Origin: Sphingomonas paeninsulae
GTDB taxonomy: Bacteria; Pseudomonadota; Alphaproteobacteria; Sphingomonadales; Sphingomonadaceae
NCBI RefSeq assembly: GCF_003660165.1
Contig: NZ_CP032829.1
Coordinates: 62,001-126,000 of the forward strand
DNA length: 64,000 nucleotides
Direction of reading: 5' to 3'
This document shows positions 1-64,000 of this stretch, one piece after another. The notes beneath the pieces are model-generated. The model saw nothing but the letters and a program-made list of their open reading frames with translations. It was not told the DNA's origin and searched no databases. How positions within the stretch are numbered: the first letter of the stretch is position 1; each line of letters begins with the position of its first letter. Made by a program: the position numbers and the translations under genes.

Positions 1-2
1 GC

Positions 3-140
3 GTTCCTGCATGGGCCGCGCACGCATCACAATTTCTTATTCAATATCGTCCTCTTTCATGGGTCGGTGTCGGATTTGGAGGTATGCTTGTAATGGCTGG
101 GGCATACTCGTTGGCCGGTTGGGGCGAGGACTATGGGTAA
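3..140 (+). CDS. C-terminal end of an unknown membrane protein (partial)
   Basis: An open frame enters from the left edge and ends with TAA at 138-140. Its last residues read as a hydrophobic, glycine-rich membrane segment (PLSWVGVGFGGMLVMAGAYS) followed by a short polar tail, WGEDYG. That composition looks like real protein, unlike the competing frame, which encodes a Arg/Trp-rich stretch here. Only about 45 residues are visible, so the family cannot be named. The next gene starts within a few bases of this stop, which suggests the two are co-transcribed. Confidence 0.45.
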   Translation, partial: VPAWAAHASQFLIQYRPLSWVGVGFGGMLVMAGAYSLAGWGEDYG

Positions 141-148
141 CGGCATCA

Positions 149-616
149 GTGAAAAGCCGATTTTATCGACAGACAGATCGATTCAATCCAATGGACAATA
201 TTTTTCAAGCTCAGCGGATAGCCATAGCCGACTTGTGTAATCCAATGGAGCAAGTCGTTCGTCACAAAAAATTTATTGATTGCGAAATACTTGGACCTGC
301 AAATATCCTAATTATCAATCAGGGTACTGGAAAGCTCGTCGCAAATAGTTTTTCTAAATTTGATGCAGTAATTATCGCTAACGATGCAGTCCCATCATCA
401 GCAATAGCATTCTTGGATTGTGATTTCGAGCGCTGCACGTTCTATAATGTCGTGCTGTTATTTCAAGAAAGCGCTTCCGAGAACGCAAATAATTTAATCA
501 ACGGTATGCACTGGATCACGCCAGTTCCAGCCTCATTCAAGCGTACTCCAACAGTGTTACCGAATGATGCGAGTTCATCGGTGGCAAAAAAATGGAAACT
601 GCCCTGGAGCCGCTAA
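149..616 (+). CDS. Unknown protein, AT-rich
   Basis: I do not recognise this gene. The frame stays open further upstream, but that part overlaps the preceding gene and looks non-coding, so a GTG at 149 or the ATG at 191 is a better start; 149 is used here without strong ribosome-binding-site support. The 155-residue product has no signal peptide or membrane segment. A stretch with DCDFERCTFYNV resembles one rung of a pentapeptide-type or beta-helical fold, but too little is present to claim the family. Base composition is visibly richer in A and T than secA next door, which hints at recent acquisition. Confidence 0.5.
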   Translation: MKSRFYRQTDRFNPMDNIFQAQRIAIADLCNPMEQVVRHKKFIDCEILGPANILIINQGTGKLVANSFSKFDAVIIANDAVPSSAIAFLDCDFERCTFYNVVLLFQESASENANNLINGMHWITPVPASFKRTPTVLPNDASSSVAKKWKLPWSR

Positions 617-676
617 ACCATTTCTCTCCCAACCCGTTCTGGACGCGTTAACACTGTTTGCGTAAGGGTGTCTCCG

Positions 677-949
677 ATGCGCTTTTTGTTGCTCCTTTCT
701 GCTTTGTTGTCGGCGATGGTCGGGTCGGGGGCGGTTGCGCGTCCGGCGCTGGCGCAGACGCATCAGGCGGTTGGGCTTGTGGGGGTTTTGGCTCCTAAGG
801 CGGCAGAGGCGGCTCAGGCGCGGCGGCCGGTTACGGGGTTGCCCCGGATTGTCGATGCGGCTGAGGCTGGCGTCACGGTTGCGACCCGGACTGTGGTTGC
901 GATTTCGCCGACCGATGCCCCGATCTATGCAATGCGGTTGCGCGTCTAG
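677..949 (+). CDS. Small exported protein of unknown function
   Basis: A 90-residue protein with a clear N-terminal signal peptide: Met-Arg, a leucine-rich core (FLLLLSALLSAM) and an Ala-x-Ala type cleavage region around residues 22-30. The mature part is short, alanine-rich and without recognisable motifs. The ATG at 677 is preferred to a GTG nine bases upstream because AAGGGTG lies at ribosome-binding distance. It lies directly upstream of secA on the same strand, with about 110 bases between them. Function is unknown; it should be in the periplasm. Confidence 0.5.
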   Translation: MRFLLLLSALLSAMVGSGAVARPALAQTHQAVGLVGVLAPKAAEAAQARRPVTGLPRIVDAAEAGVTVATRTVVAISPTDAPIYAMRLRV

Positions 950-1057
950 CTTCGCGACGTCTCCGCTCGTTTCGACGGGCCGAATATAACGCTAATTTCA
1001 GCAATATTTTGTCCGGTCCCCATGTGGTCGGCTCTCTCTAAATCACAGGAATTTCCT

Positions 1058-3799
1058 ATGCTCGGCGGTATTGCCAAGGCCATTTTCGGGTCGTCGAACG
1101 ATCGTTACGTCAAATCGCTCGGTTCGATCGTTGCCAAGATCAACGATTTCGAACCGACCATTTCGGTCATGACCGACACTGAACTCGCCAATCAAACTGT
1201 GCTGTTCCGCACACGGCTGGCCGAAGGTGAGAAGCTCGACAATCTGTTGCCCGAAGCCTTTGCGACGGTGCGCGAGGCGGCTTCGCGGACATTGGGTCAG
1301 CGCCATTACGATACGCAGTTGATCGGCGGCATCGTCCTGCATCGCGGCGAGATTGCCGAAATGCGGACGGGTGAGGGAAAGACGCTGGTCGCAACCCTCG
1401 CGTGTTATCTGAACGCGTTGCCTGGGGATGGCGTTCACGTCGTAACTGTTAACGATTATCTGGCACAACGCGATGCTGGGTGGATGGGGCAGGTCTATCG
1501 CTTCCTCGGGTTGACCGTGGGCGTCGTCATTCCCGATATCGGTGAAGACAACCGGCGCGAGGCTTATGCGGCGGACATAACTTACGGGACGAACAATGAG
1601 TTCGGCTTCGATTATCTGCGCGACAACATGAAATACGATCGCGGCCAGATGGTGCAGCGGCCGTTCAATTTCGGCATCGTCGATGAGGTCGATTCAATCC
1701 TGATAGATGAGGCGCGGACGCCGCTGATTATTTCGGGGCCAACCGACGACAAGTCCGAACTTTATATGCTGGTCGATGCAGTCGTGAAGCAGTTCACGGC
1801 GGAAGATTATGAGAAGGATGAGAAGCAGAAGTCGATCATCCTGACCGAGGACGGCACCGAAAAGGCCGAGCGGATGCTGGAGGATGCGGGGTTGCTGGAA
1901 GGCGACAACCTGTACGACATCGAAAATACACAGGTCGTCCATCACCTGAACCAGTCGCTGCGGGCGAACGTGATGTTCAGGCGCGATACCGATTATATCG
2001 AGAAGGACGGCAAGATCGTCATCATCGATGAATTCACCGGGCGCATGATGGACGGGCGACGCTGGTCCGACGGACTGCATCAAGCGGTCGAGGCCAAGGA
2101 AGGCGTGGCGATCGAGCCTGAGAATCAGACGATGGCATCGATCACGTTCCAGAACTTTTTTCGTATGTACCCGAAGCTGAGCGGCATGACGGGTACGGCA
2201 GCGACCGAAGCTTCTGAATTCTTCGACATCTACAAGATGAACGTGGTGACGATCCCGACCAATGTTCCGGTCCAGCGCATCGATGAGGAAGACGAGTTCT
2301 ACAAGAACACAACCGACAAATTTGCCGCGATTGCAAAGTCGATTGCCGAGAAGGCAAAGATTGGGCAGCCAGTTCTGGTCGGCACGGTATCGATCGAAAA
2401 GTCCGAATTGCTGAGCGAGTTCCTGACCAAGGAAGGCGTGAAGCATGAAGTCCTGAACGCGCGTTTCCATGAGCGGGAAGCGCATATCGTGGCGCAGGCT
2501 GGTAGCCTGGGTGCGGTGACGATCGCGACGAATATGGCGGGTCGTGGTACGGATATTCAATTGGGCGGCAACGTGGAATTCCGCGTTGGTGATGAACTGG
2601 CAGAGATGCCCGATGGACCGGAGCGGGTTGCCGCGATTGCGAAGATCAAGGCCGAGGTCGCGGAGGACAAGGCGAAGGTGTTGGCTGCGGGCGGACTGTT
2701 CGTACTGGGTACCGAGCGCCACGAGAGCCGTCGTATCGACAACCAGTTGCGCGGGCGTTCGGGCCGTCAGGGCGATCCGGGACTGTCGCGATTCTACCTT
2801 AGCCTAGACGATGACCTGCTGAGAATCTTTGGTCCTGACACCATGTTTTCGAAAATGATGAACAATAATATCCCCGACGGGGAGGCAATTGGGTCGAAAT
2901 GGTTGTCAAAAGCGATCGAAACCGCGCAGAAAAAGGTCGAAGCGCGCAATTATGACGTTCGTAAACAGGTCGTCGAATATGATGACGTGATGAATGACCA
3001 GCGTAAGGTCATTTATGAGCAGCGTTCGGACATCATGGATGCCGATACGGTGGACGATGTTGTCGTCGATATGCGTGCGGAAACAGTCAATAATATCGTG
3101 GCCGATGCCTGCCCGCCGGACAGCTATCCCGAGCAATGGGATGTCGAGGCGATGGACATTCGGGTGACCGATATCCTTGGTCTGGACCTGCCGCTTGCCG
3201 ATTGGGTGGCCGAGGAAGGTATCGATGCCGAGAAGTTGGAGCATCGCATTCAGGAGGCCGCCGACGCTTCTATTGCGGCGAAGTCCGACGACCTTGACCC
3301 TGAGACGTGGATCTCGGTCGAAAAGAGCATCATGCTCCAAAACCTCGACCATCACTGGAAAGAGCATCTGGCGACGCTGGATGCGCTGCGACAGGTTATC
3401 CATTTGCGCGCCTATGCCCAGAAAACGCCAATCAATGAGTATAAGCGTGAGGCATTCGTGCTGTTCGAACGGATGCTCGAAGCGATCCGCGAGGATGTGA
3501 CGAAGGTTCTGGCTCATGCGCAATTCGGGTTCAATCCACCGACCGATCTGCCGCAGATGCCGGACATCTTTACCACGCATTTCGATGCGCTGAGCGGCGA
3601 TGACGATAGCGCGGACACTGATGCAGGCGGGGGTTACGGTTTCATCACGACGCGCCTGCCGCCGATGCAGATCGTCCAGCCCGATCCCGAGGAAACTTTG
3701 GGAATGGACCCGGCGGAATGGGAAGGTCGCGTCAGCCGCAATTCGCCGTGCCCTTGCGGTTCGGGACAAAAATACAAACATTGCCACGGGGCGCTGTAA
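1058..3799 (+). CDS. secA: Preprotein translocase ATPase SecA
   Basis: SecA is the motor that drives unfolded preproteins through the SecYEG channel of the inner membrane. The 913-residue product is full length. Walker A is GEGKT at about residues 105-109, the DEAD-type box reads [11 protein letters not shown] near residue 210, and the helicase C half has the [11 protein letters not shown] motif. The extreme C-terminus carries the zinc-binding SecB-interaction motif, [13 protein letters not shown], four residues from the end. The ATG at 1058 is chosen over one 36 bases upstream because AGGA precedes it and it gives the usual SecA N-terminus ([16 protein letters not shown]). No frameshift was seen. 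Confidence 0.97.
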
Positions 3800-3802
3800 G
3801 TC

Positions 3803-4562
3803 ATGCTGACGCTGGCAGTCGCGTTTTTCGGAACCGCGCTGCTGTATGCGTCGGTAGGGTTTGCGGGCGGATCAACCTATAATGCGCTGCTGGTACTGGC
3901 GGGCGTCGATCACCGGATTTTCCCGGTTATCGCGCTGGTCTGCAATCTGATCGTCGCGACGGGGGCAGCATCCGCTTTGCACGGGCCGGACTGGTGCCGT
4001 GGCGGCGGTTGTGGCCGCTGCTGGCTGTCTCTGTCCCTGCGGCGTGGATCGGGGGCGCCTTGCCCGTTTCAAAGGCGCTGTTCGTACTGCTGCTGGGAGG
4101 GTCGCTGTTCGTGGCAGGCATTGTACTGCTGATCCAGCGACCGCCGCGTGAAGATGTCATAAGCGAAAACACTCGGTATCCGGTGATCGGGCCGCTGCTT
4201 GCTGCGCCGCTGGGCCTGTTATCGGGAATCGTCGGCATCGGTGGCGGAATATTCCTTGCTCCGGTGTTACACCTGATTGGATGGGACAAGACCAAGCGCG
4301 TGGCAGCCAGTGCGTCGGTGTTTATCCTTGCCAATTCGATCGCAGGACTTGGCGGACAATTAAGCAAGATCGCACAGGGCGGAATGACGGTTTTGCAGCC
4401 AGTGGTCGCGTACTGGCCGCTGGCGATTGCGGTACTGATCGGGGACAGATCGGAAGCCGGGCCGGCGTTCAGATATTGCCGCCGGTATGGCTCCGCAGAC
4501 TAACCGCCGCGCTGATCCTTTACGTATCCATACGGTTGCTATGGCAGAGTTTCTCCGGTTGA
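3803..4562 (+). CDS. TauE/SafE-family permease, two frameshifts (probable sequence errors)
   Basis: A sulfite exporter TauE/SafE-type multi-span membrane protein of about 250 residues. The product begins MLTLAVAFFGTALLYASVGFAGGSTYNAL in the first frame, continues from about 3982 in a second frame (AGLVPWRRLWPLLAVSVP) and ends in a third frame from about 4442 (GSRAGVQILPPVWLRRLT to TGA at 4562). The family motif GLLSGIVGIGGGIFLAP is present near the centre. Each break is cured by one added base: near 3980-3982, and in the GGGG at 4441-4444. The ATG lies three bases after the secA stop, so translation may be coupled. The exported anion is unknown; the family handles sulfite, sulfoacetate and similar compounds. 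Confidence 0.82.
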
Positions 4563-4637
4563 CGTAAACGTCAATTCGTCGGCAGTCCAGAACGCGACTT
4601 AGCTTTAATGACTTTGGGTTGAGAGAGATCGGGACAC

Positions 4638-6101
4638 ATGGAACATCTGGACGTCCTGATCGTCGGCGCGGGCCTTTCGGGTATCGGTGCCGCCTGGCAT
4701 TTGCAGAAAAACTGTCCGGGCAAGCATTACGCCATCCTCGAAGCGCGCGCGACGAGTGGCGGCACATGGGACTTGTTCCGATACCCCGGCGTCAGGTCGG
4801 ATTCGGATATGCATACACTGGGATATCGGTTCAAACCGTGGGTGGACGACAAGTCGATCGCCGATGGTCCCACGATCCTGAGCTATGTTCGGGAGACGGC
4901 GCAAGAGAACGGGATCGAACAGCACATCCGCTATGGATGCCGGGTGTTGCGGGCCGAATGGTCTTCGTCTGATGCGTTATGGACCGTGCGGGTAGAGCAG
5001 GGTGGCAAGGCGGCAACGCTGACCGCGGCGTTCGTGATAATGTGCAGCGGCTATTACAGCTATGCGGAGGGGCATAACCCCGACTTTCCGGGTGCGGCGG
5101 ACTTTGCGGGGCGTATCGTCCATCCTCAGTTCTGGCCCGACGATCTGCACTATGACGGCATGAATATCACCGTCATCGGCAGCGGGGCGACGGCAGTGAC
5201 GCTGGTCCCAGCGCTTGCCGATCTGGGTGCTCATGTCACGATGTTGCAGCGATCACCGTCCTATGTTGCATCACGTCCGGAGAAAGACGTGACGGCGATA
5301 CGGCTGCGGAGGTTTTTGCCCGAGCAGATCGCTTACGGTCTGACACGCTGGAAAAATGTCCTGTTGGGATCGTTCTTTTTTAGGCTCGCGCGGAAAAAGC
5401 CGGTGGCATTCAAACAGCGGTTGATCGGGATGGTCCGCGATCAGCTGGGGCCGGATTACGACGTGGATACGCATTTCACGCCCAGGTATAATCCCTGGGA
5501 TCAACGGCTATGTGCCGTGCCTGACGGCGATCTGTTCAGGGCAATTCGAGCGGGGAAGGCGGAGGTCGTCACGGATACGATCGACACTTTTACGCCAGAT
5601 GGGATCAGGCTGGCGTCGGGCCGGGAATTGACCGCCGACGTCATTGTGACAGCCACGGGACTAAAGATGAACACGCTTGGTGACGTCGTGCTGACAGTCG
5701 ATGGCGTCGCGGTCGATGTGAGCAAGACGATGGCCTATAAGGGCATGATGTTCAGCAACGTGCCGAACATCGCTTACGTATTTGGTTATACCAACGCGTC
5801 CTGGACTCTGAAGGCGGACCTGACCGCCGATTACGTATGTCGCGTGCTGAATTATATGGACCGACGGGGTGTTACGGTTGCGACGCCACGACGCAATGAC
5901 CCGAATATAACAGAGGAGCCATTCCTCGATTTCTCAAGCGGATATGTCACTCGTGCTGCCGATATATTGCCCAAGCAGGGGTCCAAAAAGCCGTGGAAGT
6001 TGCACCAGAATTACTTTCGTGACCTGATGGCCCTGAAGTTTGGCAAGATCGATGATGGTACGCTGAAGTTTTCAAATCCCGCGCGTGCAAAGGCTGCTTG
6101 A
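4638..6101 (+). CDS. Flavin-containing / Baeyer-Villiger-type monooxygenase
   Basis: A 487-residue FAD- and NADPH-dependent monooxygenase. The N-terminal FAD-binding fold has GAGLSG at residues 10-15 and the downstream GGTWDLFRYPGVRSD signature of the family. The class fingerprint FxGxxxHxxxW is met exactly by FAGRIVHPQFW at about residues 156-166, followed by the NADPH-binding GSGATA at 181-186. This combination matches type I Baeyer-Villiger monooxygenases and the related EthA-like group, which insert oxygen into ketones or oxidise sulfur and nitrogen atoms. The substrate cannot be read from sequence. It stands alone, with 75 bases separating it from the permease upstream. Confidence 0.85.
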   Translation: MEHLDVLIVGAGLSGIGAAWHLQKNCPGKHYAILEARATSGGTWDLFRYPGVRSDSDMHTLGYRFKPWVDDKSIADGPTILSYVRETAQENGIEQHIRYGCRVLRAEWSSSDALWTVRVEQGGKAATLTAAFVIMCSGYYSYAEGHNPDFPGAADFAGRIVHPQFWPDDLHYDGMNITVIGSGATAVTLVPALADLGAHVTMLQRSPSYVASRPEKDVTAIRLRRFLPEQIAYGLTRWKNVLLGSFFFRLARKKPVAFKQRLIGMVRDQLGPDYDVDTHFTPRYNPWDQRLCAVPDGDLFRAIRAGKAEVVTDTIDTFTPDGIRLASGRELTADVIVTATGLKMNTLGDVVLTVDGVAVDVSKTMAYKGMMFSNVPNIAYVFGYTNASWTLKADLTADYVCRVLNYMDRRGVTVATPRRNDPNITEEPFLDFSSGYVTRAADILPKQGSKKPWKLHQNYFRDLMALKFGKIDDGTLKFSNPARAKAA

Positions 6102-6153
6102 CAGGGTGTATTAGTGGATTAGCACACAGGGCATATCCATTGGGAGAGTCCTC

Positions 6154-7968
6154 ATGCGCCTGCGTATTTTGATCCTATCGACCGTTTCCGCCGCCCTGCT
6201 CACGCCCGTTATTGCATCGGCCCAGACCGCTGCTTCGACAGCTTCTGTATCCGCCGAAAGTGCAAAGCTGCGCAAGATATTCGCGGACAGTGATGAAGCG
6301 CAATTGAAGCGGAACCCCTTGTTCGCGCTGTACCGTGGGGACACGCGTTTCGGGGGCCAGTTCGGCGATTTCATCACCGATCAATATTATTCGCGCGAAA
6401 AAGCCGCGAGTGAAGCCGACCTTGCAGCGTTGAAGTCTATCGATCGGTCAAAGCTGAATGCCGACGATCTGATTTCATATGACGTCTTCAAATATCAGAC
6501 CGAGATGGCGTTGCGCGGGTTCGATCCGGCACTGCTGCGCACTGCGACGGATCGACCGGTCGATCATTTTTCCGGGTTCCAGACATTCATGCCCGATTTG
6601 TCGTCGGGTGAAGGGGCAGCTCCGTTCAAGACAGTCGCCGATTATGACAATAACCTCGTCCGACTGGCAGGATATGTCACCTATCTCGACCGCACGATTG
6701 AGAGGATGCGCGAGGGGCTGGCCGATGGCGTTACCAATCCGAAACTGGTCATGCAAAATGTCGTCGATCAGCTTGACGCCCTGATTGCCCAGGGGGTTGA
6801 GGGATCGACATTTTACAAGCCTGTTACCAAATTTCCCGCAGATGTTTCATCTGGTGATCAGGCGAGGCTGAAAACTGCTTATGCAAAGTTCATTCGCGAT
6901 CAGTTGATCCCCGCTCATGCCCGGCTGAGGGACTTTATCAAGACCGACTATCTGCCAAAGGCGCGTGAGACCGTAGGGCTGGGCCAGATGCCGGGTGGTC
7001 CGGCTTATTATCGCTATCTCGTGGCGCAGACGACGACGACGGACATGACTCCCGAGGCGATCCATGCGCTGGGCGTGTCCGAAGTTAATCGTATCCATGC
7101 CGAAATGGAAAAGGTGAAAGCGCAGGTCGGCTTCAAGGGGACGCTGGCCCAGTTCTTCGAATATATGCGGACCGATCCGAAATTCGCGCCCAAGTCGGCG
7201 GCGGCGATGCGCGACGAGTTCTTCGCGATCGACAAACGCCTGTCTGCGACGATCCCGCGCGATTTCGACACCATACCGAAGTCGCCGCTCGAGATTCGGC
7301 CGGTCCCGGCTTACAAGGAAAAGACCGACGCTGGCGGATCATATGAGCAGGGCACGCCTGACGGTTCGCGACCGGGGGTATTCTTTTACAACAGCTATGA
7401 CCTGCCATCACGGTTCACCTGGGGCTATGAAACCCTGTTCCTGCATGAAGGACGTCCGGGGCATCATTTTCAGATCAGCCTTGCGCAAGAAAATACGAAC
7501 CTGCCTGCGTTCCAGCGGTTTGGGGGAAACACCGCCTATGTCGAGGGATGGGCGCTCTATGCCGAGAGCCTTGGCAAAGAACTTGGCCTCTTCACCGACC
7601 CCAATCAATATTACGGGCATTTGAACGACGAGATCCTGCGCGCGATGCGGCTGGTCGTGGACACCGGCATCCATGCGCAGGGCTGGGGACGCGACAAGGC
7701 GATTGCCTATATGCTCGACAATTCGGCGATGGGGAAAAGCGACGCCACCGCAGAGGTCGAGCGCTATATCGCGATCCCGAGCCAGGCACTGGCTTATAAA
7801 ATCGGCGCGCTGACGATCCAGCGGCTGCGGGCAAAGGCCGTTGCGGCGTTGGGGCCAAAGTTCGACGTGCGCGAATTCCATGCACAGGTGCTGATGTCGG
7901 GGGCGCTGCCGATGAACGTGCTGGAGGCAAAGATCGATCGGTGGATTGCCGCCACCAAGGCAAAATAG
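6154..7968 (+). CDS. DUF885-family exported metallopeptidase-like protein
   Basis: A 604-residue DUF885 protein with a signal peptide ending near residue 24 (VIASAQ). The family is predicted to be zinc peptidases; the key motif is LFLHEGRPGHHFQ at about residues 428-440, where histidines and the glutamate take the place of HExxH, and a second acidic element, YVEGWALYAE, follows about 30 residues later. Length is normal for the family. The start is well supported by GGGAGAG five bases upstream. Expected location is periplasmic. Substrates of the family are mostly unknown, so peptidase activity is an inference. Confidence 0.85.
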   Translation: MRLRILILSTVSAALLTPVIASAQTAASTASVSAESAKLRKIFADSDEAQLKRNPLFALYRGDTRFGGQFGDFITDQYYSREKAASEADLAALKSIDRSKLNADDLISYDVFKYQTEMALRGFDPALLRTATDRPVDHFSGFQTFMPDLSSGEGAAPFKTVADYDNNLVRLAGYVTYLDRTIERMREGLADGVTNPKLVMQNVVDQLDALIAQGVEGSTFYKPVTKFPADVSSGDQARLKTAYAKFIRDQLIPAHARLRDFIKTDYLPKARETVGLGQMPGGPAYYRYLVAQTTTTDMTPEAIHALGVSEVNRIHAEMEKVKAQVGFKGTLAQFFEYMRTDPKFAPKSAAAMRDEFFAIDKRLSATIPRDFDTIPKSPLEIRPVPAYKEKTDAGGSYEQGTPDGSRPGVFFYNSYDLPSRFTWGYETLFLHEGRPGHHFQISLAQENTNLPAFQRFGGNTAYVEGWALYAESLGKELGLFTDPNQYYGHLNDEILRAMRLVVDTGIHAQGWGRDKAIAYMLDNSAMGKSDATAEVERYIAIPSQALAYKIGALTIQRLRAKAVAALGPKFDVREFHAQVLMSGALPMNVLEAKIDRWIAATKAK

Positions 7969-8070
7969 CCCTTGGTGGCTCGAACGGTAGTCAAGCCAAT
8001 CTGAGAATCGATTGATTCGACGCATGATTTGCTCGATCACCGTCACAATTCGGTAACATACGGGCAAAAG

Positions 8071-8865
8071 ATGACGAAGCAGCAGATTGCGATACGGATT
8101 TCATGTGGATTTGCCATTTTGATGGCGGGCGCATCGGCAATCGCGCAAAAACCTTCGCCATATCCTCCCGGTTATTTTGCCCCGGATGCCGTCCCCGACA
8201 TGACGACCGTTATTGGTGGCCCCCCGCAAGCGGGTTCGCCGTCCGACGTCCGCGACCGTCAGGTCTATCGTGAGACGAGAGCATTGGCGGGCACCGAGCG
8301 TTTTGCTCTTGCCACCAGCGATGCCGTGATCGGCGCACAAGCCCTGATGGATGACTTTGCCTGTGCAATGGGAAAGCGGATCGACATTGCAAAGGCGCCC
8401 GCCGTTACCAAGCTGCTGTTTACGACAGCAAGCGAAGCTGGTCTTGCAACCAGCAAGCCGAAAATGCTTTTCAAACGGCAGCGCCCGTTCATTGGCACGA
8501 CCGATCCGATCTGCACGCCGGGCGATGCGAGGATCGAGGGGAGCTTTGGTTATCCGTCGGGTCACTCGGCTTTCGGTTGGGCGCAGGGTCTGGTGCTCTC
8601 TGAACTAATGCCCGATCGCGCCGTGGCGATCATGACGCGCGCACGCATTTATGGCGAAAGCCGGGTCGTATGCGGCGTTCACACGGTCAGCGATATCGAG
8701 GCGGGGCGCAATGTGGCCGGGACCATCGTAGCAGCGCTGCACAGCGTGCCCGCGTTTCAGAGCGACTTCACCGCCGCAGCCAGGGAATTGGCGACCGTGC
8801 AGGGCAGCAAGCCGTCGGAAGCTATCTGCAAGATGGAGGCGAACGCGGTTACGCGGCCGTGGTAG
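8071..8865 (+). CDS. Class A non-specific acid phosphatase (PAP2 superfamily)
   Basis: A 264-residue periplasmic phosphatase. The three-part PAP2 active site is complete: KMLFKRQRP, then YPSGHS, then SRVVCGVHTVSD (the S-R-x5-H-x3-D motif with the histidine that carries phosphate). The spacing matches class A bacterial acid phosphatases of the PhoN/PhoC type, which remove phosphate from many monoesters outside the inner membrane. A signal peptide (AILMAGASAIAQ) ends near residue 25. The ATG at 8071 is used; an open frame reaches back to 8029 but that would place extra polar residues before the signal peptide. Confidence 0.88.
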   Translation: MTKQQIAIRISCGFAILMAGASAIAQKPSPYPPGYFAPDAVPDMTTVIGGPPQAGSPSDVRDRQVYRETRALAGTERFALATSDAVIGAQALMDDFACAMGKRIDIAKAPAVTKLLFTTASEAGLATSKPKMLFKRQRPFIGTTDPICTPGDARIEGSFGYPSGHSAFGWAQGLVLSELMPDRAVAIMTRARIYGESRVVCGVHTVSDIEAGRNVAGTIVAALHSVPAFQSDFTAAARELATVQGSKPSEAICKMEANAVTRPW

Positions 8866-9018
8866 TTTTGCCGCTCGCCAAACCATCACCGGCGGACGTT
8901 CTCGATTATGGGTTCACGATCGCGGTGATCGCGCTACAATCAAGCGGGCCCGCAGTCCGTCTCGGCCGTTCGACTTAAGGCTGGGATTCCTCGTTTCTGA
9001 GCGAAAAGGAGAGAACCG

Positions 9019-9378
9019 ATGAAACATATTCTCGCTGTAACCACCGCGCTTGCCGTGATGTTGACTGGCCCAATGGCTTCAGCGCAGGACCGGCGCGATG
9101 ACGGCCGAAGCCAGCATCAGAGCCGCGACGGCCACGGCAACCGGGGCGGCTATAACGGTGGGCGAGGGGGTCATGATCGCGGCAACTACGGTCGCTATGC
9201 GCGCGGCCAACGCTATCGGGGCGATGGTGCCTATGTGAGTGATTATCGCCGCTATGGCTATCGCGCGCCGCCTCGTGGCTATCGCTACTACCGGTCCAAC
9301 AATGGCGATGTCGTTCTTGCGGCTATCGCGACCGGGATTATCGCTTCGGTGATCGCCAACAACAATCGCGGTTATTAA
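9019..9378 (+). CDS. RcnB-like exported protein
   Basis: A 119-residue protein with a signal peptide cleaved after ASAQ near residue 23, a Gly/Arg/Tyr-rich basic middle (GRGGHDRGNYGRYARGQRY), and a C-terminal block YRAPPRGYRYYRS...DVVLAAIATGIIASVI typical of RcnB-family periplasmic proteins. In enteric bacteria RcnB helps nickel and cobalt homeostasis; sphingomonads carry several paralogs whose roles are not established, so the metal function is only a family analogy. AGGAGAG lies seven bases before the ATG. A hairpin directly after the stop ends the transcript. Confidence 0.72.
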   Translation: MKHILAVTTALAVMLTGPMASAQDRRDDGRSQHQSRDGHGNRGGYNGGRGGHDRGNYGRYARGQRYRGDGAYVSDYRRYGYRAPPRGYRYYRSNNGDVVLAAIATGIIASVIANNNRGY

Positions 9379-9381
9379 GGT

Positions 9382-9405
9382 AAGGGCCGCCCTTGGGGCG
9401 GCCTT
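9382..9405 (+). terminator. Hairpin terminator after the RcnB-like gene
   Basis: GGCCGCCC at 9385-9392 pairs with GGGCGGCC at 9396-9403 across a three-base loop, four bases after the stop of the preceding gene. The following T-run is weak (TTGTCT), so termination is plausible rather than certain. Confidence 0.6.
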
Positions 9406-9477
9406 GTCTCAACACAGCATCGCCTGCCACACTGGTCCGACCGACTTCTTTCCCAAGGGCGAAGAGGGATGGATGCA

Positions 9478-9801
9478 TCAGACGGTACGTGGTCCCATGA
9501 GGATGATGCATGTACCGATAAGACAAAGACCGGCACCACCGATGTCCCAGCGGTCAGGACGAATACCTTCGATAGCCCACAGCCATGCCAGCGACGCGCA
9601 GATATAGACGCCCCCGTAAGCCGCATAGGCGCGACCGGCGGCTTCGCTGTCTACGCGCGTCAGCAGCCACGCAAACATCATCAGGGACACCACACCGGGC
9701 ATGATCCAGAGGGGTGATTTGGCGAGGCGCAACCACGCCCAGAAAGCAAAGCACCCACCGATTTCTGCGATCGCAGCCGCCAGATAGACAATTGGGGTCA
9801 T
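9478..9801 (-). CDS. YnfA/UPF0060-family small membrane protein
   Basis: A 107-residue protein with four membrane segments, matching the YnfA (UPF0060) family in length and in motifs: [18 protein letters not shown] near the N-terminus, [11 protein letters not shown] in the middle and a closing [23 protein letters not shown]. The family belongs to the small multidrug resistance fold, but a transport function is not established for most members. Its ATG overlaps the TGA of the arsB remnant upstream (ATGA), a layout of co-translated genes that suggests it once belonged to an arsenic or metal-resistance operon. Confidence 0.82.
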
Positions 9802-10110
9802 ATGATGTTGACCCTTATAGTCATTGCGGCAAGGATGATGAGCAGCACTGGAACCGTCAGTGGCACGCCCACCTTGAAATAATAGCCCCAGCCAATTTTG
9901 ATGCCCTTCTGTCCAAAGACATGCAGCCAGAGCAATGTTGCAAGCGATCCGATCGGGGTGATTTTAGGATCGAGGTCATGGCCGAGGACGTGGCGTAGGT
10001 CATGGTTTCCCTGATCGCCCCGGTCGCATGTGTTGCCTCGATCGACAGTGCGCCCACCGCCATGACAAACGCGAGCGTTGCCTTGTCGCGATATAGGACG
10101 CCAGCAGCAT
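9798..10110 (-). pseudogene. C-terminal remnant of an ArsB-type arsenite pump
   Basis: The minus strand encodes the last 100 or so residues of an ArsB-family membrane pump: [20 protein letters not shown] in one frame and then [23 protein letters not shown] in the next, ending with a hydrophobic segment and TGA. The frame change lies at about 9991 and is repaired by one extra A on the coding strand (giving TYANVLG). About three quarters of the gene is missing; no N-terminal ArsB sequence was found upstream before the TonB receptor. Even if the frameshift is a sequence error, the 5' truncation makes this a remnant. Confidence 0.7.
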
Positions 10111-10245
10111 AGCGGTGAGATCGCCGAGTCAGTTCTCTCCGGTCGCAAGTCTATTCAGTGAACGAGATACGCCGAGCATTACTGAGCGTGTGAGATGTAC
10201 GAGGTTCGGCTGGCAGCGTCCCCCGTCACACATCCTCGCTTGGTG

Positions 10246-12684
10246 TCATACACCGAAGTGGAAACGCAGGCGCATCCCGTACATGCGCGGTTCGCCATAC
10301 ATCGTTGCCCAAATCCCCAGCGACTGGTTTACGTCGGAGTTACTGATCCGATAGAGTTTGTCCGTCGCGTTGGTTACGAAGACACCGGCATCAATGCCTG
10401 TCCCGCTGATGTTCTTCCAGTCGAGAGAAGCATTGAGCAGACCATATCCGGCCAGGATCGAACCTGGCTGGAGAGCGGGAAGCACGACAGCTTCGGTATT
10501 CTGGGACGAGGTGTGCGCGTAGTTCACGAAGAACGACAGGGCACCCATCGTACCCGGCAACTCCTTGTTTACCGCCATGTGTACGCTGAAGATATAGGGC
10601 GCGACATACTGACCGGGCAGGCACTTTATGTTGGATAACGTGCCGGGTGCAGGAGTGGTGCCGGTGCAGTCCGGAAGCCCATTGGCAGGGACCAAATACT
10701 GGGTGTACTTAAAATTAGTGTAGCTGAAATTGCCGCCGATTTCCACTTGTGGGATCGGACGAATCGCCGCCTCCACTTCGATACCCTGAACATGAGCCTT
10801 AGCGGGATTGACAGCCGCGCCGCTGGCGTTGGTCAACGGATTATAGTCGCCCGTTGCCTTCTGGATGTTGGAATAGTTTAGGAAATAATAGTTTGCATTG
10901 AAGCGCGTCGGTATATTGCCCAAGTGGAAGTCGGATTTGATGCCGCCTTCATAGTCTGTGACATATTCGGGATTGAACGTCTCGGTTGTCGTGCGGACTG
11001 CATAGGAATTGAACCCGCCCGCCTTGTAACCGCGCGCCACCTTTGCGTAGAGCAAGACGTGCGGCACAAGTTTGTAATCGAGGCCGGCAGTCCAGGTTGG
11101 TGCCTTGCTGTGCAGTTTAGCGGAAAAAGTACAACCTGTCGCCGGATCGGTCAGGACAGTCGCGCCATTATACACGCAGGTAAATGCGCCGGGGACCGTC
11201 CTGGACACGTTATAGGAATAAGCGGTGCCGTTGATTGTATCCCAGGTATAACGATAGCCGGCGGTTAGCCGCAGCCCTTCGAGTGAAGGAGAAAGAGCGC
11301 CGAAATCGAGCGTGCCCTGCGCGTAGATCGCCTTCGATTTATTCGCTACCGCAACACTGGAGACGGTCTGAGGGCAAAAGCCCGTGTAGGCGGCTGGGCA
11401 AAAGACGATCGAGTTGACGCCCATTTCACCTGCGGGGCTCTGGTTATAATAGAAGCCGCCGACCGTAAACGTCAGGTGATTGTCGAGCATGGTGCCCTGC
11501 AACTGGAGTTCTTCGGTGAACTCCTTGAGGTCATCACGCGGCAGCGAGTTGCTCGGCAGCGACGAGTCATATTGTTGCACCGTGGTGCCGTCGCCGTCAT
11601 AATAATAGTTACTTTTGAATGCCTGATAGCTGATGATGTTGCGCACCAACAGTTCGTCGGTGAGATTTACCCGCGACGTGTTCACAACTCCCCAAGTACG
11701 GGTCGTCTGACCCTGGAGGACGCCGGGTGCTTCTGCACGTGGCCCCAGCGCGTTCGCCTGTGCGGTGAGGCCGCTATAATAGCTGCAGGGAACCTGCCCC
11801 GGAACGCCGCACAAACCGTAACTATTTAAAAGGGGAATGTTGAAGCCCTTATTGATCAGGGCTGTGCCGTTGTTATCCGAATAGGTGCCATAGGCCATCA
11901 GGTAGTTTTCGAAGTTCGAACTGGGCCGGAACGTGATACCGATGCGACCCGTGTACCAGTGCACGTTATCGAGATTCCGGTTGTACGTCACATCGCGCGT
12001 GTATCCATCGCGATCGTGATAGGCGCCGGAAACGCGAACCAGCAGCTTATCATCCACGACGGGCACGTTGAGCATGCCTTCGAATTCATTGTCGTTATAG
12101 TTGCCGTACTGCGCGGATACCGATCCGGACAGTTCGTTGGTTGGTTTGTGTGGCACGAGCAGAACTGCGCCACCGGTCGTGTTGCGCCCGAACAGCGTGC
12201 CTTGCGGCCCGGCGAGAATCTGTAGACTTTCGAGATCGACATAATTGCCCGGTCCGCCCTGCTGGCTGAGCGTGATCGGGGCGGGCAGCGGCACCTCGGC
12301 CATATACACGACGACGCCGGGCGACGCCTGGAAAGTAGCGCCTTGACCACGAAGAGTGAAGGTCTGCGTATCGCGGGACGCCTGGCCGTTGGCGCCCACC
12401 ACCAACGATGGCACGCTCGCCGCAAGATCCTGAGCTTTGGTGATGCCCTGCTGTTGAAGCCGTTCGCTGGAGAAGGCCGTGATCGAGATGGGCACGTCTT
12501 GCTGGTGTTCTTCACGGCGATTCGCGGTAACGATGATATCGCCAACGCCAACGGCCGAGCTCCTGCTGGCTGCGGCCTGCGTATCCGCGCTCTGGGATTG
12601 CACCACTTGTGCATGAGCCGCCTGGCCCGCGACCATCGCCGCAATGCCAACAGATCCGGCCAGAAACTTGTGAGAAGTCCCCAT
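10246..12684 (-). CDS. TonB-dependent outer-membrane receptor
   Basis: An 812-residue TonB-dependent receptor that would take up a ligand across the outer membrane using energy from TonB-ExbB-ExbD. The signal peptide ends at AAHAQ near residue 26. The plug starts around residue 48 with DIIVTANRREE, QDVPISITAFS and the LQILAGPQGTLFGRNTTGGAV signature. The rest is beta barrel ending in RFHFGV. The start at 12684 is preferred because GGAGG lies six bases upstream; an ATG six bases earlier would sit against that site. Sphingomonad receptors of this subclass import varied carbohydrates, aromatics or siderophores; the ligand cannot be told. A JmjC-like gene follows upstream on the same strand. Confidence 0.92.
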   Translation of the reverse strand: MGTSHKFLAGSVGIAAMVAGQAAHAQVVQSQSADTQAAASRSSAVGVGDIIVTANRREEHQQDVPISITAFSSERLQQQGITKAQDLAASVPSLVVGANGQASRDTQTFTLRGQGATFQASPGVVVYMAEVPLPAPITLSQQGGPGNYVDLESLQILAGPQGTLFGRNTTGGAVLLVPHKPTNELSGSVSAQYGNYNDNEFEGMLNVPVVDDKLLVRVSGAYHDRDGYTRDVTYNRNLDNVHWYTGRIGITFRPSSNFENYLMAYGTYSDNNGTALINKGFNIPLLNSYGLCGVPGQVPCSYYSGLTAQANALGPRAEAPGVLQGQTTRTWGVVNTSRVNLTDELLVRNIISYQAFKSNYYYDGDGTTVQQYDSSLPSNSLPRDDLKEFTEELQLQGTMLDNHLTFTVGGFYYNQSPAGEMGVNSIVFCPAAYTGFCPQTVSSVAVANKSKAIYAQGTLDFGALSPSLEGLRLTAGYRYTWDTINGTAYSYNVSRTVPGAFTCVYNGATVLTDPATGCTFSAKLHSKAPTWTAGLDYKLVPHVLLYAKVARGYKAGGFNSYAVRTTTETFNPEYVTDYEGGIKSDFHLGNIPTRFNANYYFLNYSNIQKATGDYNPLTNASGAAVNPAKAHVQGIEVEAAIRPIPQVEIGGNFSYTNFKYTQYLVPANGLPDCTGTTPAPGTLSNIKCLPGQYVAPYIFSVHMAVNKELPGTMGALSFFVNYAHTSSQNTEAVVLPALQPGSILAGYGLLNASLDWKNISGTGIDAGVFVTNATDKLYRISNSDVNQSLGIWATMYGEPRMYGMRLRFHFGV

Positions 12685-12695
12685 AACCATCCTCC

Positions 12696-13131
12696 ATTTT
12701 TCTTTTATGTATCCACCTCGACATATGGCGTTGTCAAAGAGAATCGGAGTCGAAGTCGGCTAAGCATTTTGGGCCGTTATCGATTTCGTGAACAGGTGAT
12801 CTGCTCCGGAGGCGTAAATGAGTGGGTGACTGGCGCGGTCAGGCAACTGCCAGGATGGCTTGGGGTCGTTTTCGACCCTGTTTACGCATCAGCATGGCTG
12901 CGCATCTTGATGCCGGGCGCGATATGGACGCCCCCGACAACCGTCAGCACGGCGCTGCATCTGATCGGGCATCGTCATGTCTCCCGATTTCGTACGCTAC
13001 CATAATGTCCCGAACCGTAGCCGATGCTGGCTGGTGCGCAGTTGAACTCTTCGTGTACCGTGCCGACATCAAGAACAGCAACGAGATCTTGGCTGAACTC
13101 CGGCGCGATCCTTTGGTGTTGAGTTGACGTT
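12696..13131. other. Gene-free interval upstream of the TonB receptor
   Basis: About 430 bases with no gene I can support. Open frames here either run into the neighbouring genes or lack ribosome binding sites and protein-like composition. The promoter and leader of the TonB receptor should lie at the left end. I looked for a cobalamin-type or other riboswitch leader and saw no recognisable element. Confidence 0.4.
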
Positions 13132-13980
13132 CTATAAGCGTACGCCAACCTTGCGCAGAGCCCGCCAGGCCGTAGATTTTGCCACATTGCGATGCGGCAG
13201 GGGACGGGGCGGCGCAGGATTAAGCCCGAAATTACGGAGTATCTTGTTGAATGCCCGCGTGTCCGCCTCAGCATAGCTCCAGCGCGAACGCCAGGTCACC
13301 GAGAGCGAGATGGATACCTCCGATCCATTCTTCACGTAATGCGGCCATTTGAGCGGTACATAGATTGCATCCCCGGCGCGGAGTGTCACCGATTTGCCCT
13401 TTGCCTCAAACTCATCCTTCCAAAGAACCGTTCGCGGACCGCCCGTGTGATAGATTTCGTGAAACTGAGCCGGGATGATCGATTCATCGGTTCCTGAGAA
13501 AAGGGTCATTGTCTTCTCGCCGCGGGTTTGCAGCAGAATATTGTATTCGGGATCGCTGTGGAACGGTGTGACCGAATTTGGCGACGAAATGAAGATGAAC
13601 CCGACGAGGTTCAGCATCGGGCCGGTGATAGCTTCAACGGCTGGGCGGATTTCGGAGAGAACATCGTGCAGGAGTGCCCTGTAGGTGGGGTCAAGCTCGA
13701 TATTTTTAAGAACCGCCCACGACGCGCTCTCTTCGATAGAGGCGATGGTTTCAAGAACCGAGAGGGAGTGTTTGGGAACCTCGTGCTGGCCAATACCGAT
13801 TGGAAGTGCACCAATATTGTGCTCGATGACCGAAGCGGGCAGCCTCTCGCTCAACGCGAGCAGTTCCGGAATTTCCATCAGCGGGTGATCTAAAAAATCA
13901 TGCTTAAGCTTTAAGATTGAATCGGGGTAGCATTGCTTAAAATCTTCAATGCTGGCCGTAGGGAATGCTTTATTGCGCAT
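13132..13980 (-). CDS. JmjC/cupin-like (cupin_8) dioxygenase-type protein
   Basis: A 282-residue protein of the cupin-like JmjC group. The metal-binding facial triad can be seen: HSD within TPFHSDPEYN at about residues 160-169, and a distal histidine in PLKWPHYVKNGSE near residue 232, with the typical RAGDAIYVP turn before it. Such proteins are Fe(II)/2-oxoglutarate oxygenases or their inactive relatives. AAGGA lies upstream of the ATG. In sphingomonads and xanthomonads similar genes often sit beside TonB receptors, as here, but the substrate is unknown. It is tandem with the receptor but 450 bases away, so not clearly one operon. Confidence 0.75.
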   Translation of the reverse strand: MRNKAFPTASIEDFKQCYPDSILKLKHDFLDHPLMEIPELLALSERLPASVIEHNIGALPIGIGQHEVPKHSLSVLETIASIEESASWAVLKNIELDPTYRALLHDVLSEIRPAVEAITGPMLNLVGFIFISSPNSVTPFHSDPEYNILLQTRGEKTMTLFSGTDESIIPAQFHEIYHTGGPRTVLWKDEFEAKGKSVTLRAGDAIYVPLKWPHYVKNGSEVSISLSVTWRSRWSYAEADTRAFNKILRNFGLNPAPPRPLPHRNVAKSTAWRALRKVGVRL

Positions 13981-14231
13981 CGGATTAATCCTTAACGTGC
14001 TAGTTACTCAATATTATTGATAAATTGCACTGCCGTTTATTATTGCGCGATACTCATATCTGGAAAGCGTTGACAAATTATAGGGTCCACGCGGATTGAG
14101 ACGATATGGCGGCTGCGGCCATCCCGAAAAGGATCTGGCCAATCTTCGGTCGCGATTGAGCTGATGAACGCCTATAACCGGTTGGGTATAGCCTTGCGTC
14201 CACCAGTCGCCGCTGCCGGAGTATAAGACCT

Positions 14232-14741
14232 ATGGATATCACCCAACTCATTCTTGACGACCATCATGAGCAGCGTCGGCTGTTCTCCATCCTCGAGCAG
14301 ATCGACAAAAGTGATACGGTAAGTCTCGCCGCCGTCTGGCGGCGCTTGTCGGCCTTTCTCGAGGTTCACGCCGAAACCGAGGAGCGCTTTTTTTATCCTG
14401 CGCTGATGCGCGTTGGCCGGAAGGCGAACCGGACCGAAGAAGTAGAAGACGAATCGCTCGACGCGATCAAGGATCACAATGAAATCCGGGATGCCGTGGC
14501 CGCGGTGGAAAGCGAAATCAACGGAACCGAAGCCTGGTTCAAAGCGGTCGCCGCCGCGAATAAGGCGAACGGTGACCATATGGCGGAAGAGGAGCGCGAG
14601 GGCCTCACTGAATTTCGCAGATTGGCGCCGCTGGCACTTCGCCATGATCTTGCCGTGTCATTCATCTCGTTCGAGACGACCAATGTCGATGGCGTCGTAC
14701 CCATCGACAAAGACCCGAAGAAATGGGTCGAGACTCACTGA
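14232..14741 (+). CDS. Hemerythrin HHE-domain protein
   Basis: A 169-residue protein with a four-helix HHE cation-binding domain. The di-iron ligands are visible in order: DDHHEQRRL near residue 10, EVHAETEERFFYP near residue 50, IKDHNEI near residue 85 and DHMAEEEREGL near residue 117. Bacterial members bind oxygen or nitric oxide or act in iron and redox stress. The C-terminal 45 residues extend beyond the domain and are not recognised. It has a GGAG site ten bases upstream and stands alone on its strand. Confidence 0.88.
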   Translation: MDITQLILDDHHEQRRLFSILEQIDKSDTVSLAAVWRRLSAFLEVHAETEERFFYPALMRVGRKANRTEEVEDESLDAIKDHNEIRDAVAAVESEINGTEAWFKAVAAANKANGDHMAEEEREGLTEFRRLAPLALRHDLAVSFISFETTNVDGVVPIDKDPKKWVETH

Positions 14742-14938
14742 GGTCTTCGCCCGTAAGCTTTGCCTGATCGAAGGTTAGACTTCCTCGCCGCGGCGAATAC
14801 CCCGGAATCGGTTGCCGGGTTCCCTTAAAAGCGCTTTCGGACTTTTACCGATGCGTCTGCCCCGTTGGCGGAGCATTTCGGCGACGCAGATTTTCCCATT
14901 TCGGAAAATCTTTTTATCGATGCCTTACAAGGCACCGC

Positions 14939-15013
14939 TGGCTCCCCGGGCCTGATTCGAACAGGCGGCCATTCGATTAACAGTCGAATGCTCTACCGCT
15001 GAGCTACCGGGGA
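14939..15013 (-). tRNA. tRNA-Asn (GTT)
   Basis: The minus strand folds as a tRNA: acceptor TCCCCGG pairs with CCGGGGA, the D-arm is AGCTCAGCGGTAGAGC, the anticodon loop CTGTTAA gives GTT for asparagine, and the T-arm contains GTTCGAATC. The 3' CCA is encoded, the total is 75 bases. Confidence 0.95.
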
Positions 15014-15062
15014 ACACTAACGGAGGCGCGCTCCTAGCACGCCTCCATCAAGATGCAACCCA

Positions 15063-15838
15063 TCAGACGATGAACTGCTCCATCGCGATGCGATCATCGA
15101 GCGCATGTTCCGGATCGAACAGCAATTTTAACGTCGATGGACGGTCAATCGACACCGTAATGGTCGAGACATCACGGACTTCGCGCTGGTCGGCTACGGC
15201 AGAAACCGGGCGTTTTACCGGATCGAGAACACGGAATTTTATAACTGCCGATTCGGGCAGAATCGCACCGCGCCAGCGACGGGGGCGGAATGGGCTGATC
15301 GGTGTCAGGGCCAGCAACGCCGAACCAAGCGGAAGAATCGGTCCATGCGCCGAAAGATTATAAGCGGTCGACCCGGCCGGTGTCGCGACCAGAACACCGT
15401 CGCAGACCAGTTCTGGCAGGACAACGCGCCCATTCACCTCAACCTCAAGCTTTGCCGTCTGGCGAGTCTCACGCAGGAGCGAGACTTCATTGATCGCGGG
15501 GAGCGAGATTCGCTGACCGTCGATCGTTTCCGCTTCCATTCGCAATGGCGTGACGTTGAACAGCTTGGCATTTTCGATTCGCTCGTCGAGGCGCTTTTCC
15601 CGCCACTCGTTCATCAGGAAACCGACAGTACCGAGATTCATGCCGAAGACTGGCAGGATACGGCGATCCTCAAGCATCGCGTGGAGCGTCTGAAGCAGAA
15701 AACCGTCGCCCCCAGTGCGACGATCATATCCGCTTCCTTCACGTCCACCCAGTCCCTGCGTGCGCGCAGGGACGCTGCGGCCTCCTCTGCAGCGTCGGTG
15801 GGGGAAACGAGCAGTGCGCGCTTTGGCTCGGCAATCAT
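15063..15838 (-). CDS. nadK: NAD kinase, one frameshift (probable sequence error)
   Basis: NAD kinase makes NADP from NAD and ATP. The N-terminal part (from ATG at 15838) runs to MIVALGA, then the frame breaks; the other frame resumes with HAMLEDRRILPVFGMNLGTVGFLM and reaches the stop at 15063. Adding one C to the CCCCC at 15709-15713 (a G on the coding strand) restores ALGGDGFLLQTLHAM, the conserved GGDG active-site motif. The substrate site PAGSTAYNLSAHGPI is intact, and the repaired protein is about 258 residues, normal for the family. Its ATG overlaps the moaA stop. nadK is essential in most bacteria, so an assembly error is much likelier than a broken gene. Confidence 0.9.
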
Positions 15839-16836
15839 CCGCCAGTCACGCTCATGTGACGTTCGGTCGCTGGCGTGCCGATGTGAAAATCATGTGCCTT
15901 TGGCTTGGCACCGAGCGCACGGTCGATCGCATTATCCAACAGCGCAGGATCGTCGGAGCGGAGTGCTTCGCGCAGATCGACGCGGTCTTCGTGGCCTAGG
16001 CACATATAAAGCTGTCCTGATGCAGAAACGCGAATGCGGTTGCAGCCTTCGCAGAAATTACGTGTGAGTGGTGAAATCAGGCCCAGCGTCGCGCCGAGTT
16101 CTGGAATCGACCAGTATCGGGCGGGACCGCCGGTCCGCTTGGCGCTTGGCAAAAGCGCATATTTTGCGTCGAGCCGATCCTTGACGACCGTGAGCGAAAG
16201 AAAACGATCTGTCCGGTCTTCTTCGATCACCCCGAGCGGCATCGTCTCGATCAGTGACAAACCATAACCCTGCTCTCCACACCAGATGAGCATCGGTTCG
16301 ATCTCGTCCTCGTTCAGGCCTTTCAGCGCGACCATATTGATCTTGACGCTGATGCCCGCATCCCGCGCTGCCTGAACACCGTCAAGCACCTGTGCGACAT
16401 CGCCATGACGGGTGATGTGACGGAATTTGGCCGGGTCGCGCGTGTCGAGGCTGACATTCATGCGCTCAATGCCCGCTGCACGCAGGGCAGGGGCGTGTTC
16501 GCGCAGGCGAGTGGCATTGGTCGTCATCGTGACTTCGTCGAGGCCGTGACCGATCAGCTTGCCGATCTCGGTCGCAACCTGAACCGCACCGCGCCGGGCA
16601 AGCGGCTCGCCGCCGGTTAGCCGAATGCGCTTTACCCCTCGATCGACGAACCTGCGCGCAAGCTCTACGATTTCTTCCAACGTGAGAATTTCGGAGCGCG
16701 GGAGGAACGTCATGTCCTCTGCCATGCAGTAACGACAACGCAGATCGCAGCGATCGGTCAGGGACAGGCGAACATAGTCGATCCCACGACCGAAGCCGTC
16801 CCGTAAACCTGCTGTCCGACTAATGCTCTCCAACAT
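15835..16836 (-). CDS. moaA: GTP 3',8-cyclase MoaA (molybdenum cofactor)
   Basis: MoaA is a radical-SAM enzyme that, with MoaC, turns GTP into the first pyranopterin intermediate of molybdenum cofactor. The 333-residue product has the N-terminal 4Fe-4S motif CDLRCRYC at about residues 30-37, the LTGGEPL SAM-binding motif near residue 74, the C-terminal cluster cysteines FCEGCNRIRVS...MCLG, and the C-terminal Gly-Gly needed for catalysis. It overlaps nadK by four bases (ATGA). No other moa gene is in the window. Confidence 0.95.
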   Translation of the reverse strand: MLESISRTAGLRDGFGRGIDYVRLSLTDRCDLRCRYCMAEDMTFLPRSEILTLEEIVELARRFVDRGVKRIRLTGGEPLARRGAVQVATEIGKLIGHGLDEVTMTTNATRLREHAPALRAAGIERMNVSLDTRDPAKFRHITRHGDVAQVLDGVQAARDAGISVKINMVALKGLNEDEIEPMLIWCGEQGYGLSLIETMPLGVIEEDRTDRFLSLTVVKDRLDAKYALLPSAKRTGGPARYWSIPELGATLGLISPLTRNFCEGCNRIRVSASGQLYMCLGHEDRVDLREALRSDDPALLDNAIDRALGAKPKAHDFHIGTPATERHMSVTGG

Positions 16837-16871
16837 GCTAGACAGGTAAGGCGCTCAACTGCCGATAGCAA

Positions 16872-18629
16872 TTGGCGGCGCGCGAGCGAACGGCTAGCAA
16901 CGGGTTCGCAAAGGGGATGATTTTGAAGCAGGGAAACGCACAGAGAGCGAGCGAACTGCGGGAAACGCCCGTGGGCTTCGCCTTTGCAGCTGTGTCCGAC
17001 GATCCCCGGTTCGAAGCGCTGGTGAAGCTTGGGTGGAAGTTTGAAGCCCCGAGTGGCGCGTTAGCTGGCATGCCAAAGATAATGCTCATTGATCTGCGGA
17101 AGAAAATGCCGCCGAAGCTGGGGGCGATTGCCAAAGCGCTTGAGACGGCGCGCGGAGCCTTCGTCGCGATTATTTCCGACAGCTCGAAATCCGCTGCTGC
17201 TTTTGAGGCCGGTGCCACCCAGATCGTCGGCGAGCCGTTCGATATCGAAATGATGGACTCAGCACTTCTGTTGGCGGGGCGGCAGATCGAGCGGCTGGCG
17301 CGCGCTGGGGGTCGGCGGGGCGTCGAGTCCCCAAGCCGTTCAAACAAGGCGATGCTGGATCTGGAAAAGCCGTCAGGATCGATTCAGTCTGAATTATCCG
17401 CAAATCCGACGGCACTTATGCTTATCGGTCTAAAACGCTTTGACGCGATCAACGCGGCATTCGGGCGACAGACGGGCGATGACTTGCTGGTGGCAGTGGA
17501 GCGGCGGATTGCCTCGGTTGCCAAAGAGATGTCCGGCGGCAAGGCGATCGTGTCGCGGTCGGGAGGCACCGATTTCATTGTAATCCCCGGCCCAATGGGA
17601 TTGAGCGACCGGCTTGCACTGGCCGAAAGGATCGTCGTCCAAATCGAGCGGCCGTTCATGGCTGGCGATCACTTCGTCGCGCTGGGTGCCTCTATCGGGA
17701 TTGTCGATACGCGGGCTGGCGACCTTGAAAGCGACGTGCTGCGCCGTGCTCAGGTCGCGCTGACAGCGGCACGGGACGATGATGTTGCGGTCCGGGTGTT
17801 GAGTGCACAGGACGAGGGGACTGCGCTGTTCGATGCGGGGCTGGAAACCGATCTGCGCCGCGCGCTGGACAATAACGAAATCGACATATTGTTTCAGCCG
17901 CAGGTTTCGGTCACGAACGGCCAAATTGTCGGCGTCGAGGCTTTGGCACGATGGCAGCATCCTCAGCACGGAGAATTGGGAGCCGAGACATTGTTTTCGG
18001 TCGCCGAGCGTTCGGACTATCTGACGGCGCTGTCGGCCCATGTGCAGCGAAGGGCGGCGATGAAAGCCGCGGCATGGCCCGAAGTTTTGCAGAGCCTGCG
18101 CTTGTCGGTGAACGTCACAGCAGAAGATATCGCAAGGCCGGGGTTTGCCGATACCTTTCTCGCGATGATCGACGAAACTGGCTTTCCGCGTGATCGGCTC
18201 ACCGTGGAAATTACCGAAAACGGGCTGATCGACGATCTGGCGGCAGCAGCGGCGTTGCTCGCGACTTTGCGCGCCAGCGGTTGCCGGGTCGCGATCGACG
18301 ATTTCGGGACGGGATATTCCAGTCTGGCCTATCTGAAGGCGCTGCCGCTGGATTATCTGAAGATCGACAAGCATCTGGCGCAGGACATTACGGGCACGGC
18401 ACGCGACAGGATCGTGGTGCGCGGCGTAATCGACATGGCGCGGTCTCTGGGCTTGGCTGTAATCGCCGAAGGTGTTGAAACCGAAGAACAACTGACCCTG
18501 CTGGCACGCGAGGGATGCAATTATTATCAGGGTTTCCTGTGCGCGGTTCCACTGGGTGTGGGCGCGCTGGCCGACCTCGTCACACAGCGATCTTTGCCAA
18601 GCCTTTCGACAATTGCAGCGCCCCGTTAA
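16872..18629 (+). CDS. EAL-domain c-di-GMP phosphodiesterase with degenerate GGDEF
   Basis: A protein of up to 585 residues with three parts: an N-terminal receiver-like fold (about 65-150) lacking clear phosphorylation residues, a GGDEF domain (about 175-320) whose signature is SRSGGTDF instead of GG(D/E)EF and is probably inactive as a cyclase, and an EAL domain (about 330-570) with EALARWQHP, DDFGTGYSSL, LKIDK and AEGVE, the residues needed to hydrolyse cyclic di-GMP. It should lower c-di-GMP and so affect motility or adhesion. No membrane segments. The start is uncertain: TTG at 16872 or ATG at 16917, neither with an ideal ribosome site. Its 3' end overlaps mfd by 50 bases, tail to tail. 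Confidence 0.88.
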   Translation: MAARERTASNGFAKGMILKQGNAQRASELRETPVGFAFAAVSDDPRFEALVKLGWKFEAPSGALAGMPKIMLIDLRKKMPPKLGAIAKALETARGAFVAIISDSSKSAAAFEAGATQIVGEPFDIEMMDSALLLAGRQIERLARAGGRRGVESPSRSNKAMLDLEKPSGSIQSELSANPTALMLIGLKRFDAINAAFGRQTGDDLLVAVERRIASVAKEMSGGKAIVSRSGGTDFIVIPGPMGLSDRLALAERIVVQIERPFMAGDHFVALGASIGIVDTRAGDLESDVLRRAQVALTAARDDDVAVRVLSAQDEGTALFDAGLETDLRRALDNNEIDILFQPQVSVTNGQIVGVEALARWQHPQHGELGAETLFSVAERSDYLTALSAHVQRRAAMKAAAWPEVLQSLRLSVNVTAEDIARPGFADTFLAMIDETGFPRDRLTVEITENGLIDDLAAAAALLATLRASGCRVAIDDFGTGYSSLAYLKALPLDYLKIDKHLAQDITGTARDRIVVRGVIDMARSLGLAVIAEGVETEEQLTLLAREGCNYYQGFLCAVPLGVGALADLVTQRSLPSLSTIAAPR

Positions 18630-21600
18630 GGCGGGACTTCGGGTCGTTCCATTCGCGGGCGATGACGAGTTTGCTGTCGGGACGCAGCTTTGCCACACCC
18701 TTCAATCGCTCGACATAATTGAGCAGGCCAGAGACGTTCGAGAAACCTTCCTCCCAGAAACTGACCAACGCACCGCGTGGGCCGACGTCGATCTTGGCGA
18801 TGCCCGCGGTGCGAGCGTTCAGCTTGATCGCCATCAGTGTCAGCAGGTTTTCGGTCGCGTCCGGCAGCGGGCCGAAGCGGTCGATAATCTCTGCTGCGAA
18901 GGCTTCGATTGCCATCTGATTGTCGAGTTCGTTGATTCGGCGATACAGGCTCATGCGAAGATCAAGGTCGGGGACGTAATCCTCCGGGATTAGGATCGGG
19001 GCATCGACGGTGATCTGCGGCGACAGGTCCGCCTTGCGCGCGGCAACAAGGCCTCCCGCTTTCGCGTCCATAATCGCATCTTCGAGCATGGATTGGTACA
19101 ATTCGAAACCCACCTCGCGGATATGGCCGGACTGTTCGTCACCCAAAAGATTGCCTGCGCCACGAATGTCGAGGTCGTGGCTTGCCAATTGGAAGCCAGC
19201 GCCGAGGGTGTCGAGATCGCTCAAGACCTTCAGGCGTTTCTCTGCACCCTCGGTCATCGAGCGGTCCTTGCCTGTTGTCATATAGGCATAGGCGCGGGTT
19301 TTGGATCGTCCGACGCGACCGCGAAGCTGATAGAGTTGGGCCAGACCGAAGCGGTCGGCGCGGTGAATTATCATCGTGTTCGCGCTTGGGATGTCGAGGC
19401 CGGATTCGACAATCGTGGTGGAGAGCAGCACGTCGTATTTGCGATCATAGAAGGCCGACATCCGTTCTTCGACCTGAGTTGGCGACATCTGCCCATGTGC
19501 GGTGACGGCACGGATTTCGGGGATTTCCTTTAGCAGGAACTCCTCGATATCGGGCAGGTCGGATATGCGCGGGGTAACGAAGAAACTCTGCCCGCCGCGA
19601 TAATGTTCGCGGAGCAAAGCCTCTCGCAGCACGACCGGGTCCCAAGGCATGACATAGGTGCGGACGGCGAGGCGATCGACCGGCGGGGTCTGAATAACTG
19701 ACAGTTCGCGCAGGCCCGACATCGCCATTTGCAGCGTGCGCGGGATGGGCGTCGCGGTCAGGGTCAGCATGTGGACGTCGGTCTTGAGCGCCTTCAACTT
19801 TTCCTTGTGGGTCACGCCGAACCGCTGTTCTTCATCGACGATTACAAGGCCGAGGCGTTTGAATACGACCGATTTCGCGAGGATGGCGTGAGTGCCGATG
19901 ACGATGTCGAGGGTGCCGTCCTCAAGACCAGTTCGAGTGTTCGTTGCTTCGGTGCCGGGAACGAGACGTGAGAGGCGGCCAACCTTCAAAGGGAAGCCCT
20001 GGAAGCGTTCAACGAAGGTTTTGTGATGCTGACGGGCGAGCAGAGTTGTTGGGCAGACCAGAGCCACTTGCTGTCCACTCATCGCCGCAATGAATGCAGC
20101 ACGAAGCGCGACTTCGGTTTTGCCGAACCCGACATCGCCGCAAACGAGGCGGTCCATCGGTTTGCCCGAGCCAAGGTCTTCGATGATGTCCGCAATTGCG
20201 CGGTCTTGATCTTCGGTTTCCTGATAGGGAAAGCGATCGACGAATTCGTTATATGCAGCGTCCGGAGTCATGACATCGGCAGCCCGCAGCGCGCGTTCAG
20301 CGGCGACGAGGATAAGATCACCCGCGATGGCGCGAATACGCTCCTTCATGGTGGCCTTGCGGCGCTGCCATGCTTCACCGCCGAGACGGTCGAGTTGGGC
20401 TACATCGCTGGCCGAACCATAGCGTGACAGGACGTCGATATTCTCGACCGGCACGAACAATTTGTCGCCGCCAGCATAGGTCAGCGCGACGCAATCATGA
20501 GGCGATTTTCCGACCGGGATCGAGGTCAGCCCCTCATAGCGACCGATGCCATGATCCCGATGAACCATGAGGTCGCCGGGCGACATCGCAGCCAGTTCGG
20601 ACAAAAAGGCATCGGCACTTTTCTTGCGCTTGGCACGGCGGACGAGGCGGTCACCGAGCAAATCCTGTTCGGTGACGATGACGATGGATGGCGCGACGAA
20701 GCCGTGGTCAAGGGGAACGACGGCGAGCGCAACCTGACCCTTTGCGGCGATCCCCTGAGCGTCCTGCCAGCCGTCGGCCAGCGCCTGATTACCGAGGCCG
20801 TGTTCGGCGAGCAGGCCAGACAAGCGGTCGCGCGAGCCGTTGGAATAGCTGGCTATTACAAGACCGGTTTTGCCGATGGATTTCCTATAGTCAGCCAGCG
20901 CCTCATAGACGTTTTCGGAGCGGCTGCGTTCGGGGCCGAAATCGCGAGCACCTTCGATACCGAAATCCAGTACCTTGTCGGAAGGCGGTTCGCGGAACTG
21001 AGTGGCAAGGTGGACGCGGCGGCTATCAAGCGCGGCAGTCCATTCAGCCGACGTCAGATAGAGCGATTCGGGTTTCAGCGGGCGATAACTGCCGGGGTCG
21101 GACGACGCGGCGCGGACACGGTTGGCGTGGTAATCGGTGATGGATTCAAAGCGAGCCTCTGCCGCGCCGCCGCTGCCTGCGTCGCGAACGATGATATCGT
21201 CGGCGCCGAGGTGATCGAACAGCGTACCGAGCTTTTCTTCGATCAGTGGGAGCCAGTGATCCATTCCGGCGAGGCGTCGACCATCGCTGATCGCTTGATA
21301 CAATGGGTCACCGGTGGCGGTTGCACCGAAGGTTTCGCGGTAGCGGCTGCGGAAACGTTTGATCGAGTCTTCATCGAGCAGCGATTCGGAGGCGGGCAGA
21401 AGAGTGAAGCCGTCGATGCGTTCAATGGTGCGCTGATCGGCGGGGTCGAAGGTGCGGACGCTTTCAATCTCGTCGCCAAAGAAGTCGAGGCGCAGAGCAT
21501 GGGCCATGCCGCTGGGGAACAGATCGACCAAACTGCCGCGCACAGCGAAGTCACCCGAATCGGCGACGGTTTCGCTACGGATATAGCCGTTGGCCTGAAG

Positions 21601-22032
21601 CAACTGGGCCAGCGATTCGCGGTCGATGCGTTCACCGGGGGCCAGCGTCGCGACTAGCGAGCGGAGGCGGAAGGGCGTGAGGGTACGCTGGGTAGCGGCG
21701 TTGACCGTGGTCAGCAGGAGCTGGGGGCCAGTGGATTTCGCCTGTAATGCGGACAGTGCAGCGAGACGTTCAGCGGTGACGCGCAGCGACGGGGAGGCGC
21801 GGTCGTAGGGCAAGCAGTCCCATGCAGGGTAGTTGATAACCTGGATCTCTGGGGCGAACCACGATGCGGCATCGGCGATCCCGCGCATTTCGGCTTCATC
21901 GGCAGCAATGAACACCGCACGTTTGGGAGCGGCACGGGCAAGGTCGGTCAACAGCCACGGCAGGAATCCAGTGGGGGTACCTGATAGAGTCAGGGGCGAT
22001 TTTGCCGTGGTGATGCGGAAGATTTCGGTCAT
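18580..22032 (-). CDS. mfd: Transcription-repair coupling factor Mfd
   Basis: Mfd removes RNA polymerase stalled at DNA damage and recruits the UvrA/UvrB machinery. The 1150-residue length is standard. It has the N-terminal UvrB-like module, the RNA-polymerase-interaction domain, and the RecG-like translocase with GDVGFGKTEVALRA (Walker A), DEEQRFG (Walker B), TLTATPIPRTL and the motif VI region QLRGRVGRSKTRAYAY. The frame is unbroken. It is followed upstream by sdhE on the same strand and meets the EAL gene tail to tail with a 50-base overlap. Confidence 0.97.
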   Translation of the reverse strand: MTEIFRITTAKSPLTLSGTPTGFLPWLLTDLARAAPKRAVFIAADEAEMRGIADAASWFAPEIQVINYPAWDCLPYDRASPSLRVTAERLAALSALQAKSTGPQLLLTTVNAATQRTLTPFRLRSLVATLAPGERIDRESLAQLLQANGYIRSETVADSGDFAVRGSLVDLFPSGMAHALRLDFFGDEIESVRTFDPADQRTIERIDGFTLLPASESLLDEDSIKRFRSRYRETFGATATGDPLYQAISDGRRLAGMDHWLPLIEEKLGTLFDHLGADDIIVRDAGSGGAAEARFESITDYHANRVRAASSDPGSYRPLKPESLYLTSAEWTAALDSRRVHLATQFREPPSDKVLDFGIEGARDFGPERSRSENVYEALADYRKSIGKTGLVIASYSNGSRDRLSGLLAEHGLGNQALADGWQDAQGIAAKGQVALAVVPLDHGFVAPSIVIVTEQDLLGDRLVRRAKRKKSADAFLSELAAMSPGDLMVHRDHGIGRYEGLTSIPVGKSPHDCVALTYAGGDKLFVPVENIDVLSRYGSASDVAQLDRLGGEAWQRRKATMKERIRAIAGDLILVAAERALRAADVMTPDAAYNEFVDRFPYQETEDQDRAIADIIEDLGSGKPMDRLVCGDVGFGKTEVALRAAFIAAMSGQQVALVCPTTLLARQHHKTFVERFQGFPLKVGRLSRLVPGTEATNTRTGLEDGTLDIVIGTHAILAKSVVFKRLGLVIVDEEQRFGVTHKEKLKALKTDVHMLTLTATPIPRTLQMAMSGLRELSVIQTPPVDRLAVRTYVMPWDPVVLREALLREHYRGGQSFFVTPRISDLPDIEEFLLKEIPEIRAVTAHGQMSPTQVEERMSAFYDRKYDVLLSTTIVESGLDIPSANTMIIHRADRFGLAQLYQLRGRVGRSKTRAYAYMTTGKDRSMTEGAEKRLKVLSDLDTLGAGFQLASHDLDIRGAGNLLGDEQSGHIREVGFELYQSMLEDAIMDAKAGGLVAARKADLSPQITVDAPILIPEDYVPDLDLRMSLYRRINELDNQMAIEAFAAEIIDRFGPLPDATENLLTLMAIKLNARTAGIAKIDVGPRGALVSFWEEGFSNVSGLLNYVERLKGVAKLRPDSKLVIAREWNDPKSRLNGALQLSKGLAKIAV

Positions 22033-22066
22033 GTGTTCAATATTTTTGAGGCGAGGATGCGACGGT

Positions 22067-22333
22067 TCACTTTTCCACCGCGATATAATCCAGTTTCTGC
22101 ATGGCGATCATCATCGGCCCGGATGCGCGTTCAGGGACAGGCATGGTGCCAATCGCCCACCCCATGATTTCGACATCCTCCTCGTGCATCAAGGCTTCGA
22201 ACCAGGTGATCTCTTCGTCATTCCAGCCCGCGGAAAACTTGTCGTAGAATCCGCCGACCATAAGATCGGCCTCTTTCGTGCCGCGATGCCAGCTACGAAA
22301 GCGCAGGCGTTTCAGGCGGATTTCACGGTCCAA
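22067..22333 (-). CDS. sdhE: Succinate dehydrogenase FAD assembly factor SdhE
   Basis: An 88-residue SdhE/YgfY (DUF339) protein, which promotes covalent attachment of FAD to the flavoprotein subunit of succinate dehydrogenase. It shows the family's RLKRLRFRSWHRGTKEAD start, with the RGxxE motif that contacts the flavoprotein, and the acidic helix ITWFEALMHEEDVEIMGW. The TTG at 22333 is preferred over a TTG 39 bases earlier because GAGGA sits seven bases upstream and gives the normal MDREIRLKR N-terminus. It lies 34 bases before mfd and is divergent from recG. Confidence 0.88.
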   Translation of the reverse strand: MDREIRLKRLRFRSWHRGTKEADLMVGGFYDKFSAGWNDEEITWFEALMHEEDVEIMGWAIGTMPVPERASGPMMIAMQKLDYIAVEK

Positions 22334-22384
22334 ATCTTGTTCCTCAAGTGACCACTTCCCTGTGCCTGTCAAAGGGCCGCCCTG

Positions 22385-22440
22385 CTTTTTCGCTAAAAGA
22401 AGGACAGGGCTTCGACAGGCTCAGCCAAGCGGAGTAAGGG
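22385..22440. repeat. Short REP-like element between sdhE and recG
   Basis: The sequence around 22405-22425 (GGGCTTCGACAGGCTCAGCC) closely resembles the short intergenic repeat with a CTTCGACAGGCTCAG core that is common in sphingomonads and some other proteobacteria. GCCCTG upstream at about 22379-22384 can pair with CAGGGC at 22404-22409. Only one copy is visible in this window, so its repeat status rests on prior knowledge. Confidence 0.4.
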
Positions 22441-22452
22441 CCTCCCCTAACC

Positions 22453-24506
22453 ATGCGACCCGAACTCCTCAATCCGCTATTCGCCGAAGTCGAGGCGCTG
22501 AAGGGCGTTGGTGCCGGCATTGCCAAGCCTCTGGCGCGTCTAGGACTGGAGCGCGTGGTTGATGTCCTGTTCCATTTGCCAACCGGAACGGTAACCCGCG
22601 CGAAGGTCGATCGGCTGGACGATGCGGTGCCGGGCGAGAATATCGTCATCGTGGTGACACCAGTCGAATACAAGCAGAACGGATCGCGCGGGCCGTTGCG
22701 GATTCAAGCTGTCGATGGCGCGGGCGACTATCTGAGTCTAACGTATTTCGGCGCACATACGGGTTATGCACGCAAGCTGTTGCCGATCGGTGAGCCGAAG
22801 CTGATTTCCGGCAAGCTGGAGATATACGGGCAGGAGCGACAGATCGTTCACCCCGACCAAATCTTGGCACCGGATGATGCAATTGCCTTGAAGGAATCGG
22901 TGTATCCGCTGTCAGAAGGGCTGACAGCGCGGCGACTGGGGCAGCTGGCCGAACAGGCGATTTCGCGCGCGCCGGAACTACCCGAATGGATCGAGCCGGG
23001 GCTGCTTGCTTCGAAAGGCTGGCCGGCCTGGCGAGAGGGGGTTGCGACCGCGCACCATACCCCCGACGATGCGGCTGCGCGCGAGCGGATTGCCTATGAC
23101 GAGGTGTTTGCCAACCAGTTAGCCTTGATGCTGGTGCGCGCCTCCACACGAAAGCGCCGGGGAACGCCGCTGACGGGTGACGGTCGTCATCGCGATGCTT
23201 TGCGCCTGCCCTATGCGCCGACTGGCGCGCAGCGGCGGGTAATGGGTGAGATCGAGGGCGATATGGCGCAGGCCACGCCGATGGTGCGATTGCTTCAGGG
23301 CGATGTCGGGTCGGGTAAGACTTTGGTTGCGCTTGAAGCGATGCTGATTGCAGTCGAGGCGGGGGCGCAGGCGGCTTTGCTAGCTCCGACCGAGATTTTG
23401 GCTCGGCAGCATTTTGCCAACCTACAGACAATGATGTCCGGTCTGCCCGTGCGGATCGCGATACTGACCGGGCGCGACAAGGGGCGGGTGCGTGAGGCGA
23501 CGTTGATGGGGTTGGCCGACGGGTCGATCGACATCCTTATCGGAACGCATGCTATATTTCAGGAGGCCGTCGCCTATAAACGGCTCGGGCTGGCCGTGGT
23601 GGACGAGCAGCACCGATTCGGCGTTGCGCAGCGCATGTTGTTAACCGCGAAGGCCGAGCGCCCGCCGCATCTGCTGGTGATGACCGCAACGCCGATCCCG
23701 CGCACGCTGACCCTGACGAATTATGGCGAGATGGATGTCAGCCGGATCGACGAAATGCCGCCGGGGCGAACGCCGGTCGAGACGCGGGTGATTGCCGGGG
23801 ATCGTCTTGACGAGGTGGTCGAAGGGCTGGGTCGGCATATCGAAGCTGGCGGACAGGCGTTCTGGGTGTGCCCATTGGTCGAAGAAACCGAAATGGCCGA
23901 TCGGGGGCAGCAGAGGCGCGGGCTGCGTCATTAAAGCTACGGTTCGGAGAACGGATCGGACTGGTTCACGGCCGAATGAAGGGACCGGAAAAGGATGCCG
24001 TGATGGCAGCGTTTCAGCGGGCCGAACTTTGCGTTTTGGTAGCGACGACCGTGATCGAGGTTGGCGTGGATGTACCGAACGCATCGCTTATCGTCGTGGA
24101 GGATGCGGAACGGTTCGGGCTGGCGCAATTGCACCAGTTGCGCGGGCGCGTTGGGCGCGGGGCGGAACGATCGGTGTGTCTGCTGCTCAGGGGCAATTCG
24201 CTGAGCGAAACCGCACGAGCGCGGCTGGCCACCATGAAGAATTCGAACGACGGATTCTTTATTGCCGAGGAAGATTTGCGGCTTCGGGGTGCTGGCGAAC
24301 TTCTCGGCACCAAACAGTCGGGCGAAGCACGATTCCGATTGGCGACGGCGGAGCAAATTGTGGCGCTGACACCAACGGCACATGACGATGCCCGATTGTT
24401 GGTCGACCGCGACGGCGGGCTGGATGGCGAACGAGGACAGGCCGCTCGGATGGCACTCTATCTTTTCGAACGCGATGCTGGGGTAGTGCTGCTACGATCG
24501 GGGTGA
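22453..24506 (+). CDS. recG: ATP-dependent DNA helicase RecG, one frameshift (probable sequence error)
   Basis: RecG reverses stalled replication forks and processes branched DNA. The first frame holds the wedge domain and the helicase core: GDVGSGKTLVAL (Walker A), DEQHRFGV (Walker B), TATPIPRTL. It breaks after EETEMADRG and the second frame continues AAEARAASLKLRFGERIGLVHGRM, VATTVIEVGVDVPNA and QLRGRVGRG to the stop at 24506. One extra G in the GGGGG at 23903-23907 joins them into a protein of about 684 residues, the normal RecG size. All motifs on both sides are intact, which argues for a sequence error. Confidence 0.92.
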
Positions 24507-24523
24507 ACGGAGTGGGCAGGGCG

Positions 24524-24865
24524 TTAGCCTCTTGGATGCTCACCGAAAACCTTGACGAAAGTGGCAAAGGCTTCCGCATCGATCGGTTCGCGGAAATTGC
24601 CGCCAACACGGTCCCCAAGCACCCAGACAATCTCTGCGCGAAGCCATCCGATCGTCGGGATATCGACACGAACCGGAGCGCGTTCACACAACGGCCATTC
24701 GCTTTGAGCCATGAATCCCGCTCCCGAAAGGTTCAGGATACGAACGGCAAAGGTCCGGCCTTCCCGGTCCGCCATCAACGTGTCCAGCGCGACCTCACGC
24801 CGTTCGGCACGTCTGCGTTCGGCAGCAGCGACCTGTTCGGTAAGTCCGTAAGAGGCAGTTGCCAT
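24524..24865 (-). CDS. PilZ-domain protein
   Basis: A 113-residue single-domain protein that fits the PilZ fold, which binds cyclic di-GMP. The arginine motif appears as RRRAERREV near residue 20 and the second motif as LNLSGAGFMAQ near residue 46, where an asparagine stands in place of the usual aspartate (D/N-x-S-x-x-G). The remainder is beta-rich and ends without a further domain. It faces recG tail to tail with 17 bases between stops. It may be a receptor for the signal degraded by the EAL protein at 16.9-18.6 kb, but that link is only an inference. Confidence 0.72.
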   Translation of the reverse strand: MATASYGLTEQVAAAERRRAERREVALDTLMADREGRTFAVRILNLSGAGFMAQSEWPLCERAPVRVDIPTIGWLRAEIVWVLGDRVGGNFREPIDAEAFATFVKVFGEHPRG

Positions 24866-24924
24866 CTCTTTCGCTTAGCTATGGGTGGCTAGCGGGCGAT
24901 GAACCGATAAACTTAATGCGCCGG

Positions 24925-26151
24925 TTACCGTAAGATCAGACCATGGAGTTTCTTGCCCGCCGAAATGCGGATTGGATCGGCTCCCGGAGCAATCAGCGTT
25001 GCTTCGTCGGTGACTTTCTCTCCGTCGATGCGTGCGCCTCCGCCCGCGATCAAACGGCGTGCTTCTCCCTTTGACGCGACAAGGTTCAGGGCGAGCAATG
25101 CGTCCACAATCGAGATGACGTGAGCGGTAATGGCATGGCGCGGCAGGCCGGCATCTCCCGCCCCCTCCTCGAACGTCTTGCGCGCCGTTTCAGCGGCAGC
25201 GATGGCGGCTTCGCTTCCGTGGCATAGGGCGGTTGCGGCATCGGCGAGGATGCTCTTGGCCGCGTTGATCTCTGCACCTTCCAGTGCTTCGAGACGCGCG
25301 ATTTCGTCCATCGGCAGATCGGTGAACAAGCGGAGAAAGCGACCCACATCGCCATCCTGAGTATTCCGCCAGAACTGCCAGTAGTCATAGGCACTGAGCG
25401 CATCGGCATTGAGCCAGACTGCGCCATTGGCTGTCTTTCCCATCTTCGAGCCGTCGGCCATCGTGATGAGCGGCGTCGTGAGACCGAACAGCGGCGTACC
25501 ATCGATGCGGCGAGTCAGATCAACGCCGTTGACGATATTACCCCACTGATCGGAGCCGCCCATCTGCAACCGCAAACCCGATCGCCGCGACAGTTCAAGA
25601 AAGTCATAGGCCTGTAGGATCATGTAATTGAATTCGAGGAACGTCAGCGGCTGTTCGCGCTCAAGCCGCAGCTTAACCGAATCGAACGTCAGCATCCGGT
25701 TGATCGTGAAATGCTTGCCGATGTCGCGAAGGAACGGGACATATTCCAGCGCGTCCAGCCAATCGGCATTGTTGACCATAACCGCATCGGTCGGCCCATC
25801 GCCGAACGTCAGGAACCGTTCGAAAACACGGCGGATACTGGCGATATTTTCGTTGATCGTGTCATCGGTCAGGATACGACGCGATTCGTCCTTGCCCGAC
25901 GGATCGCCAACCTTTGTCGTGCCGCCGCCCATCAAAACGATGGGTTTGTGACCCGCTTGCTGCATCCGGCGAAGCATCATGATCTGAACCAGGCTACCGA
26001 CGTGCAATGATGGTGCAGTGGCATCGAAACCAATATAGCCGGGCACGACCTGTCGCGCGGCAAGGTCATCGAGGCCCACGGCATCGGTGACCTGGTGGAC
26101 ATAACCGCGGCTATCGAGCAGGCGGAGAAGATCGGATTTGTATTCTGTCAT
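24925..26151 (-). CDS. tyrS: Tyrosyl-tRNA synthetase
   Basis: TyrS charges tRNA-Tyr. The 408-residue class I synthetase has the HIGH-type motif as PSLHVGSL near residue 46, the tyrosine-recognition region GGSDQWGN, the KMSKS-type loop as [10 protein letters not shown], and a C-terminal S4 RNA-binding domain ([19 protein letters not shown]). The frame is open further upstream, but those extra 84 codons are Arg/Pro-rich and overlap the divergent anmK gene; ATG at 26151 gives the normal [17 protein letters not shown] start. The gap to divergent anmK is only 32 bases. Confidence 0.96.
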
Positions 26152-26183
26152 GGCGCGCGGGCGCTTAGCATGGGGGTCGACGC

Positions 26184-27281
26184 GTGGGTAGCTTGCTAAG
26201 TATCGGATTGATGTCGGGCACGTCGCTGGACGGTATTGACGCGGCGTTGATTGAAACTGACGGTGTCGGGATCGTGCGACCGATCGCATTTCGGTGCGAA
26301 CAATGGAGTGATGCAGCGAGAGCGCAACTGGCGGAGGCTTCGCGGCAAGCCCTGACTTTCGAACGTCCGCGGGCAAGCCCGGCGCTGGTCGAGGCAGGAA
26401 CACTTGTCGACCGGATGCACGTCATGGCAGTCCGAAAACTGATGGCGGCGGCGGATGTAACCACTGAGCAGATCGGCGTGATCGGTTACCATGGACAAAC
26501 CGTGGCACACCGGCCCGACCGGGGCTGGACCTGGCAGATCGGGGACGGGGCAGTCCTCGCCGATTCGCTGAAGATCACCACTGTTTCGGATTTCCGCAGC
26601 AATGACGTTACACAACGCGGGCAAGGCGCTCCTTTGCTGCCGGTCTATCACCGCGCACTTACGGCAAATCTGGCTAAACCCGTGGCTGTGCTAAACCTCG
26701 GCGGGGTCGGAAACATCACCTGGATCGGCGATGGCGATGCGATCGTGGCATTCGATACTGGCCCCGCGAATAGTCTGATCGATGACTGGGTCGCTGCCGA
26801 AACCGGTGCCCGGTTCGATGATGGTGGTGCGCTGGCCGGAGCGGGCCGTATCGATGAGGGGGTGCTGGCGGCGATGCTCGACAACGCGTTCTTCGACGAA
26901 CCTCCACCGAAATCGCTCGATCGCAGTGACTTTTCGATACAGCCGGTCCGGGGGTTGGCTGCAGCCGATGGGGCGGCAACTCTGACAGCATTTACTGCGG
27001 AGAGCGTTGCGCTGGCTCTACGGCTGCTCCCGGCGCTGCCAACACGGATCATCGTTGCGGGTGGTGGACGACACAATCCGATATTGATGCGAATGCTGAG
27101 CGCTCGGTGTGGCGTGTACGTCGAGCCCATTGAAGCATTGGGCGCGAACGGCGATGCCACGGAGGCGGAGGGTTTTGCCTACATGGCAGTGCGGGCGCTT
27201 AAAGGTCTGCCAATAAGCTTTCCGGGCACGACAGGCATCGCCGAACCTTTGACCGGCGGCGTGGTCCATCATAGTGAGTAA
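26184..27281 (+). CDS. anmK: Anhydro-N-acetylmuramic acid kinase
   Basis: AnmK phosphorylates and opens 1,6-anhydro-MurNAc released from peptidoglycan, recycling it to MurNAc-6-phosphate. The 365-residue product has the family start [16 protein letters not shown], the substrate motif [18 protein letters not shown], the [18 protein letters not shown] block, and the ATP-binding [11 protein letters not shown] and [12 protein letters not shown] segments. The start codon is GTG. The divergent arrangement with tyrS is common in alphaproteobacteria. Confidence 0.95.
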
Positions 27282-27381
27282 TCTTATTTCGTCGCATTCG
27301 ACGCGCGGGCTATCGACAGCAACTATTCATTAACCATCCCCGGTGTAACAATTCCTCATCGAGTCGTTTGGGGATGGTTTT

Positions 27382-27525
27382 GTGACATCTGACCTACGTT
27401 TTTATTCGCGTCGCGCTGCTGAAGAAACTGCGGCCGCTGCCCGTGCCGTCACCGATGCAGCGCGTGAGCGTCGGCTTCAACTGGCTGCTACATATTTCCA
27501 GAAAGTCCAGGAACTACGCGCCTAA
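27382..27525 (+). CDS. 47-residue small protein of unknown function
   Basis: A short open frame begins with GTG at 27382, shortly after GGGATGG, and ends with TAA at 27525. The product starts with DLRFYSRRAAEETAAAARAV and ends FQKVQELRA; it is strongly helical, rich in alanine and arginine, and regular enough to be a single amphipathic helix. Its composition is protein-like and it fills the otherwise empty gap between anmK and the VWA gene, which it meets tail to tail. I believe similar small proteins occur in other sphingomonads but cannot verify that here. Confidence 0.55.
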   Translation: MTSDLRFYSRRAAEETAAAARAVTDAARERRLQLAATYFQKVQELRA

Positions 27526-27527
27526 CG

Positions 27528-28706
27528 TCAGGTCTTACGGGTCAGTCCGCGCATTGCGTCGTCCAGGCCGTCCAGTGTCAACGGATACATGCGGTCATTC
27601 AATAGCTCGCGCATGATCGTGATCGACTGAGAATAGCCCCACTGAGCCTTTGGCAAAGGATTCAACCATGCGGCGGCCGGGTAAGTGGTCGTCAGACGCT
27701 GCATCCAGGTCGTGCCCGACTCTTCATTGAAATGCTCGACCGATCCGCCCGGATGGCTGATTTCATAAGGCGACATCGACGCATCGCCGATGAAGATCAG
27801 CTTATAATCGTGGCCGTATTTATGAAGCACGTCCCATGTCGGCGTCCGCTCGGTAAAACGACGGCGGTTGTCCTTCCATAGCCCCTCGTAAGGGCAGTTA
27901 TGGAAGTAGAAAAACTCGAGATTTTTGAACTCACTATTGGCTGCGCTGAACAGTTCTTCGCACAGCTTGATATGTGGATCCATCGATCCTCCAACGTCGA
28001 GAAACAGCAGCAGTTTCACCGCATTATGACGCTCTGGCCGCATCTTTATATCAAGCCAGCCCTGCCGCGCCGTCCCGTCAATGGTGCCATCCATGTCGAG
28101 TTCTTCAGCCGCGCCCTCTCGCGCAAAACGGCGGAGGCGGCGCAGTGCGATCTTGATATTGCGGGTGCCCAGTTCTCGCGTCGAATCGAGGTTTTTAAAT
28201 TCGCGTTTGTCCCAGACCTTCAGCGCCTTGCCGTGTTTGCTTTCACCACCGATTCGTACACCTTCCGGATTGTAACCGGCGTTGCCGAACGGCGATGTGC
28301 CCCCTGTGCCAATCCATTTGCTGCCACCCTGATGACGCCCCTGCTGTTCATCGAGCCTCTTTTGCAGAGTCTCCATGATTTCTTCCCAAGAGCCGAGTTT
28401 TTTGATCTCCTCCATCTCTTCGGAAGTCAGGAATTTGTCGGCCACGGCTTTCAGCCAGTCTTCGGGTATTTCCGCCCTATCATCGGCGAAACTCGTTTCG
28501 ATCCCCTTGAACACTTTGGCAAAAACCTGATCGAAACGGTCGATCAGCCCTTCGTCCTTCACATAAGTTGCGCGCGCCAGATAATAAAACTCCTCCGGCG
28601 TGCGACCGATGACTTCGCGATCGAGCGATTCGAGCAGGACGAGGTGTTCCTTGATGCTGGCAGGAATTCCGGCCGCGCGTAGCTCGTCGAGAAAATTAAA
28701 AAACAT
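27528..28706 (-). CDS. VWA (CoxE-like) protein, probable partner of a MoxR ATPase
   Basis: A 392-residue protein with a long helical N-terminal half and a C-terminal von Willebrand factor A domain. The metal site motif DxGxS appears as FLDVGGSMDPH at about residues 235-245, and a second metal-site element as FIGDASMSPYE near residue 307. Such proteins work with MoxR AAA+ ATPases as chaperones that insert metals or assemble complexes; CoxE/CoxD is the best known pair. The matching MoxR gene is at 30.2-31.1 kb on the same strand, but a chemoreceptor gene on the other strand lies between them. It has no signal peptide or membrane segment. Confidence 0.85.
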   Translation of the reverse strand: MFFNFLDELRAAGIPASIKEHLVLLESLDREVIGRTPEEFYYLARATYVKDEGLIDRFDQVFAKVFKGIETSFADDRAEIPEDWLKAVADKFLTSEEMEEIKKLGSWEEIMETLQKRLDEQQGRHQGGSKWIGTGGTSPFGNAGYNPEGVRIGGESKHGKALKVWDKREFKNLDSTRELGTRNIKIALRRLRRFAREGAAEELDMDGTIDGTARQGWLDIKMRPERHNAVKLLLFLDVGGSMDPHIKLCEELFSAANSEFKNLEFFYFHNCPYEGLWKDNRRRFTERTPTWDVLHKYGHDYKLIFIGDASMSPYEISHPGGSVEHFNEESGTTWMQRLTTTYPAAAWLNPLPKAQWGYSQSITIMRELLNDRMYPLTLDGLDDAMRGLTRKT

Positions 28707-28834
28707 GCCGTCGATTATGGCGGCGCTTTACGTTTACGGCAAGCGAATGCGCAGCAATGGGGGCGCTGGTTAACGGCATCTCAAAACATCGGCCTTATCG
28801 CTCTTAGCTAATCAAGTTCGGCTGGAAGCATCGC

Positions 28835-30235
28835 ATGATCGAAAAGCGCATTGAAGTCGCGGACCCGCAGTTGGTCGATAAGGCCGCACGAGAGATGGGC
28901 GGGCTGGCAATGGGCTGCACCGATGCAGCTGGTCATGTCATGGCCGTTACCGAGAGCATCAAGCGTCAGGTCGCCGTACTGGGCGAATTGCAGAACGTCG
29001 TAGGATCATTGGAGGCCGATCAGCGGCAGGCGACCGATGCCGCAGACGAAGCCCGCACACTGTCGGAAAGAGCAAGAAATCGGCTGTCGGAGGGCGGCGA
29101 AACTATCGCACGTTCGGTTGCAGAATTCGGTGAACTCACTGCGCTGGTCAAGAGCATGGGGCTTCAGATGACGAGCGTCAGTGCTGCAATGGCACAGGTA
29201 AGCCGTACGATCGAGACAATCGACCGGATTGCGAGAACGACGAATATGCTCGCGCTGAACGCCGCGATCGAGGCCGAAAAAGCCGGTGATGCAGGGCGCA
29301 CCTTCGCCGTCGTTGCGGCCGAGGTTAAGAAACTGGCGTTGGATACGCGGAGCGCGACCGTGGAAATCAGCATGACGATGGAATCGCTGAATCGCGAAGG
29401 CGGCGTCTTTCTGCGCGACCTCACCGACGGCGTGACGCGCGCGACTGCGGCGGAAAAAGCCTTTGTCCGCGTGAACGGCACAGTTTCCGAAGTCATGGCA
29501 TTGGTCGATCAGATGGATGCGCAGGCCGAGGATATCGCCCGCGCAACTAACATGATTCATAAACGCGTCTGCCGCGTCGGCGACGAACTGGATGGTTTTT
29601 CAGAAGACGCGCGTGCCAACGAGACTCTGTTGGGCGTGGCACATTCGCGGATGGGGGATCTGGAGACGCGGGCAAACGAGATGCTCGATTTGATCGTCCA
29701 TTCGGGCTTTGCACTGGACGATCGCCGCTTTGTCGATCTCGCGCTCGATAGCGGAACGGAGGTGCGGCAAAATATCGAGGCCGCACTGGCAAAGCGCGAG
29801 ATTTTTGCGGCTGACGTGTTCGATACGACCTACCGCCCGGTCGAGGGATCGAACCCTCAGCAATATGACAATCGCTTCAACGAAGCCGCCGATCGCCTGA
29901 TCCAGCCCATATTGGATCGGGTGTCGCTATCGGACCCACGGATCATCGGGGCGGCAGTAACCGATGTGAATGGTTACCTACCGACCCATCTATCGTCGAA
30001 GTCGCAAAAGCAGCGTCCGAATGACCCGGCTTGGAACGCGCTGAATTCACGCAACAAATGCAATTTCCTGGACGATGCGACAGCGCGGGCGATCGCCTCA
30101 ACCGCAGATTTCATGCTGACGACTTACCGTCAGGATCTGGGAGTCAACGGTTATCGTCCGGTCAAGAACTGCTTCGTCCCGCTCATTATAAACGGGCGAC
30201 GCTGGGGCAATTTCGAGATCGCTTACGTGGACTGA
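28835..30235 (+). CDS. Soluble methyl-accepting chemotaxis-type receptor with C-terminal sensor
   Basis: A 466-residue cytoplasmic receptor. Residues 20-290 form the long coiled-coil signalling region with a recognisable hairpin tip, RTTNMLALNAAIEAEKAGDAGRTFAVVAAEVKKLA, where CheA and CheW would bind. The remaining 170 residues form a separate C-terminal domain ending RPVKNCFVPLIINGRRWGNFEIAYVD; this PLxxxGRxWGxxxIxY ending is found in soluble chemoreceptors with a Cache-like sensor placed after the signalling part. No membrane segment is present. No other chemotaxis gene is in the window, so the partner kinase is elsewhere. Confidence 0.85.
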   Translation: MIEKRIEVADPQLVDKAAREMGGLAMGCTDAAGHVMAVTESIKRQVAVLGELQNVVGSLEADQRQATDAADEARTLSERARNRLSEGGETIARSVAEFGELTALVKSMGLQMTSVSAAMAQVSRTIETIDRIARTTNMLALNAAIEAEKAGDAGRTFAVVAAEVKKLALDTRSATVEISMTMESLNREGGVFLRDLTDGVTRATAAEKAFVRVNGTVSEVMALVDQMDAQAEDIARATNMIHKRVCRVGDELDGFSEDARANETLLGVAHSRMGDLETRANEMLDLIVHSGFALDDRRFVDLALDSGTEVRQNIEAALAKREIFAADVFDTTYRPVEGSNPQQYDNRFNEAADRLIQPILDRVSLSDPRIIGAAVTDVNGYLPTHLSSKSQKQRPNDPAWNALNSRNKCNFLDDATARAIASTADFMLTTYRQDLGVNGYRPVKNCFVPLIINGRRWGNFEIAYVD

Positions 30236-30237
30236 GC

Positions 30238-31089
30238 CTAATTTTTCGCGCCCTGCCGCCGTGACATGAATGCCAGGCGTTCGAACAACATGATATCCTG
30301 TTCGTTTTTCAACAGCGCACCGTGCAGCGGCGGGATCGCCTTGGTCGGGTCTCGGTTCTGGAGGATGTCGAGGGGCATGTCCTCGTTCAGCAAAAGCTTC
30401 AGCCAGTCGAGCAACTCACTGGTGCTAGGCTTTTTCTTTAGACCGGGAACGTCCCGGACTTCATAAAAGATATCCATCGCGCGCTTGACCAGAATTTTCT
30501 GGATGCCGGGAAAGTGGACGTCGATGATCGCCTGCATCGTGTCGCGGTCAGGAAATTTTATATAATGGAAGAAGCAGCGGCGCAGAAATGCGTCCGGCAA
30601 TTCCTTTTCATTGTTCGACGTAATCACGACGATGGGGCGTTCCTTGGCCGCAATCGTCTCGTGCGTCTCGTAAACGTCAAAGCTCATCCGATCGAGTTCC
30701 TGCAACAGATCGTTCGGAAATTCGATGTCGGCCTTGTCGATCTCGTCGATCAGCAGGACGGGCAACACAGGTGAGGTGAACGCCTCCCACAATTTACCCT
30801 TACGGATATAATTCTTGATGTCGTGGACACGCTCGTCGCCCAACTGCCCATCGCGAAGACGGGCGACGGCGTCATATTCATAAAGGCCCTGATGCGCCTT
30901 TGTCGTGGACTTGACGTGCCATTCGATCAGCGGCGCATTTGCAGCCTTGGCGATTTCGTGCGCCAGAACAGTTTTACCAGTGCCGGGTTCGCCCTTGATC
31001 AACAGCGGTCGACGCAGAGTGACGGCTGCGTTGACGGCAACCTTCAGGTCGTCGGTGGCAATATAATCGCTGGTGCCTTCAAAACGCAT
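30238..31089 (-). CDS. MoxR-family AAA+ ATPase
   Basis: A 283-residue MoxR ATPase. Walker A is KGEPGTGKT near residue 36, Walker B LLIDEIDKAD near residue 112, sensor 1 is ITSNNEKELPDAFLRRC with the arginine finger, followed by the lid domain. MoxR proteins act with VWA proteins as assembly or metal-insertion chaperones; the VWA gene at 27.5-28.7 kb is the obvious partner. The stop lies two bases after the stop of the chemoreceptor on the other strand. Confidence 0.92.
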   Translation of the reverse strand: MRFEGTSDYIATDDLKVAVNAAVTLRRPLLIKGEPGTGKTVLAHEIAKAANAPLIEWHVKSTTKAHQGLYEYDAVARLRDGQLGDERVHDIKNYIRKGKLWEAFTSPVLPVLLIDEIDKADIEFPNDLLQELDRMSFDVYETHETIAAKERPIVVITSNNEKELPDAFLRRCFFHYIKFPDRDTMQAIIDVHFPGIQKILVKRAMDIFYEVRDVPGLKKKPSTSELLDWLKLLLNEDMPLDILQNRDPTKAIPPLHGALLKNEQDIMLFERLAFMSRRQGAKN

Positions 31090-31154
31090 CGCTGTATCCT
31101 TGACGTTAACGTCAAATCGTTAGGCGAGGGCAGGGGGCAAGAGCAAGAGGTTAG

Positions 31155-31853
31155 TTACTGGAGCGCTTGTTCTCGCGCGATACTGCGCGCCTCCAGAAGA
31201 TCCCACAGACCATGATGCTGTGCCACGATCTGCTGACCGCCAAAAACAAGCGCACGTTCCATACCGGGTGTCATGGTGAGGTCGCCAATCAGAGTACGCA
31301 TTTTGGTAATATTGGGCAGGGCGAGATCGGGTGTCTCGACCGAGAGCCGCTCTGCCGCATGGTTCAAAACAGCCCGGATGGCGAGCCAGTCCGTGAGTAC
31401 AGCGACAGTCGCGCCAAGGGCACAGCCTGCACGATCGGACTGGGCCAGCATATCAATCGCATGATGCTGTGCCAGGACCGCCGTTTCGGTATTTGCCTGA
31501 CCGGGAGTGCTGGGCAACGGACCAACGGCCACCACCAGTTTGGCGAGAAATGCGCGTTCATCGGCAAATCTGTCGGCCAGCATCACAAGGATCTTGCGCT
31601 GCGCCTCATCAGTCGTGCGAGCAAGCGCATGATCGACGACCCCTGGACTGCGCCCATGCAGCAGACAAAAATAATGGATGGCATCTGCTACGTTTCGCGC
31701 AGCCTCCGGACCACGCATCATAGCCTCGGAAACCGGATACCGATGGGCCGCGGTGCCCTCTACGCTAACGAGCGACAGCAAAGTGTCGATCGCTGGTACC
31801 TGACCTTGTGAAAGGCGCCCTTTCGGCTGAGCGGGCGATGAAAATAAGGCCAA
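31155..31853 (-). CDS. Unknown protein
   Basis: I do not recognise this gene. The product of about 232 residues is mostly helical and alanine- and leucine-rich, with several histidines (HYFCLLHGRSPGVVDHAL, AQHHAIDML, AQHHGLWDLL) but no clear metal motif. No signal peptide or membrane segment is evident. The TTG at 31853 is chosen because GAGGA lies seven bases upstream; a GTG 39 bases earlier is the alternative. It lies upstream of the MoxR gene on the same strand with a 65-base gap, so the two may be co-expressed. Confidence 0.6.
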   Translation of the reverse strand: MALFSSPAQPKGRLSQGQVPAIDTLLSLVSVEGTAAHRYPVSEAMMRGPEAARNVADAIHYFCLLHGRSPGVVDHALARTTDEAQRKILVMLADRFADERAFLAKLVVAVGPLPSTPGQANTETAVLAQHHAIDMLAQSDRAGCALGATVAVLTDWLAIRAVLNHAAERLSVETPDLALPNITKMRTLIGDLTMTPGMERALVFGGQQIVAQHHGLWDLLEARSIAREQALQ

Positions 31854-31972
31854 TTTCAGTTCCTCACTGCACTCAAAAACGCTGTGCAACACGCTTCTAT
31901 ACCGAAGGGCGTAAAGACAGGGTTTAGATGGCGTTAGGAATACAAGAAGATTTGCGTTTTTCCGTCGGTTCC

Positions 31973-32000
31973 GGCCCCTCCCGCGCGGCAGAAAGGGGCC
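31973..32000 (-). terminator. Hairpin downstream of rpoD
   Basis: AGGGGCC at 31994-32000 pairs with GGCCCCT at 31973-31979 around a GC-rich loop, eight bases past the rpoD stop. There is no pure T-run after it on the minus strand (GGAACCGACGGAAAAA), so it could be a weak terminator or only an mRNA end-protecting hairpin. Confidence 0.5.
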
Positions 32001-32007
32001 GATCGTA

Positions 32008-34038
32008 TTATTGGTCGAGAAAGCTGCGCATTTTACGGCTGCGGCTTGGATGTTTCAGCTTGCGAAGCGCCTTCGCCTCGATCTGACGAATTCGTTCGCG
32101 CGTGACGCTGAACTGCTGACCGACTTCTTCCAATGTATGGTCGGTGTTCATGCCAATACCGAAACGCATCCGCAGCACACGCTCTTCACGCGGAGTCAGC
32201 GAAGCCAGCACGCGAGTCACTGTTTCCTTCAAATTCGCCTGAATAGCGGCATCAACCGGGATGATTGCGTTCTTGTCTTCGATAAAGTCACCGAGATGCG
32301 AATCTTCCTCGTCACCGATAGGCGTTTCGAGCGAAATCGGTTCTTTGGCGATCTTCATCACCTTGCGCACTTTTTCCAGCGGCATGGAAAGACGCTCAGC
32401 CATTTCTTCGGGCGTAGGCTCGCGGCCCTGCTCATGAAGGAACTGGCGACTTGTCCGAACCAGTTTATTGATCGTTTCGATCATGTGGACCGGAATACGG
32501 ATCGTCCTAGCCTGATCGGCAATCGAACGCGTGATCGCCTGGCGAATCCACCAGGTCGCATAGGTGCTGAACTTATAGCCACGGCGATATTCGAATTTAT
32601 CGACGGCCTTCATCAGGCCGATATTGCCCTCTTGGATAAGATCCAGAAACTGAAGTCCGCGGTTGGTATATTTCTTTGCAATGGAAATCACGAGGCGAAG
32701 GTTCGCTTCGACCATTTCCTTCTTTGCCATCCGCGCTTCGCGTTCGGCCTTTTGCACGGTGTTGACGATGCGGCGGAACTCGCTGAGCGACATACCGGTC
32801 GCCTGCGAAATCTCACCGATCTCGACACGGATGCGATCGACAGCCGCGCCTTCTTCCAGCGCAAAAGCAGCCCATTTCTTGTCAGTCGTCCGGGCGCGTT
32901 CGAGCCAGGTTTCGTCCAACTCATGGTCGATATAGCTGTCGAGAAACGCCTTGCGCGGAACCTTATGACGCTCGGCCAGCCGCAACATCTGTCCGCCAAG
33001 AGCAGTGAGGCGACGGTTATATGCGTAAAGCTGATCGACCAGATATTCGATCTTGCCGCTATGGAACTGCACGCTTTCGACTTCGGCGGTCAGTTCTTCG
33101 CGCAGCTTGTGATATTTGCGCTCGTCTGAAGCTGGAAAGTCGTTGCCAACGCCCAGCGCTTCGATGCGCGCTTGCTGAACCTTCGCGAACTTCTTGTAGA
33201 GCGCTGTAATCGTCGCAAATTTTTCGAGAGCGGCAGGCTTTAACTGCTCCTCCATCTGCGCGAGGCTGAGGGTGTTGTCCTCTTCCTCATCATCCGACTG
33301 GCGGGGCGTGCGTCGTTCGGTCAACGCTTCCTCGTCTTCATCGACGGACGCGGATTCCTCGGGCTCTTCTTCTTCCTTGAACGAGGGGCCAGCGGTCTTT
33401 TCGCTGATCTCGCCCGAACCTTCTTCACCGTCTTCAGCCATGGCTTCCGGGGCAGGGTCCTTCGAAAGCATCGCGTCGAGATCGATGATCTCACGCAACT
33501 GCATCGTGCCTTCGTTCAGCGCGTTCGACCAGTCGATGATCGCGTGGAAAGTAATCGGGCTTTCACACAGCCCTAGAATCATGGTGTCGCGACCGGCTTC
33601 GATCCGCTTGGCGATGGCGATTTCGCCCTCGCGGCTGAGCAGTTCGACCGCGCCCATTTCGCGAAGGTACATGCGAACCGGATCGTCGGTGCGGTCGGTG
33701 ACCTTGACGACCTTTTCCGCGACGTGTCCGCTGCCATCATCGGCATCGACCGAGACAACTTCGTCCTCGTCTTTTTCGGCTTCGTCGCCATCTTCGCCAG
33801 CTTCGTCATTTTCGACGATATTGACGCCCATCTCGTTCAGCGCGGACATCACGTCCTCAAGCTGATCGGAGGACATCTGGTCCTGCGGCAAAGCCTCGTT
33901 CAACTGATCGTAAGTGATGTAGCCACGCTTTTTCGCCCGCGCGATGAGCTTTTTGAGCTCAGCATCGTTCAGGTCGATCAGGGGCGCATCACCCGCTTCG
34001 GTCGTGTCGGGCGCTTCCGCCGTGGTCGCTTTCACCAT
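32008..34038 (-). CDS. rpoD: RNA polymerase primary sigma factor RpoD (sigma-70)
   Basis: The housekeeping sigma factor, 676 residues. Region 1.1 is at the N-terminus, followed by the acidic spacer and region 1.2 ([30 protein letters not shown]), a long acidic non-conserved region, region 2 with the promoter-melting and -10 recognising [18 protein letters not shown], region 3, and region 4 with the helix-turn-helix [27 protein letters not shown] that reads the -35 box. It lies 18 bases after dnaG on the same strand, the dnaG-rpoD part of the conserved macromolecular synthesis operon. Confidence 0.98.
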
Positions 34039-34056
34039 CTGGTCTTCGTATCCCGT

Positions 34057-35906
34057 CTAATCGTCATCATATCCCATAAGGGACATCAAGGTTTCTTTTG
34101 CCTCGCTGAATGCGCGGTTCAATCGCGCTTGTTCCGCAAAGCTTTCTTCATCGCCACCCGCCGCAACCCGGGCAGTCGCTGCTGCCAGCGCTTCTGCCAG
34201 TTCGGGACGAGCCGTCGCCGCCTCAATCAACATTGCCAGATCGCGACGCGCACGTTCCGGTTCGGCATTGCTTCGCAAAAACGAAAAGGCAAGGCGATTG
34301 TGACTATTCGATGAGCGCAACTCCTCCAACACACCGGAAAGCCCCGCAGATTGGCATATGGTGTCGACGCGACCGATTTCAACGAGATCGCCTTCATATG
34401 CCGCTTCAAGCAGCACATTTCTCAAAAGATCGAGTGTCATGTCGCTCATCACGATCGATGACAGCGTCTCACCACAGGTCAGTACGATCGACGGATGGAG
34501 CACCAGACCCGCCATGATCGGCCGCTCGTACATCGGGTCGATTCCGCGACTCTGCATGGCTTTCACACTGTCCAGCGGGGGCACTTGTCGCTCGCGCGGT
34601 TTGACTCCCTTCTGATACGGCTTGCCCTTTACGAACGGCCTGCGCTCACGTTCGGCAAAAAATGCGGCGTCGAATCGTTCGCGCATTTCGCGGGCGTAGT
34701 GGCGGCGGACGTCATCATCGGCGATCGTCGCGACATGGGCGTCTATGCGTTGTTTTAGCCCCGCTTTGGCCTCTGGAGTACGCAAGGGAGCAGCATCATA
34801 CTCAGTCTGCCATATATGTTCGACCAGCGGCCGCGCGGCCTCGAACACGCCCTCCACTGCCTTCCGTCCACCGCTGCGGACAAGATCGTCGGGGTCTTGC
34901 CCCTTGGGTAACAGGACAAAACCCAGCGATTTGCCGGGGGCAAGCATCGGCAAGGCACGCACGGCGGCACGCATTGCCGCCTTCTGTCCCGCACTGTCTC
35001 CATCAAAGCAAAGCAGAGGGACATCGACCAGTCGCCAAAGCCGCTCGAGCTGAAATTCGGTGAGCGCTGTGCCGAGAGGGGCAACGACCTCCTCGACGTC
35101 CGCCTGAGCAAGCGCGATGGCGTCCATATAGCCTTCGACGACGATCAGACGATCTGCCTTACGCGCGGGGCCGCCAGCGCGGTCGAGGTTGTAGAGTGTG
35201 CGGCCTTTGTCAAAGAGCGGCGTGTCGGGGGAGTTTAGATATTTCGGCTCGCCCGGCCCAAGAATGCGCCCGCCAAACGCGATAACACGACCCCGCGGGT
35301 CGCGAATCGGAATCATCAGGCGGCCGCGGAACCGATCGTAAGGGTCTTTTTCCTCAACAGAGATCAACAGGCCCGATTCGATGAGCTTTTCATTACCAAA
35401 AGAGGCGAGGGCGGTTTTCAGCTTGCCGCGACTGTCGGGGCAAAGCCGATGCCGAACGCAGTCGCTGTTGCGGTGTCGATGCCACGTTGGCCCAGATAGG
35501 TGCGGGCATCCGCCCCGGATATCCCGGCAAGTTGCTCGACAAACCACGCCTGTGCGACGGTCATGACATCGTAAAGCGAGTTCGCAACCTCGGCACGTTC
35601 GGCACTGCGCGGATCGGGCGCGGGGACGTCCATTCCGGCTGCTGCGGCAAGTTCCTTGACCGCGTCCATAAAGGGCAAGCCCTTTGCCTCGGTCAGCCAG
35701 CGTATGGCGTCGCCGTGCGCCGAGCAGCCGAAGCAATGGTAAAAGCCCTTATCATCGTTGACGTAAAAGCTGGGGGACTTTTCGTTATGAAAAGGACAGC
35801 AGGCTTTGAACTCGCGCCCCGCACGCTGAAGCTTCAGCGTGCGACCAACGAGCGCCGACAACATTGTCCGAGTGCGGAGTTCGTCGAGGAATTGGGGGGA
35901 GATCAT
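34057..35906 (-). CDS. dnaG: DNA primase DnaG, one frameshift (probable sequence error)
   Basis: DnaG makes RNA primers at the replication fork. The first frame (from ATG at 35906) contains the CHC2 zinc finger CCPFHNEKSPSFYV...YHCFGCSAHGDAI and ends after FGIGFAP; the second continues with DSRGKLKTALASFGNEKLIESGLL, the TOPRIM domain (VVEGYMDAIALAQ, DGDSAGQKAA) and the C-terminal helicase-binding part. One extra G in the GGGG at 35437-35440 rejoins the frames, giving about 616 residues, normal for the family. Because DnaG is essential and every catalytic motif is intact, this is almost certainly an assembly error. Confidence 0.94.
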
Positions 35907-35916
35907 GCCCCCAGCG

Positions 35917-36369
35917 TTAAGCCAGCGATGCCTTAACCAGCGCGCTGGCCTTGCTCATATCCAACTGGCTCGCGTGACGCTCCTTCAGAGTCGCCATAAC
36001 GCGGCCCATATCCTTCACGCCGATCGCACCAAGCTCGACCTTGATCGCCTCGATCGTCAGTCGCGTATCGTCTTCACTCATCTGCGCGGGCAAAAACCGT
36101 TCGATCACCGCAATCTCGGCGGCTTCCTTGTCGGCGAGTTCCTGACGACCACCGTTGGTAAACATCTCGATCGATTCGCGGCGCTGCTTAACCATTTTTT
36201 GCAGCACTTCGACCACCATTGTATCATCGTCGGCAGGTGCCTTGCCGGTCCGCGCCTCGATATCGCGGTTCTTCACGGCTGACTGGATCAGGCGCACCGT
36301 TGCCAATGTCTCAGCGTCACGGGCCTTCATCGACACGATCTGTGCCGCCTGGATTTCGTCTCGAATCAT
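35917..36369 (-). CDS. GatB/YqeY-domain protein
   Basis: A 150-residue YqeY protein, a stand-alone version of the tRNA-binding tail of the GatB amidotransferase subunit. The typical start MIRDEIQAAQIVSMKARD, the VEVLQKMVKQRRESIEMF helix and the FLPAQMSEDD segment are present. Its exact role is unknown; it may bind tRNA. It is first in the apparent operon yqeY-dnaG-rpoD (10 bases to dnaG) and is divergent from carA, so the roughly 130-base gap to carA should contain both promoters. Confidence 0.9.
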   Translation of the reverse strand: MIRDEIQAAQIVSMKARDAETLATVRLIQSAVKNRDIEARTGKAPADDDTMVVEVLQKMVKQRRESIEMFTNGGRQELADKEAAEIAVIERFLPAQMSEDDTRLTIEAIKVELGAIGVKDMGRVMATLKERHASQLDMSKASALVKASLA

Positions 36370-36501
36370 CAGTTCTCTTTCGGAAACCTATCCCTTAACC
36401 GCATTGCAGTTTCGTTACCAGAATTGACCCGGAGGCGCGCTGCGCTTATCGGCCCAATCTTAGCGACATCGCTGCTCAACCCCCAAGGAGTGCCCGCCCG
36501 C

Positions 36502-37692
36502 ATGGCCGACGCCCAAACTTCGCGCGCCACCAACATAGCGACCGGGATTCTCGTGTTTGCAGATGGTACAACTATCTATGGCCGCGGCTTCGGCGCCGAG
36601 GGCGCTGCGGTCGGTGAGGTGTGTTTCAACACCGCCATGACCGGTTATCAGGAAGTGATGACCGATCCGTCCTACGCCGGGCAGATCGTGACGTTCACAT
36701 TTCCGCATATCGGCAACGTCGGGTCCAATCCGGAAGACCTCGAGGCGACCAACCCGCACGCGCTGGGCTGCATCGTCCGCGAGGATGTGACTGCGCCATC
36801 GAATTTCCGCAGCACGTCGCATTTCGACCAGTGGATGAAAACGAACGGCCGCATCGGACTGGCTGGCGTGGATACTCGGGCGTTGACCCGGCGTATTCGT
36901 GAGGCTGGCGCTCCGAACGCCGTGATCGCCCATTCGGCGACCGGTGAGTTCGACGTTCCTGCTCTGCTGGCTCAGGCAAAGGCCTGGGCAGGGCTAGAAG
37001 GAATGGATCTGGCGAAACAGGTTTCCGCCCTGCAATCCTATACATGGGAAGAAGGTCTGTGGACGCTGGGGCAGGGATATGACGCGGGGAACGCGTCCGA
37101 CACCAAACCCCATGTCGTTGCCATCGACTACGGCCTGAAACGCAACATCCTCCGCAACCTGATCGCAGCAGGCGCGCGCGTCACCGTGGTTCCAGCCACC
37201 GCCACCTATAACGACATCGCCGCCCACAAACCCGACGGTGTATTCCTGTCGAACGGTCCTGGGGATCCGGCGGCAACGGGCGTCTATGCGGTCCCCGTCA
37301 TCCAGCAGTTAATCGCCGCCGACACCCCTATCTTTGGCATCTGCCTCGGCCATCAGCTCCTCGGCCTGGCAGCGGGCGCGAAGACGGTGAAGATGTTTCA
37401 GGGCCATCGCGGCGCAAACCATCCGGTCAAGCGACTGGACGATGGCCGTGTCGAGATCACCAGCATGAACCACGGCTTTGCGGTCGATGCCGACTCTCTG
37501 CCCGCCAACGCCAGGCCAACGCACATCAGCCTGTTCGATGGCTCGCTCGCCGGACTCGCACTAACCGACGCGCGCGCTTTTTCCGTACAATATCACCCCG
37601 AAGCCAGCCCCGGCCCGCAGGACAGCCACTATCTGTTCGAACGGTTCGTGAGTGAACTTGGCAAAAAACCTGCAATGAACGGCAATATCTGA
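36502..37692 (+). CDS. carA: Carbamoyl-phosphate synthase small subunit
   Basis: CarA removes ammonia from glutamine and passes it to CarB for carbamoyl phosphate, used for arginine and pyrimidines. The 396-residue product has the N-terminal domain ([35 protein letters not shown]) and the class I glutamine amidotransferase domain with the nucleophile in GICLGHQLL and the catalytic HPE in YHPEASPGP. The ATG at 36502 has AAGGAG eleven bases upstream; a longer frame from 36424 adds 26 unlikely residues. The stop overlaps the carB start (TGATG), so the subunits are made together. Confidence 0.97.
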
Positions 37693-40600
37693 TGCCCAAA
37701 CGCACTGACATTAAATCCATTCTCATCATCGGTGCCGGTCCCATCGTCATCGGCCAGGCTTGCGAGTTCGATTATTCGGGCACGCAAGCGGTCAAGGCGC
37801 TGAAGGCTGAGGGCTACCGGATCATCCTCGTCAATTCGAATCCGGCGACGATCATGACTGATCCCGAACTGGCGGATGCGACTTATATCGAGCCGATCAC
37901 GCCCGAAATCGTGGCGAAGATCATCGAGAAAGAACGCCCCGATGCCGTTCTGCCGACGATGGGTGGGCAGACCGCGCTGAACACGGCGCTTGCACTGTTC
38001 AATGATGGCACGCTGGCGAAATACGGCGTGGAGATGATCGGTGCCGATGCCGAAGCGATCGACAAGGCCGAGGACCGGATGAAGTTCCGGCAGGCGATGG
38101 ACAAGATCGGCCTCGAAAGCCCTCGTTCGGACGTTGCACACACGCTGGACGAGGCGCTGGCTGCGCTGGAGCATGTCGGCTTGCCCGCGATCATTCGTCC
38201 CAGCTTCACGATGGGCGGCACCGGCGGCGGTATCGCATATAACAAGGACGAATTCGTCCAGATCGTAACCGGCGGCCTCGATGCCTCGCCGACCACCGAA
38301 GTGCTGATCGAGGAATCGGTGCTCGGCTGGAAAGAATATGAAATGGAGGTCGTCCGCGACCGCAACGACAATTGCATCATCATCTGTTCGATCGAAAATA
38401 TCGACCCAATGGGCGTACATACCGGGGACAGCATCACTGTCGCGCCCGCACTGACGCTGACTGACAAGGAATATCAGATAATGCGCAACGCAAGCGTCGC
38501 TTGCCTGCGTGAAATCGGCGTCGAAACAGGCGGTTCCAACGTACAGTTCGCAGTCGATCCGAAGGACGGGCGGCTGGTCGTGATCGAGATGAACCCGCGC
38601 GTTTCGCGGTCGTCGGCGCTGGCATCCAAGGCAACGGGCTTTCCGATCGCCAAGGTCGCGGCGTTGCTGGCCGTCGGCTACACGCTGGACGAGGTTCAGA
38701 ACGACATCACCGGTGCGACCCCTGCATCGTTCGAACCCACCATTGATTACGTCGTTACGAAAATCCCGCGCTTTGCTTTTGAAAAGTTCAAGGGTGCCGA
38801 GCCACTGTTGTCCACCGCTATGAAAAGCGTCGGCGAAGTCATGGCAATCGGGCGGAATATCCATGAATCTTTGCAAAAGGCTTTGCGCGGCCTCGAAACC
38901 GGATTGTCCGGTCTGAATTTCGTCGATGCACTCGCCGGAGCCTCAAAGGACGACATCACAGCTGAACTTGCACGCCCGACGCCTGACCGATTGCTGGTTG
39001 CGGCTCAGGCTTTGCGAGAGGGCTTCACCGTTGCAGAGGTTCACGCGATCGCGAAATACGATCCGTGGTTTCTTGAGCGGATGGAAGAGATCATCGTCGC
39101 CGAACGTGAAGTCATGGCGCAGGGCCTGCCGCAGGATGCGGATGCGATGCGCCGCCTGAAGGCAATGGGTTTTTCGGACAAGCGACTGGCTTTCCTTGCG
39201 CTGCAATCAGCCAATCTCCGTGGCATGGAACGCAGTATCGCCCGCGGATCTGGCCTGATCCACGAGACGGTCAAGGCAATGACCGGCGGGATCACCGAGG
39301 AAGAAGTGCGTGCGTTGCGGCATAAGCTCGGTGTGCGGCCGGTGTTCAAACGGATCGACACCTGCGCGGCTGAGTTCGCGGCGAAAACTCCGTATATGTA
39401 CTCGACCTATGAAGCGCCCACGTTCGGCGAACCCGAGTGCGAGAGCCAGCCAACCGATCGTGAAAAGATCGTCATTCTTGGTGGCGGACCGAACCGGATC
39501 GGCCAGGGGATCGAGTTCGATTACTGTTGCTGCCACGCGTGCTTTGCGCTGTCGGACGCTGGCTACGAAACGATCATGGTCAACTGTAACCCGGAAACGG
39601 TTTCGACCGACTATGACACGTCCGACCGGCTGTATTTCGAGCCACTGACCGCCGAGGACGTGCTGGAAATCCTGCATGTCGAACAAAAAAACGGCACGCT
39701 AAAGGGTGTAATCGTACAGTTCGGAGGGCAGACCCCGCTCAATCTGGCGCGCGCGCTGGAGGCTTCTGGCATTCCAATTTTGGGAACGTCGCCCGCTGCA
39801 ATCGATCTTGCCGAAGATCGTGAGCAATTCGCCGATCTCATCACCAAACTGGACCTGAAACAGCCTGAAAATGGTTTGGCCCGCAATCGCGACGAAGCGG
39901 TCGCCGTAGCCGAACGGATCGGCTACCCGGTGCTGATGCGCCCAAGCTTCGTGCTGGGTGGACGCGCGATGGAAATCGTCGATTCTACGGCCCAGCTCGA
40001 TCATTACATCGCGACGGCGGTTCAGGTTTCGGGCGATGCGCCGGTTCTGATCGACCGTTATCTGCGTGATGCCGTGGAAGTTGACGTCGATGCGATCGCC
40101 GATGGAGTTGATGTCGTCGTCGCTGGAATTCTCCAGCATATCGAAGAAGCTGGCGTCCATTCCGGAGATTCGGCGTGCAGTCTGCCTCCCTATAGCCTCA
40201 GCGCAGACATCGTTACCGAGATCGCGCGTCAGACCGAAGTGTTGGCGCGCGCGCTGTCGGTGAAGGGCCTCATGAACGTCCAGTTCGCGGTCAAGGATGG
40301 CGCGGTTTATATAATCGAGGTCAACCCGCGCGCTTCGCGAACAGTGCCATTCGTCGCCAAGGCAATCGGTTCGCCCATCGCCAAGATCGCCGCACGGGTG
40401 ATGGCTGGCGAAATGCTTGCTGACTTGCCGAAGATTGATCTCGACATCCCTTATATCGCGGTGAAAGAGGCGGTCTTCCCGTTCGCACGCTTCGCCGGCG
40501 TCGATCCGGTGCTGAGTCCAGAAATGAAATCTACCGGCGAAGTCATGGGAATCGATAATGATTTCGCAACGGCTTTTGCAAAGGCGCAACTGGGCGCAGG

Positions 40601-41024
40601 TGTTACCTTGCCACAATCGGGTAGGGTATTCGTTTCGGTCAAGGATACCGACAAGCCGATTATATTGCCTGCCGTCCGCCAGCTGGTCGAACTGGGCTTC
40701 ACGATCGTCGCGACCAGCGGGACTGCCAACTACCTCGAGGCCGAGGGTATTACGGTCGAGCGCGTGAACAAGGTTGCCGAAGGCCGACCGCATATCGTCG
40801 ACCGGATCAAGGACGGCGATATCGCAATGATTTTCAACACGACCGAGGGCCAGCAATCGCTCAAGGACAGTGAAAGCATCCGCCGTTCGGCCCTGATGAG
40901 CAAAGTTCCGTCCTTCACCACAGCGCAGGCTTCGGTCGCGGCAGCGCAGGCAATTGCCGCTTTACGAGGGCGCGGACTTGAAGTGCGGACGTTGCAATCT
41001 TATCATCTACGGCTGGCAAGCTGA
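37692..41024 (+). CDS. carB: Carbamoyl-phosphate synthase large subunit
   Basis: CarB uses two ATP, bicarbonate and ammonia from CarA to make carbamoyl phosphate. The 1110-residue chain has two homologous ATP-grasp halves: the first begins [21 protein letters not shown] and has [12 protein letters not shown], the second begins [20 protein letters not shown] with [12 protein letters not shown]. The C-terminal MGS-like allosteric domain follows ([31 protein letters not shown]). The long frame is unbroken, and it overlaps carA by one base. Confidence 0.98.
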
Positions 41025-41098
41025 ACCCGGGCGGCTTGTAGCGGGTGAGTGCTGTAATATTATTGCCGGGTAAGATTTGAACAGGGACTGGGACGTTT

Positions 41099-41575
41099 AT
41101 GGCAACTGCCGAAAAGATGCCGATGCTGATCGAAGGGCAACGGATGCTGATCGCGGACTTGTCTCGCCTTAAGGCAGAGCGTCCCGAGATCATCGATTCG
41201 ATCGAGGAAGCACGCGCTCACGGCGATCTGTCCGAGAACGCCGAATACCACGCCGCCAAGGAGCGTCAGGGTCAGGTCGAGGCGATGATCAGCGATATCG
41301 AAGACCGGCTGTCTCGCGCTGTCGTGATCGACCCTACAACGCTGTCAGGCGACAAGATCGTTTTCGGCGCAACGGTGACGTTGCTCGACGAAGATGAAAA
41401 GCCCGTGAAATATCAGATTGTCGGACAGACCGAGGCGGATGCCAAATCGGGGCGGATTTCATACAATTCGCCGCTCGGTCGTGCGTTGATCGGGCGCAAG
41501 ATCGATGAGGACATCGAGGTCACAGTGCCGTCGGGTGACAAATATTATCAGGTTTCCAAAATCGAGTTTATCTGA
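41099..41575 (+). CDS. greA: Transcription elongation factor GreA
   Basis: GreA rescues backtracked RNA polymerase by stimulating cleavage of the RNA 3' end. The 158-residue protein has the N-terminal coiled coil with the acidic tip [17 protein letters not shown] and the C-terminal FKBP-like domain ([39 protein letters not shown]). The stop overlaps the start of the rhomboid gene (TGATG). Confidence 0.97.
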
Positions 41576-42207
41576 TGATGCCACCGCACCGGACGGCGCG
41601 GCTGACTATTTCATTAACCATAGTCACCGCGCTGGCGTGGATTGTTGCCCAGTTGATGGGGGCGAACGCGTGGGTCGCGGAGCAGGCTGGTTTCATACCG
41701 CTGCGCTTTGCGATTAGCACGGACGGGTTCATCGTCCCTGACTGGCTTACGCCGTTCACTGCGACATTGGTCCACGGTGACATCGTCCACATTGCGTTCA
41801 ATCTGGTAATGCTGGTTTATTGCGGACGTGCCGTAGAACAGGTTCTTGGCGCGTTACCGCTGGCGCTTTTATACATTATCGGCGCTGCGGCTGCGGCCTT
41901 TGCTCAGTATCTCGTAAATCCGTCGTCCTCTGTGCCAATGATCGGCGCGAGCGGTGCGATTTCGGCTGTGCTGGCCGTCTATGCACTGCTGTTCAGTCGC
42001 AATGAGGTGAGGGCGATCGGTCCGATCCCGGCACATTGGGTGCGGGCGCTCTGGCTGGCGGCGGGATGGACCGGCGTACAGTGGTTGCTGGGCTTTGCGA
42101 CGTCGCGCGGCAGTTATCAGATCGCAACCGCCGCGCACGTCGGAGGATTTCTGGTCGGCCTGGCAATGGCGCGACCGTTACTCGCCTGGCGATACCGTCG
42201 CGCTTAA
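41575..42207 (+). CDS. Rhomboid-family intramembrane serine protease
   Basis: A 210-residue membrane protein with about six transmembrane segments. The catalytic serine is in MIGASGAISA near residue 124 and the catalytic histidine in TAAHVGGFLVG near residue 189, with the conserved HGDIVHIAFNLVML helix earlier. Rhomboids cut other membrane proteins within the bilayer; the substrate here is unknown. It overlaps the greA stop by one base, with a second possible ATG three bases on. Its stop overlaps the stop of the convergent DUF4170 gene at a TTAA palindrome. Confidence 0.9.
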   Translation: MMPPHRTARLTISLTIVTALAWIVAQLMGANAWVAEQAGFIPLRFAISTDGFIVPDWLTPFTATLVHGDIVHIAFNLVMLVYCGRAVEQVLGALPLALLYIIGAAAAAFAQYLVNPSSSVPMIGASGAISAVLAVYALLFSRNEVRAIGPIPAHWVRALWLAAGWTGVQWLLGFATSRGSYQIATAAHVGGFLVGLAMARPLLAWRYRRA

Positions 42208-42428
42208 GCGTCCGGTTTCAGCGTGTCGGGTTCAAGCAATTTGTGAAGGTGAACAACGACGAACCGCATTTCCGCATCGTCGACCGTCCGCTGTGCCGCA
42301 CTGCGCCACGCTTTCTCGGCTGACTTGTAATCGGGGAAGATGCCGACCGTCTGGATAGTGCCAGGATCGAACTCGAGAACGCGCGGATCCTTGACCCGCC
42401 CGCCAAAAACCAGATGAAGTTTGCTCAT
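42204..42428 (-). CDS. DUF4170 small protein
   Basis: A 74-residue protein matching DUF4170, a small alphaproteobacterial family: MSKLHLVFGGRVKDP at the start, then VGIFPDYKSAEKAWRSAAQRTVDDAEMRFVVVHLHKLL. Function is unknown; the family is cytoplasmic and usually under 85 residues, which fits the ATG at 42428 better than a longer frame that reaches 42539. Confidence 0.82.
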   Translation of the reverse strand: MSKLHLVFGGRVKDPRVLEFDPGTIQTVGIFPDYKSAEKAWRSAAQRTVDDAEMRFVVVHLHKLLEPDTLKPDA

Positions 42429-42471
42429 GCCACTGACCGTAGCGGCATGAGCCTGTCGTTCAAGCGCGTTG

Positions 42472-42972
42472 TTAAGCTGCGGAAGCATTTTCCTTGGTCG
42501 CAGGCTCTTCCGGCTTAAGTGCGTCTTTGGCTGCGCCATTGGCCGCGAGCACCGCCTTCACGATGCTGCCGAGTAATGCGCCGACCCCTGAGCTTGTCGC
42601 CGCTGCTGTAAGGCCACGAGCCGTAAGATGTTCCGCACCCGCCGTTTTCGCGGCATCATACGCACCGTCCAACGCGCCACGAACGCGATCGCCAAGCGGC
42701 CCAAGCGCCTGAAGTTCGCGTCCGGAATTCGGGATAAGCGCCGCCGTAACCGCTCCAAGGGCGATGGCACCGGCCAAAGCGGTTAACGGGGCGTTATCGA
42801 TCGCGGCGGCACTGGCTTCATAAGCTGCGGTTGCCTGTTGGCGGACGGCTTCGGTGCCATCCTCAAACGCTTTGCGCGCGGCATCCACAGGCTTGGCTTG
42901 AGTCGCCCGCTTGGCCCCGGATTTCCGCGCGTTGTTCGCTGTCGATGTGTTTGAGCGCTGAGTGTCGGTCAT
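42472..42972 (-). CDS. Alanine-rich YqjD/DUF883-like membrane-associated protein
   Basis: A 166-residue helical protein. A basic N-terminus (RKSGAKRATQAKPVDAARKAFEDG) is followed by an alanine-rich amphipathic segment and a hydrophobic stretch, ALAGAIALGAVTAALIP, near residue 65. This pattern resembles YqjD/ElaB-type ribosome-associated inner-membrane proteins, though the anchor is internal here. It is last in a set of four small minus-strand genes that look like a yqjD-yqjE-yqjK type cassette. Function is unknown. Confidence 0.6.
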   Translation of the reverse strand: MTDTQRSNTSTANNARKSGAKRATQAKPVDAARKAFEDGTEAVRQQATAAYEASAAAIDNAPLTALAGAIALGAVTAALIPNSGRELQALGPLGDRVRGALDGAYDAAKTAGAEHLTARGLTAAATSSGVGALLGSIVKAVLAANGAAKDALKPEEPATKENASAA

Positions 42973-43023
42973 GAAATTGCCTCGTCTTGAATTGGAGTAT
43001 GCCGGTGAACGATCAATCGGGCA

Positions 43024-43314
43024 TCACGTTGCATTCGAATCTTTTTTCCCTTTTGCGACCCAGACACGAAGGCCAACTGCAATTACGAAAGCCGCCAAAC
43101 CACCAAGCGAGAGGGCAGGGCGACTCCGCACAGTCGTCGTCGTTGTGTCGAGTAAGTGATTGGCACGACCGAGCAGGTTTTCGGCCGCTTCCGCTGCAAT
43201 CACACGGGGGTCTGCGCGATGACGAATTTCGGCGAGCGTTGCCATGAACCGCGCTCGCGAACGAACCGACTCGCGTTCGGCGTATTTGACCAGAAGATCG
43301 GCTTCGTTTTTCAC
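43024..43314 (-). CDS. DUF3618-like single-span membrane protein
   Basis: A 96-residue protein with a charged helical N-terminal half and one membrane segment (ALSLGGLAAFVIAVGLRVWVA) near residues 66-86, consistent with DUF3618-type envelope proteins. The start is GTG, overlapping the stop of the upstream gene by four bases (GTGA), which signals translational coupling. It is the third gene of the small membrane cassette. Confidence 0.65.
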   Translation of the reverse strand: MKNEADLLVKYAERESVRSRARFMATLAEIRHRADPRVIAAEAAENLLGRANHLLDTTTTTVRSRPALSLGGLAAFVIAVGLRVWVAKGKKDSNAT

Positions 43315-43691
43315 GGCGCGTCCTCAGGCTTGAGCAACGCTGAAATTTTCGATCGAGCGACGAAACCACAGACAGCGATCAGCACCAAAGTCACCGCAGC
43401 CACGATCAACACAGACCGTCCCATGCCAACCGAGGGCGCTATCGTCAGTATTATGCCGATCAGTACCGCCACGATAAGCGCTTGCGCCAACATGAGCGCC
43501 CCACAAACGAGCGCGACGATAAGGCCAGCGGAAAAGGCTTTGCGAGTTGCTTGTGCGCGATAAAGCAGCACTTCGGCGCGAATAAACGCCTCACCTTCCT
43601 GAATAAGACGCGCGAAAAGCGCACCTAAACTGGGCCGTGGAGCGTCCGAAACGGCCGCCGCAGTGCTATTATCAGACGTTTCCCCCGGCAT
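43311..43691 (-). CDS. Phage holin family / YqjE-like membrane protein
   Basis: A 126-residue protein with the pattern of the holin-superfamily, DUF1469/YqjE-like group: an N-terminal helical segment (LGALFARLIQEGEAFIRAEVLLYRAQ) and two hydrophobic segments around residues 52-75 and 85-110. Despite the name such proteins are chromosomal and are not lysis holins. It lies between the YqjD-like and DUF3618-like genes, five bases from the first and overlapping the second. Confidence 0.72.
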   Translation of the reverse strand: MPGETSDNSTAAAVSDAPRPSLGALFARLIQEGEAFIRAEVLLYRAQATRKAFSAGLIVALVCGALMLAQALIVAVLIGIILTIAPSVGMGRSVLIVAAVTLVLIAVCGFVARSKISALLKPEDAP

Positions 43692-43696
43692 CGCGC

Positions 43697-44197
43697 TCAG
43701 GCGTCGCGGTCAGACGAACCGATCTTGATAAGGCGGGTAAGCAAAAAACCCACCGCCGCGGCAGCACCAATGGCAACTACGGGGCTTTTGCGCACAAAGG
43801 CTTTGGTGTCTGCGATGATCGCATCGACATCCTTGCTTTGGAGCGAGGTGGCGAAATCGGACACTGTGGTCGAAGCCCGCCGCGCATAGTCGCCATAGTT
43901 TCCACCGAGGCGGTCATCGACGGCCTTGGCGGCATCCTCAGCAAGCTTCGAAAGCCCACCGAGAGCATCGGCAGCCTTATCTTTACCAGTCGTGGCGGCA
44001 CTGCGCGCGACCTCCGCCGCTTCATCGACCAATCCGGCAGCTTGCGCTTTCACCTTTGCAAATGTTCCGGTTGCTACACTTTCAGACGAGGCCGTTTTTT
44101 GTGACGAAGACGATCCCGTCCCGACGTCGATATCGCTTGCCGAAGGAACGGCACGCCTGCGGGTTTTGGGGGCGTCGGCGGAATTATTGTCGGCCAT
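43697..44197 (-). CDS. YqjD/ElaB-like (DUF883) inner-membrane protein
   Basis: A 166-residue protein with an unstructured Ser/Ala-rich N-terminus, a long amphipathic helix (VKAQAAGLVDEAAEVARSAAT) and a C-terminal anchor, SPVVAIGAAAAVGFLLTRLI. That tail is the hallmark of the DUF883 proteins ElaB, YqjD and YgaM, which bind ribosomes to the inner membrane in stationary-phase Escherichia coli. The start at 44197 has GGAAG upstream; an open frame extends much further but overlaps the divergent eno gene. It is the first gene of the four-gene cassette. Confidence 0.75.
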   Translation of the reverse strand: MADNNSADAPKTRRRAVPSASDIDVGTGSSSSQKTASSESVATGTFAKVKAQAAGLVDEAAEVARSAATTGKDKAADALGGLSKLAEDAAKAVDDRLGGNYGDYARRASTTVSDFATSLQSKDVDAIIADTKAFVRKSPVVAIGAAAAVGFLLTRLIKIGSSDRDA

Positions 44198-44272
44198 CGT
44201 CGATCTTCCTTCATTATACGGCAGCATCGAGCTGAAACGGACGCCTGAGCGACGGGTTCCATTTGTGGCTAG

Positions 44273-45631
<1,359 letters not shown>

Positions 45632-45663
45632 TTCGTCCAACTGCCTGTGATTCAAGGAGCTAG

Positions 45664-45978
45664 ATGGCACAGCCTAAACGAAACCCTTGGGCAAACGTAC
45701 GCGCGGCGGCGCTTCCTGCCGGCGCGTTGGTCATCGTTGCGTTTTTCGCAGGTTACGCTTTGTTCGGCTCCAACGGCATTCTTGCGTGGGGTGAATATAC
45801 GAAGCGCCTCGACACGCGTCGCGTCGAACTGGCAAAGCTCGAACATGATCACATGGTCTTGGCAAACCGGGTCGCACTCCTCGACCCGCGTCATGCCAAC
45901 CCCGACATGGTCGATGAGCTGGTTCGCCGTGACCTGGGCGTCGCACACCCGGACGAGGTGGTTGTTCCGCTTAACTGA
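45664..45978 (+). CDS. ftsB: Cell division protein FtsB-like (septum formation initiator)
   Basis: A 104-residue bitopic protein with a short basic N-terminus, a membrane segment (AGALVIVAFFAGYALF), a coiled coil (KRLDTRRVELAKLEHDHMVLANRVALL) and the conserved tail DELVRRDLGVAHPDEVVV. It belongs to the DivIC/FtsB family that scaffolds the divisome with FtsL and FtsQ. AGGAG sits five bases before the ATG. The position just after eno is the classic one for this gene. Confidence 0.88.
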   Translation: MAQPKRNPWANVRAAALPAGALVIVAFFAGYALFGSNGILAWGEYTKRLDTRRVELAKLEHDHMVLANRVALLDPRHANPDMVDELVRRDLGVAHPDEVVVPLN

Positions 45979-46078
45979 GTTTCGGTAAACGGATAAATCC
46001 GTACCGTCATGGTTGCGCCTCCCGCGGGCGCTCGCCTATATCAAGGGCAATCCCTGGTTCACCCCGAAAGGCCCATAA

Positions 46079-47143
46079 TTGGCAAAAGCAGCCGTACCGG
46101 CGAAAGCCGCACCCGTCAGCGTGACGAGCCCTGCTCTCGCCGATATCGAACGTCCGGCTGCCCCTGTTCGCTTTAAGGCGTCGCAGGACGAGATGCTCGA
46201 ATTTTACAAGCAAATGCTGCTGATCCGCCGCTTCGAGGAAAAAGCAGGGCAACTTTATGGCCTCGGCCTGATCGGAGGGTTCTGCCATCTGTATATTGGC
46301 CAGGAAGCGGTTGCGGTCGGACTCCAGTCCGCGTTGTCCATCGGAAAGGATTCGGTGATTACCGGATACCGCGACCATGGCCATATGCTCCTGTGCAATA
46401 TTCCACCCAAGCTCGTCATGGCTGAGCTGACTGGGCGCGCAGCAGGTATTTCGAAGGGTAAGGGCGGCTCGATGCACATGTTCAGCGTCGAACATGGCTT
46501 CTATGGCGGACACGGCATCGTCGGCGCCCAGGTTTCGCTCGGTACCGGACTTGCCTTCGGACACAAATATAAAGGCGATGGCGGCGTGTGTCTCGCTTAT
46601 TTCGGCGATGGCGCATCGAACCAGGGGCAAGTATTCGAAAGCTTCAACATGGCTGAGCTTTGGAAACTGCCGGTCATCTACGTTATCGAAAATAACAATT
46701 ACGCGATGGGCACCAGCGTTGCGCGATCAAGTGCCGAAGCCAAACTGTCACGTCGTGGTGAGAGTTTCCGGATCCCCGGCATCGAGGTCGACGGCATGGA
46801 TGTGTTGGCGGTTCGCGGAGCCGCCGAAGAAGCACTTGAATGGACGCGCGCGGGCAAGGGGCCAATCATTCTCGAAATGAAAACCTATCGGTATCGCGGC
46901 CATTCGATGTCCGATCCGGCCAAATACAGGTCGCGCGATGAAGTGCAGGCAGTCCGCGACAAATCCGACCCCATCGAGGGGCTTAAAAAGGAACTCGAAG
47001 CCGGCGGCGCTACTGAAGAGCAGATGAAAGCGATAGATAAGGAAATCCGCGGTATCGTTGCCGAAGCGGCAGACTTTGCCGAACAATCACCTGAGCCTGA
47101 ACTGGGCGAACTTTATACCGATATTCTCGTGGGAAATTACTGA
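46079..47143 (+). CDS. pdhA: Pyruvate dehydrogenase E1 component alpha subunit
   Basis: The thiamine diphosphate-binding subunit of the decarboxylating E1 enzyme that feeds acetyl-CoA into the citric acid cycle. The 354-residue protein has [31 protein letters not shown], the ThDP motif (GDG...NN), and the phosphorylation-loop-type [15 protein letters not shown]. The start codon appears to be TTG at 46079, with AAAGG seven bases upstream; no ATG gives a complete N-terminus. The stop overlaps nothing but abuts pdhB, whose ATG begins on its last base. Confidence 0.96.
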
Positions 47144-48543
47144 TGGCGATCGAGATCAAGATGCCGGCGCTATCGCCTACGATGGAAGAGGGCACACTGG
47201 CCAAATGGATGGTCAAGGAAGGCGATACTGTTAAGTCGGGCGACATTCTTGCCGAGATCGAAACCGACAAGGCGACAATGGAATTCGAAGCTGTCGATGA
47301 AGGTGTCGTCGGCAAGATCATGGTGGTCGAAGGTTCGGAAAACGTAAAGGTCGGGACCGTGATTGCCACGATGGCCGATGAAGCCGAGGCGGCCGGGAAC
47401 GAGGCGAAAACTGCGACTCCGACACCCGCGCGGAAGTCCGCTCCGAAAGCCGCAGCTGCACCGGCTCCCGTAGTCAAAACAAAGGCTCCAGTGGAGCAGG
47501 CAATAGAAAAATCTGAAATTTCTAAGTCGAAACCCGAAGCAAATGCCGTAACGGCGGGCGAAACATCCGGCAGAATAACGCTGCGCGAGGCTTTGCGCGA
47601 TGCAATGGCCGAAGAGATGCGTACCGACGACCGCGTTTTCGTAATGGGCGAGGAAGTCGCCGAATATCAGGGCGCGTATAAGGTTACGCAAAACTTGCTT
47701 GAGGAGTTCGGTGCCAGACGCGTCATCGATACACCGATCACCGAACATGGTTTTGCGGGCATTGGCGCTGGCGCTGCGATGGGTGGCTTGCGTCCGATCG
47801 TCGAGTTTATGACATTCAACTTCGCGATGCAGGCTATCGACCACATCATCAACTCTGCGGCAAAAACCAACTATATGTCGGGCGGACAAATGCGGTGTCC
47901 GATCGTGTTCCGCGGACCGAACGGTGCAGCAGCTCGCGTTGGTGCTCAACACAGCCAGAATTATGCGGCATGGTACGCCAGCGTACCCGGCCTGATCGTT
48001 ATCGCACCATATGACGCGGCCGATGCCAAAGGATTGTTGAAATCGGCAATCCGCAGCGAAGACCCTGTTGTGTTCCTCGAAAATGAATTGCTCTACGGGC
48101 GCACCTATGATGTGCCAGAGGGCGATGTTACTGTACCAATCGGCAAGGCGAGGATCATGCGTCCGGGTAAGGACGTCACTCTGGTGAGTTATTCGATCGG
48201 CGTTGGCCTCGCATTGGAGGCGGCCGAAACGCTCGCGGGTGAGGGGATAGACGCCGAAGTGCTCGATCTGCGCACATTACGCCCGATGGACACGGCCGCG
48301 ATTCTCGAAAGCCTAAAGCGCACGAACCGCATGGTCGTCGTCGAAGAGGGCTGGCCGGTATGCTCGATTGCGAGCGAAATCATCAGCATCGCGATGGAGC
48401 AGGGGTTTGACGATCTGGATGCGCCGGTGTTGCGCGTAACTAACGAAGACGTGCCAATGCCTTATGCAGCCAACCTCGAGCGTGAGGCAATTGTCAATCC
48501 GGGGCGTATCGTGGATGCGGTAAAGAAGGTCTGCTATCGATAG
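47143..48543 (+). CDS. pdhB: Pyruvate dehydrogenase E1 beta subunit with N-terminal lipoyl domain
   Basis: The partner of PdhA. The 466-residue chain has an N-terminal lipoyl domain (about residues 1-78, with the lipoylation lysine in [12 protein letters not shown]), an Ala/Pro/Lys-rich flexible linker, then the E1 beta domain ([69 protein letters not shown]). A lipoyl domain on E1 beta is a known alphaproteobacterial trait. No E2 or E3 gene is in the window; the next stretch is decayed. Confidence 0.96.
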
Positions 48544-48570
48544 CTAAATCGTCGCCAAGCAGAACAGAAA

Positions 48571-48906
48571 TCAAGAGGTGAAGTTCGCGCAGTTATCAAC
48601 GGTCGCACCTTGGGTCGTAGCCATGCGTGCGCCTGTTCCGCCTCTCGACCGAACGTAATTTCCACTACTATCCATCGTGAATGCGCCTAGCAGATTTCCA
48701 CTCAGGCGGGCGCGAACGATAAATGCGTGGCTGGTCTGCATCACCGAAGCCCCGATGAAGCTGCCCAGGAGCAAAGGCTGATAGTCATAGGCAAGTTCGA
48801 TGAAAACGATGAACATGCCGGTTGTTGGGGCCGAAATTTTACTGGCGGTCGGACCCATTCCGGCCACGCTGTTATTGGCGAAACCCTGTGGTTGCAGTGA
48901 TTGTAT
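48571..48906 (-). pseudogene. Remnant of a TadE-like pilus assembly gene
   Basis: The minus strand encodes about 111 residues of a TadE-like pseudopilin C-terminus: NSVAGMGPTASKISAPTTGMFIVFIELAYDYQPL, then GSFIGASVMQTSHAFIVRAR, ending at the stop near 48571. The IELAYDYQP motif is characteristic. The frame is closed upstream by a stop at 48907-48909 where the N-terminal prepilin membrane segment should be, so the 5' part is missing or destroyed. It sits 28 bases beyond the pdhB stop, tail to tail. Confidence 0.6.
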
Positions 48907-48996
48907 TCATTGTTTTTCGTTCTTCGATATACCTCTTTGTATTATCGCTGAGCGACGCCCATGCGTCGAGCCAAGTTTTATTATGAGTGATGGCGC

Positions 48997-49440
48997 TCAA
49001 TATGGCACGATGTCGTAGCTCAAAGGCAGCCCCTTTCCTTCAAGCTGCGTTTGAGCCCGGGCAACGGCATCGTAAAGCGCCATTACAGCCTCGCACTCCC
49101 CTGCATCTTCAAACCGGTAGCTGTTACAATTGGCCGAAGCACTAGCGCTTTGGCGCACTTCATCAATCCGGTTTTATTTAGAGTGACTCTGCTGGTAAAC
49201 GTCGCTGGCGGGAAGTTCACGTTGAAGAATTGCTGACCAAGCGTGCTTGACGCAGCATCGAGAGTATTTCCCGAAATATTACGCCGAACCGCAATTACGC
49301 CCGCGTCGGAAGGCCGTTGCATGCGGGTGGCATAAGCACGGCGCATATCCACACGCCCGCCCGATTGCCGCGATGAACGGCCTCATCGAGGCTGCGGCAA
49401 TCAAAAGCACGTTACCACACTCATTCACTGCCAAACGCAT
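48997..49440 (-). pseudogene. Remnant of a TadG-like pilus assembly gene
   Basis: From ATG at 49440 the minus strand reads MRLAVNECGNVLLIAAASM, a prepilin-like start, then in the next frame VDMRRAYATRM and DAGVIAVRRNISG, and in a third NRIDEVRQSA and VMALYDAVARAQTQLEGKGLPLSYDIVPY before TGA at 48997. These are pieces of a TadG-type protein (N-terminal anchor, then part of the VWA-like domain) with the intervening and C-terminal parts missing. The frame changes near 49360 and 49172 can each be closed with one base in a homopolymer, but the large deletions show a real pseudogene. Confidence 0.55.
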
Positions 49441-49612
49441 AAGCAAACCGCGCGGCTTGTGTGCATCACGCGCCTGGTTAAAATCCTGCTTCGCTACGTT
49501 GTAGTGCCCCTAGAAACGACTATTAGGAAAGATCCATGCGACAGGTTCGGCTAAAATGGATTGAAGCAATCGGGTTAACGCCGGAGTTGTACCTTCCTGA
49601 CGTCACGGAGGC

Positions 49613-50251
49613 ATGAGTGCTCCCCAACTGACTGACGTCGAACGCAATCTGGCACTGGGCTATGTTTCGGCATCTCGTCGCGTGGCGGTGGCCGCATTGT
49701 GGCAACTCGATGAAAAACTTGGCCGAATTGTCGCCAGAACAACCGAACCGATGATCGGACAGATACGCCTGACATGGTGGCACGAACGCCTGCGCGCGCT
49801 TGACAGCGGGGAGCAAGCAGCGGAACCGATACTACGCAAAATGGCGGAAGATGTGTTGCCCTATGACGTCAATGGAGCCGATCTGGCAGGGTTAATCGAA
49901 GGCTGGGAAGCACTGCTGGAAGCGTTACCGTTGAATGAAGCTAGCTTAATAACTTATGCTGAAAAGCGCGGTGAGGCGTTGTTCCAAATGTCTGGGCGAC
50001 TGCTGGCAACCGATGTTTCGGAGCGTGCAGGCCAGGGCTGGGCTTTGGCCGATTTTGCCACACATTGCTCCGACGCGGTTACCGCTGAACGTGCGCTGTG
50101 GATGGCAAAAGAACGTCTGGGAAAAGTATCTAACCTGCCGAAGCCCCTGCGCATTCTAGCGCGACTGGCGCGTGCAAAAGCATACCGACCGGTCGAACGC
50201 ATTGGTCATCCGCTACCCCGTTTCGTTTTCCTTCGCGCGGTCCTTGGATAA
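49613..50251 (+). CDS. Squalene/phytoene synthase family protein (NDUFAF6-like)
   Basis: A 212-residue helical protein of the squalene/phytoene synthase superfamily. It is shorter than true synthases (about 280-350 residues). The segment EPMIGQIRLTWWHERL with DFATHCSD corresponds to the region around the first and second aspartate-rich motifs, but the DxxxD pairs are not intact. It looks like the catalytically inactive group related to the human complex I assembly factor NDUFAF6. Its stop TAA overlaps an ATG of the next frame, and the EF-hand gene follows directly. Confidence 0.75.
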   Translation: MSAPQLTDVERNLALGYVSASRRVAVAALWQLDEKLGRIVARTTEPMIGQIRLTWWHERLRALDSGEQAAEPILRKMAEDVLPYDVNGADLAGLIEGWEALLEALPLNEASLITYAEKRGEALFQMSGRLLATDVSERAGQGWALADFATHCSDAVTAERALWMAKERLGKVSNLPKPLRILARLARAKAYRPVERIGHPLPRFVFLRAVLG

Positions 50252-50304
50252 TGTGCCAAAGAGGTGGCGGCAGCGTTGCCGATGGGATTTGGCGGGGGCT
50301 GACT

Positions 50305-50787
50305 ATGTGGCGATTTTTGGGTGGTGTGGCGTCAGCTTTATTGTTGGTTACGGCGGGACTATTCATCTGGAAGGCACAGGCCGATCGGCAATCGATTATC
50401 CCGGCCATGCCGACGGTGGGTGAAACTGCTCCAATGGGCTTAGCAGACCTGACGGGTCCGCCCAGCGCAAGTGAAAAGACACGCGAAGAAAAGCGGTTTT
50501 CCCGATACGATAAGGATAGGAACGGCGTTGTCGGGCGCGACGAATATCTGGTCAGCCGTCAGAAGGCATTTGCCAAACTCGACCTGAACCATGACGGGAA
50601 ACTCAGCTTCGACGAATATACGGCAAAGGCTGTGATAAAATTTACCGGCGCCGATCGCGATAAAAATGGTGCGCTGACGGCAGTCGAATTCGCTTCGACA
50701 CGGATCGTTCGAAAAGTTAAACCGAAAGCGAAATGTGTTCCGGGTGTGCGAGCTCCGGCTGTTGCAGATGAGCCGGAGGAAGGGTGA
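50305..50787 (+). CDS. Membrane-anchored EF-hand protein
   Basis: A 160-residue protein with an N-terminal membrane anchor ([19 protein letters not shown]) and three EF-hand calcium loops: [24 protein letters not shown] and [12 protein letters not shown], each with acidic residues at positions 1, 3, 5 and 12 in most cases. The C-terminus is basic then acidic. The ATG at 50305 is chosen because it gives a normal anchor and has a G-rich site upstream; ATG at 50251 adds 18 residues. It overlaps the 3' end of trmFO by 71 bases, tail to tail. Confidence 0.8.
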
Positions 50788-52099
50788 GTTTCCATTCTTC
50801 GAAAGCGACGCGCGCGCGGGCTGTATAAAGGCGCTTTCGGTCGGCTTTCTTGCTTTTGCCTTCGAGCATCAGGGGCGGGAACAAACCGAAGTTGACGTTC
50901 ATCGGCTGATATGTGCTGGCATCCGCACCGCCGGTGATATGAGCGAGTAACGCACCAAATGCGGTGGTCAGCGGAGGCGGGGACATAGTCGTTCCCGATA
51001 GTTCTGCTGCGGCAAACCGACCGGCGAGCATCCCAATCGCGGCCGACTCCAGATAGCCTTCGCAGCCAGTGATCTGCCCGGCAAAACGGACGTGTGGCGC
51101 GGATTTCAGGCGGAGAGTTTCATCAAGCAGAATCGGCGACTTGATGAACGTGTTTCGGTGGAGCCCACCGAGGCGCGCGAACTCAGCATTTTGCAGCCCG
51201 GGAATCATGCGAAAAATGCGAACCTGTTCGGCGTGTTTTAGCTTCGTCTGGAATCCGACGATGTTCCAAAGCGTGCCGAGGGCATTGTCCTGACGGAGTT
51301 GGACGACAGCCCAAGGCCAATGTCCTGTTTTGGGATTATCCAACCCGACTGGCTTCATCGGGCCATACAGCAAAGTGTCGACGCCACGTTCGGCCATCAC
51401 TTCGATAGGCATACAGCCATCGAAATAAGGGGTGTCGGCCTCCCATTCCTTGAACGCCATTTTATCGGCGGCGAGCAGGGCTTCGTAGAAAGCAAGGTAT
51501 TCAGCCTTGTTCATCGGGCAGTTGATATAATCCGCACCATCTCCCTTGTCCCAGCGTGACGCCATCCACGCGGTGTCCATGTCGATGGAGTCGTGATGGA
51601 CAATGGGGGCGAGCGCATCGAAAAATGCGAGCGCGTCCTCACCTGTTTCTACGCCGATGGCGGCGGCCAATGAAGGTGCCGTCAGCGGGCCGGTGGCGAT
51701 GATCACAGGACCAGAGGGGAGAATATCGATCCGCTCGCGAACAAGGTCGATACCAGGATGGTTTGCGATGGCTTCGGTAACGGACTGCGAGAAGGCGTCG
51801 CGATCAACCGCGAGGGCGGAGCCGGCAGGAACTTTATGGCGGTCAGCACAGGCCATGATTAGCGAGTTCAGGCCGCGCATTTCGGCATGGAGTAAGCCAA
51901 CTGCGTTAGATTCCGCGTCGTCAGAACGAAAGCTATTTGAACAAACCAGTTCCGCGAGACTTTCGGTACGGTGAGCTGCGGTTTCGTCACCGCCGCCGCG
52001 CATCTCGGACAAACGGACCTTGTGCCCGGCTTCGGCAAGCTGCCATGCAGCTTCGGAACCAGCGAGGCCACCGCCAATGAGGTGAATATCGTGTGTCAT
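50717..52099 (-). CDS. trmFO: Folate-dependent tRNA (uracil-54) methyltransferase TrmFO
   Basis: TrmFO makes ribothymidine 54 in the tRNA T-loop using methylenetetrahydrofolate and FAD. The 460-residue product has the FAD motif [22 protein letters not shown], the CSNSFRSDD segment, [19 protein letters not shown] with the catalytic cysteine, and [18 protein letters not shown] with the second cysteine. ATG at 52099 gives the normal start. It overlaps the EF-hand gene at its 3' end, and lies one base after the DUF952 gene. Confidence 0.95.
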
Positions 52100-52100
52100 G

Positions 52101-52391
52101 TTAGCGTGTTTCAACCACCGCGCTGATCGGCAAGACGCCATAATAATGCGGGAACAGCGCACCCCCTCGGGATACTTCCCATTTCACGAGATCACCCAAC
52201 GCATCGAGATCGATGCTGGCAATCACCAGTTCCGATTGCCCCAGAAAATGCCTGCCCAGCGTCTCGTCCAACTGGTCCGCCGTCGACATATGAATATAGC
52301 CGTCAGCCAGATCGACGGGCGCTCCTGCGAACACACCGTCGGTCTGGAATTGTTGCCACTGGTCAGCCGTCAGTATCTTGTAGGCGATCAT
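52101..52391 (-). CDS. DUF952 family protein
   Basis: A 96-residue DUF952 protein: [37 protein letters not shown] and the C-terminal [11 protein letters not shown]. The fold resembles the ADP-ribosyltransferase-like/RNA 2'-phosphotransferase-related group, but function is unknown. Its ATG overlaps the gyrA stop by four bases (ATGA) and trmFO starts one base after its own stop, so gyrA, this gene and trmFO form one tight operon. Confidence 0.88.
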
Positions 52392-55150
52392 TCTTCGGGT
52401 AACGCGCTTTCTTCACCGCCATCGGCCACATCTTCGCCGATTACCGCACCGTCATCAGGTGCGAGTTCCGGAGTCAGGTCGGTTAGCACGGCTTCGGCTT
52501 CGTCGACGGTTTCCTCGATGCGGGCTGCACCGACGACGTGTTCGCCCTTGCCGACGTCGAAAAGTTTCACCCCAGCTGAGTTGCGGCCGATCACGCGAAG
52601 GTCACCGACCGTCAGGCGGATCAGCTTCGCCTGATCGGTGACGAGGATCAGTTGCTGGCCGTCGGATGCCGGGAAGCTGGCCACAACAGCACCGTTGCGA
52701 GCAATGTTGTCGATATTCCCGATGCCCTGGCCACCGCGATTTGTGCGGCGATATTCATAGGCCGACGAACGCTTGCCATAGCCGTTGGCGCAGACGGTCA
52801 AGATGAACTGCTCATTCGCGTGCATTTCGTTCATGAGTTCGACTGAAAGCATCGCTTCGTTGTCGTTTTCCTTCCACGGCGCAGCGCGGAGATATGCATC
52901 GCGATCCTCTGTACTGGCTCCGGAGCGGTGGAGGATCGACAGTGATATAACCTCGTCGTCGCCTTTCAGTGTCACACCGCGAACGCCAGTTGCGGTACGG
53001 CTCTGGAATTCACGCACGTCGGTGCCTTCGAAGCGGATCGCTTTGCCACCGCGCGTGGCGAGCAGGACGTCGTCGGCTTCGGTCAGCAATGCAACGCCAA
53101 TCAAACGGTCAGCGCTTTCGTCATCGAAGCGCATGGCGATCTTGCCTGCGGTCGGCACGTTAGCAAACGCATCCATCGAGTTGCGGCGGACCAGACCCCT
53201 GGCAGTCGCGAACATGACGTGCAGCGCACCCCAACTGCTTTCGTCTTCGGGCAGTGGCAGGACAGTCGAGATCGTCTCGCCGGTCGCCAGCGGCAACAGG
53301 TTGATCATCGGACGTCCGCGCGTGGCGGGACCACCTTCGGGAAGGCGCCAGACTTTCATCCGATAGACTTTGCCGAGCGTCGAGAAGAACAGCACCGGAG
53401 TATGGGTGCTGGTCACGAACAAATTCGTGATCGCGTCCTCATCCTTGGTGTTCATGCCCGAGCGCCCCTTGCCCCCACGTGCCTGTGCACGAAAGGTTTC
53501 CAGCGGGGTGCGCTTGATATAGCCGTCGAGCGTCACGGTGACGACCATATCGACGCGTTCGATCAGGGCCTCGTCCTCAATACCATCGAATGCGGCGGTG
53601 ATCTCGGAGCGGCGTGGCGTTGCAAATTCGTCGCGGATAGCGACAAGTTCTTCGCGCATGACTTCATACAGGCGCACGCGGTTGCCGAGGATTTCAAGCA
53701 GTTCGCCGATGACGATGGCGAGCCCCTTGAGCTCCTCACCGATCTCGTCGCGCCCGAGTGCCGTCAAACGGACCAGACGCAGTTCGAGGATCGCACGAAC
53801 CTGAATGTCGGACAGCTTGTATGTGTCGCTGCCAGCTTGTGGTTCGATGGCCTCGACAATGGCGATGTACGGCAGAATTTCGCCAATCGGCCATTCGCGC
53901 GAACTCAATTTTTCGCGGGCTTCGGCGGGGCTTGCGGACCCCCGGATGATCCTGACGACTTCATCGAGATTGCTGACCGCAACCACGAGACCGAGCAAGA
54001 TGTGCGCGCGGTCGCGGGCCTTTGCCAGTTCGAATTTGGACCTGCGCGTGATGACTTCCTCGCGGAACTTCACGAATGCTTCGATCATGTCGCGCAGTGT
54101 CAGCGTTTCCGGACGACCGCCACGAATGGCGAGCATGTTGGCCGGAAAGCTCGACTGCGCGGGCGTGTGCCGCCACAACTGATTGAGCACGACATCGGGT
54201 GTTGCGTCACGCTTCAGGTCGATGACGATGCGGACGCCTTCACGGTTCGATTCGTCGCGAATGTCGCTGACGCCTTCGATGCGCTTGTCCTTGGCGGCTT
54301 CAGCAATCTTTTCGACCAAGCCGTTCTTGCCGGTCTGAAAGGGAACTTCGGTGAGGACGATCGAGCGACGGTCGCCGCGACCTTCCTCGACGACGTGCCG
54401 CGACCGCATAATGATCGAACCGCGACCCGTGGCATAGGCGGAACGTGCGCCGTGGGTGCCGAGGATCAGACCGCCGGTAGGGAAATCGGGTGCTGGCACG
54501 ATTTCGTAAAGTTCTTCGACGGTGATCGCGCCATTTTCCATATACGCGAGACAGGCATTAATGACCTCGCCGAGGTTATGCGGCGGAATGTTGGTCGCCA
54601 TGCCGACGGCGATGCCGCCCGCGCCGTTGACCAGCAAATTTGGATAGCGGGCAGGCAAAACCTGTGGCTCGCGCTCCGAACCGTCATAATTGGGCGTGAA
54701 ATCGACGGTGTCCTTGTCAATGTCATCAAGGAGACCGCTACCCGCGACCTTCGCCAGACGAGCCTCGGTATAACGCATGGCGGCCGGTGGATCGGGGTCC
54801 ATCGAGCCGAAGTTACCCTGACCATCGATCAGCGGCAGGCGCATCGACCAGTCCTGTGTCATGCGGGCCAGCGCATCATAGATCGATTGATCGCCGTGCG
54901 GGTGATATTTACCCATCGCGTCGCCGACGATGCGGGCGCACTTGCGATAGGCTTTGTTGTGGACGAACCCGCTTTCATGCGCGGACCACAGAATACGGCG
55001 GTGAACAGGCTTCAGGCCATCGCGGACATCAGGCAGCGCGCGCGCGACGATTACCGACATGGCATAGTCGAGATAACTCGACTTCATTTCATCGACGATG
55101 TTGATCGGCGTGATGTCGGAAGGGTCGGCGAGAATTAGCTCGTCGCTCAT
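52388..55150 (-). CDS. gyrA: DNA gyrase subunit A
   Basis: GyrA cuts and rejoins DNA in the gyrase that introduces negative supercoils. The 920-residue chain has the breakage-reunion domain with the catalytic tyrosine in [10 protein letters not shown] near residue 128. The quinolone-resistance region contains [12 protein letters not shown] and the normal serine-to-aspartate pattern is changed to DQSI, as is usual in some alphaproteobacteria. The GyrA box [11 protein letters not shown] distinguishes it from topoisomerase IV ParC, and the C-terminal pinwheel domain is complete with an acidic tail. Confidence 0.97.
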
Positions 55151-55207
55151 GTGGGGAACTGTCTTTCGTTACGATTGGCGTATGACGATATAGTGACAGC
55201 TACCCTA

Positions 55208-55222
55208 GCCGCTTGGAGCGGC
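55208..55222. terminator. Small hairpin between gyrA and the repeat-rich gene
   Basis: GCCGCT at 55208-55213 pairs with AGCGGC at 55217-55222 around a three-base loop. It lies downstream of the repeat-rich exported-protein gene on the minus strand, without a T-run, and is only a possible terminator. Confidence 0.3.
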
Positions 55223-55278
55223 AAATGCCACCCCGCTCACCGACGGCGGACCGCAGCGGGCAGGGTGGATTCAGAGCG

Positions 55279-55632
55279 TTATTTGCAGGCTTTTTTGGTG
55301 GCGTTGCCAGCCAGCGAGCAATTATAGGTGATGGTCTTGCCCGTCGTGGTCTTGGTGGTCACCATGCGACCGGCTGGGGTGGACACCGTTTTACGCGGAG
55401 CAGCACGCATAGCAGTCGTTGCTGGCTTTGCGGCCACCATCGGCTTGGCGGGCGCCATTGCCGGTTTTGCAGCGGCCATCGGCTTAGCCGGAGCCAGGGC
55501 TGGCTTTACGGGCTTGACGGCCTTTGCCGCGGTCGCCGGAGCAGCCGACATAGAATTGGCAGGAGCGGCATGAGCAGCGCCCGTCATCAGGGTGAGCGCG
55601 GCAAGAGCAGGTGTAAAACGAAGAAACGACAT
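55279..55632 (-). CDS. Exported low-complexity Ala/Pro/Lys repeat protein
   Basis: A 117-residue protein with a signal peptide cleaved after AAHA near residue 23. Residues 30-75 are built of short near-repeats, PALAPAKPMAAAKPAMAPAKPM and variants, and the C-terminal 40 residues form a distinct block, RMVTTKTTTGKTITYNCSLAGNATKKAC, with two cysteines that could form a disulfide. The repeats may act as a flexible periplasmic spacer. The function is unknown. It is separate from gyrA, transcribed toward it. Confidence 0.7.
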   Translation of the reverse strand: MSFLRFTPALAALTLMTGAAHAAPANSMSAAPATAAKAVKPVKPALAPAKPMAAAKPAMAPAKPMVAAKPATTAMRAAPRKTVSTPAGRMVTTKTTTGKTITYNCSLAGNATKKACK

Positions 55633-55912
55633 CGTACTTCTCCCAAAAAGACGAACGATGCTATTTAAATCGCTCGCAATGCTAGAGATGAACGCTTCCT
55701 GATGGCGCGGCTATGGCGCGTTCATGACATTCGCGTCACAATTGGACCGCTTCATCGCAACCCTATGGTCCAAAGTGCGTTCATACGGCGAGGCTTTTCC
55801 AAAGCGGACACGGTCGCCGGGTGCTTGTGCGGTCGTTACGCGAAGGCTAGTCACGAAATGAACGCGGTCGTCCGGTCAAGGGCTCGTGAATACACCGTTT
55901 TAGGAGGAAAGA

Positions 55913-57153
55913 ATGAAGCTGGTATCGACTTTTGCGCTGAGTATGGCGCTGACGATGGGAAGCGTTGGCTTCAGCGCGGCCGTTGCCAAGGAAAAGCCGG
56001 CGGCAAATGCGACTGTTCAACTGAGCAAGGAATATCGTACTGCGGCCGCTCCGGTTCAGGAAGCTATCAAGGTGGGCAACCTGCCTGACGCACTCACCAA
56101 GCTGGCGGCAGCCGATGCCGCAGCAAAATCCCCTGACGAACTCTTCATCTCAGCACAATTCCGCTATCAGATTGCAACTGCTCAAAAAGACACCGCTGCT
56201 CAGGGCAAAGCTATCGACGCGATGCTGGCAAGCGGGGCGCCCCTGCTTCAATGGCACCCCAGCTCGCACTTGCATCCGGGCAAGCCGCCTATCAGGCAGG
56301 TAATTATCAGCGGGCAAGTCAGATGCTGACTGAAGCGCAGCGTTTGGGCAACAAGACACCGGACATCTACCTCTTGCTGGCCGAGACTGATTTCAAGCTC
56401 AATCAGATTCCGGCGGGGCTTGCTGCTGTCCAACAGGCAATCACAGCGCAGGAAGCAACGGGCCAGAAAGCTCCGAAGGAATGGTACGCTCGTGCCGCTT
56501 CGGTCGCTTACAAAGCCAAGCTAACCGGCGAAACCGCAAAATGGACGCGGGCTCAATTGAAAGCTTATCCGAATACCGAGAATTGGCGTAGCGCCCTGGT
56601 CATCTATCGCGACAGTGCCACCCGCGATGGGTCGATTAATCTCGACATCTTCCGCCTGATGCGCGCCACCAAGAGCCTGGCGGGCGAACGAGATTATTAT
56701 GAATATGCTGCATTGGCGACCGAACGAGGCCTTCCTGGCGAAGCAAAGTCGGTAGCCGACGAGGGTTTTGCTACCAGCGCCGTCCCTGCTGGTAGCAAGG
56801 CCGTCAGCGAAATCAGGTCGATGGCAAATGCGAAAACGGCGGGCGATCGTGCCAGCCTTGCTGCGTCCGAGCGTACTGCGGGTTCGGCTGCAACCGGCAA
56901 GATCGCTCTCGGAACCGCCGATGCGTATCTGGGTTATGGCGACAATGAAAAAGCGATCGCGCTTTACAAGATCGCCTTGACCAAGGGTGGCATCGATGCC
57001 GATGCAGCCAACACGCACCTTGGTGTCGCGCTTTTCCGGGCGGGACAGAAAGATGCTGCCAAGGCTGCATTTACGGCGGTTAATGCCAATGGCACGCGCG
57101 GCGAAATTGCGGCGTTCTGGTTGCTGTATCTCGACCAGCCAGCGACTGCATGA
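55913..57153 (+). CDS. Exported TPR-type protein, one frameshift (probable sequence error)
   Basis: An exported protein of about 413 residues. The first frame begins with a signal peptide (MKLVSTFALSMALTMG, cleavage near SFSAAVAKE) and helical repeats; it breaks near ASGAP, and the second frame continues MAPQLALASGQAAYQAGNYQRASQMLTEAQRLG to the stop. One extra base in the CCCC at 56240-56243 (or the GGGG at 56234-56237) joins them. The product is a string of tetratricopeptide-like hairpins, usually protein-binding scaffolds. The ribosome site AGGAGGAAAG is excellent. It ends in a strong hairpin. Confidence 0.78.
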
Positions 57154-57160
57154 TCATGAC

Positions 57161-57186
57161 AGGCCGACCGGTGCTCCGGTCGGCCT
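57161..57186. terminator. Bidirectional hairpin between the TPR gene and the Lrp-family gene
   Basis: AGGCCGACCGG at 57161-57171 pairs perfectly with CCGGTCGGCCT at 57176-57186 around a four-base loop. It lies between two convergent genes and could end transcription from both sides. No T-run follows. Confidence 0.65.
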
Positions 57187-57664
57187 AGACATCCTGTGGG
57201 ACAGGTACGCCGGGCATCTGTTTCGCCCGGCGGATCGTCAGCGAAGTCTTCACGCTGGCAACATTAGGCGCAGTGGTAAGCGATGATGTCAGGAAGTTCT
57301 GAAACTCTTGCAAATCGCGCGCGACGACTTTCAATATAAAGTCGATCTCGCCATTCAGCATATGACATTCACGAACCTGATCTAGTGCTTCGACATGACG
57401 CTCGAACGCCTGCAAATCTGACTCGGCCTGACTCTTTAGGCTCACCATGGCAAAGACGGTGATAGCATAGCCAAGCTTCGCAGGGTCGAGTTCGGCGTGA
57501 TATCCTCGAATCACACCATCTTCTTCCAGGCTACGGACTCGACGTAAACACGGCGGAGCGGTCAACCCGACACGAGTTGCCAGTTCGACATTGGTCATGC
57601 GCCCTTCGTCCTGAAGTTCCGCGAGTATTTGCAAATCGACCGAATCATAGGGACCGACAATCAT
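57185..57664 (-). CDS. Lrp/AsnC-family transcriptional regulator
   Basis: A 159-residue regulator with an N-terminal winged helix-turn-helix (DLQILAELQDEGRMTNVELATRVGLTAPPCLRRVRSLEEDG) and a C-terminal RAM effector-binding domain (VKSQAESDLQAFERHVEALDQVRECHMLNGEIDFILKVV). Such proteins sense amino acids and often control nearby or amino acid metabolism genes. No obvious target lies next to it. Confidence 0.92.
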   Translation of the reverse strand: MIVGPYDSVDLQILAELQDEGRMTNVELATRVGLTAPPCLRRVRSLEEDGVIRGYHAELDPAKLGYAITVFAMVSLKSQAESDLQAFERHVEALDQVRECHMLNGEIDFILKVVARDLQEFQNFLTSSLTTAPNVASVKTSLTIRRAKQMPGVPVPQDV

Positions 57665-57810
57665 CTGCGCATCATTCCTTGGCTCATCATGAGATTGTTA
57701 TAAGAAAATTGCCGCTCAGCACAATTGTGCCATAAAGTGACGTACCAATATGAGTCCTTGGCCCCGAACTCCTCCCGTTCTAATCGGGTGATCGAGCCGC
57801 AAATCGCGGC

Positions 57811-59445
57811 ATGCTGCCTCAAAGGCATTGGGGAGCCGACTACATCGTGCGATACGACGGAATGATCCGAACAATACTTGCGTTACCAACAACCGATACC
57901 GGCTCGCGAACCGCTGCCTGGCGACAATTGGTGGATATTGTTGCGCAGGGAGGGAGCCGCATGGCTCCCGAGCTTCGCGCAATGGCTCACGAACGTATTG
58001 CCGAACTGCGTGACATGGTTCCAGCCAACGAAAGGCGCAAGGCAGCGGCAAGCTTTGCCGACCGCGTCAACCAACCCGACGTCGTCGCTATTTTTGCAAC
58101 GGACGAGCCGGCGGTAGCCGCTCCTGTGGTTGCCCGTGCGACACTATCCGAAGCGGAATGGCTGGGGCTGCTTAGCACTTTCCCATCGACATCACGCGCA
58201 ATACTACGAAACCGCCGCGATCTGGGTCCAGTCGTCGAACGTGCGCTGGCAAGTTTTGGCCCATCCGATTTCGCGCTGCCCGATGCATCGACTCCGACCA
58301 CGGCAGAGGAGTCGAGTTCGCAAATCCGAAATCTCGTCGCTCGGATCGAAGCTTTTCGCCGTCAGGCGGCCTCGGCTCCGCAGGTCGAAGAACCCGCGCT
58401 CGCCATACCCGAAACCTTTGTTTTCGAAGCCAGCATATATGGCGAGATCGACTGGATTTACGGCGTGGCACGAGAGGCAGTGATCGGTCTTTCGATTGCC
58501 GATATCGCGCCGCCGCGTGAACAGGGCGTCGATGGGCAGGCTGCAGGTGCCTATCGTCGTCGTGCGCCGTTCAAGGATGCGCGGCTGGTGGTTGCAGGTC
58601 ATGGTCCGGCCAGCGGCGACTGGCTGATCTCCGCCACGCCGGTCTTCAACCCACGCAACGGACGTTTCGCGGGTTACCACGGCAATGCACGCCGTCCGCG
58701 TCGCGACGAACGGGCAGGGGGTGAACAGGGGCCACTATCCGGAACAGCCCTGCCAGCCGATTCGCTGCGTCAGTTGGTTCATGAACTGCGCACGCCGCTG
58801 AACGCGATCCAGGGGTTTGCCGAAATGATCGATCGCCAGATTCTAGGTCCCGCCGCAGCGGCCTATCGGACGCGCGCCCAATTCGTAGTCGGCGAATCGC
58901 GCCGCTTGCTGGAGGTTGTCGACGATCTGGATGCCGCAGCACGACTGGACAGCGCGCGATTCGATCGAGAGGAGGGGACCAGCAATGCCGGTGTCGTGCT
59001 TCAACGAATCGCCAGCGAACAACGCGCCGCTCTCGCATTACGCGGGGTAGCTCTGCACACCAAAGTCGAAGCGAATATCATGGTTTCGATTGCCGAACCG
59101 CTCCTCGATCGCATGATTCGCCGCTTGCTGGCTTCTGTTCTTGGGCTGTCGCGCATGGGTGATTCGGCTCAGGTCGAGCTCGTTGCACACGGTGGCGGGA
59201 TCATTCTGACAATTTCGCGGCCCGCAGTCCTGCATGGCCGCGATGAACGCGCGTTGCTCGACCCTGCTTATGGTCCAGAGGGTGAGTGGCCCGACGCGCC
59301 AATACTCGGGCTGGGCTTCACACTGCGTCTGATCGCGAATCTGGCCCGTGAGACGGGTGCGAAACTTAAATTGACCGATGATGCCTTTAGCCTGCTGTTG
59401 CCCCCTGTCGGGGCTTTACAGGTGCAGCACGAAGAACAAGTTTAA
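57811..59445 (+). CDS. Histidine kinase-like protein with degenerate ATPase domain
   Basis: A protein of up to 544 residues. The N-terminal third (about 35-150) is a helical block similar to DUF2336 (VDIVAQGGSRMAPELRAMAHERIAEL). A PAS-like middle follows (about 190-290), then a HisKA domain with the phosphorylated histidine in LVHELRTPLNAIQGFAEM near residue 325. The catalytic domain is weak: the N-box asparagine is not found in DRMIRRLLASVLGL and the G boxes are abnormal apart from GLGFTLRLIANLARETGAKLKL. It lacks membrane segments. The start is uncertain: ATG at 57811 or at 57862. Confidence 0.78.
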   Translation: MLPQRHWGADYIVRYDGMIRTILALPTTDTGSRTAAWRQLVDIVAQGGSRMAPELRAMAHERIAELRDMVPANERRKAAASFADRVNQPDVVAIFATDEPAVAAPVVARATLSEAEWLGLLSTFPSTSRAILRNRRDLGPVVERALASFGPSDFALPDASTPTTAEESSSQIRNLVARIEAFRRQAASAPQVEEPALAIPETFVFEASIYGEIDWIYGVAREAVIGLSIADIAPPREQGVDGQAAGAYRRRAPFKDARLVVAGHGPASGDWLISATPVFNPRNGRFAGYHGNARRPRRDERAGGEQGPLSGTALPADSLRQLVHELRTPLNAIQGFAEMIDRQILGPAAAAYRTRAQFVVGESRRLLEVVDDLDAAARLDSARFDREEGTSNAGVVLQRIASEQRAALALRGVALHTKVEANIMVSIAEPLLDRMIRRLLASVLGLSRMGDSAQVELVAHGGGIILTISRPAVLHGRDERALLDPAYGPEGEWPDAPILGLGFTLRLIANLARETGAKLKLTDDAFSLLLPPVGALQVQHEEQV

Positions 59446-59514
59446 CCGATCGGCAAAGGAGCGGCTTGTCAGCGAGGGCGAGCGTCCGCTATCGCGCGCT
59501 TCCGGTTGCTGACC

Positions 59515-59589
59515 GGGCCTGTAGCTCAATGGTAGAGCCGGCCGCTCATAACGGCTTGGTTGGGGGTTCGAATCCCTCCGGGCCCACCA
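59515..59589 (+). tRNA. tRNA with CAT anticodon (Met or Ile2)
   Basis: A complete 75-base tRNA with encoded CCA: acceptor GGGCCTG/CGGGCCC, D-arm AGCTCAATGGTAGAGC, anticodon loop CTCATAA and T-arm GGTTCGAATC. CAT can be elongator methionine or, after lysidine modification by TilS, isoleucine-2. The acceptor pairs C4-G69 and C5-G68 match the determinants known for TilS recognition in Escherichia coli, so Ile2 is favoured but not settled. Confidence 0.92.
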
Positions 59590-59668
59590 GCATCATTTTA
59601 GCGGCTTGCCTAATGGCATGTCATGCCGCTAGGGGCGGCGGGCCGATGAGATGTCGGCGACGAAATGT

Positions 59669-59748
<80 letters not shown>

Positions 59749-59873
59749 CGTTAAGTGGCCGGAATTGCTCTAGCAGTTCAGGCTACGACGGATTTTCCCG
59801 AAAAATCTTTTCGTAACGACCACCAGCGTGTGCGATTGCCATGTCGGGGTCGAACCTGCGCCTACATTCGCGA

Positions 59874-60685
59874 TCAGAGCATTTGCCAGATCGGATTCGC
59901 AGGGTCGGCTAACAGTTTGATCGTCAGCACAGCCGACATGATGACAAGAAGCGGGCGCACGCCACGCCCGCCAAACCGTAATGCCAGTCTCGCTCCGACC
60001 TGATTGCCCGCGACATTGGCTACGGCCATTCCTAGGCCCAGTATCCACAACATCTTACCGCCCGCGATCATTGCAATAAGACCGGCAAGATTCGTCGCGA
60101 GATTGAGGAATTTTGTAGTGGCAATTGCCCGGACAAGACCAAGGCCACCAAGCGCCACCAGCGCCGTGGTCATAAATGACCCGGTTCCAGGGCCGAAAAA
60201 GCCATCATAGAAACCGATGATCGTCAAAATCGCAGTCATGCCAATACGGCCAAGGCGGGGGTGTCGATCAAGCTCACTCATCGGCGGCGCGAACAGGAAG
60301 TAGAATCCCATCAAGATCACCAGCACTGGCACGAAAGCGGCAAGGAAAGCCGGATTGACGTGCTGGACCGCCGTTGCGCCGAGCGCTGACCCTATAAAGG
60401 CACCTATGGCGGGGGAATGAAGCGGCGAAGATCGACATGGCCGGCCCGCCAGAAGGTGAAGAACGCCGAAGCGGTACCGATCGTGCTTTGAAGCTTGTTG
60501 GTTGCCAGAGCGGCAACGGGCGGGATCCCACATGCCATCAACGCCGGGATGGTCAATAATCCTCCACCACCAGCCAACGCGTCAATTGCGCCAGCGATGA
60601 ACGCCACCCAAACGAGGATCAGGAAATATCGCCGGTTAAATGCACGACTCTCGCTTAGAGAATTCTCATCTGATCGCCAGTGCAT
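59874..60685 (-). CDS. Second TauE/SafE-family permease, one frameshift (probable sequence error)
   Basis: A sulfite exporter TauE/SafE-type permease of about 270 residues. From ATG at 60685 the first frame has FIAGAIDALAGGGGLLTIPALMACGIPPVAALATNKLQST, the standard family start, and ends after DLRRFIPP; the second frame continues AIGAFIGSALGATAVQHVNPAFL and IIGFYDGFFGPGTGSFMT, the central family motif, to the stop. One extra G in the GGGGG at 60411-60415 rejoins them. All predicted membrane segments are intact across the break. It is a paralog of the permease after secA but of a different subgroup. Confidence 0.85.
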
Positions 60686-60724
60686 TGCCTCGATCGATTC
60701 GTTAGCTCTCTCGTGCTTTGGTCA

Positions 60725-60761
60725 CAAAAAACGGGCGCTTCCCACGAAAGGAAACGCCCGT
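60725..60761 (-). terminator. Rho-independent terminator of the lipoprotein gene
   Basis: On the minus strand, ACGGGCG (60755-60761) pairs with CGCCCGT (60731-60737) and is followed by TTTTTTG, a proper intrinsic terminator. It lies 39 bases past the stop of the small lipoprotein gene. Confidence 0.8.
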
Positions 60762-60799
60762 CTCTCAACTCACTCGACCGCGGAAGCGATCGAAGCGAA

Positions 60800-61057
60800 T
60801 TACATCTTGTTCGAAACGTTCTCCGAAGCGTTGCTAACAGCGTTAGCAGCTTCAGCAACGTTACCGGCTGCAACAGCCGTGTCGTTCGACGATGCGGCAA
60901 CGTTCTCCGAAGCAGCATTCAGGCTGTCAGCGGCGTTGTCGAGTGCAACCGCAGCGTTGTCAGCAGCGTTAGCTGCATTCGCGGTGTCGGTAGGCTTGTT
61001 GCAGGCGGCCAGCGAAATCAGGCCGGCGGCAGCGAGAACAAAGCTAAGCTTCTTCAT
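60800..61057 (-). CDS. Small alanine/asparagine-rich lipoprotein
   Basis: An 85-residue lipoprotein. The lipobox LAACN places the lipidated cysteine at about residue 19. The mature part is a low-complexity helix of Ala, Asn and Asp with loosely repeated units (NAADNAA, LDNAADSLNAASENV, NAVSNASENVSN) without charge clusters. Its size and composition recall entericidin-type or Lpp-like small lipoproteins, but the match is only in style. A strong terminator after the gene suggests a monocistronic, abundant transcript. Confidence 0.75.
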   Translation of the reverse strand: MKKLSFVLAAAGLISLAACNKPTDTANAANAADNAAVALDNAADSLNAASENVAASSNDTAVAAGNVAEAANAVSNASENVSNKM

Positions 61058-61205
61058 TCAGGTGCTCCAAAATAGCATAGTAATACGGCCGGCCCGATTG
61101 CCGTCGCTGGGTGCCCCAATAACGCCACATTGCACCGCGTCAACGTAAAATTGCAGAAGGGTTACAGGCAAAAGCCGCAGAAAACCGCCATTTGCGCCAT
61201 AATTC

Positions 61206-62609
61206 CTAGTTTAGACCGGGTGTTTTTATCAAATTCTCGGGCGCATTTGCTGTAATCGCGAGCATTGCGGTCCATGCTGAGACGTTCTGACGAAGCTGAA
61301 CCGGATCGATTTTGTCGAGCGTATCTTCGGGCGTGTGATGCAAATCAAAGTAGCGCGTGCCGTCCTGATTCATGTCCACGCCCGATACGCCGAGCGCCAC
61401 CAGCGGCCCAACATCGGAATCACCGCGCGCATCGGTATTGCCAGGTTCGATGCCGAGCGGTGCGAGCGCCTCCGTTAACCGATTGCGCACAGCCTCTGCG
61501 CCGATCGGCAGTTTGGTATCGAACTTCCAGATCCGGTCCGCACCGAAATCGGATTCGGATGCGAGAGCATGCGGCTCATCTTTGTGTTTGTCGCGATAGG
61601 CTAAACCGCCGAACAGTCCGGGTTCTTCTGCACCGAACCAGACGATACGAATCGTACGGCGTGGTTTCACGCCGCTGTCGAGGATGTATTTTGCAGCGGC
61701 CGTAGAGATCGCCACGCCCGCGCCATCATCGATCGCACCGGTACCGAGGTCCCAGCTATCCAGATGCCCGCCAATCAGGACGACACCAGCAGCAGGGTCC
61801 CGACCGGGAACTTCAGCAACGACATTTCCCGATTGGCCGTTCGGCGAAAGTTGTGGGGTAAGGATCAGCTTCATAATAACAGGCTTGCCGCGCTTCAGGA
61901 TGCGATCGAGTTGTTCGGCATCGACCACCGACAGCGCGGCGGCGGGGATGGCCGGGTTTGTTCCGAAATTGGTCGCTCCCGTGTGCGGTGCCCGGCTCGT
62001 GTCGGTCCCAATCGAGCGGATGACGATGGCCGCGGCTCCCATCTGTGCCGCGATCGCCGGACTCTTGCGCCGGACATCACCGAAAAAACCGTATCCCGAA
62101 CCATCTTGAGTCGCGGCCATGTGGTGGGTGACATAGACGATCTTGCCGCGCACCTTTGCCGGATTGGCAGCCTGTAATGCAGCCAGACCGTCGAACGCGA
62201 CGATTTGGGCAGTTATGCCCTCAGCCGGAGTCGCGCCGCTGTTTCCCAGTGCCGCGAGGACCAGCTTTTGCGGAAAGGGAGACACGATCTCTGCCGTTTC
62301 CGCTCCACGCACCCAGACAGGCATGGCGAAAGGCTCGATATGGACGTTGGAGAAACCCAGCGATTTCAGCTTTATCACCGCCCATACCCGCGCTCGCGCT
62401 TCTGCATCGGTCGCGGCGAGGCGCTGGCCGATTTCGGTCGTCAGCCCCTCTACGATATCATAGGCGACGGTATCGTTCAGCGCAGCATCGCGCAGCTTTC
62501 CGATATGGAGATCAGCAGTCGGTGTACGCACAGAGGCGGGAGCAGCGTTTGCGGGGACGATCAGGGCCAGAGTCGGCAACATCGCGACGAACAGAGTAAT
62601 GTGCTTCAT
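61206..62609 (-). CDS. M28-family zinc aminopeptidase (exported)
   Basis: A 467-residue exported peptidase. The signal peptide (MKHITLFVAMLPTLALIVPANA) ends near residue 22. The C-terminal M28 domain has the zinc-binding histidine and bridging aspartate in GHLDSWDLGTGAIDDGAG, the catalytic and metal glutamates in WFGAEEPGLFGG, a further aspartate in SDVGP and the last histidine in DLHHTPEDTLDKID. A PA-type insert (about 130-230, GKIVYVTHHMAATQDG) precedes it. It should remove N-terminal residues from peptides in the periplasm. The ATG at 62609 is used; the open frame extends to 62657. Confidence 0.92.
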   Translation of the reverse strand: MKHITLFVAMLPTLALIVPANAAPASVRTPTADLHIGKLRDAALNDTVAYDIVEGLTTEIGQRLAATDAEARARVWAVIKLKSLGFSNVHIEPFAMPVWVRGAETAEIVSPFPQKLVLAALGNSGATPAEGITAQIVAFDGLAALQAANPAKVRGKIVYVTHHMAATQDGSGYGFFGDVRRKSPAIAAQMGAAAIVIRSIGTDTSRAPHTGATNFGTNPAIPAAALSVVDAEQLDRILKRGKPVIMKLILTPQLSPNGQSGNVVAEVPGRDPAAGVVLIGGHLDSWDLGTGAIDDGAGVAISTAAAKYILDSGVKPRRTIRIVWFGAEEPGLFGGLAYRDKHKDEPHALASESDFGADRIWKFDTKLPIGAEAVRNRLTEALAPLGIEPGNTDARGDSDVGPLVALGVSGVDMNQDGTRYFDLHHTPEDTLDKIDPVQLRQNVSAWTAMLAITANAPENLIKTPGLN

Positions 62610-62710
62610 GGACAAAGGGCTATCGGGTTCCCATTTGTTTGCCAATATCGCTGTCACCGTCTAACGGCGGCACGAAATTCATATCCTCCAAACGCAGAGA
62701 ACCGACCCCG

Positions 62711-64000
62711 ATGGCCGTGCAATATTCCTATGTCATGAAGGGTCTGACCAAGACCTTTCCCGGTGCCGCCAAGCCGATCCTGAACAATGTGAACCTGCAA
62801 TTCCTGCCGGGAACAAAGATTGCGATCATCGGTGTCAACGGCGCGGGTAAGTCCACGCTGATGAAGATCATCGCGGGCTATGACACTGAATTCAACGGTG
62901 AAGCCTGGGCAGGTGAGGGTATTCGTGTCGGTTATCTGGAGCAGGAACCGCGCCTGAACCCAAAGAAGAACGTCCGCGAAAACGTAATGGATGGCGTCCG
63001 CGACGTCGCCGACATGATGGACCGCTTCAACGAAATCTCTAATTTGATGGGCGATCCGCCCGAAGATGCGGATTTCGATGCTCTGTTGGCCGAAATGGGT
63101 GAGCTTCAGGAAAAAATCGACGTGGTCGATGGCTGGACGCTCGATAACCAGCTTGAAATCGCGATGGAGGCACTGCGGTGCCCACCAGGTGACGCGCTAG
63201 TCGACAATCTGTCGGGTGGTGAGCGTCGCCGTGTCGCGCTGTGCCGGTTGCTGCTTGAGAAGCCCGAAATTCTGCTGCTCGATGAGCCTACCAACCATCT
63301 CGATGCCGAAAGCGTCCAGTGGCTTGAAAAGCATCTGATCGATTATGCGGGTAACGTGATTCTCGTCACCACGATCGCTATTTCCTCGATAACGTCGTCG
63401 GCTGGGTGCTCGAAATTGATCGCGGCAAGGGCTTGCCGTTCGAAGGCAATTATTCCGCGTGGCTCGAATCCAAGGCCAAGCGGATGGAGCAGGAAGACCG
63501 CGAGGATGAGGGTCGTCAAAAGGCGATCAAGGAAGAACTTCAATGGATTCGCCAGTCACCGAAGGCGCGGCAGACCAAGTCAAAGGCGCGTATCCGTGCA
63601 TTCGACGAACTGGTCGAAAAGCAGGCGGATCGTCGTCCGGGTGGCGCGCAGATCCTGATCCAGATTCCTGAGCGGCTGGGTGGTAATGTCATCGACGCCG
63701 AGGGTTTGTCGAAATCCTATGGCGATAAATTGCTGTTCGAGGGGCTGAATTTCACTTTGCCGCCGGGCGGTATCGTGGGTGTGATCGGGCCGAACGGTGC
63801 GGGTAAATCGACGCTGTTCAAGCTGATTACGGGACAGGAAAAGCCCGACGCGGGGACGATCAAAATTGGGTCCACAGTGAAGCTCGGCTTTGTCGATCAG
63901 AGCCGCGACGATCTGGACCCCAAGTATACGGTTTGGCAGGAAGTTTCGGGCGGCAACGACCGGTTCTATTTCGGTAAACATGAAGTGAACACGCGGGCCT
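62711..64000 (+). CDS. ettA: Energy-dependent translational throttle protein EttA, one frameshift, cut by window edge
   Basis: EttA is a duplicated ABC-F ATPase that binds the ribosomal E site and controls the first steps of elongation according to energy. The start MAVQYSYVMKGLTKTFPGA, first Walker A GVNGAGKST, signature LSGGERRRVALCRLLL and Walker B LLLLDEPTNHLD are present. The frame breaks after VILVT; the other frame resumes HDRYFLDNVVGWVLEIDRGKGLPFEGNYS and includes a second GPNGAGKST. One extra C in the CC at 63369-63370 restores VTHDRYFLDN, an invariant motif. The gene runs past the window edge (typical length about 560 residues, some 430 seen). Confidence 0.9.

Follow-up and report, generated by a model that had tools for sequence, protein, structure and literature searches.

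Are seven genes in this stretch of DNA really broken by one-base deletions, or does the assembled sequence misreport genes that are intact in the living cell? The window, by which we mean the whole 64,000-nt stretch that was analysed, is C3:62001-126000 of a genome of 3.99 Mb in three contigs (hereafter the study genome). It is listed as 100% complete with 0.41% contamination, figures that do not reveal the losses described below. Related records carry the titles Sphingomonas, Sphingobium and other Sphingomonadales, and we take the family of the study genome to be Sphingomonadaceae. Two same-genus genomes, G001 and G003, share ~77-87% nucleotide identity with much of the window. Because lists of nucleotide gaps alone are too noisy at 77-85% identity, we added frameshift-aware protein-to-DNA alignment and placed the window sites with both.

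Eight one-base losses interrupt seven window genes

The first-pass annotation had listed eight frameshifts in seven genes, and each was borne out: compared with intact relatives, the window is one base short at every one of these sites, and all eight changes have the same sign. Aligning the proteins to relatives, one of the checks that had been proposed, gave single-frame homologues spanning the sites at nearly all loci tested (counts given here are of loci with a match, and one genome may supply several).

Two of the losses, at 3959-3966 and 4441-4443, fall in a TauE/SafE-like gene on the plus strand (TauE-like 1, 3803-4562); the first had been placed at 3982, and while the frameshift itself is present, that position was about 20 bases off. 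One piece of this gene matches the Pfam TauE family, and the G001 counterpart is a single 253-aa open reading frame (ORF), to which the arms on either side of the sites are 85% (52 aa) and 84% (200 aa), and 84% (213 aa) and 85% (39 aa), identical. A single-frame homologue crosses the site at the one locus with a match (1/1), which may not be an orthologue. The NAD kinase gene nadK (15066-15838, minus strand) has lost one base at 15711-15715; its longer piece scores above the cut-off of the NCBIfam NAD kinase model, G001 holds a 258-aa ORF with arms of 41 aa (90%) and 216 aa (97%), and all 51 matching loci read through the site in one frame. The two pieces of the helicase gene recG (22453-24506, plus strand; loss at 23905-23907) cover adjoining ranges, 3-503 and 506-704, of one RecG model, with arms of 484 aa (92%) and 199 aa (91%) against G001 and a single frame across the site at 80/80 loci. 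In the primase gene dnaG (34057-35906, minus strand; loss at 35436-35441), the window has two overlapping ORFs, both matching TIGR01391, where one frame runs through in each of G001 (625 aa) and G003 (621 aa); the arms are 155 aa (92%) and 460 aa (95%) against G001, and 23/23 loci are in one frame across the site.

A TPR-repeat protein (55913-57153, plus strand; loss at 56234) matches TPR families on its longer piece and corresponds to a 413-aa ORF in G001 (arms 107 aa, 74%, and 305 aa, 84%), with a single frame at 9/9 loci. For a second TauE/SafE-like gene (TauE-like 2, 59874-60680, the upper end being approximate; minus strand), one piece matches Pfam TauE and the G001 match is distant (24% identity); here four of four same-family homologues place one loss at 60412-60430, with arms of 57-71 aa at 55-73% and 167-180 aa at 43-59% identity. 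Finally, the gene for the ABC-F translational throttle EttA (62639-64000, plus strand, extending past the window end; loss at 63368) matches EttA models with its first piece and corresponds to a 596-aa ORF in G001 (arms 256 aa, 94%, and 339 aa, 98%); nine of ten loci span the site in a single frame, the tenth having been left unclassified by the script. As a separate observation, a dnaG match in a family member assembled as a single contig (G013:C1:2341762-2342838) contains two TGA codons and ends at query residue 358, and that assembly may have similar errors.

The losses had been described as lying in homopolymers, and this description holds for seven of the eight sites, each lying no more than ~9 nt from a G/C run whose printed length is 4 or 5; it fails for ettA, where the longest nearby run is 2. 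G runs are slippery in principle, and the same direction of shift would be needed at every confirmed site, as might be expected if ribosome or polymerase slipped on G/C runs in a programmed or tolerated manner and so restored the frame. However, no relative split at the same site was found in the six genes tested (with the one ettA locus unclassified), the affected genes are unrelated, and untranslated 23S and 5S rRNA copies differ in the same way (see below), so that we regard such frameshifting as extremely unlikely.

A ninth site had been claimed near 9991, in arsB. The frame change is present (near 9992), but the feature (9798-10148, minus strand) is a remnant of the C-terminal part only, recognised over ArsB profile positions 363-421 of 423, or roughly the last 60 of some 425 residues. 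Because the fragment is truncated, its frame change carries no weight as evidence, and we do not count it among the confirmed sites. The remnant lies within a stretch, 7961-14939, for which blastn aligned nothing from the G001 contig and which ends at a tRNA-Asn gene; it holds genes for PAP2, RcnB-like, YnfA-family, TonB-dependent receptor and Cupin_8 proteins besides the arsB remnant, and looks lineage-specific or inserted.

Losses of the same kind recur along the contig

We sampled 646 kb of the study genome and 391 kb of G001, yielding a comparison set of 211 genes (74,732 codons). The starting set was 368 G001 ORFs from five contigs, each 80 aa or longer; the remainder had no match at 60% identity or were less than 60% aligned. 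An event was called strict when both arms were at least 30 aa long and 60% identical and both 20-aa flanks reached at least 60%. Before this filter the study genome showed 42 losses and 19 gains relative to G001; after it, 21 losses in 19 genes stood against 3 gains. Within the window, 19 events were seen against G001, of which ten were strict and nine failed the filter.

The three strict gains are doubtful: two (28714 and 28803) lie in one G001 ORF but upstream of the window's own ORF, which starts at 28835, and the third is found close to where its own ORF begins. A position upstream of genes is also possible for at least two of the 21 losses, one of which has an N-terminal arm of only 34 aa. 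The other, at 36389, is a further strict loss in the window, where one base is missing relative to G001 and also to G003, between two divergent ORFs; it is probably not a coding position, and could reflect the same error or real variation.

All 21 losses were on contig C3 (C1 and C2 supplied nothing for comparison) and were distributed as 14, 5 and 2 over three of its sampled parts, with one gain and no loss in the fourth. In the reverse comparison, of study-genome proteins with G001 DNA, G001 showed 2 strict losses and 7 strict gains, five of these gains lying opposite a loss in the study genome (two of those losses strict). Similarly, 28 of 218 G001 proteins were split over frames on study-genome DNA and 18 of 229 study-genome proteins on G001 DNA, part of the latter list being study-genome ORFs that, once a base has been lost, read on out of frame. 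Smaller sets gave 2/13 forward and 1/13 in reverse for G003, and 1/5 and 3/8 for G004.

Outside the window, genes broken in the study genome with an intact G001 copy above the model cut-off were addA, the dTMP kinase gene, an IS256-family transposase gene, hmgA and the D-Ala-D-Ala ligase gene; below the cut-off were genes for a PPK2-like kinase and a CckA-like histidine kinase, the latter a weaker case with its loss near the N-terminus. DnaG, NadK, dTMP kinase and D-Ala-D-Ala ligase are normally essential. The signature that had been proposed from the window, of one sign and one size, mostly at G/C runs and reaching normally essential genes, thus recurs elsewhere on the same contig.

Loss frequency depends on G/C run length

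The strict losses were strongly associated with G/C runs: a run of at least 4 lay within 9 nt of 11/21 losses compared with 7.1% of random ORF positions (P = 4 × 10−8), and a run of at least 5 within 9 nt of 7/21 compared with 1.1%. No enrichment of A/T runs was found at the losses, with runs of at least 4 near 2/21 versus a background of 7.3%. Four of the 21, including ettA, had no G/C run of even 3 within 9 nt. The implied loss rate climbs from ~0.7% at a run length of 4 to ~2% at 5 and ~24% at 6; no loss was found adjoining a run printed as 6, and the aligned DNA would be expected to hold ~22 of these.

The run-length spectrum of the genome points the same way. The ratio of G/C runs of 7 to runs of 6 was 0.078 in the study genome versus 0.187 in G001, and that of runs of 6 to runs of 5 was 0.136 versus 0.160; the corresponding A/T ratios were 0.199 versus 0.224 and 0.221 versus 0.197. 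Relative to G001, the study genome thus has a deficit of G/C runs at lengths 6 and 7 and no clear deficit of A/T runs, a comparison that is supportive only, since the G+C content of G001 is higher (61.9% versus 58.5%). The 8/7 ratio for G/C runs points in the opposite direction, but the numbers behind it are very small (5 and 13 runs).

Strictly broken genes show no relaxed selection

Genuine gene decay, of the kind seen in a recently host-restricted lineage, could also split many genes, and the 28 divided G001 proteins, the arsB fragment and 31 apparent in-frame stops (past residue 40), confined to 17 comparisons among the 192 other genes, are in keeping with it. However, the 19 strictly broken genes themselves gave no sign of relaxed selection: their ratio of non-synonymous to synonymous codon differences was 0.345 versus 0.369 in the 192 other genes, their mean amino-acid identity was 0.868 versus 0.846, and none contained an extra in-frame stop past residue 40. 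Given moreover that nearly all lesions are of one type, that housekeeping genes are affected and that rRNA carries the same lesion, we give gene decay almost no credence.

Near-identical repeat and rRNA copies differ only in G/C run length

Near-identical repeats within the study genome serve as an internal control. Four repeat pairs (2,498, 2,716, 556 and 2,823 aligned positions; 8,593 in all) contained no mismatch and four one-base gaps, every one in a G or C run and together found on two contigs. Evolutionary divergence between copies should have left substitutions as well; run-length errors would look just like the gaps observed. Enlarging the sample to 1.446 Mb yielded no more pairs at 98% identity or above, and seven other pairs at 91-96%.

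The 2,716-position pair comes from two rRNA operon copies with three gaps, one in 5S and the others in 23S. At two of these gaps an outgroup, G008, agrees with the copy that has the longer run; at the third, where the stretch has diverged, G008 has five C, as the shorter copy does. The shorter 5S copy scores 78.3 bits against the 5S model compared with 86.9 for the other. We also observed a 2.5-kb repeated element, which presumably resembles an IS66-type transposase gene, in four sampled copies (G000:C1:178960-181457, C2:201944-204441, C3:2126605-2129106 and C3:2882889-2885386, G000 being the study genome) with 92-100% identity and a longest ORF of 521 aa. One copy, 94-96% like two of the others, is one base short beside a C run relative to the three other copies.

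Mismatch repair genes and the possibility of a mutator

In mismatch-repair mutator strains, indels accumulate in runs and rise with run length, and a true loss of mutL would make a mutator. In the study genome, mutL (G000:C3:2891975-2893466) matches its profile in two frames, over positions 1-331 and 410-554, with the change in a C-rich linker and a net shift equivalent to two losses or one gain. Together with the increase of losses with run length, this would be in accord with a lineage that has lost mismatch repair and accumulates real one-base deletions in G/C runs. The split in mutL is the chief observation speaking against an artefact. On the other hand, mutS reads as one uninterrupted frame of 871 aa, and the mutL change sits among C runs, where an artefact would strike too; it is probably the same artefact.

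Mutator strains also show gains as well as losses, keep their essential genes intact and have raised substitutions. The study genome resembles them in having losses in runs at a rate that rises with length, and differs from them in its few gains (those that passed the strict filter lying in or near N-terminal extensions), its broken essential genes and its repeats without substitutions. Loss of dnaG, which has one match in the genome, would hardly be survivable, and nor would that of nadK, tmk and ddl if each of these is likewise present once. A true mutator is therefore very improbable, if marginally less so than the frameshifting and gene-decay explanations above.

Discussion

Within the genes compared on one contig, coding losses are of one sign and depend on run length, and the same lesion is present in rRNA and repeats on two contigs. 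We conclude, with a probability of about 96%, that the broken genes are an assembly artefact in which the consensus under-counts short G/C runs by one base. Two comparisons argue for this consensus error: near-identical repeats and rRNA copies differ by single bases in G/C runs only, without substitutions, and the loss rate climbs steeply with run length with no enrichment of A/T runs. Together with the recurrence along the contig, they uphold the first-pass annotation in its reading of the window frameshifts as sequencing or assembly error.

Where genes are affected, the under-counted runs would look like frameshifts, and all seven window genes are most likely intact in the living cell. The cause would be a long-read assembly (PacBio or nanopore), polished little or not at all, in which homopolymers were under-called. 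That the 3.99 Mb fall into only three contigs fits long reads, but this is no more than suggestive, the platform being our inference.

Comparable errors have been described: in work on Kastor, deletions in long-read assemblies were tied to homopolymers of 2-8, most of them of 4-5, and made intact genes look like pseudogenes, with some in conserved regulatory RNA (PMC12007338). The losses reported here are alike in being deletions tied to homopolymers that give intact genes the appearance of pseudogenes. They differ from that case in that those sampled favour G/C runs with no A/T enrichment.

Extrapolation gives ~370 losses when based on coding sequence (21 in 224,196 nt) and ~930 when based on the repeats (4 gaps in two copies, each of 8,593 nt). 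Were these losses true, the organism would be extraordinary: it would have to tolerate hundreds of real losses in G/C runs through slippage of its ribosome or RNA polymerase, which would supply DnaG, NadK and the rest. We hold the chance of this to be minimal, real losses being very unlikely because of the rRNA and repeat comparison. The consensus-error reading implies instead that the feature is most likely not real biology, with no sign of new biology. For this organism, the result calls for caution over data quality: wherever a gene holds a G/C run, gene calls drawn from the assembly are doubtful, as are lists of pseudogenes and claims of gene absence, and genes that look broken should not be called dead.
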